IMG/VR virus record: IMGVR_UViG_3300008117_000071
Location: 1 to 48,082 of that record
DNA from: a virus
Reading direction: 5' to 3' (one strand)
DNA length: 48,082 nucleotides
Shown: positions 1 to 48,082 of the stretch, in pieces
Position numbering within the stretch: position 1 is the first letter of the stretch
Layout: each line of letters begins with the position of its first letter
Translations under genes and position numbers: made by a program
Notes under the pieces: model-generated
The model's database searches: none
The model's input: the letters and a program-made list of their open reading frames with translations, nothing else
Told to the model about the DNA's origin: nothing

Positions 1-17
1 TCTCTATTTCTTTGAAA

Positions 18-57
18 ACTATCATTTTCAGCCGCTTCGGCGGCTGAAAATGATAGT
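18..57. terminator. Perfect 18-bp hairpin with TTCG loop
   Basis: Arms 18-35 and 40-57 are perfectly complementary and enclose a TTCG tetraloop, a very stable RNA fold. The A/T-rich ends of the arms would give a T-run on either strand, so it can act as a bidirectional terminator. Its outer part (ATCATTTT/AAAATGAT) recurs in two further hairpins at 480-509 and 1561-1589. Confidence 0.65.
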
Positions 58-84
58 AAATAATAATTTACCCCTCTATGCCAC

Positions 85-119
85 TTGACACCCCCTAGAG
101 AACTTGCTATAATTCTTCC
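85..119 (+). promoter_or_regulatory. Sigma70-like promoter, leaderless geometry
   Basis: TTGACA at 85-90, 17-bp spacer, TATAAT at 108-113, then 6 nt to the ATG at 120. A consensus -10 box spans -12 to -7, so +1 falls on the A of the ATG. There is no room for a Shine-Dalgarno site. Confidence 0.85.
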
Positions 120-410
120 ATGCGCGAAGAAGACTACAACGGTTGGACGAACTACCAGACTTGGAATGTGGTTCTTTGGCTGAACAACGATCAGTCAATG
201 CTTCGTATGTTTGAGTACCTGATGGGCAAGGTCAAGAATGTCGATATTTTTGACTTTCAGGCCATCGTGATCGCCTGTTACGAGACTGTCTTTCTCAAGG
301 CAGAGACTCCCGATGGAGTTCATCTTTCAAATTTTGAGATCGATTGGCCTCAGATCATGTCGGTCCTCTGTGAGGATTACGGTGTGAAATTTGACCTAAT
401 CAAGTACTGA
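120..410 (+). CDS. Small phage protein with NGWTNYQTWNV motif (DUF7249-like)
   Basis: A 96-residue soluble protein. Residues 7-20 (YNGWTNYQTWNVVL) match a motif I recall from many small phage proteins, grouped as DUF7249; its function is not known to me. There is no signal peptide or membrane segment. The start is fixed by the consensus promoter that ends 6 nt upstream, so translation is probably leaderless. It is a single-gene unit followed by a terminator at 438-470. The family assignment is from memory of the motif; the gene itself is well supported. Confidence 0.8.
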   Translation: MREEDYNGWTNYQTWNVVLWLNNDQSMLRMFEYLMGKVKNVDIFDFQAIVIACYETVFLKAETPDGVHLSNFEIDWPQIMSVLCEDYGVKFDLIKY

Positions 411-437
411 CCTACGGTGAGTGGTGTGAGGTTCCAT

Positions 438-470
438 AACCCCCAACTGGGTGACCAGTTGGGGGTTTTT
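438..470 (+). terminator. Rho-independent terminator
   Basis: 11-bp GC-rich stem (440-450 with 455-465), GTGA loop, then five T. It ends the unit that starts at 120. Confidence 0.9.
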
Positions 471-479
471 ATGATAAAA

Positions 480-516
480 ATCATTTTATAAAATCATTTA
501 TAAAATGATAGTAAAT
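480..516. repeat. AT-rich inverted repeat, copy 2 of hairpin family
   Basis: Arms 480-492 and 497-509 (13 bp, perfect) with a 4-nt loop, followed by AGTAAAT. The ATCATTTT/AAAATGAT ends and the following AGTAAAT match the hairpin at 18-57 although the inner stem differs. Confidence 0.6.
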
Positions 517-524
517 GAATAAAA

Positions 525-554
525 CAATAACAGAGACTTTACTCTCTGTTATTG
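525..554 (-). terminator. Hairpin, probable terminator of the 613-873 gene
   Basis: Arms 525-536 and 543-554 (12 bp, perfect) with a 6-nt loop. It lies about 60 nt beyond the stop of the minus-strand gene at 613; the T-run after it is weak on that strand. Confidence 0.5.
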
Positions 555-612
555 CAAGTTGACCGCGAATAATAATTAAATTCAAATTGCGGTTTTAATT
601 GTTTTTGAAGAA

Positions 613-873
613 TTAGGCAACCTCTGCCGTATATTCTTCAACTTCCATGATGTTTTTCACCACCATGCTTCGCCATCCCTTTGCAACAAGGTCAAACACC
701 CTGATTTGGTTCTCAGAATATTCCATTTTACCTCTGGGGCGGTCACGACTTGGAATAAATTCTGCATTTGTGGTGCAAATCATGTGGCGAATGTCACCAT
801 TTACCTTCTTGAACCTCACAAACACCACCTTACCGTCACGCAGCAGGCTCTTGAGGGTATTTTTGTGACTCAT
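613..873 (-). CDS. WYL_2/Sm-like SH3-fold phage protein (DUF2693-like)
   Basis: An 86-residue protein that resembles the DUF2693 (WYL_2, Sm-like SH3 beta-barrel) family of small phage proteins. The pattern is a TLKSLL start, then VVFVRFKKVNGDIRHM followed by CTTN, and a later FDL...GWRSM segment. The exact function of that family is unknown; an SH3-like fold suggests nucleic-acid or protein binding. It forms a single-gene minus unit with its own promoter (874-910). The ATG lies 8 nt after the -10 box, so the leader is at most 1-2 nt. The family call rests on motif recall. Confidence 0.75.
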   Translation of the reverse strand: MSHKNTLKSLLRDGKVVFVRFKKVNGDIRHMICTTNAEFIPSRDRPRGKMEYSENQIRVFDLVAKGWRSMVVKNIMEVEEYTAEVA

Positions 874-910
874 ATGCCATCATTATACCCGATTGTCGGT
901 CACAAGTCAA
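874..910 (-). promoter_or_regulatory. Sigma70-like promoter, near-leaderless
   Basis: On the minus strand: TTGACT (905-910), 17-bp spacer, TATAAT (882-887), 8 nt to the ATG at 873. Confidence 0.75.
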
Positions 911-946
911 GCCCATAGAGTCTAGAAACTTCCTCAACCAAGTCAC

Positions 947-982
947 TTGACAAGAATATAGGCATCTGATATAATCCCCCGC
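947..982 (+). promoter_or_regulatory. Sigma70-like promoter, leaderless geometry
   Basis: TTGACA 947-952, 17-bp spacer, TATAAT 970-975, 7 nt to the ATG at 983. Confidence 0.85.
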
Positions 983-1330
983 ATGGAAGATTTCTCAAAC
1001 AACACCGACTCTCTCGAAAATCTTTTCAATCTGTCGATTGATCAGATCGATGTTAATGGTGCGAATGGCATCATTCTTGATCTTTTCTACGCGGTTCAGT
1101 CGATCTCCAACGAGAATTTCTCAAAGATCAACGCGGAGTTGCTCAAACTGGAGTTGGATGGTGCAGATGCACAGAATCTTCAGACCATTCGGTCTGAACT
1201 TCAGGCCGTTCAGGTGCTTCTCTCCGTCTCTCAGAAGAAGGCATCTTCGATGGCCTCTGAGTACGACAACGCCATGAAGTCTGTTCTGTCTGCGATTCGG
1301 GATGCGCTCAACGAAAGCGAGGAAATCTAA
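983..1330 (+). CDS. Hypothetical helical protein
   Basis: 115 residues, acidic, with Leu/Ile/Ala heptad-like spacing across most of its length, so probably all-helical or coiled-coil. No motif, signal peptide or membrane segment is recognisable. Its start is set by the promoter at 947-982, which leaves no leader. It is the first gene of a two-gene unit with the acidic protein at 1332, separated by one base. Function unknown. Confidence 0.8.
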   Translation: MEDFSNNTDSLENLFNLSIDQIDVNGANGIILDLFYAVQSISNENFSKINAELLKLELDGADAQNLQTIRSELQAVQVLLSVSQKKASSMASEYDNAMKSVLSAIRDALNESEEI

Positions 1331-1331
1331 T

Positions 1332-1502
1332 ATGGAAGACTACGAAATCGAGTACTACTCTTACATGAATGGTTGGGATGACGATGAGGACTACAAGAAT
1401 CTCTCCAGTAGTGAACTGGAATACGAGATTCTGATGTTCGACTCTACGGTTCTTGACGAGGAGGATGACTTCTTTGATGGGGAGAATGGGGAAGAGGATT
1501 AA
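1332..1502 (+). CDS. Very acidic small protein
   Basis: 56 residues, dominated by Asp, Glu and Tyr (for example DDDEDY and DEEDDFFDGENGEED). The ATG at 1332 is preceded by GAGGAAA about 7 nt upstream, inside the end of the previous gene; a longer frame from 1302 exists but lacks a start signal. It is cotranscribed with the 983 gene and ended by the terminator at 1523-1553. Small acidic phage proteins can be DNA mimics or inhibitors of host enzymes, but nothing here shows that. Confidence 0.75.
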   Translation: MEDYEIEYYSYMNGWDDDEDYKNLSSSELEYEILMFDSTVLDEEDDFFDGENGEED

Positions 1503-1522
1503 GTCATTTACCTTGGCAGAGA

Positions 1523-1553
1523 AGAGAAGGGCTAACCACCCTTCTCTTTTTTT
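1523..1553 (+). terminator. Rho-independent terminator
   Basis: 9-bp stem (1523-1531 with 1539-1547), 7-nt loop and a run of T. It ends the 983-1502 unit. Confidence 0.85.
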
Positions 1554-1560
1554 ATTTAAA

Positions 1561-1598
1561 CATTTTATTTTATAAATTAAAATAAAATGATAGTCAAA
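1561..1598. repeat. AT-rich inverted repeat, copy 3 of hairpin family
   Basis: Arms 1561-1572 and 1578-1589 (12 bp, perfect), 5-nt loop, ending AAAATGATAGTCAAAT. It shares its right end with the copies at 18-57 and 480-516. Confidence 0.55.
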
Positions 1599-1635
1599 TT
1601 ATATTCTTAATATTCTACATATAGTGGAGAATCTT

Positions 1636-1890
1636 ATGGACGATTTACCACTAGTCGAAGTATTATGGAGAGATGCTGAAGAATATGGTGAAGTCGGATG
1701 GAATGATATAGAAGAGATTAAAGAATATGCAAAATCTCCTTGTCCTTTAGTAAGATCAATTGGGTATGTTTTACATAATTCTGAGAGCCATATAAGCCTC
1801 ATACGGGCGTACCATTCTGAGGGGTTCTCCACCGTGGAGAAAATTCCCAAAGGCTTTATAGAGGCTATACGGGGCTTGGAGAGGCTCTAG
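1636..1890 (+). CDS. Hypothetical small phage protein
   Basis: 84 residues. The pattern of a Trp-rich start, LVRSIGYVLHNSESHISLIRA in the middle and IPKGFIEAIRGL at the end recalls a family of short phage proteins of unknown role. I chose the ATG at 1636 because GGAGA lies 7 nt upstream; the longer GTG-started frame (1624) would overlap that site. I do not see a convincing promoter just upstream, and no terminator follows directly. Confidence 0.7.
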   Translation: MDDLPLVEVLWRDAEEYGEVGWNDIEEIKEYAKSPCPLVRSIGYVLHNSESHISLIRAYHSEGFSTVEKIPKGFIEAIRGLERL

Positions 1891-2019
1891 AAAATCTTTG
1901 TTAAACCCACCCCTCTCGACCACATTAAAATATATTCTTCAATTCTGACAACGAAATTCACATTTTGTCAACACTCTGACTCCCCTTTATGGGACACCCC
2001 CATAAATAATATAATATGA

Positions 2020-2027
2020 CATAAATA
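2020..2027 (+). promoter_or_regulatory. Possible late promoter (CATAAATA)
   Basis: CATAAATA differs from the T4-type late box TATAAATA at one base and lies 19 nt before the ATG at 2047. It is the only promoter-like element I see in the 1891-2046 gap, which otherwise holds no gene. Confidence 0.4.
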
Positions 2028-2046
2028 TTCTATAGGAATTAATCAA

Positions 2047-2271
2047 ATGAATGATCTAATAGAGTACTATAAAGAACTAATAAAGTTTCGACAAATCAAT
2101 GAAGGTATATCCAAAGAGGAAGTTGGTAATCGTATCAATACTCTCAATAAAATAATTGATAGAATGAGTAATGACAAACCTTCAAGAATTGATTCAAGAC
2201 AATTGACAGATATGAAGAAAATGTTAGCCAAACTGTATAAAATACACGCATACATGAAAGGAAACAAATGA
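2047..2271 (+). CDS. Small helical protein with capsid-targeting-like N-terminus
   Basis: 74 residues, Lys-rich and helical. The N-terminus (MNDLIEYYKELIKFRQINEG) has the look of T4 capsid-targeting peptides: short, amphipathic, ending in an (I/L)-x-E site (INE, residues 17-19). A similar start, MKELVEYYKSFLAE, opens the gene at 36460. It overlaps the next gene by 4 nt (ATGA), so the two are translationally coupled. A role as a virion-internal protein is inference. Confidence 0.7.
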   Translation: MNDLIEYYKELIKFRQINEGISKEEVGNRINTLNKIIDRMSNDKPSRIDSRQLTDMKKMLAKLYKIHAYMKGNK

Positions 2272-3050
2272 AGAAAATATTTGAGTCTTGGAGAAAGAAG
2301 AGAGAAAGAAATAAAAGAATGTTGAAGATATCGGGTACTGATCCTTCAACGGGAGAGAAAAAGTTTTCTTCAATTCCAAGAGAGAGAAGATTAAATGCCC
2401 TTGAGAGTGCCAAGGATAAATTGGCTAAAATGGCAAGAAAAGAACATAATGTGGGTTATTTGCAATTGGTGAGGGATTCTGAAGCCTACCATAATGTTAT
2501 GAGATATGGTGGAAAGTCTGATCCTGAGTATAGAGAAAGAATTAAAACACCAATCTTTCAAAACGATGAGTATGTGTCGAAACTCTATAAAATTCGTCGT
2601 TTGAATAAGGCGATAAAGAATATTAAATCTCGTCGGGATACGAGAGTTCAGAAACAATTAAATGTTCCTGAAGATGAATTAATTCGTTTGGTTCGTGCGG
2701 CGAATGCTCAAAGAGCGAAAGCAATGGGAAAAAGAAAAGGATTGACCGAAGGCCGCAGAAGAGTGGAAAGATTGATTCAAAAACGAGGTTTGTTTTCACC
2801 CGAAGTGGTCGGCCCTTGGCGTAAATATCAAAGAAGACTGCATAATTTATCGTTAAAGGCCCAAATGGGAACATATGATAAAGAATTTGGCCCTGAAATT
2901 CGTAGAATGGGGCTTCAAACATTTACACAACAACTTTCAGAGTTTCCGCCTGATTTGGCCCACGGTGTCGCAGGAACGGTTGTTAGCAAAGAATTAAGAA
3001 CAAGACAAAGAGAGAGAAAAGGATTACCAATTAGACCGAATATCGATTAA
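2268..3050 (+). CDS. Highly basic hypothetical protein, probably virion-internal
   Basis: 260 residues, rich in Arg and Lys throughout, no hydrophobic segment. It starts MKKIFESWRKKRERNKRM. The N-terminal MKKIFE could be a minimal prohead-protease signal, and the composition suits a DNA-binding protein packaged in the head. It overlaps the 2047 gene by 4 nt and is followed after 13 nt by a 24-residue gene with a strong Shine-Dalgarno site. I recognise no enzyme motif. Confidence 0.7.
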   Translation: MKKIFESWRKKRERNKRMLKISGTDPSTGEKKFSSIPRERRLNALESAKDKLAKMARKEHNVGYLQLVRDSEAYHNVMRYGGKSDPEYRERIKTPIFQNDEYVSKLYKIRRLNKAIKNIKSRRDTRVQKQLNVPEDELIRLVRAANAQRAKAMGKRKGLTEGRRRVERLIQKRGLFSPEVVGPWRKYQRRLHNLSLKAQMGTYDKEFGPEIRRMGLQTFTQQLSEFPPDLAHGVAGTVVSKELRTRQRERKGLPIRPNID

Positions 3051-3063
3051 ATTGGAGGGACAT

Positions 3064-3138
3064 ATGAATTCAATTGACGGATTGTACGGAACATATGATC
3101 AGGCATCCGCAACATTTGAAGGAAATGACGAAGAGTAA
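3064..3138 (+). CDS. 24-residue peptide
   Basis: A very short acidic reading frame, supported mainly by a strong ribosome-binding site (GGAGG, 5 nt before the ATG) directly after the 2268 gene. The terminator at 3141-3170 follows its stop. Function unknown; it could instead be a translated leader-type peptide. Confidence 0.55.
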   Translation: MNSIDGLYGTYDQASATFEGNDEE

Positions 3139-3140
3139 AG

Positions 3141-3170
3141 AATAAACCCCCAAATCGGGGGTTTATTTTT
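3141..3170. terminator. Bidirectional terminator
   Basis: Arms 3141-3151 and 3157-3167 (11 bp) with flanking T-runs on both strands, between converging units (2047-3138 plus, 4370-3169 minus). Confidence 0.85.
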
Positions 3171-3384
3171 AATTCACCAACTGAGAAACATATTCCGTTG
3201 GAAGTTCAATTTGGAAATCTCTGTCCATGAATTCAATTTCAATCCATGTTGAGTCCCCATCCACGGAAATGATTGTCCACTCTCCGTAAATGACATTTAC
3301 GATATCTCCATTTTCATCGTAAAGTGCATCCTCGTCGCTCTCCCACTCCCAAGGCTCCTCAAAGTAAATCTTCTTTCCAATCAT
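3169..3384 (-). CDS. Hypothetical acidic beta-rich protein
   Basis: 71 residues with alternating hydrophobic and charged residues typical of a small beta-barrel (WTIISVDGDSTWIEIEFMDRDFQI has this pattern). The ATG at 3384 has GAGGAAA 4-5 nt upstream; the frame from 3396 begins at a TTG without a site. Last gene of the operon that starts at 4370. Function unknown. Confidence 0.7.
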   Translation of the reverse strand: MIGKKIYFEEPWEWESDEDALYDENGDIVNVIYGEWTIISVDGDSTWIEIEFMDRDFQIELPTEYVSQLVN

Positions 3385-3392
3385 TTGTTTCC

Positions 3393-3593
3393 TCAAATGT
3401 ACGAAAACTTCTCAAATGAGAACTTGACGGTCTTTCGCTCAATGGCCGCTTCGCCATCGGCACGGGAATTGCGTTCCTTGGTAATTCTCTTGCCCATTCC
3501 GAAAGGCTTGCAGATGGTACGATTGTGCTTTACCACAGCCGCACCCTCTCGCTCCGCTTCCAAATCAAATTGATCAATGACTCTCTTCGGCAT
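3393..3593 (-). CDS. Hypothetical basic protein
   Basis: 66 residues, rich in Arg, Lys and Glu. I place the start at the ATG at 3593 because AAGGAGG lies 6 nt before it; it overlaps the end of the upstream gene by 20 nt. The much longer frame from 3770 lies almost wholly inside the neighbouring gene and is not credible. Third gene of the 4370-3169 operon. Function unknown. Confidence 0.7.
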   Translation of the reverse strand: MPKRVIDQFDLEAEREGAAVVKHNRTICKPFGMGKRITKERNSRADGEAAIERKTVKFSFEKFSYI

Positions 3594-4065
3594 CCGAATC
3601 CTCCTTGACACAATCCCAATCAAGACTATTTGCAACATAGGATGGGGTTCTGCCATGCATGACCGCATAAAGTTCGCAGTACATTCTCCGTGCCTCGTCT
3701 CGCTCCTTGCGGAGTTCAAAGATCGTCTGACCACACTTCTCCAACTGGTCATCCCGATCCTTGAGCGCATTGGTCAGGATTTCGCTGCGAGTGCGAAAGA
3801 TTGTTTCGTCATTGCTCATGGGGGTATTGTAACCAGTTTCCAAAGGCTTGTCAAGGCTCATCTCGTTGATCATTTCCTTGGCCTCCTCCGTTTCCTTCCA
3901 CGCCTCAATCACGGGATGATTGCAGGAACAAACAATCGCTTCCCGCATACTTGGCCCAACAAGGAGTCCATCCCACTCATTGCACCAATGCCATCCCTGA
4001 TCGTACTCTTCCTTGGTGAGTCCAAGCCCACTCTGCTCAAGAATGTCGTAGCGTTCCTTATTCAA
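3574..4065 (-). CDS. GWDC-family paralogue A
   Basis: 163 residues. The C-terminal part has the pattern KERDEARRMYCE followed about 20 residues later by LDWDCVKED. The neighbour at 4062-4370 and the protein at 6917-7399 share it, so the three form a paralogous family. The rest is helical and probably coiled-coil. The start is a TTG overlapping the stop of the upstream gene; no good ATG start is available until Met37. Function unknown. Confidence 0.65.
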   Translation of the reverse strand: MNKERYDILEQSGLGLTKEEYDQGWHWCNEWDGLLVGPSMREAIVCSCNHPVIEAWKETEEAKEMINEMSLDKPLETGYNTPMSNDETIFRTRSEILTNALKDRDDQLEKCGQTIFELRKERDEARRMYCELYAVMHGRTPSYVANSLDWDCVKEDSDAEESH

Positions 4066-4370
4066 AGGGAATCACCCATTCCGCTTTCCTCGTAGCAATC
4101 CCAACCGTTTCGCTTGGCTATCTGCTCCTCTGTGAGATCAATATTGCCATATACATCCGCCTCGTAGGCACAGGTGAGTTCGCAGATTTCCTTTCGGAGA
4201 TTATTGCGGTCATTCAGAATGACCCCGTACTGATCCTCAAGCCGCAGAATCGTGCGGCGATCCTCTTCGGCTTCGCCTTCCAACCCAATAATAATCTCAA
4301 GCATCATAATGCGAGTTTCCTCAGTCATGGAATCGAATGCGGCCTTAATCATTTCAGGTGAGTATTGCAT
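4062..4370 (-). CDS. GWDC-family paralogue B
   Basis: 102 residues from the ATG at 4370: an acidic coiled-coil-like region, then RNNLRKEICELTCAYEAD and the motif AKRNGWDCYEE near the C-terminus. The start is set by a promoter whose -10 box ends 6 nt upstream. The longer frame to 4409 simply translates the promoter. First gene of a four-gene operon running to 3169. Function unknown; paralogous to the genes at 3574 and 6917. Confidence 0.75.
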   Translation of the reverse strand: MQYSPEMIKAAFDSMTEETRIMMLEIIIGLEGEAEEDRRTILRLEDQYGVILNDRNNLRKEICELTCAYEADVYGNIDLTEEQIAKRNGWDCYEESGMGDSL

Positions 4371-4405
4371 GGCGTGATTGTACCAAAGTGGTTTGCTGTT
4401 GTCAA
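4371..4405 (-). promoter_or_regulatory. Sigma70-like promoter, leaderless geometry
   Basis: TTGACA (4400-4405), 17-bp spacer ending TGG (possible extended -10), TACAAT (4377-4382), 6 nt to the ATG at 4370. Confidence 0.85.
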
Positions 4406-4417
4406 CCAAGGGTCTGA

Positions 4418-4645
4418 TTACGAATTCTTCTTGTTTCCAGTACCAAACACCAAGGAACTCAGGTTCCGATGCCTCGTAGAAGCCCTCAGAAGCCTCTGAG
4501 AGCCGATATTGAGGAGTTCCCTAACCATAGGGGGAACATCAAGTTCAGCGGCCTCCTCCATCATTCCTGCAAGTTCAATATCACCAATGTCATTCCACTT
4601 GATGGAATCATTTGCCGAATTGGAGTTGTGGTCGTTGGTGTTCAT
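4418..4645 (-). CDS. Hypothetical polar protein
   Basis: 75 residues from the ATG at 4645, Asn/Asp/Ser-rich at the N-terminus and basic at the C-terminus. Upstream in-frame residues only translate the promoter, which is embedded in the 3' end of the preceding gene (4642-4926). A single-gene unit with its own leaderless-type promoter. Function unknown. Confidence 0.7.
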   Translation of the reverse strand: MNTNDHNSNSANDSIKWNDIGDIELAGMMEEAAELDVPPMVRELLNIGSQRLLRASTRHRNLSSLVFGTGNKKNS

Positions 4646-4926
4646 GGGCGTATCATACCAAGTTGGTTTTCCGATGTCAAGCCATCGACTTTCTGAAACC
4701 CCAACCCAATAAGAAATTTCCAAACCTTTCTACCAAAGTAGATGTCGTAATTTATTCGCATACTGACAAATTCTTTAGAATCATCCATGAAGAAAGGCCA
4801 TGTAATTTCTGTGGTTCCATTAAATCTACGAATTTCAAGAGTTTCTTCGTCTTCACTCAAAATAAATTCATAGGTCATTGGCGCATCTTCCATGCGATTC
4901 TTAGAGATGAAGAAAGAAGTTTTCAT
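4642..4926 (-). CDS. Hypothetical protein, RK-W domain
   Basis: 94 residues. Residues about 63-78 (YFGRKVWKFLIGLGFQ) resemble YSRKIWNLLTENGL in the protein at 7412-7771, so the two may be distant paralogues with a shared C-terminal helix. It overlaps the upstream gene by 4 nt (ATGA) and is the third gene of the operon starting at 5564. Its last 40 codons contain the promoter of the next gene. Function unknown. Confidence 0.7.
   Translation of the reverse strand: MKTSFFISKNRMEDAPMTYEFILSEDEETLEIRRFNGTTEITWPFFMDDSKEFVSMRINYDIYFGRKVWKFLIGLGFQKVDGLTSENQLGMIRP
4646..4680 (-). promoter_or_regulatory. Sigma70-like promoter, leaderless geometry, inside a gene
   Basis: TTGACA (4675-4680), 17-bp spacer, TATGAT (4652-4657), 6 nt to the ATG at 4645. 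The whole promoter lies within the 3' end of the 4642-4926 coding sequence. Confidence 0.8.
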
Positions 4927-5159
4927 TCATTTTTCCCATTATCTACTTTGGTATTACCCGCACAATCAATGAGTAGGGAATCAATCACCTTCATTGAATC
5001 ATCACGCTCAACAATCAAGATATTAACAGCCTCATCAAGAATCTTGATTGCTTCCGCTGCCTCAATCAGTTTCTCAATTTGATCCGAATCAAAGTAGCCA
5101 TTATTTGCATCTGCAAAATCAAGCAACCATTGAGCGAGTTCGTTTGTTGAATCGTTCAT
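4923..5159 (-). CDS. Hypothetical acidic helical protein
   Basis: 78 residues, acidic, helical (EKLIEAAEAIKILDEAVNI). Two ATG codons are close together; the one at 5159 has GGA at a better distance than the one at 5165. It sits between the 5172 and 4642 genes in one operon. Function unknown. Confidence 0.7.
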   Translation of the reverse strand: MNDSTNELAQWLLDFADANNGYFDSDQIEKLIEAAEAIKILDEAVNILIVERDDSMKVIDSLLIDCAGNTKVDNGKNE

Positions 5160-5171
5160 AATCATTCCAAG

Positions 5172-5564
5172 TTAAGAAATCTGAAGATTTCTACGAGGAT
5201 AATTATTGTCGTAGACCTTGATCAATTCGTAAAAATCTGAACCACCATAAGTGAAATGTAAAGACCAAATGTCCCACGGATCAAGTGTGGTTTCATTGAG
5301 TGGTTCCGAAATCACATTCCTCTTGGTGTAACCCTCATTCTTGAGAGAATTCCACTTGGCACGGGCATCTTCAATTTTCATTGCTCGACCTTCAGTTCTA
5401 CGCCAATAGGAATCAGGCCCAAGCGACCAATTGTAGCATCGAACCTCATTCGGATTCCAAGGGTTTGGAATGAATACGACAGCAATCTGAATTCCATACT
5501 TACTGACAGGACTCATCAGAGCATAGGTCGGAGGCATATCGAAATCGGAGTAGTCGTATTGCAT
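5172..5564 (-). CDS. Hypothetical aromatic-rich protein
   Basis: 130 residues, unusually rich in Trp, Tyr and Pro, with no membrane segment. The start at 5564 is set by the promoter 6 nt upstream; residues encoded further upstream only translate the promoter. First gene of the operon 5564-4642. Function unknown. Confidence 0.75.
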   Translation of the reverse strand: MQYDYSDFDMPPTYALMSPVSKYGIQIAVVFIPNPWNPNEVRCYNWSLGPDSYWRRTEGRAMKIEDARAKWNSLKNEGYTKRNVISEPLNETTLDPWDIWSLHFTYGGSDFYELIKVYDNNYPRRNLQIS

Positions 5565-5599
5565 GGTCGGAGTATACCAAGACAAATCAAAGATGTCAA
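5565..5599 (-). promoter_or_regulatory. Sigma70-like promoter, leaderless geometry
   Basis: TTGACA (5594-5599), 17-bp spacer ending TGG, TATACT (5571-5576), 6 nt to the ATG at 5564. Confidence 0.85.
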
Positions 5600-5603
5600 G
5601 TCC

Positions 5604-5912
5604 TCAACCATTGACACCAATGGTCATGCACGAAGCATTATAGATGAACTCAGCAACATCATCAGTCGAAATATTGGCAAGCACATCATCGTCGCAGTAT
5701 TTGAAACCGATCACATGAATCCAAGCATGGGTATCGGCATTCCACGCAGCGCACTCCGCAGTCGTCTTTCCATCGGAGTAATTCATACTACCGATACGAA
5801 TCGAAACGGTGATGCGATTGGTGAAAGTCATCGTGAAGCCCATGTTCACGGAATTGGTGATGATATTGATACGCGAAAGCGAGTCGGAGATGGGGGGATT
5901 GTTGGTGTCCAT
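5604..5912 (-). CDS. Hypothetical beta-rich protein
   Basis: 102 residues from the ATG at 5912, rich in Thr, Ile, Asn and Ser with alternating polarity, suggesting beta strands. No signal peptide. Single-gene unit with its own promoter at 5913-5947. Function unknown. Confidence 0.7.
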   Translation of the reverse strand: MDTNNPPISDSLSRINIITNSVNMGFTMTFTNRITVSIRIGSMNYSDGKTTAECAAWNADTHAWIHVIGFKYCDDDVLANISTDDVAEFIYNASCMTIGVNG

Positions 5913-5947
5913 AGTCAGATTGTACCAAGACAAGAAATTGTTGTCAA
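5913..5947 (-). promoter_or_regulatory. Sigma70-like promoter, leaderless geometry
   Basis: TTGACA (5942-5947), 17-bp spacer ending TGG, TACAAT (5919-5924), 6 nt to the ATG at 5912. The -35 box overlaps the stop region of the upstream gene. Confidence 0.85.
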
Positions 5948-6417
5948 CTCAAGTCTCTATTGGAGAGAGCGTCATATCTTAAAGTTGCACAAGCCTCACA
6001 CTCGCTTTTCGGAAATATATCATTTGAAAGAGATGACTTGTCACCACAAGTCTCACAAATCTTTGCAGTCATTCTCTCTGCCATTGTGATCGCACCATGA
6101 ATAATATTCATGGACATTTCAACTCGCTTCATATTTAGTTCGTCAAGATTCTCATCGAAGAAAAAATGAATGTAGAAGCGAAGACTTCCATACTTCTCCT
6201 TAACCTGTACGGCTTCACAACGCAACGAAACTTCGTAATTGAAGTTTATATGATCTACTTCACTCTGAATCGTATGGCAAAGAGTGTCAATGATATCAAA
6301 CCAACCATTTCCACACTCAATGCCATATGCCATAGAAGTATCCTTTGGATCTCCCCCATACTGAGCAAAGATGCTAGGATACTTTGATACTAGTTTTTCA
6401 GTAAGTTCAATATTCAT
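5944..6417 (-). CDS. Conserved phage zinc-binding protein (GWF-KEKYGSLRFY family)
   Basis: 157 residues. The order YPSIFAQYGG, ECGNGWFDIIDTLC, VKEKYGSLRFY and a C-terminal CETCGD...CEAC pair matches a widespread family of phage and bacterial proteins of unknown function. The four cysteines probably hold zinc. It is the last gene of the operon starting at 6885 and overlaps the upstream gene by 4 nt (ATGA), so it has no promoter of its own. The family match is from memory. Confidence 0.8.
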   Translation of the reverse strand: MNIELTEKLVSKYPSIFAQYGGDPKDTSMAYGIECGNGWFDIIDTLCHTIQSEVDHINFNYEVSLRCEAVQVKEKYGSLRFYIHFFFDENLDELNMKRVEMSMNIIHGAITMAERMTAKICETCGDKSSLSNDIFPKSECEACATLRYDALSNRDLS

Positions 6418-6676
6418 TGATCCACCTCGACGCGAATCTTAAACTTTCCAGTTTCTGCATTCTCAAGAATGATTTCGTTGATTGTGCCAAATCCGTAGTC
6501 AGAGCCAACACAAATGAAAGGCCCACCTTCAGGATCAAAGTAATCAATTCCCTTATTGTCTTCACTAGCACCAACACGATAATAGTGGGCCTTTCCCTCA
6601 ATGGTATAAATTCCATGACCATTGGAAGTCACAGTACGCTTATCACCATAACGAGATGGGGAAATCTTAATGCTCA
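6414..6676 (-). CDS. Hypothetical beta-rich protein with EGGPF motif
   Basis: 87 residues. The ATG at 6676 has AGGAAA upstream; the track of the frame to 6776 runs through the previous gene and is rejected. The core DPEGGPFICVGSDYGFG and alternating hydrophobic pattern suggest a small beta-barrel. Second gene of the 6885-5944 operon. Function unknown. Confidence 0.75.
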
Positions 6677-6693
6677 TTTGTTTCCTTTGAAAA

Positions 6694-6885
6694 TTAATCG
6701 TTCTTGATCTTGAGTTCACGCAGATTAACACACACATCTTGATAACGATCAATGAATGCTGCAAGTGCCGCAGCAAGTTCCTCCTGATTGCTCATTTGGA
6801 GAATTGCAACGGCAGTATGCATTTCTGCGATAAGATCGTTGTCGTTCATTTGATCAAAGTGATCGTATGTTTGGTCGGTTGCCAT
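6694..6885 (-). CDS. Hypothetical small acidic protein
   Basis: 63 residues, helical, acidic N-terminal half (YDHFDQMNDNDLIAEM). First gene of a three-gene operon with leaderless-type promoter. Function unknown. Confidence 0.75.
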   Translation of the reverse strand: MATDQTYDHFDQMNDNDLIAEMHTAVAILQMSNQEELAAALAAFIDRYQDVCVNLRELKIKND

Positions 6886-6920
6886 TCGCGCATTCTACCG
6901 CAAGTAGTTATTCTTGTCAA
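6886..6920 (-). promoter_or_regulatory. Sigma70-like promoter, leaderless geometry
   Basis: TTGACA (6915-6920), 17-bp spacer, TAGAAT (6892-6897), 6 nt to the ATG at 6885. Confidence 0.8.
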
Positions 6921-7399
6921 CTCATATCGGTATTGCGAAAGTCTTGATTGTTTGCATTTGCATCAATCATCTTGCAGCACTTTCGGCAAGTCGTTGCGGA
7001 TTCCCCCTTGTTTGCACTCGCAATATCCTGCGGAAGTGAAAAATAGAAGAAAACATTGTCGGGGTCAATAGCATCTCCACAATGATCGCAGAAGTAGGTG
7101 TGCTTCTTCTCATTCTTGAAGCAATCCCATCCCCGTTCCTTTGCGACGATATGCGGATCATCGTATGAGGCATTGCAGAAATCTCGCCGTGCCGCATCAC
7201 GCTGCTCGACAAGTTGCTTGATCTCATTGCGAAGCGTATCATTGTCCCCTTCGACTCCCTCTGCCCATGCGGTAAGTTCATTCACCGTTTCGCGGAGATC
7301 ACGAATTTCATTCGCTGCCTCAACTAGATCGCTATTGCTGAGATTATGAAGCGGGGGCTTCAACATCAGGCGGTCGATGATGTCTTTATTTTCGTTCAT
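6917..7399 (-). CDS. GWDC-family paralogue C with zinc ribbon
   Basis: 160 residues. Residues 25-75 form a probable coiled coil, then EQRDAARRDFCN and AKERGWDCFKNEKK, the motif shared with the proteins at 3574 and 4062. Unlike them it continues into a Cys-rich tail (CDHCGD ... CRKCCK), a likely zinc ribbon. Its start is set by the promoter at 7400-7434. Its -10/-35-bearing neighbour downstream (6886-6920) overlaps its stop. Function unknown; a nucleic-acid or protein-binding role is plausible from the zinc ribbon. Confidence 0.75.
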   Translation of the reverse strand: MNENKDIIDRLMLKPPLHNLSNSDLVEAANEIRDLRETVNELTAWAEGVEGDNDTLRNEIKQLVEQRDAARRDFCNASYDDPHIVAKERGWDCFKNEKKHTYFCDHCGDAIDPDNVFFYFSLPQDIASANKGESATTCRKCCKMIDANANNQDFRNTDMS

Positions 7400-7434
7400 T
7401 GTGGCATCTTATCAGGTATCATTACTGTTGTCAA
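7400..7434 (-). promoter_or_regulatory. Sigma70-like promoter, leaderless geometry
   Basis: TTGACA (7429-7434), 17-bp spacer, TAAGAT (7406-7411), 6 nt to the ATG at 7399. Confidence 0.75.
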
Positions 7435-7771
7435 GTGCAGATGTTTCGTATGCAAATGTGTATGACAAACCATAATTTTCCTTAATCCAATGGACTAAGT
7501 ACTTTGAAGACGACAGATTAATTTGAATGTGGTTTAATCCGTTTTCTGTAAGCAAATTCCAAATCTTGCGACTGTAGTCCATTGAGTAATCTTTACCGCT
7601 GATAATACACAAAAGATTATCATCCATATCGGTAATGGTAAACCAATGACTTACTTGGCGATAATTTTTGTCATACCTCAAGATGTATGCAGTTTTGCTC
7701 TCATCATTGATGAGAAACAAAAAAGTATAACATGAGGAATTATTCTGAGCCAAGCAATAGATTTTGTTCAT
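7412..7771 (-). CDS. Hypothetical protein, RK-W domain
   Basis: 119 residues. The ATG at 7771 has AAGGAGTG upstream; the frame to 7807 overlaps the previous gene without a start signal. YSRKIWNLLTENGL resembles a segment of the protein at 4642-4926. Third gene of the operon starting at 8233; its 3' end carries the promoter for 7399. Function unknown. Confidence 0.75.
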   Translation of the reverse strand: MNKIYCLAQNNSSCYTFLFLINDESKTAYILRYDKNYRQVSHWFTITDMDDNLLCIISGKDYSMDYSRKIWNLLTENGLNHIQINLSSSKYLVHWIKENYGLSYTFAYETSALDNSNDT

Positions 7772-7803
7772 TTTTTCACTCCTTCGATTTGCTTGGACGA
7801 TTG

Positions 7804-8088
7804 TCAATCGTCGGCATATTCTTCATCGTCAAGTTCGCTCTCGCAAAAAATTTCATCGACATTGGTCGAACCACCAACCCAACGATTCAAATCTTCGCAA
7901 ACCATGTTGAAGAAATCTTCAGGGGTCTGTTCTGTAATCTCTGTGGTAATCGTAAAAGAAATATGATCGCCATATTCCTCAATGTTGTCGGGTTCAATCC
8001 CGTACATCGTGCGGCACTCATCGAACAAATTCTCTAGGTTCTTTGGTGCGGGAAACATACTCAATGCTCCAGTATAAAGATCACTCAT
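7804..8088 (-). CDS. Hypothetical acidic protein
   Basis: 94 residues, strongly acidic C-terminus (ELDDEEYADD). Two possible starts, 8088 (GGTGA at 6-7 nt) and 8100, differ by four codons. It overlaps the end of the upstream gene. Middle gene of the 8233-7412 operon. Function unknown. Confidence 0.7.
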   Translation of the reverse strand: MSDLYTGALSMFPAPKNLENLFDECRTMYGIEPDNIEEYGDHISFTITTEITEQTPEDFFNMVCEDLNRWVGGSTNVDEIFCESELDDEEYADD

Positions 8089-8233
8089 TGATTTCACCAT
8101 TCATCCTTTCTTCGTGAAGAACATCCTCAAGACGCATAATCAAACTAGTCCAATCCTGCTCTCCACGATTAGTCTCTTCACGCAGAAGATTAATCGTGTG
8201 TTCAAGACGAACAACAAATGGAACTGTATTCAT
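8081..8233 (-). CDS. Hypothetical 50-residue protein
   Basis: 50 residues, helical with Arg/Glu-rich heptads (RLEHTINLLREETNRGEQDW). The promoter just upstream fixes the ATG at 8233; the longer frame to 8344 only translates the previous gene and the promoter. First gene of a three-gene operon. Function unknown. Confidence 0.7.
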   Translation of the reverse strand: MNTVPFVVRLEHTINLLREETNRGEQDWTSLIMRLEDVLHEERMNGEINE

Positions 8234-8268
8234 GGGCGTAGTATAGCAAGGCCCATTAAAGTTGTCAA
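8234..8268 (-). promoter_or_regulatory. Sigma70-like promoter, leaderless geometry
   Basis: TTGACA (8263-8268), 17-bp spacer, TATACT (8240-8245), 6 nt to the ATG at 8233. The -35 overlaps the stop of the upstream gene. Confidence 0.85.
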
Positions 8269-8708
8269 GGCTCAGAATCGATCTCCTTGAGAATCGCCAT
8301 GATCTCTGAATTTTGTTCAGAGATTTTCTTGGATGCATTGACAATCAATCGAACATCATCAATTGTGATGTTATGCTCTTCGTCATTCCAAAGCCTTTTA
8401 GCGAATTCATCAAGTCTCTCACACATCTTTTCCGCCGAAATAAATTCAGCGAGTCCGATAATTGTCAGATGAATTGATGGATCAATAACACCATCAATCT
8501 TGACATCGAAAGCAAAATCAACCTCTCCATCTCCAATCACCTTATTGGTGAATTCGATGTTTTCGGTATTAAACTTACTTTCAAGTTCGTTGCGAACGAA
8601 AAAGAAGGAAAGTTCCTTCGTATCAAACCTATCGTTAATGACGCACTCATTGTTGATGTGCAACTTAACGGTATAAATGAATTCGGGTAGTGGAAGTGGA
8701 AGTTTCAT
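8265..8708 (-). CDS. Hypothetical protein
   Basis: 147 residues, acidic, beta-rich N-terminal two thirds and helical C-terminus. No recognisable motif. Single-gene unit with its own promoter (8709-8743). Function unknown. Confidence 0.75.
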   Translation of the reverse strand: MKLPLPLPEFIYTVKLHINNECVINDRFDTKELSFFFVRNELESKFNTENIEFTNKVIGDGEVDFAFDVKIDGVIDPSIHLTIIGLAEFISAEKMCERLDEFAKRLWNDEEHNITIDDVRLIVNASKKISEQNSEIMAILKEIDSEP

Positions 8709-8743
8709 ATCGAAAGTATATCACTTGTTAATTTATCTGTCAA
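8709..8743 (-). promoter_or_regulatory. Sigma70-like promoter, leaderless geometry
   Basis: TTGACA (8738-8743), 17-bp spacer, TATACT (8715-8720), 6 nt to the ATG at 8708. Confidence 0.85.
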
Positions 8744-9057
8744 TCGTTCAGACCAAGTTCTTCGTCCAATTCAGAAAGTCTATCTAAATGAATATTCTGC
8801 TTCCTATGCTTCTTTGCATAAGATTCATAATTCATTTTAATTTCCTCAAAGTCAATAACTGGAAGACTCATCGCAATCAGTCTGTTATTGATTTCAGATT
8901 TAATCTCTTCTATATTCCCACCAATCTCCAAGTTTGGGCTTGACGATAGAATTGGAAGATTATCATCATCATAATAAACTTCACGAATCGTGATATATCC
9001 ATCCTCATTTACTAGACGAAGATTCCAAGTGCAAATTGGTACTGACATTTCACTCAT
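8740..9057 (-). CDS. Hypothetical protein
   Basis: 105 residues, beta-rich N-terminus, helical acidic C-terminus. It starts TAATG on the stop of the upstream gene (start 9057; Met4 at 9048 is also possible). Last gene of the operon starting at 9883. Function unknown. Confidence 0.7.
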   Translation of the reverse strand: MSEMSVPICTWNLRLVNEDGYITIREVYYDDDNLPILSSSPNLEIGGNIEEIKSEINNRLIAMSLPVIDFEEIKMNYESYAKKHRKQNIHLDRLSELDEELGLND

Positions 9058-9266
9058 TACCTACCCCTTGAATATTCACGGTCAAGTCTACGAATGTTTT
9101 CGCTACCGTGAGCAACGAACAACTCTCCCGCCGTCTTATGAGAAAAGATTATACGACATCTAGTTGGTGGAATATGTGTATCCACGCAATCGACACAATA
9201 TTCAGTATCGGGAAAAAATTCAAGCCTTGACTCAGAAATTTGATTTCCACAATCAATACACTTCAT
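9057..9266 (-). CDS. Zinc-finger (DksA/TraR-like) protein
   Basis: 69 residues starting MKCIDCGNQISESRLEFFP, then YCVDCVDTH: a CxxC...CxxC finger of the kind seen in DksA/TraR-type proteins (rRLea.P....Cv.C), though the N-terminal coiled coil of DksA is missing. The site GAGGGAG lies 8 nt before the ATG, and its first bases overlap the stop of the upstream membrane protein gene. Whether it touches RNA polymerase is not shown by the sequence. Confidence 0.75.
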   Translation of the reverse strand: MKCIDCGNQISESRLEFFPDTEYCVDCVDTHIPPTRCRIIFSHKTAGELFVAHGSENIRRLDREYSRGR

Positions 9267-9433
9267 TCAAAAATCTCCCTCAAGCCCATAATAAGCAACA
9301 AAAAAAAAGAGAACAAAACCAAACCAACCCAAAATCCTGCCATTCCAAATGTTTCATAAATGAAGTAAAACATTAGAAATGTAACAAGAAAAGAAAGAAA
9401 AACCACAATTAAATCTTTAGTTGACTGCTGCAT
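9263..9433 (-). CDS. Small two-segment membrane protein
   Basis: 56 residues, not in a longer frame: residues 7-25 and 34-51 are strongly hydrophobic (VVFLSFLVTFLMFYF and GFWVGLVLFSFFLLLI). The ATG overlaps the stop of the upstream gene (TAATG) and its own stop overlaps the next start (ATGA), strong signs that it is a real operon member. Its coding strand contains a run of nine T at 9300-9308, a possible slippage site. Function unknown. Confidence 0.75.
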   Translation of the reverse strand: MQQSTKDLIVVFLSFLVTFLMFYFIYETFGMAGFWVGLVLFSFFLLLIMGLREIFE

Positions 9434-9711
9434 TACTTATCATCCTCATAGGTTTCGTCATCATCCTCATCATCCTCGTAAATATCCTCGTATTGATCGA
9501 ACGAATTCTCAATATCAATGTATTTATCAAGTTTCTGAGCCATGAAATCAATCTCAATGAGAGTATCCTGATAATTCAGCAGCCGAGAAATAATTTCTTG
9601 AATCACATCATGTGCAAATATATCGCCATCCACCTTTAACTGGTTGGCGATAATATCTGCTTGAACTGCTAGATTTTCGTTATTCAAGTGTTTTGGATTA
9701 CTTTCGTCCAT
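9433..9711 (-). CDS. Hypothetical acidic protein
   Basis: 92 residues ending in a long Asp/Glu/Tyr tail (DQYEDIYEDDEDDDETYEDD). It overlaps the end of the upstream gene. Second gene of the operon 9883-8740. Function unknown. Confidence 0.75.
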   Translation of the reverse strand: MDESNPKHLNNENLAVQADIIANQLKVDGDIFAHDVIQEIISRLLNYQDTLIEIDFMAQKLDKYIDIENSFDQYEDIYEDDEDDDETYEDDK

Positions 9712-9883
9712 TTGCCTTTTCCTTAATCATAGAACAAACAATGTCGTAACGATAGCAGATTTCCTCTACGATCTCTGCATAGTCTTCATTGTCGCTGTTC
9801 TGAAGAAATGTGATAACCTCATTGCACTTGTCAATGAGTAGACAATCTGAATACATTTCGGGGTCAGGAATAAAGTCAGGCAT
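9698..9883 (-). CDS. Hypothetical small protein
   Basis: 61 residues from the ATG at 9883, with several Cys and acidic residues. The promoter 6 nt upstream decides the start. First gene of a five-gene operon. Function unknown. Confidence 0.7.
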   Translation of the reverse strand: MPDFIPDPEMYSDCLLIDKCNEVITFLQNSDNEDYAEIVEEICYRYDIVCSMIKEKANGRK

Positions 9884-9918
9884 AGTCGGATTATACATCA
9901 TCTGCGATTTGTTGTCAA
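9884..9918 (-). promoter_or_regulatory. Sigma70-like promoter, leaderless, back-to-back with the next
   Basis: TTGACA (9913-9918), 17-bp spacer, TATAAT (9890-9895), 6 nt to the ATG at 9883. Its -35 is only 3 nt from the -35 of the divergent promoter at 9922. Confidence 0.85.
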
Positions 9919-9921
9919 GGC

Positions 9922-9956
9922 TTGACACTCAATTTCATACCTGATACAATCGTGAT
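9922..9956 (+). promoter_or_regulatory. Sigma70-like promoter, leaderless geometry
   Basis: TTGACA 9922-9927, 17-bp spacer, TACAAT 9945-9950, 6 nt to the ATG at 9957. Confidence 0.85.
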
Positions 9957-10262
9957 ATGGAATTGCACTATTACGATAACATTCTTGTTACGGTTTACGA
10001 TAATCCATTTGAAGGTGAAAACGCATCTGAAATTATCATTCGCAACAGTTATCTTGTAAGTACCGACAATTACGATTCTGATAAGATTTTTTCAGAGTTT
10101 GAATTTTACTCCAATGGTGAGTATGGGGACGATGAAGAATTTATGAGTGATCTATTTGATGGTCTTAGGGAAGAAGCATTTTGCAATGGTTTGTTTTATG
10201 ATGCTTTGATTCAATCTAAAGTAATGACGCACGAAGATATCTACGGTGTAGGTGGAGATTAA
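9957..10262 (+). CDS. Hypothetical acidic protein
   Basis: 101 residues, acidic, Tyr/Phe/Asp-rich, no motif. A single-gene plus-strand unit between minus-strand operons, with a leaderless-type promoter and a terminator at 10297. Function unknown. Confidence 0.75.
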   Translation: MELHYYDNILVTVYDNPFEGENASEIIIRNSYLVSTDNYDSDKIFSEFEFYSNGEYGDDEEFMSDLFDGLREEAFCNGLFYDALIQSKVMTHEDIYGVGGD

Positions 10263-10296
10263 TCTCCATCTTTTTTTTTTCATTATAAAATAAAAA

Positions 10297-10327
10297 AAAG
10301 ACGATTTGGATTTCCCAAATCGTCTTT
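10297..10327. terminator. Bidirectional terminator
   Basis: Arms 10297-10309 and 10315-10327 (13 bp, perfect), with A/T runs on both sides, between the convergent genes ending at 10262 and 10347. Confidence 0.9.
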
Positions 10328-10346
10328 GCTCATGTAGAGCATTTGG

Positions 10347-10556
10347 TTAACTTGCGTAGATTACATACCAATCCTGATCCGATGTATCCTGATTATACAG
10401 CCTGACGAAATCCTCCTTGGTTTCAAGATCGGAGACGAAAAAAACATTCTCACCATTGTCCTCGCATGGATCACCACCCAAACAAATGTTTACCCAAAGG
10501 GTTTCGGTTGGATCGTCCTTGTAGGCAATTTCACAAACAAGAATCTTGCTGCTCAT
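10347..10556 (-). CDS. Hypothetical small acidic protein
   Basis: 69 residues, beta-rich and acidic, no motif. Single-gene unit with its own promoter. Function unknown. Confidence 0.75.
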   Translation of the reverse strand: MSSKILVCEIAYKDDPTETLWVNICLGGDPCEDNGENVFFVSDLETKEDFVRLYNQDTSDQDWYVIYAS

Positions 10557-10591
10557 ATAGGCATTCTACCTACTGCATAATTTTCTGTCAA
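10557..10591 (-). promoter_or_regulatory. Sigma70-like promoter, leaderless geometry
   Basis: TTGACA (10586-10591), 17-bp spacer, TAGAAT (10563-10568), 6 nt to the ATG at 10556. Confidence 0.85.
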
Positions 10592-10595
10592 GGAA

Positions 10596-10928
10596 CTACT
10601 TCTTCTTCTTTACCTTAGAATTCTTGATGATCTTGTCAAGTCCGATGTAATCATCGCCAAAGTAAAATTCATGATCATTTGCAGACATATTTGTCTTATT
10701 GATCCAAGAATTAATGTCTTGCAAATTAATTGAAGTTTCCTCAATCTCGACATTTCCGTCATCGGGGAAAGTAAATGTCATCTCTTCCATTTCCATTAGA
10801 ACATCTTCATAAGTTGAAGTCTTCTTTACTGGAAAGATAACACTTACACGAACCATCTTCAAATCGTCAATAGTTGGATTGACAATTTCCTTCTTTGTGA
10901 TCTCTTTATTCATCTTCTTAAAGTTCAT
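10596..10928 (-). CDS. Hypothetical protein
   Basis: 110 residues ending in a Lys-rich tail. The ATG at 10928 follows the stop of the 10934 gene by a few bases; another ATG at residue 6 (10913) with AAGAAG upstream is possible. Second gene of the 11242 unit. Function unknown. Confidence 0.65.
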   Translation of the reverse strand: MNFKKMNKEITKKEIVNPTIDDLKMVRVSVIFPVKKTSTYEDVLMEMEEMTFTFPDDGNVEIEETSINLQDINSWINKTNMSANDHEFYFGDDYIGLDKIIKNSKVKKKK

Positions 10929-10933
10929 AATAT

Positions 10934-11242
10934 TTAATATCGCATTCTTTTGTTTAGGGGAATACAATGAGCCTCGTAAATTTTCTCAAAAAATTTATTT
11001 GGATCGAATGTATCACGAATTACTTTGTACTCTGAATATGTAATATCAAATTCTTCGATTGGTTCTTTATTTGAATTGAGCCTAAGATCGAATAATTCGT
11101 AGTCTGTAATGTTAATATCTACAAATGTATCTCTTGGAATTAATTCATAGGTAATTGCTGCTTTTGCTTCTCCATTGTAAATCTTTTGGTTGTCGAATTT
11201 GACGGGATTTATCTTGAAGTTTTCACTAATAAACTCAAACAC
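10934..11242 (-). CDS. Hypothetical protein, GTG start
   Basis: 102 residues, beta-rich, no motif. The first codon is GTG, 7 nt after a TATACT box, so this looks like a leaderless GTG start. First gene of a two-gene unit. Function unknown. Confidence 0.7.
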   Translation of the reverse strand: MFEFISENFKINPVKFDNQKIYNGEAKAAITYELIPRDTFVDINITDYELFDLRLNSNKEPIEEFDITYSEYKVIRDTFDPNKFFEKIYEAHCIPLNKRMRY

Positions 11243-11278
11243 TTGACATAGTATACCAAGAAGATTAAGTCAAGTCAA
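11243..11278 (-). promoter_or_regulatory. Sigma70-like promoter, leaderless geometry
   Basis: TTGACT (11273-11278), 17-bp spacer, TATACT (11250-11255), 7 nt to the GTG at 11242. Confidence 0.75.
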
Positions 11279-11478
11279 CTCTTGCTTCCATAAAATATTT
11301 TGTTTATTCTATCCAACAATCTAGGAACATATTCATTTGGCGATTCATTCTTTTTTGGTTCGACTGAATCATCTTTGATATCACCCGCGATATTTTTATT
11401 ATATGAAAGCCAACCCTTGTTGAATTTCTCTTCTCTGATTGATTTAATCAATTTTTTGAATTGTTTTTTGCAGCGCAT
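11275..11478 (-). CDS. Small basic protein under a late promoter
   Basis: 67 residues, Lys-rich (MRCKKQFKKLIKSIREEKF at the start). TATAAATA lies exactly 5 nt before the ATG, so it is a late gene with a probable leaderless message, unlike the early-type genes around it. A virion-internal role is possible from charge and timing. Function unknown. Confidence 0.7.
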   Translation of the reverse strand: MRCKKQFKKLIKSIREEKFNKGWLSYNKNIAGDIKDDSVEPKKNESPNEYVPRLLDRINKIFYGSKS

Positions 11479-11491
11479 GATAGTATTTATA
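11479..11491 (-). promoter_or_regulatory. T4-type late promoter, leaderless geometry
   Basis: TATAAATA on the minus strand (11484-11491), then CTATC and the ATG at 11478. The T4 late box spans about -13 to -6, so +1 coincides with the ATG. Confidence 0.7.
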
Positions 11492-11525
11492 AAGATGGGA
11501 ATGGTTTTTAGCCATTCCCATCTTT
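11491..11525 (-). terminator. Hairpin after the VWA gene
   Basis: Arms 11491-11504 and 11512-11525 (14 bp, perfect) just beyond the stop at 11527. Its distal edge touches the late promoter of the next gene. Confidence 0.75.
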
Positions 11526-11526
11526 A

Positions 11527-13737
11527 TTATTCAACTGCAATGAGATCGATGAATCGATTCAGCATGACACGGGAAGAAATCTTCTTGTTCATTGCCTTGA
11601 CAAATGCAGTACGAATCGAATGATTTGTCTTCTTATCCTTGACTACATCTGAGATATTAACATCCTCAACCTCAGAATTTCCACGAAGAATAAACAGTTC
11701 GGCATAAGAATGATGCTTTGGATCGGCACAAGCAAATCCCTCATCTTGGAACATCTTATTCTGCTTCAGAAGATAATCATTGGACGAGTTGTAGAAGAAA
11801 CGATTAAGGGTAGAACCACTAATTTCTCCGCGAGAACGCCGCCCATCAAGATAAATTCCAATCGCACGACAATTGCAGATGCCTTGGAACATTTCAATAA
11901 GACAATCGGTTGTGTTCTTATTCAGCGGCATATCGTAAACATAACGATCACGAATAAGAGTAGAGAGTCGCCCATAAGTCGATCCATAAATCCACGAACC
12001 ATTTGACTCACCATCCGTAAGGAATACGGTATGAACAATGTCAAGATTCTTTTCCTTCTTGAACATAGGAACAATATCCATAGCCGCAATAATTGCTTCG
12101 TTCAGAGGAGTTCCCGAAAGACCCATATAGCGTGGAACATGAGTATAATAACTGGAACTATTATATCCACGCGAACCCTGATTGATGATCGCAAAAAGAT
12201 TGGTCATCATTTCATTGAATTCGGTTCCACTCATATTGTCATTCAACAATTCAAGCAGACTGAAATCTGAGAAATTCTGCTCATTGTTGGGGAAGTTCCA
12301 ACAGATTGAAGTTCCACCATCACGAATCATATCCCAATGTTCGTCAACAAGAAGCGAAGAGAAGGCATAAACCTTGTACGGAATATTCATCTTTCGGCAG
12401 AAGAAAACAATTTGGAACATCTGCTTAAGAGTATCATCAAGGATCGGGGCCATGCTGCCTGACCAATCCATAAAGAATACAAGACCGTGAGACTTTCCAC
12501 GCTTTACGGTCTTCATACGGAGGAAGATATCATCCGTAAACTTGTAATTAACGAGAGAATCAAGATCAATAATACCCGTCTTGCTCGTAGTTCCACGGGC
12601 CGAATCCTTCGCGGCCTTCTTCATCATAAACTGCTTGACGAGAATGCCAACCGAATTATTTGAAGAATTCTTGAACGAGATGAAATCCTTTTCCGCATCA
12701 TTGTACTGAGTTGGAGTTACAGACCTAGAAATCCTGAAATCGTCAAGAATTCGCTTGTAACCAACAATCGTCTTGTCGAGATTTGTCTTCGGAATGATAT
12801 TCTGATGACTTACCTTATTCTTATCAATCAGAGAATCCTGCATCGAAGTAAACTTCTTCTGAGTCATGCACTCAGAAGGCATCTTTCCCTGATAATGCTC
12901 AGGAGTCGCATGGGGATCATTCTTGATTCCTTCAGTCTTAACAGAATCCTCTTCCTTATCCTTTTCACCCTCACCGCCTTCGGAACTCGACTTACCCTTG
13001 AAGTCGCCATCAATATCTTCGGAGATCTTAACCTTCACCGAATTACCAGTATCATCATCCTTATTCCCATAACCAATGTCGCCATCAATCCCATCAATCT
13101 TTTCGGGAGTGGGGGGAGTGATCTTAGAATAAGCCCAAATATCCTTGACGATCTCGACAACATCATCGAAAGTAATTGCCTTCGCAATACGATCAATAAA
13201 ATTCTGCTCGTCATCATTGAACTTGATCGGCTTGGGAAGAATTCCACCAATCTTGAAATAAAGATTGATGCGGTCGATCAGAGACATTTCATCAATATTC
13301 TTCCCATCGGTTCCGAAGAAATTCTTATCGTAGAGTTCCTGATATCCGATGCGATAATCACGACCGATACCACAAAACTTTTCCTTCATCAGTCGATCAA
13401 TACGGGCATCCTCAACTGCATTGAGATAATCGAATGCAATATGAGAACCATTCGGCCCACCGATCTTATCAGCCGCCACACCATATCCACCCTTAATCAC
13501 GGAATCCTCATCCGTACTAGTATAAGGAGTGAACAGAGCATGACCAACCTCATGGGCGACAAGCATATCGTAGAGTTCGTTCGACATCTCATCCTTGAAG
13601 ATGGGAAGGGTCAGAACACGATTGCGAATATCGAACATTGCAGTATGCGCCTGATGCGAGTGGCGCACAATAATGTTCTCGCAAGCAAGCACCTTGGCAA
13701 GAACTGACTTGGATTCTCGATTTACGGTATTCTGCAT
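11527..13737 (-). CDS. CobT-like VWA protein with HExxH domain
   Basis: 736 residues from the ATG at 13737. The N-terminal part contains AHEVGHALFTP (HExxH at residues 62-66), a zinc-metallopeptidase signature. The middle is acidic and Lys/Glu/Asp-rich. The C-terminal part is a von Willebrand A domain with a MIDAS motif (DWSGSM at about residue 423, SGTPLNEA, then FLTDGES). This layout matches the CobT-like proteins of T4-type marine phages, usually paired with a CobS-like AAA+ ATPase. Here that partner is divergently transcribed from 13877. By analogy with MoxR-VWA pairs, the VWA protein probably presents substrates to the ATPase; a real role in cobalt insertion is unlikely. Peptidase activity is inferred only from HExxH. 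Confidence 0.85.
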   Translation of the reverse strand: MQNTVNRESKSVLAKVLACENIIVRHSHQAHTAMFDIRNRVLTLPIFKDEMSNELYDMLVAHEVGHALFTPYTSTDEDSVIKGGYGVAADKIGGPNGSHIAFDYLNAVEDARIDRLMKEKFCGIGRDYRIGYQELYDKNFFGTDGKNIDEMSLIDRINLYFKIGGILPKPIKFNDDEQNFIDRIAKAITFDDVVEIVKDIWAYSKITPPTPEKIDGIDGDIGYGNKDDDTGNSVKVKISEDIDGDFKGKSSSEGGEGEKDKEEDSVKTEGIKNDPHATPEHYQGKMPSECMTQKKFTSMQDSLIDKNKVSHQNIIPKTNLDKTIVGYKRILDDFRISRSVTPTQYNDAEKDFISFKNSSNNSVGILVKQFMMKKAAKDSARGTTSKTGIIDLDSLVNYKFTDDIFLRMKTVKRGKSHGLVFFMDWSGSMAPILDDTLKQMFQIVFFCRKMNIPYKVYAFSSLLVDEHWDMIRDGGTSICWNFPNNEQNFSDFSLLELLNDNMSGTEFNEMMTNLFAIINQGSRGYNSSSYYTHVPRYMGLSGTPLNEAIIAAMDIVPMFKKEKNLDIVHTVFLTDGESNGSWIYGSTYGRLSTLIRDRYVYDMPLNKNTTDCLIEMFQGICNCRAIGIYLDGRRSRGEISGSTLNRFFYNSSNDYLLKQNKMFQDEGFACADPKHHSYAELFILRGNSEVEDVNISDVVKDKKTNHSIRTAFVKAMNKKISSRVMLNRFIDLIAVE

Positions 13738-13773
13738 AGGGCGTAGTATACCATGTTCCGAAAGTTTGTGCAA
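13738..13773 (-). promoter_or_regulatory. Sigma70-like promoter, near-consensus, leaderless geometry
   Basis: TTGCAC (13768-13773), 17-bp spacer, TATACT (13745-13750), 7 nt to the ATG at 13737. The -35 is the weakest of the set. Confidence 0.65.
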
Positions 13774-13840
13774 GCCCTTGGCTCAAGATTATGGTGCGCT
13801 CGCAGTAACTTATCAATTTCCGATCTCATTGATCAACCCA

Positions 13841-13876
13841 TTGACTTGGTAAATGAGTTCGGTTACAATGCTCCGC
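13841..13876 (+). promoter_or_regulatory. Sigma70-like promoter, leaderless geometry
   Basis: TTGACT 13841-13846, 17-bp spacer, TACAAT 13864-13869, 7 nt to the ATG at 13877. It is divergent from the promoter of the VWA gene, with 67 bp between the two -35 boxes. Confidence 0.8.
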
Positions 13877-15079
13877 ATGAGCATCAGCGCAAACACATTT
13901 ATCGTTACCCTCCGTAACATGGGCATCAACAATCAGTTTGTCACCCGTTCGCAACTTCAGAAGGCGGCAGAGACTCTGAATCTTTCGGCTCCTCCGACTT
14001 GGGCGATTGCAGATAGCCGCAAGGTTTCTAGGGGTATCTATTCGATTCCTGAAATCCTTGGTAAGGAGTTCATCAAGGCAACCTCTACGGTCGCAACGGT
14101 CGCCCCGATCAGCCATGCGCCTGTTAATGCGGAGGTTCCCGCAGCGACGATGAATCTTGCCGCTGCCGTTCTTGGCATGACCAATGGTGAGCGTGAGTCG
14201 CTTATTCCCGAAGTGAATAAGGAGTATGTTGCTTGGGGTCACTACAGCGACATCAATCTTCTTGTGCAGTCGAACAAGTTCTTTACTGCTTACATTACTG
14301 GTCTTTCGGCTAATGGCAAGACCACTATGATTGAGCAGCTTTGCGCGAATTCGGGTCGAGAGTGTTTCCGCGTGAATATCGTCGGCACTACCGATGAGGA
14401 CGATCTTATCGGTGGATTCCGCCTTCAGAACGGAAATACTCTTTGGCAGGACGGCCCCGTTGTCGAGGCAATGAAGCGGGGTGCAGTCCTTCTCCTTGAC
14501 GAGATCGACCTTGGCTCTGAGCGTATTATGTGCCTTCAGTCCGTCCTTGAGGGTAAGGGTGTTTACATCAAGAAGATCAATCAATGGGTGACTCCTACCA
14601 AGGGTTTCTGCGTTGTTGCGACTGCAAACACCAAGGGTAAGGGTTCGGACGATGGTCGATTCGTCGGCACTAACATTATGAACGAGGCGTTCCTTGATCG
14701 TTTCGATTATACCTTTGAGCAGGAGTATGCGTCGAAGACCATCGAAAAGAAGATTCTCGTCAAGATGATGGCAAAGAATGGCGTGAAGGATGATACCTTT
14801 GCCGATAATCTTGTGACTTGGGCAGAAATGATTCGCAAGTCGTTCCTTGACGATGCGGTTGACGAGATCATTTCGACTCGCCGCCTGATCAATATCATCA
14901 AGGCGTACTCTGTTTACGGAGACAAGCACAAGGCAATTCGTATGTCTCTCGCTCGTTTCGATAAGGCAACTGGTGACGGGTTCTTCGCAATCTTTACCAA
15001 GATTGAGGCTCCCAAGGTCGAGGCTGAACCCGCAAAGGAGGAGGCCAAGGCTCCGACCGATAATTCTGTGCCTTTCTGA
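13877..15079 (+). CDS. MoxR/CobS-type AAA+ ATPase
   Basis: 400 residues. Walker A is GLSANGKT (residues 142-149) and Walker B LLLDEID (205-211); a sensor-type segment VVATANTKG and an arginine-containing EAFLDRFDY follow, as in MoxR/CobS ATPases. About 120 residues precede the ATPase core, including a possible helix-turn-helix-like start. T4-type marine phages carry the same gene, often named cobS. The start is 13877, not 13853, because the promoter -10 box lies between them. It is likely to work with the divergently encoded VWA protein (11527-13737) as a protein-remodelling pair; the substrate is unknown. Confidence 0.9.
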   Translation: MSISANTFIVTLRNMGINNQFVTRSQLQKAAETLNLSAPPTWAIADSRKVSRGIYSIPEILGKEFIKATSTVATVAPISHAPVNAEVPAATMNLAAAVLGMTNGERESLIPEVNKEYVAWGHYSDINLLVQSNKFFTAYITGLSANGKTTMIEQLCANSGRECFRVNIVGTTDEDDLIGGFRLQNGNTLWQDGPVVEAMKRGAVLLLDEIDLGSERIMCLQSVLEGKGVYIKKINQWVTPTKGFCVVATANTKGKGSDDGRFVGTNIMNEAFLDRFDYTFEQEYASKTIEKKILVKMMAKNGVKDDTFADNLVTWAEMIRKSFLDDAVDEIISTRRLINIIKAYSVYGDKHKAIRMSLARFDKATGDGFFAIFTKIEAPKVEAEPAKEEAKAPTDNSVPF

Positions 15080-15097
15080 AATTTTTGAATTTGGGTA

Positions 15098-15131
15098 TTG
15101 ACAAATAGAAATAGTTTGGTAGAATAATGGC
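15098..15131 (+). promoter_or_regulatory. Sigma70-like promoter, leaderless geometry
   Basis: TTGACA 15098-15103, 16-bp spacer, TAGAAT 15120-15125, 6 nt to the ATG at 15132. Confidence 0.8.
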
Positions 15132-15374
15132 ATGAACAACAATAACAACAATAATACCGTTTCTAACAATTCCGCAAATCTTTCGGTTGTCGATCTCAAG
15201 GAGATTTGTAACCTTGCTGAGAGTCGCTACCATGCAGGGGAGAGGGTGACTCTCCTTGGACTCTCAAAGGAGTACGGAGTGAATCCTATTGAGATTCGCA
15301 AGGCTCTTCTTGAAAATTATGGCAGTCGCGTTTCCTTTACTCGCGGTCGTGCGGGTGGAATTCGCATCGCCTAA
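15132..15374 (+). CDS. Small helix-turn-helix protein
   Basis: 80 residues. After an Asn-rich start (MNNNNNNNTVSNNSAN) the segment VTLLGLSKEYGVNPIEIRKA has helix-turn-helix spacing, and the C-terminus is Arg/Gly-rich (SFTRGRAGGIRIA), suitable for DNA contact. Its placement in the early region fits a small transcriptional regulator, but this is inference. Followed by a terminator at 15392. Confidence 0.7.
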   Translation: MNNNNNNNTVSNNSANLSVVDLKEICNLAESRYHAGERVTLLGLSKEYGVNPIEIRKALLENYGSRVSFTRGRAGGIRIA

Positions 15375-15391
15375 TTCGACAACCCCCTCAG

Positions 15392-15422
15392 CCACCCATA
15401 GAAGAAATTCTATGGGTGGATT
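15392..15422 (+). terminator. Hairpin after the HTH gene
   Basis: Arms 15392-15403 and 15408-15419 (12 bp, perfect) with a GAAA loop, then ATTT. The T-run is short. Confidence 0.65.
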
Positions 15423-15423
15423 T

Positions 15424-16083
15424 ATGTCAGACATTTCAAATTCACTTGACACAGAAAATAAATCTGTTACAATGCATCCATTCTACGATGCATATCTTTC
15501 CGTACCATTCCGTAAGAAGAATGCAAATGCATATCGCGTTATCGCCAAGCGAATTGGCGCAAGATATGATAGTACGGAGGAACGCTGGTGGATAACTAAC
15601 TCAAGAATGCGTGATAGTTACGCAGATATTATCGATAATAACTTGTTTTATTCTTGGAAATTTTACTATGACAAATCTGAACATTCGGATATTTACAAAC
15701 CAAATGTTTACTTGAATGAATTGCCAAAGTTGGAAATGAAAAAACTCTTCGCAGATTCTGATTTGATTAGCAATGTTATTCCATTTAGCAAGTTATCTTC
15801 GGTTGGCTTTGTGACAACAAAGAACGCCGAAGCAGTTTGTGTTATCTTCTTGAGTGGATCAAACCATGATTATTTTGAGGACATGGAGAATTTCTTCAAG
15901 AAAACTTCTAAGATGCACTTTTCTTCAAAGAACATGATAGTGCCGAAGGATATTGGTCGTAGCATTTGGTCTTATTATTCAGATATAAATACTAAGAACA
16001 AGCCAAAACCATTAGATCCTAGATACGCGGCATTCATTATCAACAAGATTCATGGTGTAAATATTAAAGACTATACAAATTGA
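15424..16083 (+). CDS. DUF5710-like protein
   Basis: 219 residues if started at 15424. AYLSVPFRKKNANAYRVIAK, then IGARYDSTEERWWI, matches the DUF5710 pattern (yLnVPy...aK..GArwd...k.Wyi), a domain of unknown function common in phage and plasmid proteins. The rest is unrecognised. The start is doubtful: 15424 lies 5 nt after a terminator hairpin, while a promoter (15446-15473) lies inside the first codons and suggests 15472 or a later start. The region 15289-15423 in this frame belongs to the HTH gene. Confidence 0.7.
   Translation: MSDISNSLDTENKSVTMHPFYDAYLSVPFRKKNANAYRVIAKRIGARYDSTEERWWITNSRMRDSYADIIDNNLFYSWKFYYDKSEHSDIYKPNVYLNELPKLEMKKLFADSDLISNVIPFSKLSSVGFVTTKNAEAVCVIFLSGSNHDYFEDMENFFKKTSKMHFSSKNMIVPKDIGRSIWSYYSDINTKNKPKPLDPRYAAFIINKIHGVNIKDYTN
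15446..15473 (+). promoter_or_regulatory. Sigma70-like promoter within the 5' end of the DUF5710-like gene
   Basis: TTGACA 15446-15451, 16-bp spacer, TACAAT 15468-15473. Unlike the other promoters, the in-frame ATG (15472) overlaps the -10 box, so the geometry does not fit a leaderless start. Confidence 0.55.
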
Positions 16084-16093
16084 ATTGTGACAT

Positions 16094-16139
16094 TTATTAG
16101 TGTTGGGCTACAGCAAAAAGTGTGTGACAGGTTTGAAAA
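16094..16139 (+). repeat. Direct repeat, copy 1 (intergenic)
   Basis: TATTAG-TGTTGGG-7 nt-AAAAA-TGTGACAGGTTTGAAAA, repeated with small changes at 16563-16609. It lies just upstream of the 16162 gene. Confidence 0.6.
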
Positions 16140-16161
16140 ATTAATTAAAATGGTGTGACTT

Positions 16162-16422
16162 ATGGATGATGAAAACATTAACTTTACCAACTCGGGAGAC
16201 TTTCTACAAAAATTCGCACTCATTTCTGACTTTATGCAAAAGGTTGTTGAAGACCTTGTAAAGGAAGAAATGCTTACTATTTATGTTGACACTGATGGAA
16301 CATTCTATTACAAGGCCACTGATAAATATATTCAAGACCTGAAAAAGCAGCACGAAGAAGAACTTATTGCTGCTCAAAAGGTCATGTCATTTTCAGAGAT
16401 CGTAAACTTTCAGGTTAAGTAA
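16162..16422 (+). CDS. Hypothetical protein
   Basis: 86 residues, helical, acidic, ending with KKQHEEELIAAQKVMSF. No strong Shine-Dalgarno site; the direct repeat 16094-16139 precedes it. It is followed after 2 nt by a 40-residue gene. Function unknown. Confidence 0.7.
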   Translation: MDDENINFTNSGDFLQKFALISDFMQKVVEDLVKEEMLTIYVDTDGTFYYKATDKYIQDLKKQHEEELIAAQKVMSFSEIVNFQVK

Positions 16423-16424
16423 AA

Positions 16425-16547
16425 ATGAAGACAAATGATCCAAATGAAAAATCTAAACAAAAAAATAACGATGAAGACTTGGATTCGTGCTATGACGACG
16501 ATGAGTGGCAAGATCTTAGTGGTAAAGCCAATGAAGGGAAGAAATAG
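16425..16547 (+). CDS. 40-residue acidic peptide
   Basis: Asp/Asn/Lys-rich (DEDLDSCYDDDEWQDLSG). The ATG lies 2 nt after the previous stop. The longer frame on the same strand (16435-16626) overlaps it and has no start signal, so I take this one. Function unknown. Confidence 0.55.
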   Translation: MKTNDPNEKSKQKNNDEDLDSCYDDDEWQDLSGKANEGKK

Positions 16548-16562
16548 TCTTTTAACCAAGAC

Positions 16563-16609
16563 TATTAGACCTGTTGGGTCATCGACAAAAATCTGTGACA
16601 GGTTTGAAA
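16563..16609 (+). repeat. Direct repeat, copy 2 (intergenic)
   Basis: Second copy of the element at 16094-16139: the last 17 nt (TGTGACAGGTTTGAAAA) are identical. Here the AGG in the repeat is 6-7 nt before the ATG at 16610 and could serve as the ribosome-binding site. Confidence 0.6.
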
Positions 16610-16828
16610 ATGATTACAATTTCTGAAAAATTAAATGAAATATCAAATTTAATTGATTTGTCACATCATACAGCAATCAATGGAGATTTTGATTATTCAA
16701 ATAATTTATACAGAAAAGCCTATATTATGTCAAGAACAATGCTTGAAAATATAGATCATGCAATGCTATCGGATGAAGAAATTAACTTTTTAATTAAAAT
16801 TATTAAATCCTTTGACTATGAACAATAA
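16610..16828 (+). CDS. Hypothetical helical protein
   Basis: 72 residues, TPR-like amphipathic helices (SNNLYRKAYIMSRTMLENID). Start at the ATG directly after repeat copy 2. Overlaps the next gene. Function unknown. Confidence 0.65.
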   Translation: MITISEKLNEISNLIDLSHHTAINGDFDYSNNLYRKAYIMSRTMLENIDHAMLSDEEINFLIKIIKSFDYEQ

Positions 16829-17165
16829 AAATATTGAAATTTTCCTTGAAGAAGACAATGGCTACAAGACTTGGATTTGGTCACCAAAGATGACTGAAGA
16901 AGAGTTTGTCAACTGGTGGAGCAATCTTACAGATACCGATATTATTAAATATTATTTTAATATCCGCTCTCTCCCAGGAACCATTGTAAAGTGTACAACA
17001 AATGATGTTTCAAAGTCTTATTATTGCCATTTCCATGATGTTGATGATTCATTTTTAATCTTCAACGGAAATCGCATACCTTACATTCGTACAACTCGGC
17101 GCGATTGGAAGGAGAACTGGGTAGATTATCAGATTAAAATGAATAAAAATATTCCAGTTCTTTAG
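16818..17165 (+). CDS. Hypothetical aromatic-rich protein
   Basis: 115 residues, many Trp, Tyr and Phe (for example TWIWSPKMTEEEFVNWWSNL). Starts within the end of the upstream gene. Ended by the terminator at 17179. Function unknown. Confidence 0.7.
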   Translation: MNNKNIEIFLEEDNGYKTWIWSPKMTEEEFVNWWSNLTDTDIIKYYFNIRSLPGTIVKCTTNDVSKSYYCHFHDVDDSFLIFNGNRIPYIRTTRRDWKENWVDYQIKMNKNIPVL

Positions 17166-17178
17166 CCGAGAAATTAGC

Positions 17179-17207
17179 CAACGGAGCCGAAAGGCTCCGT
17201 TGTTTAT
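17179..17207. terminator. Terminator between convergent genes
   Basis: Arms 17179-17188 and 17193-17202 (10 bp, GAAA loop), then TTTATT; the minus-strand gene ending at 17207 shares it. Confidence 0.85.
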
Positions 17208-17638
17208 TACCCCTTAATATCTAAATTTCCACCTGGATTTACTGGACCCATTCCCATTCTTGATCCAGTTCTATAGGCATTTAATGCTCTTATCATATCA
17301 CCCCTTGATTTTGGTGGTGTGGTAGATCCTGGTAACTCATTTGGAGTTGTACCAGTAACTCTGACCCCGACCCTCCCAATTTGACCACCAAGAACTGGTA
17401 GATTTGGATTTGGTAGTTGATTAGTTGTGGTTATTTGACTTTTTGGTATAATTGCTAATTCTTTACCAGGTTCAACTGATTCAGTCCTAACAGGACCATA
17501 CTTTAAAGAATTTATTGGTGGCAATCTTGGCTTATTGGAAAGTTCTTTCACTCTTTGTATTGCACCTCTGGCTGGTGCAGTTCCAGAACCAACATTCATT
17601 TGTTCATTTATTTTTGATAATAGTTGATTAAATTTCAT
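17207..17638 (-). CDS. Probable virion-internal protein with capsid-targeting-like start
   Basis: 143 residues from the ATG at 17638. The start MKFNQLLSKINE followed by QMNVG ends in INE, the (I/L)-x-E site used by T4-type prohead protease. The remainder is basic, Pro/Gly/Thr-rich and looks unstructured. A late promoter (TATAAATA, 17647-17654) lies 8 nt upstream. A role inside the capsid is inferred from the N-terminus, timing and composition. Confidence 0.65.
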   Translation of the reverse strand: MKFNQLLSKINEQMNVGSGTAPARGAIQRVKELSNKPRLPPINSLKYGPVRTESVEPGKELAIIPKSQITTTNQLPNPNLPVLGGQIGRVGVRVTGTTPNELPGSTTPPKSRGDMIRALNAYRTGSRMGMGPVNPGGNLDIKG

Positions 17639-17645
17639 AACAAAA

Positions 17646-17660
17646 TTATTTATATAAATA
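17646..17660. promoter_or_regulatory. Palindromic bidirectional late promoter
   Basis: The core ATTTATATAAAT contains TATAAATA on both strands (minus 17647-17654, plus 17653-17660) between the divergent genes starting at 17638 and 17666. On the plus strand the ATG is exactly 5 nt after the box (leaderless). Confidence 0.7.
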
Positions 17661-17665
17661 TCTTT

Positions 17666-17968
17666 ATGCCAAGAACAGATCATGCTGAAAATGTTAATAA
17701 GAGCCTATCGAGTATGAAGGGTAGACGAAATACATCACCCCAAGCCTTGAGAAGGGAAATGGTAGATCACTATAAAGACATAATAATTGCTGAAATGGCT
17801 AAAAAAATAGAGCCACATATGAATGTGTCTATACCACCACATCTTGAAGGCAAATATGACAAATTGTCAAATAGTGGATATTCTGATCAACAAATTAGAA
17901 ATGTTCTTAAAAAAGAATTATTAGCACACCTATCCCAGCAAGCAAATAAACCAAAACAAAATCCATAA
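17666..17968 (+). CDS. Hypothetical basic late protein
   Basis: 100 residues (MPRTDHAENVNKSL...), basic, helical, with a Gln/Lys-rich tail. The frame extends upstream but only through the late promoter. First gene of the plus-strand virion-internal cluster. Function unknown. Confidence 0.7.
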   Translation: MPRTDHAENVNKSLSSMKGRRNTSPQALRREMVDHYKDIIIAEMAKKIEPHMNVSIPPHLEGKYDKLSNSGYSDQQIRNVLKKELLAHLSQQANKPKQNP

Positions 17969-17977
17969 GGAGGTAAT

Positions 17978-18151
17978 ATGGAATTCTCTGATAAGATCGA
18001 TAGAAGTGTTCGAAGAGAAAAGAAACTTCATTTTAACATGTTGAGGAGATGTAAATTATCCAAATCTGGTATTCCAATCGTATCAAAATGTTCGAATTTT
18101 GAATGCCAAAGATATAAAACAGAAAAATACAAATATGAAAACTACTGGTAA
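17978..18151 (+). CDS. Small Cys-containing basic protein
   Basis: 57 residues, basic, with three Cys (RRCKLSKSGIPIVSKCSNFEC), perhaps a small zinc-binding protein. AAGGAGG lies 4 nt before the ATG, one of the strongest sites in the window. It overlaps the start of the lysozyme gene by 17 nt, which supports the lysozyme start at 18135. Confidence 0.7.
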   Translation: MEFSDKIDRSVRREKKLHFNMLRRCKLSKSGIPIVSKCSNFECQRYKTEKYKYENYW

Positions 18152-18908
18152 TCAATACATTGCTGAGGTAAAACTTCCAAAATCTATAAAAAGTCTAGCA
18201 ACCGCTGGACTTCTAGGTTCTGGTTTGTTTGGAATGACTGTCGGTGGTGCAAAGCTTGCTGGTGTTGGTAGATTTGCCCAACAGCCTCAATCATCTGCTG
18301 TAGAAAATCAACCAGCACCAGTGGTTGCAAAACAGACAGCACCTGTTGTTCAACAGGCAAAACCAAAACAAACTACCCAATCAAAAGAACAATCTGGTAT
18401 AATACACCATGATGTGATTAAAAATTTAGTTAAACAAGATGAAGGTCTTAGAACAAAATGTTATAGATGTACAGCTGGTAAATTGACTGTTGGTTATGGT
18501 CATAATTTAGATGCCCCAGGATCATTAGGTACTTTCAAGAAAGTTTTTGGTCCAGATGGAGAATCTCTACATAGACAAGTTAGAGGTGGAAAAGAACTCT
18601 CTCAAAAACAAGCAGATGATTTATTTTCTGGAGATTACGAATCGCATCTTACTAAAACTAGAGAAATGATACCAGATCTCGAAAAACATTCACCAAATGT
18701 TCAGGCAGTTTTAGTCAGCGGAACATATCGCGGACATGTTGGAGATTCTCCAAATTTTAGAAAATTATTCAATGCTGGAAATTATTCAGCAGCAGCAAAA
18801 GAATTGCTGGATAGAAAAGAACTAAGAGATCCAAAAGTTGCCCGTGGAGTAAGAGGTCGTATGCAAAGAGATGCACAGATAATATCGGATATTGGTAAAT
18901 CAAAATAA
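18135..18908 (+). CDS. T4-type lysozyme (GH24) with N-terminal anchor
   Basis: 257 residues. N-terminus MKTTGNQYIAE ends in an (I/L)-x-E site, like T4 capsid-targeting peptides; residues about 20-45 are hydrophobic (LATAGLLGSGLFGMTVGG) and 48-88 form a Pro/Gln-rich linker. Residues 90-257 are a T4-type muramidase: catalytic Glu103 in DEGLR and Thr118 in TVGYGHN are present, but the position of T4 Asp20 is Cys112 (YRCTAG). It would cleave the glycan of peptidoglycan. The first 11 residues resemble those of the next gene (18927). The N-terminal part could be a signal-anchor (secreted endolysin) or a packaging signal (virion lysozyme); I cannot decide. Confidence 0.88.
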   Translation: MKTTGNQYIAEVKLPKSIKSLATAGLLGSGLFGMTVGGAKLAGVGRFAQQPQSSAVENQPAPVVAKQTAPVVQQAKPKQTTQSKEQSGIIHHDVIKNLVKQDEGLRTKCYRCTAGKLTVGYGHNLDAPGSLGTFKKVFGPDGESLHRQVRGGKELSQKQADDLFSGDYESHLTKTREMIPDLEKHSPNVQAVLVSGTYRGHVGDSPNFRKLFNAGNYSAAAKELLDRKELRDPKVARGVRGRMQRDAQIISDIGKSK

Positions 18909-18926
18909 ACCAAAGGTAATATACTT

Positions 18927-19175
18927 ATGAAAAAAATAGACGAAAACTATATTGCTGAAATAAAAATACCAAGATTTGCAAAAAGAGTTGCTATTGCTGG
19001 TGCATTGTTTGGTGGATTAATGGCTGCTCCACATATTGCAAAGAAAGTTATTCCAGCAAAACAACCTGTTATCTCTAATACTGGTGATGGACTCCCAGAT
19101 TTACCCAGAGATACTGGTATTCATTGGAGACAAGAGAATAGTAGATTTTTTGGAAAAACAGATTATATGGATTAA
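18927..19175 (+). CDS. Small paralogue of the lysozyme N-terminus
   Basis: 82 residues. MKKIDENYIAEIKIP aligns with MKTTGNQYIAEVKLP of the lysozyme, and both continue into an Ala/Gly-rich hydrophobic segment (here residues 19-35). The lysozyme domain is absent. It probably shares localisation with the lysozyme, either in the capsid interior after cleavage at IAE or in the membrane. Function unknown. Confidence 0.7.
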   Translation: MKKIDENYIAEIKIPRFAKRVAIAGALFGGLMAAPHIAKKVIPAKQPVISNTGDGLPDLPRDTGIHWRQENSRFFGKTDYMD

Positions 19176-19176
19176 A

Positions 19177-19189
19177 TATAAATACAATT
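19177..19189 (+). promoter_or_regulatory. T4-type late promoter, leaderless geometry
   Basis: TATAAATA 19177-19184, then CAATT and the ATG at 19190. Confidence 0.7.
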
Positions 19190-19288
19190 ATGAAAAAAGA
19201 AGAAAAACCAAAATCAAAAGCAATGGAAAAATTTAAGCCAAGAAGAGTGGAGAGTAAAAAAAGAGTTTTTGGTAAAAAGGATAAATGA
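19190..19288 (+). CDS. 32-residue highly basic peptide
   Basis: Half of its residues are Lys or Arg. The late promoter ends exactly 5 nt before the ATG, and the next ATG follows its stop by one base, so it reads as a real late gene. Composition suits a DNA-binding peptide packaged in the head (inference). Confidence 0.6.
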   Translation: MKKEEKPKSKAMEKFKPRRVESKKRVFGKKDK

Positions 19289-19289
19289 T

Positions 19290-19586
19290 ATGCCAACCTA
19301 TGCGTTTAGATGTGAAAAATGTGAAAATACCTTTGATAAATTTCTTTCAATTTCAGAAAGAGAACAACCTTTATCTGAATCCTGTGAAAAGTGTGGATGT
19401 AAAAACATTGTGAGGGATTTTACAAATTATTCACAACCAATTGGAACTGACATGAATTTTACTCCAGATAAAAAAACTGGAGGACAATGGTCACAATTGA
19501 TGGGTAAGATGAAAAAAGGTTTGGCTCCAAGATATCACAAATCTTTGGATAAGGCATCTGATCGAAGAGGATCTAAATGGAATTAA
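19290..19586 (+). CDS. FmdB-type zinc-ribbon protein
   Basis: 98 residues from MPTYAFRCEKCENTFDKF. The order CxxC (8/11) then CEKCGC is the FmdB zinc ribbon, found in many small bacterial and phage proteins of unknown precise role. After the ribbon it becomes basic, with GLAPRYHKSLDKASDRRG near the end. The ATG is one base after the preceding peptide gene. It may bind nucleic acid. Confidence 0.85.
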   Translation: MPTYAFRCEKCENTFDKFLSISEREQPLSESCEKCGCKNIVRDFTNYSQPIGTDMNFTPDKKTGGQWSQLMGKMKKGLAPRYHKSLDKASDRRGSKWN

Positions 19587-20059
19587 AATCTTATAAGACA
19601 TTTTTACATGAAAAATATTCGGGTGAAAATTTAAATGAAGCATTTCCATTAATTCCACTCATTCTTGGAGTTGGTGCTAGATTATTGGGTGGTGCTGCAA
19701 TTAGAGGTGCTGCTGGTGCTGCTGCCAGAGGTGTTGCTGGAGCGGCTGCTAGAACTGGAGTTCGTGGTGTTGCTGCTAGAGGAATAAGATCTGGAGCTGG
19801 GGTTTTAAGAAGTAGAACTGGTAGTGCCTTGGCCGCTGATGCTGTTGTTGATTCTATGGCAAACAACAACAATAATAATGCAGCACAGGCAGAACCAACA
19901 GCAGAAACTGGACTACCCCCAAAAGATCAAAGCATGATGCCAAGAGCACAAGTACCGATGCAAAAAACTCCATCTGGGGTTGATTCCAGACATCCATCTT
20001 CAAATAGAATTGATCCAATGAACAGACTAAATATAAATAGAGTTGGAAATATGCGATGA
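19577..20059 (+). CDS. Low-complexity Ala/Gly/Arg protein, probably virion-internal
   Basis: 160 residues. It starts MELKSYKTFLHE and a few residues later has NLNEAFP; both are (L/I)-x-E-type positions. Residues 27-85 are an Ala/Gly/Arg repeat (for example RGAAGAAARGVAGAAARTG). The rest is Pro/Asn/Gln-rich. It overlaps its neighbours at both ends. The N-terminus is like T4 capsid-targeting peptides; packaging with DNA is inferred. Confidence 0.65.
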   Translation: MELKSYKTFLHEKYSGENLNEAFPLIPLILGVGARLLGGAAIRGAAGAAARGVAGAAARTGVRGVAARGIRSGAGVLRSRTGSALAADAVVDSMANNNNNNAAQAEPTAETGLPPKDQSMMPRAQVPMQKTPSGVDSRHPSSNRIDPMNRLNINRVGNMR

Positions 20060-20478
20060 AAAAAATAAACGAAGAAGAAAAAAGTCCACTACAGCAAATA
20101 TTTTCAATCAGAACTGGTGGAGATACTGTCGCAGGAAGAACTACAAAACCAAGAAGAAGGTTTCAAGCAATTGAAGCACCACGGGGTGTAAAATCAAGAC
20201 CTAGATCTGGAAATATAACATTATCTGATTATGTAAATAAGCAATTTGGAAATATTCCTGGGACAAGAATTTCAACTTCTGCCCCATCAAATCCAATGGC
20301 AAATCTACCAATTCTTCCACAAAAATTAGCAGCATCATATGATCCATTGATCAATTCAAATGGAACTTTAATTTCAGAAAACATTGTCAAAAAATTACGA
20401 TCTGCAATAAATCAAATTCTTTCAAATCCACCACACAGCAAGACTGTTGAAAACCTAAAGAAACAATTTAAAAAATAA
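20056..20478 (+). CDS. Hypothetical basic protein, probably virion-internal
   Basis: 140 residues, basic, mostly disordered-looking with a helical C-terminus. MKKINEE at the start gives a minimal INE site. It overlaps the upstream gene by 4 nt (ATGA). No enzyme motif. Confidence 0.65.
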   Translation: MKKINEEEKSPLQQIFSIRTGGDTVAGRTTKPRRRFQAIEAPRGVKSRPRSGNITLSDYVNKQFGNIPGTRISTSAPSNPMANLPILPQKLAASYDPLINSNGTLISENIVKKLRSAINQILSNPPHSKTVENLKKQFKK

Positions 20479-20481
20479 ATT

Positions 20482-21153
20482 ATGATTATTCGTGGAAATT
20501 TTAAACATAGCTTCTTAGATATTCCAGAAAAAGAAATAGAAAAGATAGAAGAAAACGGGATGCGATTATATTCGACCCCATCTGGAACTTTTCCATCTGT
20601 TACAACTGTAACTGGATGGGAAAAGAGAGTGTTTTTTGCTCAATGGAGAAAAAACAACAAAGATGAATCTGCCAGAGTTTGTGCGCGTGGAAATACTGTA
20701 CACTCTTTGGCTGAAAAATATCTACTGAACGAAGAATTGAATCTTTCGGAAATTGCAGAGAATGAAAAGCAATTATTTAATTTATTGAAACCAGAAATTG
20801 ATAAAATTGAAGAAGTTTATGCAATCGAAAAAATGCTTTGGGGTGAGAGAACAGGTCTTGCTGGTAGAGTGGACTGCATAGCCAAATATAAAGGCAAACC
20901 CTGTGTAATAGACTTTAAAGGGTCTACAAAGCCAAAATATAAAGAAGATATTGAGAATTACTTTCTTCAAGCAACAGCCTATACATTGTTAGTTCAAGAG
21001 AGATGTGGTCTTAAAATATCAGATATCGTTATAATAATTGCAAATGAACAAGGATCACTTCAAGTCTTTGAAGATAAGAATAATAAATATCTAAAGAGAT
21101 TGGCTGACTCTATTAAAAAATATTACATGGATAATTTTGATGATACCGTTTAA
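20482..21153 (+). CDS. PD-(D/E)XK exonuclease (MGME1/RecB-like)
   Basis: 223 residues. GRVDCIAKYKGKPCVIDFKG gives the nuclease core (Asp131, then Asp144-x-Lys146), preceded by a RGNTVHSLAE motif with His74, as in RecB-family and MGME1-type exonucleases. T4-type marine phages carry such a gene. It probably trims or degrades DNA ends during replication, recombination or host-DNA breakdown. It follows the virion-internal genes after 3 nt, so it is probably expressed late. Confidence 0.85.
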   Translation: MIIRGNFKHSFLDIPEKEIEKIEENGMRLYSTPSGTFPSVTTVTGWEKRVFFAQWRKNNKDESARVCARGNTVHSLAEKYLLNEELNLSEIAENEKQLFNLLKPEIDKIEEVYAIEKMLWGERTGLAGRVDCIAKYKGKPCVIDFKGSTKPKYKEDIENYFLQATAYTLLVQERCGLKISDIVIIIANEQGSLQVFEDKNNKYLKRLADSIKKYYMDNFDDTV

Positions 21154-21481
21154 AAAAGAAGATATTAATAAGAAGTACACACCAACCTGGGTTTATTGCA
21201 ACGACAATTCAAGGTCCAAAAGATTCAGAGATTTGTTCATAAAACAATTTGGTGGTGAATTCATAAAAGAAACCAGACACACATTTATCTGGAGAGAACT
21301 TCAAAAAGAAGAAAAGCCAAGAAGAAAATTCGTCTTTGAGGATGCCAATGGTATTGTTTTTGTGGTAGAGAACATGTATGAATTCTGTAAGAAAAACGAT
21401 CTAAAAAGACCAGCTCTTTATGAGGTAATCTCTGGAAAGAGAAAAAGCCATAAAGGCTACAAATTTATAGCTGAAATTTGA
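21140..21481 (+). CDS. NUMOD-like DNA-binding protein
   Basis: 113 residues. The C-terminal half (GIVFVVENMYEFCKKNDLKR, then ALYEVISGKRKSHKGYKF) has the spacing of the NUMOD/intron-endonuclease DNA-binding repeat; no GIY-YIG or HNH catalytic motif is present. It could be a remnant of a homing endonuclease or a stand-alone DNA-binding protein. Overlaps the nuclease gene by 14 nt; followed by a terminator. Confidence 0.7.
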   Translation: MIPFKKEDINKKYTPTWVYCNDNSRSKRFRDLFIKQFGGEFIKETRHTFIWRELQKEEKPRRKFVFEDANGIVFVVENMYEFCKKNDLKRPALYEVISGKRKSHKGYKFIAEI

Positions 21482-21497
21482 TAAATAATTAATATCT

Positions 21498-21521
21498 AAA
21501 CCCCACTTTGTGGGGTTTTTT
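21498..21521 (+). terminator. Rho-independent terminator
   Basis: Arms 21498-21506 and 21510-21518, TTT loop, long T-run. Confidence 0.9.
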
Positions 21522-21525
21522 ATTA

Positions 21526-21533
21526 TATAAATA
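21526..21533 (+). promoter_or_regulatory. T4-type late promoter
   Basis: TATAAATA, 9 nt before the ATG at 21543, immediately after a terminator. Start of the 21543-28749 late unit. Confidence 0.75.
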
Positions 21534-21542
21534 ATAAAGAAT

Positions 21543-24170
21543 ATGAAAGAAGACTTAATTACATCTGACCAGTGGTTTGACGAGGAAGAATTTAATGATT
21601 TTTCAAATCAAATGAATGAAGAGGTTTCTGTTCAAACCAGAATGAAGTTGGCTTTGATTGCCAGAAGAACAGCCAAAAGACGAGCATTTTTGACTAAAAT
21701 AAGGGCAAAAAAGAGAAAAGGATTGCCACAATTAAGAAAAAGGGCAAGAAATCAAGTAAAAGCAGAACTAAAAAGAAGATTGGGTGGTTCTAATTGGTCT
21801 AAAATGTCATATGGACAAAGAAAAAGATTAGATGACTTAATATCGAAAAAGAGAAAGTTTGTTGATAGCGTAGTTAAACAAGTTATGCCAAAAGTCTATA
21901 AGGGTGAATCTGAAAGACTTAAAAAGGCTGCTGGGAGAAGGGTGAATGAATCTATATTAACTGAAGAGAAGACAAAATCAGAAATAAGAGCATCCGCTAC
22001 CGATAGAAAGAGAAGACAAAGAGCCAGAGAATCTGAATTAAGACAGATAGATCCAGCAAAATTAGCATTTGTTGTAAGAGACACCACAAATAACAGAATA
22101 ATGATTGTGGATAAAAATTCTTACGAAAAAGAAAAACATGCAATTTTGGTTAAACCTGAGAATATGACTCTGGAGGTTGCAAAACAATATTCTCAAGATC
22201 CATCATTTAAAAATACAGTAACCTCTCAAAGAATATTGGGTGAAAAGATTTCAAAGGAGCAGGAAGTTGCTTCAGCTCAGAAGCCAGCCGAGAAGAAATC
22301 CGAGACAAAATCGGAACAAATGCCAATTCCAACAGCATCGGTTCCAATGCAGGATATGACCAAGGTTGACTATTCTTCTGCCACATGGTCACCAATAGTT
22401 GCTTTGAATTTGATCAAGGGAATTGATGTTCCAACTCAAGTGAAGAATAAAATGATATCCCCAGATCAGGCAGAGATGTTCAACACATCTGAAAATATTC
22501 AATCATTTGCAAGTAAAGTAGCATCTGATTTTGCCGAAAGTTTCTTCAGAACAACTGGTAGACAAATCAATGAATATGAAATTCAAATTATAGACAAGGC
22601 TCCAGTTCAAACATCAAAAACATTCCAAGCACTTGGAGTTTATCAAGCAGTTCCAACCACAGACATACTAATGGTTCATTCTTGCTCCGTTGGCAAATCA
22701 AATGGTTGCGAGGCTGTTGGTGTTGACCCCTCAGAACAAGTTGTAAAGATAAGCACTAAGTTTGGAAGGACTAATGTCTATACTGGGAAGTTAAATAGAG
22801 AAACTAAAGCAGCATTTTCAATAGCATATCAAACATTGAAATCTATATTTGATGAATCACTAACATCATTTGAAAATGGAGAAATTTCCTTCAACGAATC
22901 AGATAAAGAATCGATAGAAATATTTAAAAAGAAACTCGATTTGTTCTTCAAGGAAATGGAAAAAGCTGGAATGCAGTATTCCAACGATTATGACAATTCT
23001 GTCTTCATGAGTGGCAAATCGACAGACATCAAGAAGAAATTAGATGATGTCATAGGCAAGTTAAATTCCTCTAAGAATTCTTGCGATAAGATTCTACAAG
23101 AATTGTTCTCAACCAGCAGAATATTCTTAAAAATATTCTTCACTGAATTGTTAACTGGTCAAATTAAATTTGATAATTCTCAATACGCAGCTTCACACAT
23201 CTTGGCTATCAATCCAGATAGTGGTGATGTTAAATTTGAAAAATTAGATGAATCCATAATTGATCAAATGCTAGACACAGAGGAAGTTAAATTGAATATT
23301 GGTGTTCAAAGCTCAATATGCAACACCGAATGTGAAAATTATGCCTTCAATAAAACAATTCAAATGTATCAGGAAGCATCAAAAGAAATTCCTCAGTTTG
23401 ACAATCCAGTAATTTTCTGCAACAGATTTTCAAAACCAACAACTCAAGTCAAAGAAAATTATTTCAAGAATTGTTCACTCAGAGTATTATTTGAACAAGA
23501 TTCATATCTAATGAATCAAACATATCAACAAGTCGAGAAGCAACCAACACCAGCTCAGAAGACAGTCATGTCAGACAACGCATATTCGATGACTGAAACT
23601 GATCCAGTTGAGCTTGAAAAGAAGATTTTCGAATATCAATATTATAGAAACTACATGAAGCATTTATACATGAAGATAAAGTCAGCTAAGACTAGTTCTG
23701 ATAAATTGATGACTTCAATATCACTATTCAATTCAATTCCAGAAATTTTAGACATGACACCAATTGATTTCTACAATGTCATGGAAGAAAAGATGGGAGC
23801 CAAGGTAACTCCAATAGTTGTCAATGGAAAACAAAGAATAATTAAAGTAATAAATACTCCAGTATTTGACTACAATAACTTAGAAACCATCGACAATCCT
23901 ATGGAATCATACTACTCAATTGCCAAAGAATTTCTTGCTGAAAGAAAAGCAAGAAATTATAAAAGAGAATATGAAACTTATCATGGAACAGCAAAGCAAA
24001 AGAAAGATAGAGCTGCAAGAAATCTGGCAAGAGCAATAGCAAAGAGAAAAGGTCTTGTTAGAAAAGGTGATGGTAAGGATATAGATCACAAAGACAGAAA
24101 TCCAAGAAACAATAGTCCATCAAATTTAAGAGTGAGATCAAAATCAGAAAATAGGGCGGATCACAGATAA
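21543..24170 (+). CDS. Large virion-type protein with C-terminal HNH-like domain
   Basis: 875 residues. Residues about 30-135 are extremely basic (KRRAFLTKIRAKKRKGLPQL and similar), including WSKMSYGQRKRLDDLI, a pattern I recall from T4-type marine phage structural genes. Possible prohead-protease sites are VNE/ILTE near residue 135. The large middle is unrecognised and acidic. The C-terminal 70 residues (REYETYHGTAKQKKDRAARN ... DGKDIDHKDRNPRNNSPSNL) carry the DH...NN-P-NL layout of HNH nucleases. It heads the late unit. An internal or core protein with a nuclease tail is a reasonable reading, but its role is not established. Confidence 0.75.
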   Translation: MKEDLITSDQWFDEEEFNDFSNQMNEEVSVQTRMKLALIARRTAKRRAFLTKIRAKKRKGLPQLRKRARNQVKAELKRRLGGSNWSKMSYGQRKRLDDLISKKRKFVDSVVKQVMPKVYKGESERLKKAAGRRVNESILTEEKTKSEIRASATDRKRRQRARESELRQIDPAKLAFVVRDTTNNRIMIVDKNSYEKEKHAILVKPENMTLEVAKQYSQDPSFKNTVTSQRILGEKISKEQEVASAQKPAEKKSETKSEQMPIPTASVPMQDMTKVDYSSATWSPIVALNLIKGIDVPTQVKNKMISPDQAEMFNTSENIQSFASKVASDFAESFFRTTGRQINEYEIQIIDKAPVQTSKTFQALGVYQAVPTTDILMVHSCSVGKSNGCEAVGVDPSEQVVKISTKFGRTNVYTGKLNRETKAAFSIAYQTLKSIFDESLTSFENGEISFNESDKESIEIFKKKLDLFFKEMEKAGMQYSNDYDNSVFMSGKSTDIKKKLDDVIGKLNSSKNSCDKILQELFSTSRIFLKIFFTELLTGQIKFDNSQYAASHILAINPDSGDVKFEKLDESIIDQMLDTEEVKLNIGVQSSICNTECENYAFNKTIQMYQEASKEIPQFDNPVIFCNRFSKPTTQVKENYFKNCSLRVLFEQDSYLMNQTYQQVEKQPTPAQKTVMSDNAYSMTETDPVELEKKIFEYQYYRNYMKHLYMKIKSAKTSSDKLMTSISLFNSIPEILDMTPIDFYNVMEEKMGAKVTPIVVNGKQRIIKVINTPVFDYNNLETIDNPMESYYSIAKEFLAERKARNYKREYETYHGTAKQKKDRAARNLARAIAKRKGLVRKGDGKDIDHKDRNPRNNSPSNLRVRSKSENRADHR

Positions 24171-24805
24171 TGGATGTAATATCAGATTTTTCGATATCCA
24201 CATGGATGGAAATAGGAATAGCCTTATCAGTTCTTATGTTTGGATTTTTAATTGGAACATTAAGACAAATCTTAAAACTTAAAAACAAGACAAAAAAAGA
24301 TAATAAGATTGATTGGAAAATACATACAGAAATTCATGAACTGTTATCTGAGCTTAGATGCTCGACAGACTCAGCCAGAACTCAATTAGTTCAGTTTCAT
24401 AATGGTGAGTATTTTATGGATGGAGTTTCAATGAAAAAATTATCACTAACTCACGAATCTCTTTCTCAGGGAGTTTCGGCAGAGGGGGATAAAGTAAAAG
24501 GTTTATTGATTTCTTTATTCAGTCCAGTAATTGATAAGATATTAAAAGATGAATCTAAGATACATCTAACGAAAGATGAGCCAGAATCATTTGCAAAAAA
24601 CTTTCTACTGTCAAGCAATGTAAATGCATATTGCGTTCTTCCAGTAAAGCACGAAAATATTATCTCTGGATACATCGCAGTTCATTGGTGTGCCAGTGGT
24701 AAAGTAAAAGAAGCTCTGGATAATTCCAAAGAAATAACAGATAAAATTAAATTTATCAGAAATCAAATACAAATTCAATTAGATGATCAGATGAGGGTAA
24801 AATGA
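24170..24805 (+). CDS. Membrane-anchored GAF-like protein
   Basis: 211 residues. One membrane helix at about residues 11-30, a Lys-rich stop, then a domain with HEL...LRCSTDSARTQLVQFHNGEY and, near the C-terminus, VLPVKHENIISGYIAVHW, which looks like a GAF-type fold. Similar proteins occur in T4-type marine phages. Its ligand is unknown. Start overlaps the upstream stop (TAATG). Confidence 0.7.
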   Translation: MDVISDFSISTWMEIGIALSVLMFGFLIGTLRQILKLKNKTKKDNKIDWKIHTEIHELLSELRCSTDSARTQLVQFHNGEYFMDGVSMKKLSLTHESLSQGVSAEGDKVKGLLISLFSPVIDKILKDESKIHLTKDEPESFAKNFLLSSNVNAYCVLPVKHENIISGYIAVHWCASGKVKEALDNSKEITDKIKFIRNQIQIQLDDQMRVK

Positions 24806-25611
24806 TAAACGAAGTGTATAAAAAATCTGGATTGGGTAGATGGTTTCATGGAGAGTCTGCAACCAAGGAACCTGGTTGGGATCGTTACAATTCTGAAGGT
24901 AAAAGAGTTGGTAAATGCGGAGATGCTAAAACTGGATCACCATACTCGGCCTGCCTATCCAAACAAAAAGCAAGAAAACTTGGCAAGAGCAAAATAGCCT
25001 CATTTGTTAAAAGAAAAAGAAGGAAACAAAAAATGCTTGGAAGAGGTAGAAAAGGTGTTGGTGGTAAAGGAATGTCTCCAATATTTGTTAAAACTGGAAT
25101 AAATGAGGCAGTTGATAAGTCTTCAATGAAATGCAACAAACCAAGACCTTCTACAAGACCAGGAAAAAAGATGATGGTCAAAGCCTGTGAAGGTGGAAGA
25201 GAAAAAATAGTACACTTCGGAGCAAAAGGATACGGACACAACTACTCCTCTGCTGCTAGAAAATCATTCAGAGCCAGACACAAGTGTGGTGAGAAGAAGT
25301 CTAAATTGAGTGCTCAATACTGGGCCTGTAGAAAATTATGGGCTGGACCAAAGGGATCAACAGCACCCTGTCCAGAGAATAGACAATGTAAAGAAAATAC
25401 TCATTTGAATTTTATTGGAAAACTTCTTCTTGAGGCAAAAAAGAAAAAGAAAAAGAAAAAAAGCAAGAATGTTCCAACAGATTCAGAACTATGGTCAAGA
25501 GCCATACAAGCCGCTAAGAGCAAATTTGATGTATATCCAAGTGCTTATGCGAATGCTTGGGCATCAAAATGGTACAAGGAGCATGGGGGAGATTGGAAAG
25601 CATCTAAATAA
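24802..25611 (+). CDS. Basic multi-domain protein with DUF5872-like C-terminus
   Basis: 269 residues. Part 1 (to about 95): SGLGRWFHGESATKEPGWDR and a Cys/Lys region. Part 2 (about 100-200) after GINEAV: Cys-rich and basic (CGEKKSKLSAQYWACRKLW). Part 3 after LLLEAKKKKKKKKS: SELWSRAIQAAKSKFDVYPS then ANAWASKWYKEHGGDW, a DUF5872-like domain. MINE, GINE and LLLE are (I/L)-x-E sites placed at each boundary, so the protein may be cut by the prohead protease into several pieces. Overlaps the upstream gene by 4 nt. Confidence 0.7.
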   Translation: MINEVYKKSGLGRWFHGESATKEPGWDRYNSEGKRVGKCGDAKTGSPYSACLSKQKARKLGKSKIASFVKRKRRKQKMLGRGRKGVGGKGMSPIFVKTGINEAVDKSSMKCNKPRPSTRPGKKMMVKACEGGREKIVHFGAKGYGHNYSSAARKSFRARHKCGEKKSKLSAQYWACRKLWAGPKGSTAPCPENRQCKENTHLNFIGKLLLEAKKKKKKKKSKNVPTDSELWSRAIQAAKSKFDVYPSAYANAWASKWYKEHGGDWKASK

Positions 25612-25625
25612 GAATAGGAACTACA

Positions 25626-26030
25626 ATGGAAATTAACAAGAAAAAAAGACATAAAGTAATGTTGGCTTTGAAGAAAAATCTTCCATATTTTAAGAAGAAA
25701 TATGGAAAAAGAGCCGAAGATGTTCTTCAAGGAACCGCAACAAAGGTTTCAATGGAAGAAAGAATCTCAAATGCTTTGGATATGTTGGTTGAGGAAGTAG
25801 TAAATCCAGAAAATCAACCAATGACCAAGGCCGAAATAATTCGTAGAGATAGATTGGCAAAAAGTAAAAAAATAAGAGATTATGTTTCAATAGTGAATCC
25901 AAAGGATAAAAGTTTAAACAATGCTGCTCATAGATATGCAACTTATATCGTAATGAGAATGCGTGGATCTAAGAGAGGAAAAGCAAAACCAACTGAAACT
26001 AAATCAAGAAAGAAAAAGGGTAAGAAATGA
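25626..26030 (+). CDS. Basic protein, probably virion-internal
   Basis: 134 residues, Lys/Arg-rich, with KKKYGKRAEDVLQGTATKVSM in the N-terminal third, a segment shared (from memory) by small structural-region proteins of T4-type phages. The C-terminus is a polybasic tail (SRKKKGKK). No enzyme motif. Overlaps the next gene by 4 nt. Confidence 0.7.
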   Translation: MEINKKKRHKVMLALKKNLPYFKKKYGKRAEDVLQGTATKVSMEERISNALDMLVEEVVNPENQPMTKAEIIRRDRLAKSKKIRDYVSIVNPKDKSLNNAAHRYATYIVMRMRGSKRGKAKPTETKSRKKKGKK

Positions 26031-26878
26031 CAGACTATAAAAAAATAATCAATCTATTGCTAGAAGACACTGCAACCTCACTTCCAGGTGCATTTGATGG
26101 CTTTCCATCTTTCTTTGAAAATGAAAGATCGATGAGAGATGCCCAGAGCGACTATGGACTCTACAGAAGCGATTCATCACAAATCAATAGAGTAAATGCT
26201 TTTGCCAATTCCTTCCTTTCTGGAAGCTATATCGACCCAGATGGTGCATTGATGCATCTAAGAGCAAAACTAAATCATGCTGGTTTAGATTTTGATTACA
26301 CTAGAAAAACAAAACTTAAAGAAGGTTACAACACCTTCCTATTGAATAGATTTGGTGAAATATTTGGAACAACTCCAACCACAAATCTATTGAAAGACGG
26401 TTTTGATCGCGGTAAGGATTACATTCCACTACAGTTGAGTTTTAATCTTATCAAGGCTCCAACTGGAAAGATGTACTTCTCACAAATTCAAATTGAACCA
26501 ACATCAATTATGAATATGGCAAATGTCATTGCTCCACTATCTCCTGTAGAGGAAGAAGTATTCGATGAGTCTGGTGAACTTCTTCTAGAATCTAAGGATA
26601 TGGTTGGAAGTGTAACCAATATGATCATGAAGAACAAGGAAATCAAAACAAAAGTCCTTGAGCCAATCTTCAAGAGTCTAATGAGCATGAAGAGAAAGAA
26701 GAAGTTGACCAAAGATGAGACTGTAAATAGGCTCAAATTTGCGGCCAAATCCTCCCTAAAAAGACTCACGAACATGGGTAAAATCAAGCAAGGAAGCTAC
26801 AACGATGCTATGGTCGGTAAGTTGGCTAATTCACTATACAAGAAGTTCCAAACAATGGAGACACTTACCAGCGAATAA
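26027..26878 (+). CDS. Virion-type protein with capsid-targeting-like start
   Basis: 283 residues. It starts MTDYKKIINLLLEDTATS, with LLE as a possible prohead-protease site. Mixed alpha/beta with a basic helical C-terminus (MSMKRKKKLTKDETVNRLKF). No catalytic motif. It sits between other probable structural genes. Confidence 0.65.
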   Translation: MTDYKKIINLLLEDTATSLPGAFDGFPSFFENERSMRDAQSDYGLYRSDSSQINRVNAFANSFLSGSYIDPDGALMHLRAKLNHAGLDFDYTRKTKLKEGYNTFLLNRFGEIFGTTPTTNLLKDGFDRGKDYIPLQLSFNLIKAPTGKMYFSQIQIEPTSIMNMANVIAPLSPVEEEVFDESGELLLESKDMVGSVTNMIMKNKEIKTKVLEPIFKSLMSMKRKKKLTKDETVNRLKFAAKSSLKRLTNMGKIKQGSYNDAMVGKLANSLYKKFQTMETLTSE

Positions 26879-26886
26879 ATAAACAT

Positions 26887-27264
26887 ATGGATGACAAGTT
26901 GACACAGGATAATTTTATCCTTTTTACTATGAAAGCTTATGAGAATCCTAATTGTTTAGGATTCTCTGAGTTTAAAGAGGACTTGAATAGAATTAAGTAC
27001 ATAAAAAGATTATTATTAAAATACAAAAATAATAAAATATTAAAAGAAATATTGATTTTAAATCATATAATAATTCTTCAAAATGTATTTGGTCCTAGAA
27101 ATTGTTCAAGAATATTATTTTTTAAAATTCCAAAAGACTTGCATTCATATTTAAAATCATTTCTAGACTACCTAAACTACACACCATCGGATATTCCAGA
27201 AATTAATATAAATAGTATTGAGACTGATAAAAAAATAATAGAAATATTAAATAGCATTAAATGA
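26887..27264 (+). CDS. Conserved T4-type phage protein (DUF7207-like)
   Basis: 125 residues. FTMKAYENPNCLGFSEFKED, IKYIKRLLLKY, LILNHIIILQNVFGP is the pattern of a short family conserved in T4-type marine phages, annotated DUF7207 as far as I recall; its function is unknown to me. Eight nt separate it from the upstream gene, and it overlaps the next by 4 nt. Confidence 0.75.
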   Translation: MDDKLTQDNFILFTMKAYENPNCLGFSEFKEDLNRIKYIKRLLLKYKNNKILKEILILNHIIILQNVFGPRNCSRILFFKIPKDLHSYLKSFLDYLNYTPSDIPEININSIETDKKIIEILNSIK

Positions 27265-27764
27265 AAAAGTCCAAAAAGGCATCCTCTTATTTTTTAAATG
27301 ATTTAGTTTCTGCATTTACAATGCATAAATTTATAACTTCAATATCCACACCATTCAAGAAAATGAAGATTTACAAAAATGGAATCATAGATGCCGAAGG
27401 CAATATACTAAAAGAAAAAGAAATAACTCCATATGATCGAATGATTGTTGGTATTAAGAGATTATTACTACAAATTCCAAATCCAAATACAAAAGCTAAA
27501 TTAAAGAATATGACAACCTCTATACAGTTCTTTGCTGAAAGTTCAGCTTCTGTTGGTGGTGATCCTGAATATATTTTCAATGAGATAATGAAATATTTGG
27601 AAGAAGAAATGCTTGCTGGTGGTTCTGGAATAGCTGGAATGGGAACAGATGCAGAAAATATTCCAGTATCAACAAGAGCGCAAAAAAAATATACAAGTTC
27701 TACTAGAAAGAAAAATATTCGTAATATTTTAGGTAGAATGAATGTAAGCGATGAATCATATTAG
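27261..27764 (+). CDS. Conserved virion-region protein
   Basis: 167 residues. TPFKKMKIYKNGIIDAEGNI, then YDRMIVGIKRLLLQIP and a Gly/Ala/Met segment (LEEEMLAGGSGIAGMGTD) correspond to a protein type often found beside the preceding gene in T4-type phages. LEEE at about residue 112 is a candidate protease site. Probably structural. Confidence 0.7.
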   Translation: MKKSKKASSYFLNDLVSAFTMHKFITSISTPFKKMKIYKNGIIDAEGNILKEKEITPYDRMIVGIKRLLLQIPNPNTKAKLKNMTTSIQFFAESSASVGGDPEYIFNEIMKYLEEEMLAGGSGIAGMGTDAENIPVSTRAQKKYTSSTRKKNIRNILGRMNVSDESY

Positions 27765-27772
27765 GAGATAAA

Positions 27773-28207
27773 ATGCCCACAGAATTAATCTCGTTAATCG
27801 CTGGCTCTGCTACTGGGTTTATTTTTCGCTATATGGCAGAGAAGAGACAATCCGAAGCAGAAAACTTCAAAAGATTGTTAGATGCGAATAAGCAAACGAC
27901 CGACAACCAAGATAAAGCAGTTCAAAGAGTTTCGGTCGATGCTGGTAAAGCGGTAAGACAAATTATAGTTCTTATGGTGCTATTCGGCACAATTGCTGCA
28001 CCATTTGTTCTTCCATTCTTCGGTATTCCAACAATCGTAGAAGTTACCCAAACAAATCCAGAAGTTCTATTTGGATTGATTCCAGAAACAAAAGAGACAA
28101 TTTTTCAAACTGTAAATGGATACTTATTCACTCAGGAGAATCGTCAAATTCTTGTAAGTATCGTAGGATTCTACTTTGGTAGTGCAGCAGCAGGAAATAA
28201 ATCATGA
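27773..28207 (+). CDS. Holin-like three-segment membrane protein
   Basis: 144 residues. Hydrophobic segments lie at about 4-19, 63-86 (IIVLMVLFGTIAAPFVLPFF) and 122-140 (ILVSIVGFYFGSAAAG). The layout is like the 3TM holins of gene-transfer agents and phages. GGAGA lies 6 nt upstream, and its stop overlaps the start of the lipoprotein gene, so the two form a likely lysis pair. The holin call rests on topology and context, not on a signature motif. Confidence 0.6.
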   Translation: MPTELISLIAGSATGFIFRYMAEKRQSEAENFKRLLDANKQTTDNQDKAVQRVSVDAGKAVRQIIVLMVLFGTIAAPFVLPFFGIPTIVEVTQTNPEVLFGLIPETKETIFQTVNGYLFTQENRQILVSIVGFYFGSAAAGNKS

Positions 28208-28749
28208 AAAAAATACTAATAACATTCTTTATTTTATCCTTGTTTCTTCTAGCTTCGTGTAGCTCGGTCGTTTGTGCCCCAAATCCCCTTGAAAAGCAAA
28301 ATGACATAATCAATAAACCAACAAATACTGTTGTTGCACATGATACAGTTGCTGAACTTCCAAAAGGATCTTGGGTAAAAACTGATCTAGATGAAAAAAC
28401 ACAGGTAGTTTTAGAAGAAGATACTTTAGTCTATATTAAACCAGAAATAAAAACTGACCCACCATCAAAACCACAAGAAGTAATTCTTCCAAAGAATACA
28501 TCAATAATTCTTCCAGAAAACACATATCTTCAGACATCAGATCAAACGAAAGTAAAGCTAGAAGCATCTACGCAAGTAACTCTACCCGTTGGTACAGAAA
28601 TAACAATCACAAAAGTTAACTGGTATGCAATACTTTTTTATAGCTTCTTAGTTGTTGTTGCTGCATGGTATTACATGCAAAATAAAAATGAAGATAAAAA
28701 TCAAGATGGATATGTGGATGAAGAGTCAGAAAATAGATCTAAATCTTAA
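28204..28749 (+). CDS. Lipoprotein with C-terminal membrane segment (u-spanin-like)
   Basis: 181 residues. Residues 1-18 are a lipoprotein signal with lipobox LLAS before Cys19. Residues 30-138 are beta-rich, Thr/Lys/Pro-rich with internal repetition (PKGSWVKTDLDEKTQVVLEE, PKNTSIILPENTYLQT). Residues about 140-160 are a membrane helix, followed by a polar tail with an EF-hand-like DKNQDGYVDEE. An outer-membrane-type lipid anchor plus an inner-membrane C-terminal helix is the layout of unimolecular spanins such as phage T1 gp11, which fuse the two membranes at lysis. It overlaps the holin-like gene by 4 nt. Confidence 0.65.
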   Translation: MKKILITFFILSLFLLASCSSVVCAPNPLEKQNDIINKPTNTVVAHDTVAELPKGSWVKTDLDEKTQVVLEEDTLVYIKPEIKTDPPSKPQEVILPKNTSIILPENTYLQTSDQTKVKLEASTQVTLPVGTEITITKVNWYAILFYSFLVVVAAWYYMQNKNEDKNQDGYVDEESENRSKS

Positions 28750-29290
28750 TATTATTATATAAGTATTTGCAAATATAATAAGAATCAACAATATCAGAAA
28801 CAGGACTTTTAATCTCGCTACTATTTGGCGAGATTATGTCTTTTATTGGAACATTTGTTTCTTTAACAAATGATTGATACATCAAGTTTTTATCAGCGTT
28901 TCCTTTTCCAGATGCCAGCTTCTTGATGTGTGAAGGTGAAACAACTTCAACTGGTATAGAATTTTGATAACATTTGTATTTCAGTATTCCAGTATTCTCA
29001 GCTATATGAAAAACTCTACCTTGTGCATTAAAGGCGTAGTCTTCAATTGCCACTTGTTCACATCCCAAAATTTTACTGATGGCCCAATCTGAAATTGTAT
29101 CGTATCTTTCACACTCTTCGTCGTAATCTTGAAAGTTTTCACCGTGTATATTTTTATTAAATATTGTTGAATATTTTTTTATTGGTGATAAAAAATAAAA
29201 TTGACAATTATTAAAATTGAAACTTTTACTACCATCAAATATGCAAATTGATGGTCCATTTAAAGAGTAATCGATTCCTGATATTAACAT
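28739..29290 (-). CDS. RuvC-like Holliday-junction resolvase
   Basis: 183 residues. The RNase H-fold series is visible: first Asp in SGIDYSLNGPS (residue 6), Glu in VAIEDYAFNAQGR (about residue 82), the HIKKLASGKGNADK segment, and the last acidic motif SPVSDIVDSYY. It would resolve branched DNA before packaging, replacing T4 endonuclease VII. It converges on and overlaps the lipoprotein gene by 11 nt, and starts on the stop of the tail/protease gene. Confidence 0.85.
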   Translation of the reverse strand: MLISGIDYSLNGPSICIFDGSKSFNFNNCQFYFLSPIKKYSTIFNKNIHGENFQDYDEECERYDTISDWAISKILGCEQVAIEDYAFNAQGRVFHIAENTGILKYKCYQNSIPVEVVSPSHIKKLASGKGNADKNLMYQSFVKETNVPIKDIISPNSSEIKSPVSDIVDSYYICKYLYNNIKI

Positions 29291-31098
29291 TATGAAAAAG
29301 GTGGAACTGTTGCGATATATTCATCAATGCTTGAATATAAATCTCTATTATTTCCAGTTATAATAGAATACCCCCCAGAATTTGTATTACTTGTTCCATT
29401 AATTACACTGTAAATACCTTCTGTTCTAAGACTAGTTCTTGGATCTTGCGAACCAATTAATGCTATACGATCAGGATAATCCGACAGATAAAATGCTAAT
29501 TCATCTGAAAGATTATTATTTTTATATTTGTTATAAATAAATGTTTCTTGAATTCTTCCATTTGTTCTAACACCAAATGTTGTTTTAGTTTTATCAAACA
29601 TTAAAAATTGACTGTTAATATCTCTAATTGCAATTGGTCCAAAATATTCTATATTTGATGCTCCTATATTTTGTAATGTAAAATATTTTTTAAAAGTTAT
29701 ATATCTTATTTTAAAATTAGAAACAGCTTCATCAAAAACAGCATCATATATTTTTGTGTTATTTTTTAAATTTCCAACAATTAAATCCGAAAGAATATCA
29801 TTGGATATTGTATATTGCTTTGAAAAATTATCTTGCATTTCATTTAATTCGGATGCCTGCAAATTTACTCCAGGTTTAAAACCAATTTGAAGTATTCCCC
29901 TTCCCTCACTTTCATGCTTTAAAAATCTAGAAGCATACTTTTTATCATTTAAAAAAGTATTTTGATTAAAATCAAAATATGTAATTTGATAAGTTTCTGC
30001 GATCTCTCCAGACTGAAATCCAACTATTAATGGCTCCAATGAATAACCAGATGATTTCATAAACTCATTAGCTGTTTCAAAAAATTCATCTGTAAAACGA
30101 ACTGCTTCAGCACTTATATAAGCTAAAACAGTTTCATTATTAAGATTTATGAATCCAGAACTGAAACTATCTCCTGTAAACTGTCTATTAGTTCCAGCAT
30201 TAATGAAATCTTCAGCTTCTGTTAAGGAATTACTACTTTCACCTATAGATTTTCCTTTTACAACAACATGTCCACTACCTCTAACACTATATGTTTTTGT
30301 GTTATTAGAAATTTCTCCATGTTTTACTATTTTACTATAACATTTAACTTGGTTAAGATCAACCCAATTGGAATTGGGTAATTCTATTAAATTATATTCA
30401 TAACTATAATTTATACTTGAATCGTAACAAAGACATTCTTGTGATTGAACAGTACATCTCAACAATCTAAATGTACCATTTTCAGCAGCAGCAACTGCTT
30501 CTTCTTCTGTATTAAATGGTCTATATACTTGATTATTTTTTCCAATAAAACGAAAATTAGGCCATAAAGTTCTAGCCCCTTTATAATCACCACCAGTTAA
30601 ATTGCAAAAAGTAGAATAGCAGTGACCACACATCAAAATATGTCTAGGTGTTAATAAAATTGCTTGCCATGTCAACCATGAGTTATAGTTGTCTAAATTA
30701 AAAAAACCTGTTCTATCTGGATATCCCAATTCGTGTGATGTTGCATCATTTTGATCAAAAAACTGACCATTTCCTGGAATAAGATTTGCATCAAAAGTTC
30801 TAGGCCGAGCTGAGACTCCAGTTAAGTCCACATTAACTGAAATATTTTGAGCATATTCAGTTGCTGAATTTAATCTTATTGGTTCAAATGATATTCTTCT
30901 ACCTATGAGAAATCCATTATCATTTACTATATCTGAAAAATGATAATTAAGCTCTTCATTGTATAAATCATCTAGAACTATTTGTCTGTCCTGTCCAGTT
31001 TCTGGATCATTAATTATATAAGGTGACCCATATCTAGTTCCTGGACCAAATTCAAATCTTGCGTGATATTTTGATGAGAAATTTTTCAGATGTGCCAT
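29290..31098 (-). CDS. Trypsin-like domain fused to a tail/neck-type domain
   Basis: 602 residues. Residues about 150-320 look like a chymotrypsin-fold protease: AILLTPRHILMCGHCYS holds the catalytic His position and GDSFSSGF the catalytic Ser position, but the Asp position (DxAL in trypsins) reads YNLIELP. Downstream, IGFKPGVNLQASELNEMQDN is a motif I know from phage neck/tail-fibre proteins. No signal peptide. A late-type box (AATAAATA) lies exactly 5 nt before the ATG. Probably a virion surface protein with a self-processing or degenerate protease domain. Confidence 0.65.
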   Translation of the reverse strand: MAHLKNFSSKYHARFEFGPGTRYGSPYIINDPETGQDRQIVLDDLYNEELNYHFSDIVNDNGFLIGRRISFEPIRLNSATEYAQNISVNVDLTGVSARPRTFDANLIPGNGQFFDQNDATSHELGYPDRTGFFNLDNYNSWLTWQAILLTPRHILMCGHCYSTFCNLTGGDYKGARTLWPNFRFIGKNNQVYRPFNTEEEAVAAAENGTFRLLRCTVQSQECLCYDSSINYSYEYNLIELPNSNWVDLNQVKCYSKIVKHGEISNNTKTYSVRGSGHVVVKGKSIGESSNSLTEAEDFINAGTNRQFTGDSFSSGFINLNNETVLAYISAEAVRFTDEFFETANEFMKSSGYSLEPLIVGFQSGEIAETYQITYFDFNQNTFLNDKKYASRFLKHESEGRGILQIGFKPGVNLQASELNEMQDNFSKQYTISNDILSDLIVGNLKNNTKIYDAVFDEAVSNFKIRYITFKKYFTLQNIGASNIEYFGPIAIRDINSQFLMFDKTKTTFGVRTNGRIQETFIYNKYKNNNLSDELAFYLSDYPDRIALIGSQDPRTSLRTEGIYSVINGTSNTNSGGYSIITGNNRDLYSSIDEYIATVPPFS

Positions 31099-31111
31099 AA
31101 TAGTATTTATT
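31099..31111 (-). promoter_or_regulatory. Late promoter variant, leaderless geometry
   Basis: AATAAATA (31104-31111, minus), then CTATT and the ATG at 31098. One base off TATAAATA. Confidence 0.55.
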
Positions 31112-31115
31112 TAAG

Positions 31116-31141
31116 AAAAATCCCCCTTTCGGGGGATTTTT
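31116..31141 (-). terminator. Terminator
   Basis: Arms 31116-31126 and 31131-31141 (11 bp) with T-run on the minus strand, just after the small membrane protein gene. Confidence 0.85.
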
Positions 31142-31144
31142 CAA

Positions 31145-31279
31145 TCAATCCTTATTCCAAGGAAGTTTACCATTTACCCAATTCCATAATGGAGTTCCAA
31201 TTAGAGCACCAGCTACAAACACAACTACTGAATAAAAAACTGTACCTAAAGTGCTAGAAAAAACTTGTGTTAGATCCAT
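31145..31279 (-). CDS. 44-residue membrane protein
   Basis: One hydrophobic stretch (VFYSVVVFVAGALIGTPLW, residues 14-32) with a short polar tail. AAGGAGAT lies 5 nt before the ATG. It follows the 31294 gene by 15 nt and precedes a terminator. Too short to assign; a small holin, antiholin or accessory membrane peptide is possible. Confidence 0.7.
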   Translation of the reverse strand: MDLTQVFSSTLGTVFYSVVVFVAGALIGTPLWNWVNGKLPWNKD

Positions 31280-31293
31280 TTGATCTCCTTTCT

Positions 31294-32745
31294 TTAAATA
31301 TTTATATAAGGACTATAAAGTTCTGAACTTGACTTTTGTTTCATATCCAACAATAATTTGATATAATTGATAAAATCTACAGAAGATTTAAATTTATTAC
31401 CAAACTGGTGTTTGTGTCTTTCATCTCCAGAAAAAGATTCTGGTAGAATTTGCAATATAGAATTTGGAACTAAAATAGAATTTCTTGTAATATTTTTATC
31501 TGGATTAATCTCACCTCTTATATTCTGTTTCTCAATTAAGTGATATGCGATTATTGCACCATATAAATCACACCAATAATAATTATGACCAGATGAACAA
31601 CAATTTGGAGACGATAATCGTTTCTCAATAAATTCATTATATTCACTCTTTACCTCGACAGCTGCTGGAGCATCTTTGAGGAAATAATATCTTTCTTGAA
31701 TTTCCGCCCCTGTTGAATCGGTTCTGCTTATAAATGGAGTTCTTGTTGGTGCTCCCTGCCACAATGAACGAATGAATTCAACATCTCCCATTTCACTGGT
31801 CATATGTGGACCACCCAATCCATTTGGTTCTGCTGGACAACATAGTGATGTTGACCAATCGTCATCAGAAATGACATTCCATCCGAGATAAGGATTTGCT
31901 TCTCCATTTGTTTTGAATGGGTGCGATTCAATATAAACTCTATCTTTTCCTATCTTATTATTGATCCATTTCCAGAAACTCCACCATCCTTTTTGCAATT
32001 CGATACATTGTCTCTCAAATGGAATGTTCTTTCCTGGAATTGGTCCAGCTGCGACACAAGCTGCATCGAATCCGATCCTACAATTGGCTTCAATTAATGG
32101 GGCAACTGAATTTTTTAATCTAGTCAATGCTCCAGATGGTGATCTCTTAAAATGTTCTTCCCATCTGTCTATATAAACACCATATGCAGAATCCGATATG
32201 TGTGGATCAGCAAGACTTCCAACATAGACGATCAAATCAATTGGTTCAGACGGATTAAACCATGCATCCTTTCCTACCGTCCACGAATCCCAAGTAGCCT
32301 GATCAAGCGTTCCTTGCTGACCAGTAGTCAATGCTTTGATTACAGACACGAAGTCATTTACTAACCAAGGCATTTTTGTATTTTGTACTTCACCATTAAT
32401 GGTTAATCCATTTTTTGCGTTTAAAAACTGATCTATTTCATAAACCAAAAACTGTGATTTTCCTCTTGCAACTTTACCAAATGGATTGTGAAAATGAAAC
32501 TTTCTTGCTCCCCATTGATACCACTTTTTCAACGACCAAGGATTCAATTCACCTGGATATGGATTGTAATTATCTTCCAGTGTAATAAATCTTTTCCATG
32601 TGAATGTGGATTCTTCCCCACCCCATCCAACAGCTCTTCTGAACTCTCCAGGTTTATTGCTATCTACAGTTTCTTCTCCATCAAATCCAAACGATACTCT
32701 AAATTTATCATTAAAAAGTTTTTGTGCGATTTCTATATTTTCCAT
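31294..32745 (-). CDS. Unrecognised large Trp-rich protein
   Basis: 484 residues, cytosolic-looking (no signal peptide), very rich in Trp, Tyr, Asn and Pro, with WSLKKWYQWGARKFHFHNPF, a WWSFWKWINNKIGKDRVYIE segment and paired Cys (SLCCPAE, SPNCCSSGHNYYWC). The alternation of beta-like strands and Trp-rich helices and the ESHPF motif recall TIM-barrel glycoside hydrolases, but I cannot place it. The start TAATG overlaps the stop of the beta-helix gene. Late expression with the tail-type and secreted genes suggests a carbohydrate-related or virion role. Confidence 0.65.
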   Translation of the reverse strand: MENIEIAQKLFNDKFRVSFGFDGEETVDSNKPGEFRRAVGWGGEESTFTWKRFITLEDNYNPYPGELNPWSLKKWYQWGARKFHFHNPFGKVARGKSQFLVYEIDQFLNAKNGLTINGEVQNTKMPWLVNDFVSVIKALTTGQQGTLDQATWDSWTVGKDAWFNPSEPIDLIVYVGSLADPHISDSAYGVYIDRWEEHFKRSPSGALTRLKNSVAPLIEANCRIGFDAACVAAGPIPGKNIPFERQCIELQKGWWSFWKWINNKIGKDRVYIESHPFKTNGEANPYLGWNVISDDDWSTSLCCPAEPNGLGGPHMTSEMGDVEFIRSLWQGAPTRTPFISRTDSTGAEIQERYYFLKDAPAAVEVKSEYNEFIEKRLSSPNCCSSGHNYYWCDLYGAIIAYHLIEKQNIRGEINPDKNITRNSILVPNSILQILPESFSGDERHKHQFGNKFKSSVDFINYIKLLLDMKQKSSSELYSPYINI

Positions 32746-34622
32746 TATTTGTTCCATTTACTGAATATATGAGATATATCTTCTGCGTTTACATGACCAT
32801 CTTTATTGTAATCACCTTCTGCTCCAACTCCAAGAAGACCCCAGTTGGAGAGAATCTTACCTAAATCTATTGCGTTATAATAAACATCTGGATCTATCCA
32901 ATCAAAGTCATATCGTACTCCGACAGGCCCAAGTCTTGGTTCGTTTTCTGTCACATAATCATTAGCAGCAGCATCATAAATGTCTGGTTTTCCTGCGGAA
33001 ACATATTCTGCCTGATGTGCAGACATCAACCATCTACCATTAATTGTTGTTCCATACCATACTGGATCTTGTGTGGTATAGTTCCATTTGATTTGCTTAA
33101 GGTTCTGAACCAATGCAGTGTGAGGGCCGTAATTGGGCATCTTGCCGATACCAGATGTCCAGTTGCTACCAATATTGGTGTTACGAATTATAACATTGTA
33201 GGACTCAGTGATATGCAAACCACGCATCCAACTTGTGCTTGGTTCGTATGATCCGACACGACCGCCTTGAAACACAACATCGTCAATCACAACATCTACC
33301 GCACCCTGACCAAAGATACCCTGTGACCAAATGGGATCAAAGCGATCTTTGGGTCTGTACTTATACAGGATGCTGTTGGTTATTCCGTAGTCGCAGTTTG
33401 GTTCAAAACCAGAAAACCATTGCATCAGATCGGGATGTGCCTCTGTGCAGTTTTCCATTCCGCTGTTGCATCCAACATTTCCGTAGTTCTTGAATGTTGA
33501 TGTGGCAATGAGTGCGCCCTTGCCAGTAAGATCGCTTTCTATATTTTCTATATCACAACGAATCATCACAGTAGCAAATCCACTCCATAAGTTTGAAATA
33601 GTGCAATCGAACGCTTCGATATGATCCCATCCACCACCCGCCATGCCTGTAATCTGATTATTGGTTGCAGTCCAATTGTCAATGGTGCAGTTTACAAGAC
33701 GGAGTGCCTGACCCTCTTCCCAGTATTGCATTGGAGATGAGGTGGTGGTCATTATAGCACCAACATTTGGACCATTTGCGTGTTGTATGATTAGACCATC
33801 AAGTTTCACTCTGTTGGTTCTGAATCCTGCACTATTGCCGATATACCCAATACGAGCAGAAACTTGATTGTTTGGATTATTCTTTACAGTAACATAGCGA
33901 TATTTGTTTCCATGATATCCTGCCCAGTATTGAGCGGCCCAAGCATGATCTCCTTCGGAGAGATAGATGGTGATACCATCAAGATTTCCATTAATTGATT
34001 TGGACACCATAGCATTATAAAGAGTTTTCTTTGGTAATGCTTCTGTTCCTGGATTTGCGTCATTTCCCCAAGTTGCAACATACACCACGGGTTTAGACAA
34101 AGTATTGTTAAAGTCTGATGCAAATTGTAATGGTTCTACACCCATTGCTGTGAACTTCCATGTTGCGTTTCTCAAAGTATCAACAAATGGTGCATATTGC
34201 GGACGAGATTTGATGGTTCCTCTTCCTAAAATGAATGGAGTTCCACTATTAGGATAGATGACCGCCGTAAGAACATTCTTCTCTGCATCTGGGAGTGGAC
34301 CAATATCTACCCAATATCCATTAATGTTTTCATGTATAGTCTTTTCAAAGACACTATAAACAGGTCCACCGTTTAATTGAAAGTCAACTTTAGCAATATC
34401 AGTAAAATGATATGCGAGCAATCCTACTCTAGTTGGTTGGTTGATTGTTTCGAATTGTGGACTCACCCAACGAGCAACCACTCGGTTTTGGTATCCATAT
34501 GCTGTAGGATCTCCGACCGCTGCTGGTTGTTCTGGAACAAAGTTTGGATTATTTCCCGACTGAATCTGTCCATAACAAATAGTTGAAACTAATAATAAAA
34601 ATAGTGCTGATAAAATTTTCAT
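32745..34622 (-). CDS. Secreted parallel beta-helix protein with C-terminal dockerin-like loop
   Basis: 625 residues. Residues 1-19 are a signal peptide (ending CYGQ). Residues 40-145 form a domain shared with the 34635 protein (VVARW... VDFQLNGGPVYSVFE ... VIYPNSGTPFILG). Residues 175-540 look like a right-handed beta-helix of the pectate-lyase type (VYVATWGNDANPGTEALPKK at its start). The last 25 residues contain DYNKDGHVNAED, a dockerin/EF-hand calcium loop. Probably an extracellular polysaccharide-acting or binding protein. Its codons are less AT-rich than the neighbours, which suggests acquisition from a host. Confidence 0.75.
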   Translation of the reverse strand: MKILSALFLLLVSTICYGQIQSGNNPNFVPEQPAAVGDPTAYGYQNRVVARWVSPQFETINQPTRVGLLAYHFTDIAKVDFQLNGGPVYSVFEKTIHENINGYWVDIGPLPDAEKNVLTAVIYPNSGTPFILGRGTIKSRPQYAPFVDTLRNATWKFTAMGVEPLQFASDFNNTLSKPVVYVATWGNDANPGTEALPKKTLYNAMVSKSINGNLDGITIYLSEGDHAWAAQYWAGYHGNKYRYVTVKNNPNNQVSARIGYIGNSAGFRTNRVKLDGLIIQHANGPNVGAIMTTTSSPMQYWEEGQALRLVNCTIDNWTATNNQITGMAGGGWDHIEAFDCTISNLWSGFATVMIRCDIENIESDLTGKGALIATSTFKNYGNVGCNSGMENCTEAHPDLMQWFSGFEPNCDYGITNSILYKYRPKDRFDPIWSQGIFGQGAVDVVIDDVVFQGGRVGSYEPSTSWMRGLHITESYNVIIRNTNIGSNWTSGIGKMPNYGPHTALVQNLKQIKWNYTTQDPVWYGTTINGRWLMSAHQAEYVSAGKPDIYDAAANDYVTENEPRLGPVGVRYDFDWIDPDVYYNAIDLGKILSNWGLLGVGAEGDYNKDGHVNAEDISHIFSKWNK

Positions 34623-34634
34623 TTTTATTTCCTT

Positions 34635-36410
34635 TTAGTTACAAGGCCATGTTATGTCTCTGCATTCTCCTGGGCAGGGACTCGTCCAGTTTACTACTTT
34701 GACATTTGGTTCTATGAGATATTTTGGTGATCCAGCAACAGGCTGCGTATCACCAAAATCTGAAAGACTGCCGCAATAGTTCTCTATTAGGACATTCTTG
34801 AGTTGAAGTCTTGGATTGGCGGTGAACTGATCTGGACGCTTGAAGCGCAAGGTCTGATCTGATTGGGTGACATTCTTGATGAGGAGATGGTTAGTATCCA
34901 TCTCCCACCATCCACCAGCAGATGTCGCCACATTCTGCTCTATGTCGATGTTGACGAGTGCAACATCATCGAAACGCTCGGTTCCAGGCGAGAAGTATTC
35001 ATACATCATTCCCTGACCCCAAAAGTTACGCATGAAGATGTTGTACATGATGTGGTTCTCCCTGAGAATTGGAGAACCTTCCGTGCCAAACCAATGCCAC
35101 CCGTCAAGGTGATCACTACCTATTCTCACTGGTTCATATGCCTGTGCATTGATCGTGAGGAAAGCTCCGCTAAATGGAGTATCTCCAGGTCTTACGCAGT
35201 GGTAGTTGATGACCATTTGATTCGATCTTACATTTCCACGGGTGTTGAAAGATGAGCAGTTGGTGACATGGACGGCAGAGAATGAGCCAATTGTTCCGTT
35301 TCCAAGTGCAAATCCACCACCATATGCTGGATCTGCCCATGTTCCATCGGGATTGTAAGCCTCATAGATCGCATGGCAGCGGTTTGCCCAGAAGTACGAT
35401 GAAGTGTTGTTTCCGTTTCTGAAATAGGTGTTTGGTCTTGCAGGATCGGTGTAGAAAGTCACATCCTCCACCTTGATGAAGTTGACTCTCAATCCACCCG
35501 CAGGGTTGCCGTTGAGTTTGACTTGCTCTCTTGTCAAGCCAGGTGCAGGACGGAAAGTCAAGTATCTTTCAAATGTCTGACATCCGTGGTTGTTGTATGC
35601 ACCGACAGATATGAGATTCAAACCTTCCATAAGGTAGATCGTTCCACCGTCTGCCTTTCCATAGTTTGTCTTGAAGTGCTTGAGGGCACGACCCATGCTA
35701 TTGAATGGATTCGCTTGGCTACCGTCACCAGTAGTGTCGTTTCCATTTGGGGAAATGTATGCTGCAAAATATGGAAGTGTGCCGTATCCATTGAGAACCA
35801 CAAGCATTCCGTGATTCCCCTGAAGATACTGCTGCTGATTTGGATAGGTTGGTCCGTTGTTTGTCAGATTTCCCTGTAGAACCCTTGGAATGCCTATGTT
35901 TGGATAGACAATCGCACGGATTTCAATGACTCCATCAGCGTGGTCGAGTGGATCGATCTTGACGAAATACTCCTCGACATTATTATCTGGATTTAACTTT
36001 GGTTCATAAACAGACTTCCATGCTCCCCCGTTCACTGAGAAATCAACTCGGTTGATTCCGTTTACATGGAATGCCACCACACCGACTGAGAATGTGCTTG
36101 TGTACTCGCTGCGTGGAACTGTTGTCCATCGGGCGATTGCCTTGGCATCGAATGCCCAATCGGATGGTGTGCCGATGGAGGGAGGTTGAGCGGTTTCTTC
36201 TGTGAATCCATCACCGATCTCAGCATAGTCATCTTGACCAAGAAAGATAGCAATATCTTCTGGACCTACAGACCCATTTCCGTCTAGGTCATAGGTTGCA
36301 TTGTTTGTTCCCCAAGCATTAAGAAGTCTGGCAAGCTCTTTTGGGTCATAGTCCGCTCTTAAGTTTTGAACCATCGCCAAAATAGCCACAAGAAAAATAA
36401 TTATTTTCAT
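34635..36410 (-). CDS. Secreted parallel beta-helix protein with N-terminal dockerin-like loop
   Basis: 591 residues. Signal peptide 1-19; residues 23-57 hold LARLLNAWG followed by DLDGNGSVGPEDIA (calcium loop from Asp41). Then comes the domain shared with the 32745 protein (AIARW ... VDFSVNGGAWKSVYE ... AIVYPNIGIPRVL) and a beta-helix region beginning YISPNGNDTTGDGSQANPF. The C-terminus has clustered Cys (CPGECRDITWPC). The calcium loop is at the opposite end from its paralogue. AAGGAG and a bidirectional late promoter precede it. Base composition is again less AT-rich than the replication genes. Confidence 0.75.
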   Translation of the reverse strand: MKIIIFLVAILAMVQNLRADYDPKELARLLNAWGTNNATYDLDGNGSVGPEDIAIFLGQDDYAEIGDGFTEETAQPPSIGTPSDWAFDAKAIARWTTVPRSEYTSTFSVGVVAFHVNGINRVDFSVNGGAWKSVYEPKLNPDNNVEEYFVKIDPLDHADGVIEIRAIVYPNIGIPRVLQGNLTNNGPTYPNQQQYLQGNHGMLVVLNGYGTLPYFAAYISPNGNDTTGDGSQANPFNSMGRALKHFKTNYGKADGGTIYLMEGLNLISVGAYNNHGCQTFERYLTFRPAPGLTREQVKLNGNPAGGLRVNFIKVEDVTFYTDPARPNTYFRNGNNTSSYFWANRCHAIYEAYNPDGTWADPAYGGGFALGNGTIGSFSAVHVTNCSSFNTRGNVRSNQMVINYHCVRPGDTPFSGAFLTINAQAYEPVRIGSDHLDGWHWFGTEGSPILRENHIMYNIFMRNFWGQGMMYEYFSPGTERFDDVALVNIDIEQNVATSAGGWWEMDTNHLLIKNVTQSDQTLRFKRPDQFTANPRLQLKNVLIENYCGSLSDFGDTQPVAGSPKYLIEPNVKVVNWTSPCPGECRDITWPCN

Positions 36411-36429
36411 AATTTCTCCTTGCTATTGC

Positions 36430-36443
36430 TATTTATATAAATA
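36430..36443. promoter_or_regulatory. Palindromic bidirectional late promoter
   Basis: ATTTATATAAAT core giving TATAAATA on the minus strand (36430-36437) and plus strand (36436-36443), between divergent genes starting at 36410 and 36460. Both genes have Shine-Dalgarno sites, so these are not leaderless. Confidence 0.7.
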
Positions 36444-36459
36444 ACTTTTGGGAGAAATT

Positions 36460-36891
36460 ATGAAAGAATTAGTAGAATATTATAAATCATTTTTAGCAGA
36501 AGCACAAATAGGTGCTGATTATCCAGACACACCAGAAGGTAGAGCCATGCTTTCTAGACATCATAAGAAAGTATATTCTTTAATTTCTAAAGCAAAAGAT
36601 AAAGATACAAAAGAAAGATTATATTTAATTGGTAGAAAATTGGGAATGGATCTTCACAGACAGGGAGAAGATATAGCATTAAGAGTTCCAGGTGGTCAAA
36701 GTAGAGTAACAAGAATAAATATTTCAACTGGACCAAAGAATAAAGAAGAAGAAGGATTCTTAAGAAGTGGATTAGGTCTTGGGGTTAGAATTCCAAATAG
36801 ACCAGAACAAGTAAAAAGTGGAATAGATGCGCTAGAAAAATTAAGAGGTAAAGGATCTTATACTGGTCCCAGACAGAGAAAGAAAAGATAA
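36460..36891 (+). CDS. Probable virion-internal protein with capsid-targeting-like start
   Basis: 143 residues from the ATG at 36460 (GGGAG 5-6 nt upstream; the frame to 36448 uses a TTG in the site). MKELVEYYKSFLAEAQIG closely resembles the T4 capsid-targeting peptide MKTYQEFIAEA, with LAE before Ala as the expected cleavage site. The rest is basic, helical then disordered, ending RQRKKR. Best single example of the N-terminal signal seen in this window. Confidence 0.75.
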   Translation: MKELVEYYKSFLAEAQIGADYPDTPEGRAMLSRHHKKVYSLISKAKDKDTKERLYLIGRKLGMDLHRQGEDIALRVPGGQSRVTRINISTGPKNKEEEGFLRSGLGLGVRIPNRPEQVKSGIDALEKLRGKGSYTGPRQRKKR

Positions 36892-36921
36892 AAAATAACC
36901 CTCAGAAATGAGGGTTATTTT
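36892..36921. terminator. Bidirectional terminator
   Basis: Arms 36892-36904 and 36909-36921 (13 bp, perfect), GAAA loop, between convergent genes ending at 36891 and 36920. Confidence 0.9.
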
Positions 36922-37126
36922 ATTTGAGTGTGTTATTATTATGTTTACATTTAATCACTGTTCTGCTTATAATATAAAGACCACCTAAAATTGCCCCAGC
37001 AATTATAAAATATTTTTTAATTTCTGAATCTTCTTTACTATTATCAAGTATTGCTAAAATTATTGGTGAAATTGTTACCCAAAATTCTGATGTTTTTGTT
37101 CCTGATTTTATTTCTTCAATATCCAT
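36920..37126 (-). CDS. Small holin-like membrane protein
   Basis: 68 residues. KSGTKTSEFWVTISPIILAI then a loop and YFIIAGAILGGLYIISRTVIK: two membrane segments with the KTxEFW...YxxSRxxxK signature I recall from small phage holin-like proteins. Late promoter TATAAATA lies exactly 5 nt before the ATG. It could be the true holin or an antiholin to the 27773 protein. Confidence 0.65.
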   Translation of the reverse strand: MDIEEIKSGTKTSEFWVTISPIILAILDNSKEDSEIKKYFIIAGAILGGLYIISRTVIKCKHNNNTLK

Positions 37127-37139
37127 TAAAATATTTATA
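37127..37139 (-). promoter_or_regulatory. T4-type late promoter, leaderless geometry
   Basis: TATAAATA (37132-37139, minus), then TTTTA and the ATG at 37126. Confidence 0.7.
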
Positions 37140-37150
37140 ATAAAAAGAAA

Positions 37151-37198
37151 CAACCCCCACTAGTAGGGGGTTGTCGGACCTGAGATGCTATCTCAGGT
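37151..37198 (-). terminator. Tandem hairpins ending the replication operon
   Basis: On the minus strand, first a 9-bp hairpin (37178-37186 with 37190-37198, triloop), then a GC-rich 8-bp hairpin (37151-37158 with 37166-37173) followed by TTTCTTTTT. They end the unit that runs from polB to speD. Confidence 0.85.
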
Positions 37199-37202
37199 GG
37201 GG

Positions 37203-37592
37203 TTACTTGTTATCGAATCCTAATCCTCGTTCGATATAATGCTCTGAGCAATGTTCGAACTCAAAGTATTTCTTTGCAAAATTCTTTACTATATTTATAT
37301 CAAATTTATTGCAAGAATATACATCTAGAGTAATAAATCTAGTTGGTTCAAGGGAATGGATCTGAATTCCAGACTCAATCAGTGGTATCCAACCACTAAC
37401 TCCTGCCTTTTCTGGATACAACTCAATACCATTATTTGTTGGTGCATGGATGACTGTTGGCTGACTCATTCTTGTCATACCGATTTCATCAACGATTTTC
37501 TCTAAAAATCTATAATGCAATTCTAAATCATCTGCCGCGCCTACACGACATTTATACATGTCCAGTAAATATGAATATCCAAACGGTTTCAT
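37203..37592 (-). CDS. speD: S-adenosylmethionine decarboxylase proenzyme
   Basis: 129 residues, the normal size of the bacterial class 1B enzyme. It makes decarboxylated AdoMet for spermidine synthesis after self-cleavage to a pyruvoyl group. SGWIPLIESGIQIHS contains the cleavage site Glu73-Ser74 and His79; Cys94 in VYSC matches the catalytic cysteine. The residue after the pyruvoyl Ser, His in most bacterial enzymes (ESH), is Gly here. speD is common in T4-type cyanophages. Last gene of the replication unit, 11 nt after nrdJ. Confidence 0.85.
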   Translation of the reverse strand: MKPFGYSYLLDMYKCRVGAADDLELHYRFLEKIVDEIGMTRMSQPTVIHAPTNNGIELYPEKAGVSGWIPLIESGIQIHSLEPTRFITLDVYSCNKFDINIVKNFAKKYFEFEHCSEHYIERGLGFDNK

Positions 37593-37603
37593 TTATTCTC
37601 CAT

Positions 37604-39532
37604 TTAATTTTGAGTAAGATCAACTAACTCACAGCCGTCAGCACTACATGCCATAGTTTGTGAACTCTTAGTTGTATCAGATTTTTCGTAGTTCTTCAGC
37701 AATGACCAATCTACATCTTTTGGCATTTCTAGAGCCAAAGCAGTATATGCAATCTTGGTGCATTCCTGATACGGAGCCTGTCTATAGGTATGATCTGAAT
37801 GTGGTAGGAATGAAATTCCAGAAATTTCATCAAAATTCTTGTAAACCCAAGCACCGACTTCCATCCATTCATGCTCTTTTACAGTAATAGTTATACTTGG
37901 TTTATGCTCACACCAATGACGCTGATAAGTTAACCACAATTCAAGATGTTCAATTGCGGTAAGATCGTTGCGAGTTACAGATCCTTCTGCTTTCATGGGG
38001 AATGAAAACACCATAGTGTGGTCTGGTTTCATGACACATGGTTCCGCAGGGAATCCCATTTCCATCATCATTTGACATAGAGGATCTTTACGATCAGCAC
38101 GAACTGTACGAATGTAATATTCACTATGTCTAGCGTGTATTCCAGAGGCTGCGTCAACTAATTGCGACACTGTTCCAGATGGCTTTATGCAAGTAATTGC
38201 TGCTGATGGATTTATCTGTATTTTTTCAGACCATTCTTTGTTTGTGTCTATGGCTACTTTTTTCAGTTCTTCAAGAACAACAGATAATAATCTTTGATCC
38301 TTTGTACGCATCAAAACATTATCCATTATTCCCGTCATAGAAACACCAAGTAAAGCTTCTTCTTTGCAATTCTTTTCCCATGTTGATGAAAGATATGGGA
38401 AGTGTGTTAAAGATGATTGCCATGTTCCAAGAATCGTTGCCAATCTTATCTTTTTAGCAATAGTATCTTGAGTGTCATGTGGACGAATTACAACTTCTGT
38501 TAAGTTGCAAAATTCTTTGTCTCTAAGAATAATCTCAGAGCAGGGATTAGTTCCAAATTCATGATTTGGATTTCTACGATCTCCTAGTTTTGCCACAGTT
38601 TTTTGTGCTGCTGAACGGTTAAATATCCCACGCTCGCCGCTTTTGCTTTTATAGAGAGAGATCCACTCTTCCATAAAAGTTCCAATTTCTGGCTTTTCCT
38701 TATAGGCAACCGAATTGTTTGCCAAGGCTCGTTGTCCATTTTGTTCCCACCAAGCACCGCTTTTAGCTTCTCGCATTCTTTCGTCTGTGAGATTAGACAA
38801 TGAAATAAGAGCAGAGCGTCTAACGCCTCCAACAACGACAATCTCTGCGATTTTGCAAACAACATCGTGGCATTCAATGGAAGTAAGTTTTCTTCCTGCC
38901 GCTCTTTTAAAAGTATCCACGGTAAATTGAAAGAGATCTTCAAGAGGTCTTGGCCCCGAAGCTCTACCACCAAAGGTTTTGAGTCTAGCCCCAGAAGGAC
39001 GAATTTTTGACAAGTCCCATTTAGGAATTTGACCTCCAATAAGTAAGGATAATAATTCTCTGTACGCTTTAGCCCAACCAGCCTTACTGTCCTGTACCAC
39101 AATAACGGTTTCTGAATTAGAAAAGTTTTCAGCGATTGTAGGAAGTTTTTCAACATATTGTCTCTCCACAGAAAAACCTACTCCTGTACCACACATCAAA
39201 ATGTATAGAATTTCATCAAATGATCTGATATTGTTTACTGCGACATATGAACAATTATATCCTGCTGTATTGTCTCTCTTTAAAGCCTCACCAGCGGTCA
39301 TCAATGCTCTCATGGATGGCATTATTTCCAAGTTGAGAACTGATTCTTCTAACTCGTTTCTTAATGCTGTTGGAATTTTATAATTATGATTTTTTAAAAG
39401 ATGATCCTCAAAAAAATCAAAATAACGATTAACTGTCTCAGGCCAAGATTCTCTTCTATTTTCTTCCTCTAACCATCTAGAATATCTTGACTTGTAAATA
39501 AACTCTTGATAAAGTGTTGGTAAATTGTTCAT
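37604..39532 (-). CDS. nrdJ: Class II (B12-dependent) ribonucleotide reductase
   Basis: 642 residues, a single-chain class II enzyme that reduces ribonucleotides to deoxyribonucleotides with adenosylcobalamin. Visible landmarks: Cys94 in AGYNCSY (substrate-reducing pair), NPCSEI at 329-334 with thiyl-radical Cys331 and Glu333, IKPSGTVSQL, and the C-terminal redox pair Cys629/Cys634 (ACSADGCELVD). No class I NrdB partner is nearby. It lies between thyX and speD in the nucleotide block, a common gene set in marine T4-type phages. Confidence 0.93.
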   Translation of the reverse strand: MNNLPTLYQEFIYKSRYSRWLEEENRRESWPETVNRYFDFFEDHLLKNHNYKIPTALRNELEESVLNLEIMPSMRALMTAGEALKRDNTAGYNCSYVAVNNIRSFDEILYILMCGTGVGFSVERQYVEKLPTIAENFSNSETVIVVQDSKAGWAKAYRELLSLLIGGQIPKWDLSKIRPSGARLKTFGGRASGPRPLEDLFQFTVDTFKRAAGRKLTSIECHDVVCKIAEIVVVGGVRRSALISLSNLTDERMREAKSGAWWEQNGQRALANNSVAYKEKPEIGTFMEEWISLYKSKSGERGIFNRSAAQKTVAKLGDRRNPNHEFGTNPCSEIILRDKEFCNLTEVVIRPHDTQDTIAKKIRLATILGTWQSSLTHFPYLSSTWEKNCKEEALLGVSMTGIMDNVLMRTKDQRLLSVVLEELKKVAIDTNKEWSEKIQINPSAAITCIKPSGTVSQLVDAASGIHARHSEYYIRTVRADRKDPLCQMMMEMGFPAEPCVMKPDHTMVFSFPMKAEGSVTRNDLTAIEHLELWLTYQRHWCEHKPSITITVKEHEWMEVGAWVYKNFDEISGISFLPHSDHTYRQAPYQECTKIAYTALALEMPKDVDWSLLKNYEKSDTTKSSQTMACSADGCELVDLTQN

Positions 39533-39550
39533 AAAAACCTCGTCTTCTAT

Positions 39551-40249
39551 TTATTCTGGTTGTAGAGCCTTCCAAGAGACGGGGAACAATGGCTCTATTA
39601 ACTCCCCAATTGCCTTCGCGTAATTTTGAACTTCCCACTGTGCATGTGCTTCAATTCTTTGCACATACACCCTAGAAAATGCTGAAAGTGAACCTGTCCA
39701 CCACCATTCAGTATATAATGATTGTGGCAATGCCGCTCTTGCTTGCTCTGGTGCGACTCCACAGGACAAAAGTTCTTCATAAACTTCTAAAGAATCATCG
39801 CATAAATTTGTAAAAATATCTGTCAAATATGAAGGGGATTGAATAAAGCCAGAACTTCCCTGTTTTGCACCATTAGTTGGTGCGGATCTCCAAAATGGAA
39901 TATAAAATTCTGGTTTATCAGTAACATACCTACGGGAAATTTCATTCATAACCAAACCGACTTGATGCTTCCCAAGTTGAGCACGAACAAATATTGGAGC
40001 CTTGATTCTCAAAGTAATTTGTGGATGTGCGAACGGAGTCCAATGCTGATGTTTGGCTAGATATTTAATTAATTTAACATCTCTCTCTGAAAGACTTTTA
40101 CTGGGAATGTGTGAATCTGCAATATCCCATTCACTTTCCTTATTAAAGGAAACTCTAGCAGCATTCACAACTGTTAAATCAGAACCCATCCAATCTACAA
40201 GTTCGACATGACCATTATCTAGAACATTAATCTTCTTGTTTTCCATCAT
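39551..40249 (-). CDS. thyX: Flavin-dependent thymidylate synthase
   Basis: About 232 residues. FVRAQLGKHQVGLVMNEISR corresponds to the ThyX motif RHRxxSxNExSxR; the RHR-S part is KHQ-G, the NEISRRY part is intact, as I recall from phage ThyX proteins. It converts dUMP to dTMP using methylene-tetrahydrofolate and FAD. HWTPFAHPQ and RIEAHAQWE (C-terminal His/substrate region) are also present. I start at the paired ATG codons 40249/40246, preceded by AGGATGAGG and overlapping the end of the upstream gene. Confidence 0.9.
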   Translation of the reverse strand: MMENKKINVLDNGHVELVDWMGSDLTVVNAARVSFNKESEWDIADSHIPSKSLSERDVKLIKYLAKHQHWTPFAHPQITLRIKAPIFVRAQLGKHQVGLVMNEISRRYVTDKPEFYIPFWRSAPTNGAKQGSSGFIQSPSYLTDIFTNLCDDSLEVYEELLSCGVAPEQARAALPQSLYTEWWWTGSLSAFSRVYVQRIEAHAQWEVQNYAKAIGELIEPLFPVSWKALQPE

Positions 40250-40460
40250 CCTCATCCTTGACATAATTTAATTTTATTCCCTGAACATCTTCTTCTGTGA
40301 ATGTTTTTGCATAATCACTGGCTCTCTTAAAAAGCTCTGGATCATTATTCTTTATATAATATGCAAAATGCTCATTGAACTTTAAAAAAGCTTCCATAAT
40401 TTTTTGGGCTTTATAGTCGTTTTTATCAGAATCGTCTTCGTATTCTTCTTTATAATTCAT
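40227..40460 (-). CDS. Hypothetical acidic protein
   Basis: 77 residues, acidic at both ends with a helical middle (EAFLKFNEHFAYYIKNNDPE). It starts on the stop of the primase gene (ATGA; an ATG four codons earlier is possible). Function unknown; always-coupled placement between primase and thyX suggests a replication accessory. Confidence 0.7.
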   Translation of the reverse strand: MNYKEEYEDDSDKNDYKAQKIMEAFLKFNEHFAYYIKNNDPELFKRASDYAKTFTEEDVQGIKLNYVKDEDDGKQED

Positions 40461-41443
40461 ATTTTTTTCCATTTATTAAATACAAGTTTGGCTCTTAGAC
40501 CATCGTAAATATTGTTCATAATTATACCATAAACATCCAAATTGGCAAGAACCATTTCATTTATATCCTTTTGTCTTACGGATTTTGGAAATATGCATAC
40601 TTTTTTGTTTTGACTTATCAAATGATCCATCAGGGAAACTACTTCAATATTATACGGTTGATTATCCAAAATATACACAGCATTTGAATCATCGATCTCT
40701 TTGGAGATATTTCTCATCTTTGATAAACCAAGAGTGGCTAATCCATTTGAAACAAACATAGAATCAAATGGACCCTCCAATATGAAAAATTGTTTATTTG
40801 TATCAACCCTTGAATAATTAAAGTAGCAAGAAGATTCATTTTTCTTTAAGGTAATATACTTCATTTTGGAATTTTTATCAAATGATCTACCTTGAATTCC
40901 ACAAAGACCATTTTTACCTTCGATTTTAATAATTAACCGATCTTCTTCTAAAAATTTGTCCTTATACGCCTCGTCAAATTCCTCTGCAACCTTTGAAAAG
41001 TTTTCGCTATATGCCAAACTGGACCAAAATTTTCTAGGAATTCTTCTGCTGTCGAGATACAGTCTTGCCTTATGGGATGATGGGAGTTTTTCAATAGCCT
41101 GTAAAGAATTTACAGTGGCTTCTTTTTGGTCTTCTGGTTTCCTATAAACAACCTCCTGATAATCACGAACATCCTTGAATTTTTCAAAATTATATTCTTT
41201 AGCCAATGCGGGAGACACTTGCTCTAGAAAAGAATATAAATTCAAAGAGACTCCACAGTTATGACACTTGTAAAAATAAGTATCTTTACTGCTAAAGAAA
41301 TAGCCTCTGGCTTTATTTTTATTCTGTGAAGAATCACCACATATCTTACATCTACAATTTGCTAGATCATCATCCTTCCACTTGAACTTTTCAAGTTGCG
41401 AAGAAACCATATTGATAAATTTTTTATCGATATAAAGACTCAT
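40457..41443 (-). CDS. DNA primase, T4 gp61-like
   Basis: 328 residues. A zinc ribbon at the N-terminus (CRCKIC ... CHNC, about residues 30-63), a helical middle, then a toprim-type core with FILEGPFDSMF (catalytic Glu) and AVYILDNQPYN. This matches T4-type primases, which make RNA primers with the helicase encoded directly upstream. It starts TGATG on the helicase stop. Confidence 0.88.
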   Translation of the reverse strand: MSLYIDKKFINMVSSQLEKFKWKDDDLANCRCKICGDSSQNKNKARGYFFSSKDTYFYKCHNCGVSLNLYSFLEQVSPALAKEYNFEKFKDVRDYQEVVYRKPEDQKEATVNSLQAIEKLPSSHKARLYLDSRRIPRKFWSSLAYSENFSKVAEEFDEAYKDKFLEEDRLIIKIEGKNGLCGIQGRSFDKNSKMKYITLKKNESSCYFNYSRVDTNKQFFILEGPFDSMFVSNGLATLGLSKMRNISKEIDDSNAVYILDNQPYNIEVVSLMDHLISQNKKVCIFPKSVRQKDINEMVLANLDVYGIIMNNIYDGLRAKLVFNKWKKI

Positions 41444-42822
41444 CAAAAATTCCAGTTTGATACATTAATTTTATCTGTACTTATTTTTGACTTTGAAAAG
41501 AAATCTTCAGGGTTTGATTTTTTGATCTCTGTGCTGTTTTCATCAACATCATATAGTTTCATTTTTGCTCGGTTGATTCCGACAATAAATTTTCTGTTTT
41601 GATAAGTGTCATTATATCTGTTTTTCAACTGCTTCACCATCACCTGATTCAGACTTTCCAATTCTTCGGTGCTAATCAATGCAAACATCAAATCGGATGT
41701 GGCTGGCAAACCAAATGATTCTGAAGTATTCGTCAAATCAGGATCTGAGTTTGAATATCCCTCCCTATTAGTCTGTGTCGCCGTAAAAACAGGAACATTA
41801 TATTCAACAGCAAGTCCTCTTAATTCCTCAGCAATGGATTTAACAATTGTGTATGAATTTGCATTGGATGATGATCTAATCCTTACAGAAGAGCAGATGT
41901 TTAGATAATCGATAAAGATGATGTCTGGCTTGAACTTCTTCTTCAACCATAATTCATCAAGCAAGAATCTAAAATGATTTGCATTTGCTGTTGCTGTAGG
42001 ATATTCTTTTATGATCAATCTTCCCTTAAAACCACCACACATATTAAGAATTTTCTTCTCATATGCAAGTTTTGGTAGTTGCTTTAATTCATCCATGGTA
42101 ACATCTAGAATATTTGCATCGATTCTTTCTGCAATTTTTTCCTCAGACATCTCACATGTGATATACAAAACATTTAAATTTTGTTTCAAACAATTAGCAG
42201 CATGATGGCACAGAAACAAAGACTTACCAACGCCAGTTCCAGCCATTACTACAGACAATGTTTTCGAAGAAACACCACCCCGTGTGATCGCATTAAAATA
42301 ATGAAGATCGAATGGAATTTTCTTTTCCACAGCATGATAAAAATCATATCTCTTCATATAATCTTCAACATAGTCATGTCCTATGTTTGAATCGAAAGAC
42401 ACAGACAATGCTTTGGCTAGAATATCTGGAATTGCAGTTTGTGGAACACTTTCATTTTTACCATCAAAGATATTAATCGACTCGACAATCGCATTGTATA
42501 CCGCTTTGTCTTTACAAAACTTTTCAGTTTCATCACAAAGCCAATCGTATAAATCCTCTTTCTTTGGTTCAAAGATTTTATCTATTGAACTGTTAATTTC
42601 TTGTACTTCCCTTTCAGATACTCCTGTTAGAGACTCAGCCGCCACAAGCAAGGATTCCTTGTTTGGCAAATCATTATATTCAATGATAAAAGAATTGATC
42701 AGACTATAGATTTTCTTCTCGACTACATTGTGAAAATATTCCGTTTTTAGGAACGGAATAACTTTTCTAGCATACTTGTCGTTGTGACAAAGATTATGCA
42801 ATATGATCTTTTCAATATTCAT
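41443..42822 (-). CDS. Replicative DnaB-family helicase, T4 gp41-like
   Basis: 459 residues. N-terminal helical domain, linker, then a RecA-fold motor: Walker A AGTGVGKS (194-201), Walker B region DIIFIDYLNI, and the FTATQTNREGY and GLPATSDLMFAL segments typical of DnaB/gp41. It unwinds the lagging-strand template as a hexamer with primase. Overlaps uvsX and primase genes. Confidence 0.92.
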   Translation of the reverse strand: MNIEKIILHNLCHNDKYARKVIPFLKTEYFHNVVEKKIYSLINSFIIEYNDLPNKESLLVAAESLTGVSEREVQEINSSIDKIFEPKKEDLYDWLCDETEKFCKDKAVYNAIVESINIFDGKNESVPQTAIPDILAKALSVSFDSNIGHDYVEDYMKRYDFYHAVEKKIPFDLHYFNAITRGGVSSKTLSVVMAGTGVGKSLFLCHHAANCLKQNLNVLYITCEMSEEKIAERIDANILDVTMDELKQLPKLAYEKKILNMCGGFKGRLIIKEYPTATANANHFRFLLDELWLKKKFKPDIIFIDYLNICSSVRIRSSSNANSYTIVKSIAEELRGLAVEYNVPVFTATQTNREGYSNSDPDLTNTSESFGLPATSDLMFALISTEELESLNQVMVKQLKNRYNDTYQNRKFIVGINRAKMKLYDVDENSTEIKKSNPEDFFSKSKISTDKINVSNWNF

Positions 42823-43838
42823 GATCCGTATTTAAATTCTTTATTAGCAGCCTCTTCAAGTTTCTTCATTACATCTTCTGTAAAATACTTTGATGGATTC
42901 TCGTAGATGTTTTTTTCAAATGCAGAAGATCCATCTGGTAATGAGATTCTGGTTCCATTCTTTACAAAGATACCAGAATCTAGAGCCAAGTCAACCAAGC
43001 CATAATAAGAATCCAATCCAGTTTCATAATTTAACTTTACGGTGATGGTCTTGTTTTCCTTTGTGAACCTAGACTTGTAGAGTTTACAGGTGATGAGATT
43101 TCCAACAATATCTCCATCGTTGTCTTTGTCTTTCTTCTTAGACAAGTAGACAATCGTTGATGCAGCATACTTAAGACCAGTTCCACCACCCATCTCTGAA
43201 GTTGGAACATAGGCTCCAACAATCTGATATGTGTGGTTTGTCATGATTAGAGGAATCTTTGCCTTTCCGAGTTTCAATGTAAGAACTCTAAAGGTTGATT
43301 TGATGACCTGTGCTCTGGTCATATCTCTGACTTCCTTACCTTCAGTAGTGTCTGTAATCTCTTTGCTAGTTGAAAGCATTCCAAGAGAATCCAAAACAAT
43401 CATTATTGGCTTTCTCTTACTTTCATCTTCTTCCAGATATTTGTCAACCATTGTAATTGTTTGAAGTCTAAATTCTTCAACAGTTGAAACTGGAAAAACT
43501 GCCACTCTCTTCGGATCTACGCCTCTGGTTTTAAACATATCGGAGGTTACCGCTTGTTCTGTATCGAAATACAGAACATAACCATCTGGATTGTCTCTCA
43601 GGAATTGGGCAAGAATACCGATAGTGAAGTAAGTTTTTCCTGTTGCTGCCTCTCCAGCCAAAGCAATAATCTTGTTGTTTGGCATACCACCTTTAAGGCT
43701 ACCAGACAACAAAGCATTGAACATCATACTTCCAGTATCAATAAACCCATCGACATCGCTTCCATCTAGACCATCCTCGACTATAGAAGCATATTTGTTT
43801 CCTGAATGTTTGATAATTTGACTTAGAAAATCGCTCAT
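42819..43838 (-). CDS. uvsX: UvsX recombinase (RecA family)
   Basis: 339 residues. Walker A GEAATGKT (62-69), Walker B MIVLDSLG, and GGGTGLKYAAS downstream. Length and gene order (polymerase, uvsX, gp41) match T4-type phages. It promotes strand exchange in recombination-dependent replication. Overlaps the polymerase fragment gene by 4 nt. Confidence 0.93.
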   Translation of the reverse strand: MSDFLSQIIKHSGNKYASIVEDGLDGSDVDGFIDTGSMMFNALLSGSLKGGMPNNKIIALAGEAATGKTYFTIGILAQFLRDNPDGYVLYFDTEQAVTSDMFKTRGVDPKRVAVFPVSTVEEFRLQTITMVDKYLEEDESKRKPIMIVLDSLGMLSTSKEITDTTEGKEVRDMTRAQVIKSTFRVLTLKLGKAKIPLIMTNHTYQIVGAYVPTSEMGGGTGLKYAASTIVYLSKKKDKDNDGDIVGNLITCKLYKSRFTKENKTITVKLNYETGLDSYYGLVDLALDSGIFVKNGTRISLPDGSSAFEKNIYENPSKYFTEDVMKKLEEAANKEFKYGS

Positions 43839-44947
43839 ATAAATAAACTCTCCAATGTATTTTTTCTTTCATGGCTCCATCCAATGGACTCCATGATGCT
43901 TTTAAGTGGATCTAAAAATGACTTTTCGAACTGGGTATTATAGTCGATAAAATCATGAATGTCAAATTCATTCGGTATCTTGGATAAGAAACCAATGACA
44001 CAATCCTCACCAACAGATCCAGAAATTGGATTTGGTTTCTTTAGAAATATAAATTTAATCTTTTCACCTTCTATAATTTTTGGATACTTCTTGTTTAATT
44101 TATACTGGTCAATATAATGATTATAGAGTAGTGCAGCTTTTACGGCAATTGGTGTTGATTTCTTATAGATCTTTTGTGAATCTTTATACTTCTCAAGACC
44201 ATTGACTGATCTGGGAAAGGCTATCAACTCTGGATCTAGTTTGAAAAATTCTTTCTTAAACGATTCTACAAATTCAATCAACTCATTTTCAGATTCATTC
44301 AAAACTATAGAAATTGCAGTTTTTAGTTTGTTTCTAACAACTTCTGGTGTTGAAGATCTGGTTGTTTCGATACCCATTATTTTTTGTTTGGCCTTATCGT
44401 ATCTTACTCCTTCAGAGTCCCAGACATTCAACATATACCTTTTCTTTGCAGTCCAAACACCCTTATCAGCAATTACTTCCCTAGACATGAATATTCTATT
44501 TTCATAGGCATTCATTGTCGATGCTAATTCTTCACATTGCTTTTTGATAAATGGTAGAATAATTTTTTCAGAGATGTTATCGATATAATCTATCTTTTCT
44601 TTTTTGCTTTTTCCAGCAGAGAATTTATTTACCGCATCATTTAAATTCAAATAAATTGAATCTGTATCAGATGCAATAACATAATCTACATTCTCCTTTC
44701 CAATTACATTGTTTAACAACTCATTTACCTTAATACCTATCCATTGAATGGACAGCTGTCCAGATAGAGTAATTGCCTCGGCTAGATCAGTGCTATAAAA
44801 TCTGAACCATTCATTGCCCAATGCGCCGTAAGCGGAATTCAGTTGAACCTTTCTTACGAGTTGAAAATTGTGATATTTTGAAATATCATATTCAAGAGTT
44901 CTTTTGTATTCAAGCAACTCTCTATCGGAAAGTTTTTCAAGATTCAT
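43835..44947 (-). CDS. 43: DNA polymerase B, C-terminal part only (T4 gp43-like)
   Basis: 370 residues. It begins in the fingers region: motif B LVRKVQLNSAYGALGNEWFR (Lys33, NSAYG 37-41), motif C SDTDS (94-97), then VWTAKKRYMLNVWDSEG and KIMGIETTRSSTP of the thumb, and a C-terminal ESLFI like the clamp-binding end of gp43. The N-terminal domain, exonuclease and motif A (DxxSLYPS) are missing, and the upstream frames up to 48 kb do not encode them. Full-length gp43 is about 900 residues, so this looks like a split polymerase whose first half lies elsewhere. Confidence 0.9.
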   Translation of the reverse strand: MNLEKLSDRELLEYKRTLEYDISKYHNFQLVRKVQLNSAYGALGNEWFRFYSTDLAEAITLSGQLSIQWIGIKVNELLNNVIGKENVDYVIASDTDSIYLNLNDAVNKFSAGKSKKEKIDYIDNISEKIILPFIKKQCEELASTMNAYENRIFMSREVIADKGVWTAKKRYMLNVWDSEGVRYDKAKQKIMGIETTRSSTPEVVRNKLKTAISIVLNESENELIEFVESFKKEFFKLDPELIAFPRSVNGLEKYKDSQKIYKKSTPIAVKAALLYNHYIDQYKLNKKYPKIIEGEKIKFIFLKKPNPISGSVGEDCVIGFLSKIPNEFDIHDFIDYNTQFEKSFLDPLKSIMESIGWSHERKNTLESLFI

Positions 44948-45140
44948 TGTAAAATTTTTTGTCCTCTTTTAATGTCTTTGAAGACACTAGTTTGACCTGA
45001 TATTTAGATGGATGTACTGTATAGTTTTTTCTCCAGGATTCTGCTTCTTCTTTGCTATCCCAGATCGAAATACTTTTATCAGATTCCCTCATCCAATCAT
45101 CTTTGTCCCCATTCACGATAAACAAACCAAATTTACTCAT
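44937..45140 (-). CDS. Hypothetical protein
   Basis: 67 residues, mixed alpha/beta (SIWDSKEEAESWRKNYTVHP). It overlaps the polymerase fragment by 11 nt and the upstream gene by 8 nt. Its position at the split point of gene 43 is notable, but it has no polymerase or endonuclease motif. Confidence 0.75.
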   Translation of the reverse strand: MSKFGLFIVNGDKDDWMRESDKSISIWDSKEEAESWRKNYTVHPSKYQVKLVSSKTLKEDKKFYNES

Positions 45141-45417
45141 AATAATTATTAATTAATTTAATGTATTCTTCCTGAAGTTTTAAAAATTCTTCAAAATACT
45201 TTTGATAATTTTTTTCATTTACCTCAGAATTTTGAAACTCATCTATTACATCTTTTGAATCGGAAATAACATGAGAAACTTCTTTAATTAAAGCTTTCAT
45301 ATTATTTCTTAAATTTAACAGTTGAAATGATAATTTTTTATACTTCTCTTCAACAGATTCAAAAGATTCAGATGGTTGCTCGTAATTACTTTCGTAATAG
45401 TCTATGCGTTCATCCAT
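45133..45417 (-). CDS. Coiled-coil protein
   Basis: 94 residues, acidic and helical throughout with Leu/Ile heptads. Start 5 nt after a TATACT box (leaderless type). First gene of the polymerase unit in this window. Function unknown. Confidence 0.75.
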   Translation of the reverse strand: MDERIDYYESNYEQPSESFESVEEKYKKLSFQLLNLRNNMKALIKEVSHVISDSKDVIDEFQNSEVNEKNYQKYFEEFLKLQEEYIKLINNYYE

Positions 45418-45451
45418 ACACTAGTATATATCGGGAATAGCCAAATATCAA
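45418..45451 (-). promoter_or_regulatory. Sigma70-like promoter, near-leaderless
   Basis: TTGATA (45446-45451), 17-bp spacer, TATACT (45423-45428), 5 nt to the ATG at 45417. It is the promoter I can see for the replication unit. Confidence 0.65.
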
Positions 45452-45771
45452 GAGTTTTTTATTCTACTTTTGTTTATTGTTTCTATTCTGTTAACGACAT
45501 CATCATGATTAAAATATGATGGACTCATATTGATATCACACCACATTACCCATCCATTTATTTCCTTTGAACAAATAATTAAATTTTCATGAATATGATC
45601 ATCAAAATATCTAGATTTATTTTTAAATGTGTCGGAATATAATTCTAATTCTATGTCTTTGAGCCATCCAGCCGCATAAAAATTATTTGAAGCTTCTTCG
45701 ATTAATTTTTCAATGTAATCACAGCAAATTTTTTGAATAGGTGTAAATGTTTCAGGAATTATTACCTTCAT
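45448..45771 (-). CDS. Hypothetical protein
   Basis: 107 residues, acidic, aromatic-rich C-terminal half (GWVMWCDINMSPSYFNHDDV). It starts within the end of the nuclease gene. Function unknown. Confidence 0.75.
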   Translation of the reverse strand: MKVIIPETFTPIQKICCDYIEKLIEEASNNFYAAGWLKDIELELYSDTFKNKSRYFDDHIHENLIICSKEINGWVMWCDINMSPSYFNHDDVVNRIETINKSRIKNS

Positions 45772-46159
45772 TCAATTTTCTTCTTTCCAATAATAAATTA
45801 AAATCTTTTTTCTTTGTTCCACCATCATATGCCCATGCATATCCTAAACGAACAAGCATTTCATTCAATGATTCTTTTGATCCATCACCATAAAAATGAC
45901 CAAGGATTCTTCCATACTTATCATCTTTTTCTGTCTGAACTTTAATATTTTTATTCGACATTATCCAATTTGTTATAAATTCTTTTGCTTCTAATCCAAA
46001 CTTTTTCTCATATTCATCTTTAGTGATGGATTCTGGTGTGTCTATTCCATTAAGTCTTACTCTCTGCTTTGTGGTTAAAGAGAATCCTAAATCTATGGTA
46101 ATATCCAAAGTATCTCCATCTACTACCTTATTTACTTCCTTTACAACATATTCAAACAT
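45752..46159 (-). CDS. Thermonuclease (staphylococcal nuclease family)
   Basis: 135 residues. KVVDGDTLDI, RLNGIDTPES with Arg35, Asp40 and Glu43, and KYGRILG with Arg84 reproduce the SNase active site. It should cleave DNA and RNA with calcium. No signal peptide, so it acts in the cell, perhaps in host-DNA breakdown. AAGGAAA precedes the ATG, and a late-type box lies 19 nt upstream. Confidence 0.9.
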   Translation of the reverse strand: MFEYVVKEVNKVVDGDTLDITIDLGFSLTTKQRVRLNGIDTPESITKDEYEKKFGLEAKEFITNWIMSNKNIKVQTEKDDKYGRILGHFYGDGSKESLNEMLVRLGYAWAYDGGTKKKDFNLLLERRKLNEGNNS

Positions 46160-46177
46160 AGTTTTTCCTTGTTGTAT

Positions 46178-46185
46178 TATTTATA
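46178..46185 (-). promoter_or_regulatory. T4-type late promoter
   Basis: TATAAATA on the minus strand, 18 nt before the ATG at 46159 and directly after the tmRNA terminator. Confidence 0.6.
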
Positions 46186-46209
46186 AAAAAACCCACCATT
46201 ACTGGTGGG
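46185..46209 (-). terminator. Terminator of the tmRNA gene
   Basis: 7-bp hairpin (46192-46198 with 46203-46209, TTAC loop) followed by seven T on the minus strand. Confidence 0.85.
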
Positions 46210-46438
46210 GGTCAATTCAGATGCGGGATGACCAATCCCCACTGCTTCAAGCAGCCATCCGCATTGGTGCGGCATTTAAGAGTGCCAACTTTGGCATTTA
46301 ACGAGGGTTGTTGACTACCTCTCGGATATCTCCCTGTTGCTCACTCCACCCTGTCGATTCCGTTCATCCCCGTCGAATGGAGATGGGGGGATTCGAACCC
46401 CCGTGCAGTTGAGTAGTTTACAAAGATCAACGATATCA
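46186..46438 (-). ncRNA. ssrA: Circularly permuted tmRNA
   Basis: Read on the minus strand, the acceptor half comes first: T-arm GGGGG-TTCGAAT-CCCCC (46386-46402), acceptor strand CATCTCC (46379-46385) and A73 (46378). Only 6 nt later the 5' strand GGGGATG (46365-46371) begins, followed by GAATCGACAGGG, the usual tmRNA D-loop. The 7-bp acceptor stem contains G3-U70, the alanine identity pair. CCA is not encoded. A pseudoknot-like CGAGAGG...CCTCGTTAAATGCC follows, then a frame ending GCT GCT TGA (stop 46247-46249), giving a possible tag ALLNAAPMRMAA. ACAGGGA and TCTTTGT plus GATATC/GATATC form the extended P2 helix. It would be a two-piece tmRNA after processing. Ends are approximate. Confidence 0.9.
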
Positions 46439-46750
46439 TGGTTTATTTATAAAATCTTGAATTGATGAGCTTAAAGATGTCAAACGAGTATTGACCAACA
46501 TGGCCTCTCCAGCAATTCTTTTAAGTTCACTATTTACCTCACCTATCAATATTCCCTTATCCTTGTTTGAATTATTGTACATTTCTTCCAATTGATCAAT
46601 TTCAGGTTTCATTGGAAAATGCTTCAAACATTCTGATGCTCTTTTTCGAACATCCTTTGAAACTCTTGGAGTTTTTTCTGGATTTAAAAGATCAAAAAGA
46701 AATTCACGATTCTTTTTCATTGAAATAAACCATTCATTTGGAAGTGTCAT
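46436..46750 (-). CDS. Conserved small phage protein (VRKRASECLKHFP motif)
   Basis: 104 residues. TPRVSKDVRKRASECLKHFP matches a motif of short phage and prophage proteins (BPSL0761-like) of unknown function. AGGAG lies before the ATG. Its stop coincides with the 5' edge of the tmRNA. Confidence 0.75.
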   Translation of the reverse strand: MTLPNEWFISMKKNREFLFDLLNPEKTPRVSKDVRKRASECLKHFPMKPEIDQLEEMYNNSNKDKGILIGEVNSELKRIAGEAMLVNTRLTSLSSSIQDFINKP

Positions 46751-46765
46751 GTTATTCTCCTATCG

Positions 46766-46966
46766 TCAACAAATTGCAGTCTTTGGCAAATCTGTAAGTA
46801 TCTGCAATCTTGGAGTAAAATTAAAACCATAACAAAAATAGTAAATGTATATAAAAAGAGCAATGGTATGGAGCAATGTTAAAAGTAAATTTAACATCAC
46901 AAGATTATTAAGTCTTAGTAGATCGTAATAGCAATGATCTATAAATTTTTTACTTTTCTCGTCCAT
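46766..46966 (-). CDS. Small membrane protein
   Basis: 66 residues with a hydrophobic segment at about 21-43 (VMLNLLLTLLHTIALFIYIY). The start at 46966 overlaps the end of the 46950 gene. Function unknown. Confidence 0.65.
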   Translation of the reverse strand: MDEKSKKFIDHCYYDLLRLNNLVMLNLLLTLLHTIALFIYIYYFCYGFNFTPRLQILTDLPKTAIC

Positions 46967-47087
46967 CAGTTTTACTTTTCTTTTTCTTTTTGCTAAAAAT
47001 TCGATCCCAATTCTCTGACCATTTTTTATAGTCAACAGGTCTTGGTTTATCTCCTTTTCCAGCAGAATGTGATCTTGAATCGCCCAT
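46950..47087 (-). CDS. 45-residue conserved phage protein (GDKPRPVDYKKW)
   Basis: MGDSRSHSAGKGDKPRPVDY then KKWSENWDRIFSKKKKK, a pattern I recall from short conserved proteins of T4-type and other phages; function unknown. It is too short for most gene callers and starts 4 nt after the tRNA, suggesting cotranscription with it. Confidence 0.7.
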   Translation of the reverse strand: MGDSRSHSAGKGDKPRPVDYKKWSENWDRIFSKKKKKSKTDGREK

Positions 47088-47090
47088 AAA

Positions 47091-47161
47091 GCGAACGAAG
47101 GGATTCGAACCCTCGACCATCGGTTTGGAAAACCGAGACTCTACCGCTGAGTTACATTCGC
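47091..47161 (-). tRNA. tRNA-Gly (anticodon UCC)
   Basis: 71-nt cloverleaf on the minus strand: 7-bp acceptor stem GCGAATG/CGTTCGC (one G-U pair), D-arm CTCAGCGGTAGAG, anticodon stem TCGGT/ACCGA with loop TTTCCAA (anticodon TCC), T-arm GAGGG-TTCGAAT-CCCTT. CCA is not encoded. Reads GGA/GGG glycine codons, frequent in this genome. Confidence 0.95.
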
Positions 47162-47190
47162 AAAAACATACTGTAATCTTACTATTCTAT

Positions 47191-47811
47191 TTATCGTTTT
47201 CTTCTACAAAGAAAAAAAGAAATAATTAAAAGAGAAATTGCTCCTGGTGCTGGAATACTAACCTTAACAGAATCAATAAAATTTCCAGTGCTATTGTCTG
47301 GATATCCCGATAAAAATGGAGTAAATTCTATTCTTGTTTTATTTCCCAAAGAGTAGATTTCTTTACCTTCGTAAACTTTCCACATATTTGATGTGGTAAA
47401 ATTTCTATTAAACAGAACTACATCATCTTCATTTCCAATTTGATTATCTGCACCAAAATCCGTAATTCTTAAATTTACGGTTTCGTCGTGAACTCTACCT
47501 CTATGTGCAAAGTACCAACTAATTTCTTGCCCATAATTAATATTATTTAAATCTTGAAATAGATTTGACGAGATATTTCCACCCAATTGGGCAAATGCAA
47601 TCCCTTCAAATGAATGCACCTGTTGGAATCCAGTACCCCAAATTTTTAGCATTCCAGAGGATAAATCTGTTTGCCAATCATTTGATTCACGAATAGTATT
47701 GTAAGAGTTTGGATTTACCGAAAACTCCTCAAAACCACCATTTACTAGATCTTGTGCAGATGTTTTATTCGGGAAAGGGATCGCCGTCGTTAACAGCGTT
47801 GCTATCATCAT
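47191..47811 (-). CDS. Secreted protein with PEP-CTERM-like sorting signal
   Basis: 206 residues from the ATG at 47811 (ATG at 47808 also possible). Hydrophobic signal peptide ending about TSAQ, then DLVNGGFEEF, a start typical of secreted carbohydrate-binding-like beta-sandwich proteins. The C-terminus PAPGAISLLIISFFLCRRKR is a PEP-CTERM-type tail (motif, helix, basic end). In bacteria these tails direct sorting to the surface by an exosortase. Such a host-type signal on a phage protein is unusual. It starts inside the end of the upstream gene in another frame. Confidence 0.75.
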   Translation of the reverse strand: MMIATLLTTAIPFPNKTSAQDLVNGGFEEFSVNPNSYNTIRESNDWQTDLSSGMLKIWGTGFQQVHSFEGIAFAQLGGNISSNLFQDLNNINYGQEISWYFAHRGRVHDETVNLRITDFGADNQIGNEDDVVLFNRNFTTSNMWKVYEGKEIYSLGNKTRIEFTPFLSGYPDNSTGNFIDSVKVSIPAPGAISLLIISFFLCRRKR

Positions 47812-48082
47812 TTTTAAAGGATTTAAGGTCACTAGCATCTCCTATTCTCTGTTGAATTGTTTCTACAGTAGAAAAAGCATTTATTATTTTATCTGTTAAT
47901 TCTTTACCTATTAGTGTTATGGCTATAACACCCACAATAGTCATTGTCATTATTTTTTTCTCTAACAGAACAATTTTCTTTGATTGTTCTTTTGAGAACT
48001 CTTCACAATCTTTGTGTTTTCTTTCTTTACACTCTTCTAGTTTGTTTTTTATTTCTTGGCAATTACATTCTTCTTTTATTTT
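47765..48082 (-). CDS. Coiled-coil membrane protein, 5' end outside window
   Basis: The frame is open to the window edge (at least 105 residues). N-terminal part: Cys/Lys/Glu-rich coiled coil (EECNCQEIKNKLEECKERKH); then a membrane helix MTMTIVGVIAITLIG; then a polar tail. It could start at the inner ATG 47950, but the upstream codons stay coding-like. Overlaps the PEP-CTERM gene by 47 nt. Function unknown. Confidence 0.6.
   Translation of the reverse strand, partial: KIKEECNCQEIKNKLEECKERKHKDCEEFSKEQSKKIVLLEKKIMTMTIVGVIAITLIGKELTDKIINAFSTVETIQQRIGDASDLKSFKNDDSNAVNDGDPFPE

Follow-up and report, generated by a model that had tools for sequence, protein, structure and literature searches.

Predicted leaderless expression of promoter-proximal genes in a T4-like phage and its clade

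Our analysis indicates that the promoter-proximal (head) genes of a T4-like phage, and of the clade to which it belongs, are very probably expressed from leaderless mRNAs. The window, which is the whole stretch of DNA analysed, corresponds to a virus record 48,082 bases long. Near-consensus promoters in it end 6 nt (5–8 nt) before the start codon, so that the usual start point of transcription would be the A of the AUG. A sequence-only reading had listed 18 such sites and the gene at 873; all of these were confirmed, and a further site of equal quality, absent from that list, was identified at 3819 on the minus strand (Table 1). The leaderless interpretation of that reading fits the fixed 6-nt spacing, the absence of Shine-Dalgarno (SD) sites before or just after the head starts, the pyrimidine at position −1, and the A/C-rich, unfolded starts.

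Judged by its genes, the window comes from a T4-like myovirus infecting bacteria and represents only a fragment of its genome. Among the genes identified in it, there was none for capsid, portal, terminase, or gp55. Replication genes of T4 type (gp43, UvsX, gp41, and primase) were identified by PHROG matches with E values down to 1e-138, the gp43-type DNA polymerase being present as its C-terminal part only. The T4-type late promoter TATAAATA, tested as a lineage trait, was also found. Further genes include ThyX, a B12-dependent RNR, and CobS/CobT-like genes, whose best matches were in cyanophages. The genome has 37% G+C.

Over the 20 early sites, the spacer between −35 and −10 was 17 nt in 18 and 16 nt in 2. 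The −10 box ended 6 nt before the start in 14, 7 nt in 4, 5 nt in 1, and 8 nt in 1 (gene 873), which places all 20 at 5–8 nt, where about 6 nt is expected of bacterial leaderless genes with an adjacent −10. The promoter at 13737 was weaker (TGCACA, 3 mismatches). An extended −10 (TGn) was present at 13 of the 20 heads, and over all 20 the final six bases before the start codon were 66% G+C. We compared these counts with 200 runs of first-order Markov sequences matched in local composition. Within bases 1–15,500, 14 sites were observed at a distance (d) of 6 nt where random sequence gave 0.10 on average and never more than 1 in any run, and 17 sites at d = 5–8 against 0.39, while bases 15,501–48,082 held none at d = 6 against 0.32. 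The sequence-only reading had named a frequency no higher than in shuffled sequence as an outcome that would refute it; the observed frequency is far higher. When promoters were taken as the starting point (≤2 mismatches, spacer 16–18, and a start opening an ORF of ≥30 aa at d = 5–8), 18 of the 21 near-consensus sigma70-type promoters in bases 1–15,500 had a start codon at d = 5–8. The identical test gave 0/39 in T4 (1–50 kb) and 1/25 in cyanophage S-PM2 (80–130 kb). On these random-sequence and phage comparisons, we rejected a chance origin of the layout. Recent duplication of a single promoter cassette was also rejected, because neither the spacers nor the sequences upstream resemble one another much more than random sequences do; among the promoters with the fixed 6-nt distance, pairwise identity upstream of −35 was 0.26.

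Table 1. Predicted promoters adjoining start codons in the window. Elements are given as −35, spacer length, −10, and distance to the start codon, or as late box and distance.
Element	Prediction	Position	Strand	Gene and remarks
TTGACA-17-TATAAT-6	leaderless promoter (predicted)	85..119	+	gene 120-410
TTGACT-17-TATAAT-8	promoter, predicted leader 0-2 nt	874..910	-	gene 613-873
TTGACA-17-TATAAT-7	leaderless promoter (predicted)	947..982	+	gene 983-1330; distal gene 1332 with SD
TTGACA-17-TACAAT-6	leaderless promoter (predicted)	3820..3854	-	3574-3819, within longer in-frame ORF 3574-4065
TTGACA-17-TACAAT-6	leaderless promoter (predicted)	4371..4405	-	gene 4062-4370
TTGACA-17-TATGAT-6	leaderless promoter (predicted)	4646..4680	-	gene 4418-4645; in 3′ end of gene 4642-4926
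TTGACA-17-TATACT-6	leaderless promoter (predicted)	5565..5599	-	gene 5172-5564
TTGACA-17-TACAAT-6	leaderless promoter (predicted)	5913..5947	-	gene 5604-5912; upstream stop TGA within TTGACA
TTGACA-17-TAGAAT-6	leaderless promoter (predicted)	6886..6920	-	gene 6694-6885; upstream stop within −35
TTGACA-17-TAAGAT-6	leaderless promoter (predicted)	7400..7434	-	gene 6917-7399; upstream stop TGA within extended −10
TTGACA-17-TATACT-6	leaderless promoter (predicted)	8234..8268	-	gene 8081-8233; upstream stop within −35
TTGACA-17-TATACT-6	leaderless promoter (predicted)	8709..8743	-	gene 8265-8708; upstream stop within −35
TTGACA-17-TATAAT-6	leaderless promoter (predicted)	9884..9918	-	gene 9698-9883
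TTGACA-17-TACAAT-6	leaderless promoter (predicted)	9922..9956	+	gene 9957-10262; back to back with 9884-9918
TTGACA-17-TAGAAT-6	leaderless promoter (predicted)	10557..10591	-	gene 10347-10556
TTGACT-17-TATACT-7	leaderless promoter (predicted)	11243..11278	-	GTG gene 10934-11242; upstream stop TGA in TTGA right at −35
TATAAATA-5	late promoter (predicted)	11479..11491	-	start codon of gene 11275-11478
TGCACA-16-TATACT-7	leaderless promoter (predicted)	13738..13772	-	CobT-like gene 11527-13737; spacing conserved in G079, G095, G108, G002
TTGACT-17-TACAAT-7	leaderless promoter (predicted)	13841..13876	+	CobS-like gene 13877-15079; spacing conserved in G093, G095, G108
TTGACA-16-TAGAAT-6	leaderless promoter (predicted)	15098..15131	+	gene 15132-15374; G003 orthologue leadered with SD
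TATAAATA-5	late promoter (predicted)	17653..17665	+	ATG 17666
TATAAATA-5	late promoter (predicted)	19177..19189	+	ATG 19190
AATAAATA-5	late promoter (predicted)	26874..26886	+	start codon of gene 26887-27264; upstream stop TAA within box
AATAAATA-5	late promoter (predicted)	31099..31111	-	start codon of gene 29290-31098; terminator-like hairpin directly before
TATAAATA-5	late promoter (predicted)	37127..37139	-	start codon of gene 36920-37126; terminator-like hairpin before
TTGATA-17-TATACT-5	leaderless promoter (predicted)	45418..45451	-	gene 45133-45417; upstream stop within −35

Searches with UvsX and RNR gave 160 sister loci, and 50 contigs were scanned for the exact early pattern. Among the loci kept, identity went down to 71% for UvsX and 73% for RNR (71–86% for the two overall). 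A scan of relatives had been proposed along with the original reading, and arrays did recur in sister contigs, beside cobS/cobT. The exact pattern was found 21 times in G079 (146 kb, with 19 of the sites at 133–145 kb), 8 times in G093, 7 in G095, and 9 in G108; 27 of the 50 contigs had no site, but these are mostly fragments and may lack the early region. In the early islands beside cobS/cobT, leaderless promoters made up 21/31 in G079, 10/14 in G093, 13/22 in G095, and 6/12 in G108, while SD-leadered promoters in the same islands numbered 0–4. CobT orthologues are 31–49% and CobS orthologues 51–64% identical to those of the window, with the −10 box kept 6–8 nt before the ATG. In the close sister G003, the CobT start lies 9 nt after the −10 box and the orthologue of gene 15132 has a leader, which indicates that the leaderless trait is not fixed gene by gene and that genes do switch. 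One contig, G001, is comparatively uninformative because it is nearly identical to the window (99.98% identity, 7 mismatches). Among viral contigs at large, with seed sites removed, d = 6–7 stood out as a narrow but small peak, with 27 of the 679 strong promoters among the matches listed.

No SD site was found before any of the 20 head genes of the window. The later genes of the same operons had been said to have SD sites or ATGA overlaps; of 22 other starts, which were picked by hand and scored with a permissive motif, 16 had an SD-like sequence. The base at −1 was a pyrimidine at 17/20 window heads and at 64/70 heads over five contigs. For nt 4–27, A+C was 0.71 vs. 0.50 inside the same genes (70 heads, p = 2e-12), and the MFE of the first 40 nt at heads was −2.4 vs. 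−6.9. In the window the head starts were less folded than the interiors of their own genes, and distal genes had the same MFE as heads. Since weak 5′ structure and A-richness are also seen at leadered starts, only C-richness clearly separates the window heads from the distal genes (C content after the ATG, 0.26 vs. 0.15, p = 8e-4). CA repeats after the start codon have been reviewed as enhancers of leaderless translation (PMC9031893).

The first ATG could also be the mere 5′ end of a short leader, with translation from a downstream, SD-preceded second ATG, as in 5′-terminal AUG mRNAs. This arrangement is real in other viral contigs (G022 at 70549, 71528, and 73595; L150/G055 at 9969, 10752, and 11189). 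In the window, however, an SD-preceded ATG within 75 nt of the start was found at only 2 of 26 heads, both times more than 60 nt in, and it is the first ATG, the one adjoining the −10 box, at which the N-termini of CobT and CobS line up. We therefore rejected this arrangement for the window as highly improbable.

Six heads of the window have the TGA that ends the preceding gene within their −35, and the gap of 30–32 nt is filled by the promoter; at 7399 and 26887 the stop falls in other promoter elements (Table 1). Over five contigs, about a third of the heads (23/70) have the upstream stop inside the −35. With the previous stop there, the promoter (35 bp) is the whole intergenic spacer. These gaps would suit a layout that is mainly genome packing, in which the shortest spacer able to hold a promoter is favored and leaderlessness is a by-product. 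We consider this unlikely, as the spacing is still 6–7 where room is ample (983, 9957, and 13877), and the A/C enrichment after the ATG points to selection for leaderless translation itself.

The arrangement had been described as a property of the early region. That limit proved too narrow, since T4-type late promoters are used likewise. Late boxes of the type NATAAATA were identified before 18 starts in the window, and at six genes the box lies exactly 5 nt before the ATG, against 0.057 in random sequence. The remaining boxes are mostly 15–19 nt from the ATG, often with an SD in between. In T4 (75–125 kb), the late boxes are 12–35 nt from the ATG, with 0 at 5 nt. Boxes at d = 5 were also found in G002 (7), G003 (3), G079 (6), G095 (4), and Pelagibacter phage HTVC008M (9). 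In T4, late promoters are TATA boxes of 8 bp that precede the start by roughly one helical turn (PMC2988020); at this distance, the 5-nt spacing would put +1 at about the A of the ATG.

In the mechanism that we propose, host RNA polymerase with the housekeeping sigma factor would start early transcripts at the A of the AUG, and a gp55-type late system would do the same for late genes. Ribosomes, probably 70S, would then initiate at the 5′-terminal AUG, aided by the A/C-rich, unstructured codons after it; binding of 70S ribosomes is the established way in which leaderless mRNAs are translated (PMC9031893). Genes farther along these transcripts would rely on SD sites or stop–start overlap. A head gene within a read-through transcript would lack a ribosome site and so should be made mainly from its own promoter, an insulation idea that Zheng et al. 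raise for bacteria (PMC3160421). A stronger proposal is that leaderlessness is the default in the early and late classes of the whole clade, and that infection shifts host ribosomes or initiation factors toward 5′-AUG, phage messages thereby outcompeting the SD-led ones of the host; we regard this as speculative and rather doubtful.

The window, G003, and G095 carry dockerin-like repeats ending in WG/WN, and a tail of PEP-CTERM type occurs in both the window and G079. We take these features to be a weak hint of a Planctomycetota host. Searches of profile libraries (NCBIfam/Pfam) gave no host-diagnostic match and did not confirm the hint, and the one genome obtained when searching with the dockerin feature was a Hyphomicrobiales MAG. 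As to purpose, the sequence-only reading had suggested that the layout may serve to escape initiation control or may follow host practice. The spacing may simply mirror a host with wide leaderless use, by the same mechanism and with nothing phage-specific about it, to which we give about an even chance. Several bacterial phyla make common use of leaderless genes (PMC3160421, PMC12340547), and in Planctomycetes, which may include the host, SD use is low and there is a leaderless/S1-like bias (PMC5397173). Among 53 head-like starts of the Phycisphaera plasmid pPSMK1, TANNNT occurred four times at 6–8 nt before the start and four times at all other offsets from 0 to 39 taken together, which are small numbers. 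However, this phage genome also has SD-led distal and late genes, which suggests that its host can initiate from SD sites as well. Such mirroring opposes only a phage-specific purpose, not the leaderless mechanism.

One paper describes phage transcripts as often leaderless (PMC5312081), and the sequence-only reading had named no precedent beyond single genes. Earlier cases do exist. Most middle and late mRNAs of Thermus phage phiYS40 are reported to be leaderless (cited in PMC3594737), and several leaderless-type promoters have been predicted in cluster O mycobacteriophages (PMC4351075); the layout itself recurs in the sister contigs. On that account, phiYS40 resembles the window phage in having many transcripts without a leader, but it is unrelated and leaderless in its middle/late class, whereas the window phage is T4-like and uses the layout in its early and part of its late class. 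In a count over whole records, the window (48 kb), with its near-consensus TTGACA/TATAAT promoters, has 15 exact matches to the early pattern, phiYS40 (152 kb) has 7, and each T4, cyanophage, Pelagibacter, and Sinorhizobium phage record tested has 1–3. The cluster O phages differ in having only a few such promoters per genome, all of them predicted only, and both phages and host are unrelated. Leaderless genes of Deinococcus-Thermus and other bacteria likewise have a −10 directly before the ORF, with leaderless proximal and SD-led distal genes (PMC12340547, PMC3160421); those are bacterial genomes, whereas the arrays of the window belong to a phage, and almost all of their heads have a strong −35. 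T4 and the Kyanoviridae cyanophages share with the window homologous gp43, UvsX, gp41, and primase and the late boxes, and the cyanophages also share CobS/CobT, but strong promoters of T4 and S-PM2 and late boxes of T4 are placed differently, as given above. In the open-access papers searched we found no description of early arrays this dense, of leaderless T4-type late promoters, or of the clade. As far as could be found, the leaderless start has been described in individual genes and in a small number of phages, and as the default of a whole phage group it is apparently undescribed.

Gene callers that expect an SD site may misplace or miss such starts. If the 5′ ends are as predicted, the clade would offer a large natural collection of leaderless genes whose promoters are strong and uniform (five contigs alone hold at least 70), together with orthologues that switch between leaderless and SD-led starts and a visible A/C signature downstream. 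Long-standing questions would then become testable: what a 5′-terminal AUG needs downstream, whether read-through leaves leaderless genes unaffected, and what makes leaderlessness the preference of some hosts and phages.

Our analysis revealed a long minus-strand ORF in the window whose TTG start codon sits within a TTGA stop-start overlap. Inside it, and in frame, lies a leaderless promoter followed by an ATG, so that, judged from the sequence, two nested forms of the protein may arise. A pair of leaderless promoters was found back to back, with -35 boxes 3 bp apart. At two minus-strand sites, a terminator-like hairpin abuts a late box and then the start codon, and hairpin, promoter and ATG all fall inside about 50 nt.

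Coordinates of the features described
Sequence	Position	Strand	Feature
Window	3574-4065	-	ORF; internal ATG at 3819
Window	9881-9959		leaderless promoter pair
Window	31090-31145, 37120-37175	-	hairpin, late box, start codon
Window	32745-34622, 34635-36410, 47191-47838		dockerin-like/PEP-CTERM-like proteins
Window	46247-46437	-	permuted tmRNA
Window	47090-47161		tRNA-Gly
G022 (L167)	70549, 71528, 73595		promoter, ATG, SD, second ATG
L150	9969, 10752, 11189		promoter, ATG, SD, second ATG
L014	3100-5232		broken UvsX

The motif ATAAATA-5-ATG occurs nine times in Pelagibacter phage HTVC008M (NC_020484); T4 and the tested cyanophages each have fewer copies. This suggests that HTVC008M may likewise have leaderless late genes. 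In G022 and L150, viral contigs unrelated to the window, promoters end 6 nt before an ATG, with an SD and a second, in-frame ATG downstream; these messages seem to open with an AUG lying 5′ of the real start.

In the window and its sister contigs G079, G093 and G095, the early leaderless islands have a higher G+C content than the remainder of their own genomes (0.55 versus 0.38 in G079; 0.46 versus 0.33 in G095). In locus L014, UvsX coding is broken into two matching pieces about 960 bp apart, with overlapping query coordinates, and the gap is possibly an inserted element.

The window also encodes a tRNA-Gly and a permuted (two-piece) tmRNA, the latter matching Rfam RF04321 (59 bits; gathering threshold 47). 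Dockerin-like repeats and PEP-CTERM-like tails were found in phage proteins of the window and of the sister contigs G003, G095 and G079. These proteins are possibly host-derived, and their repeats and tails hint at planctomycete hosts.
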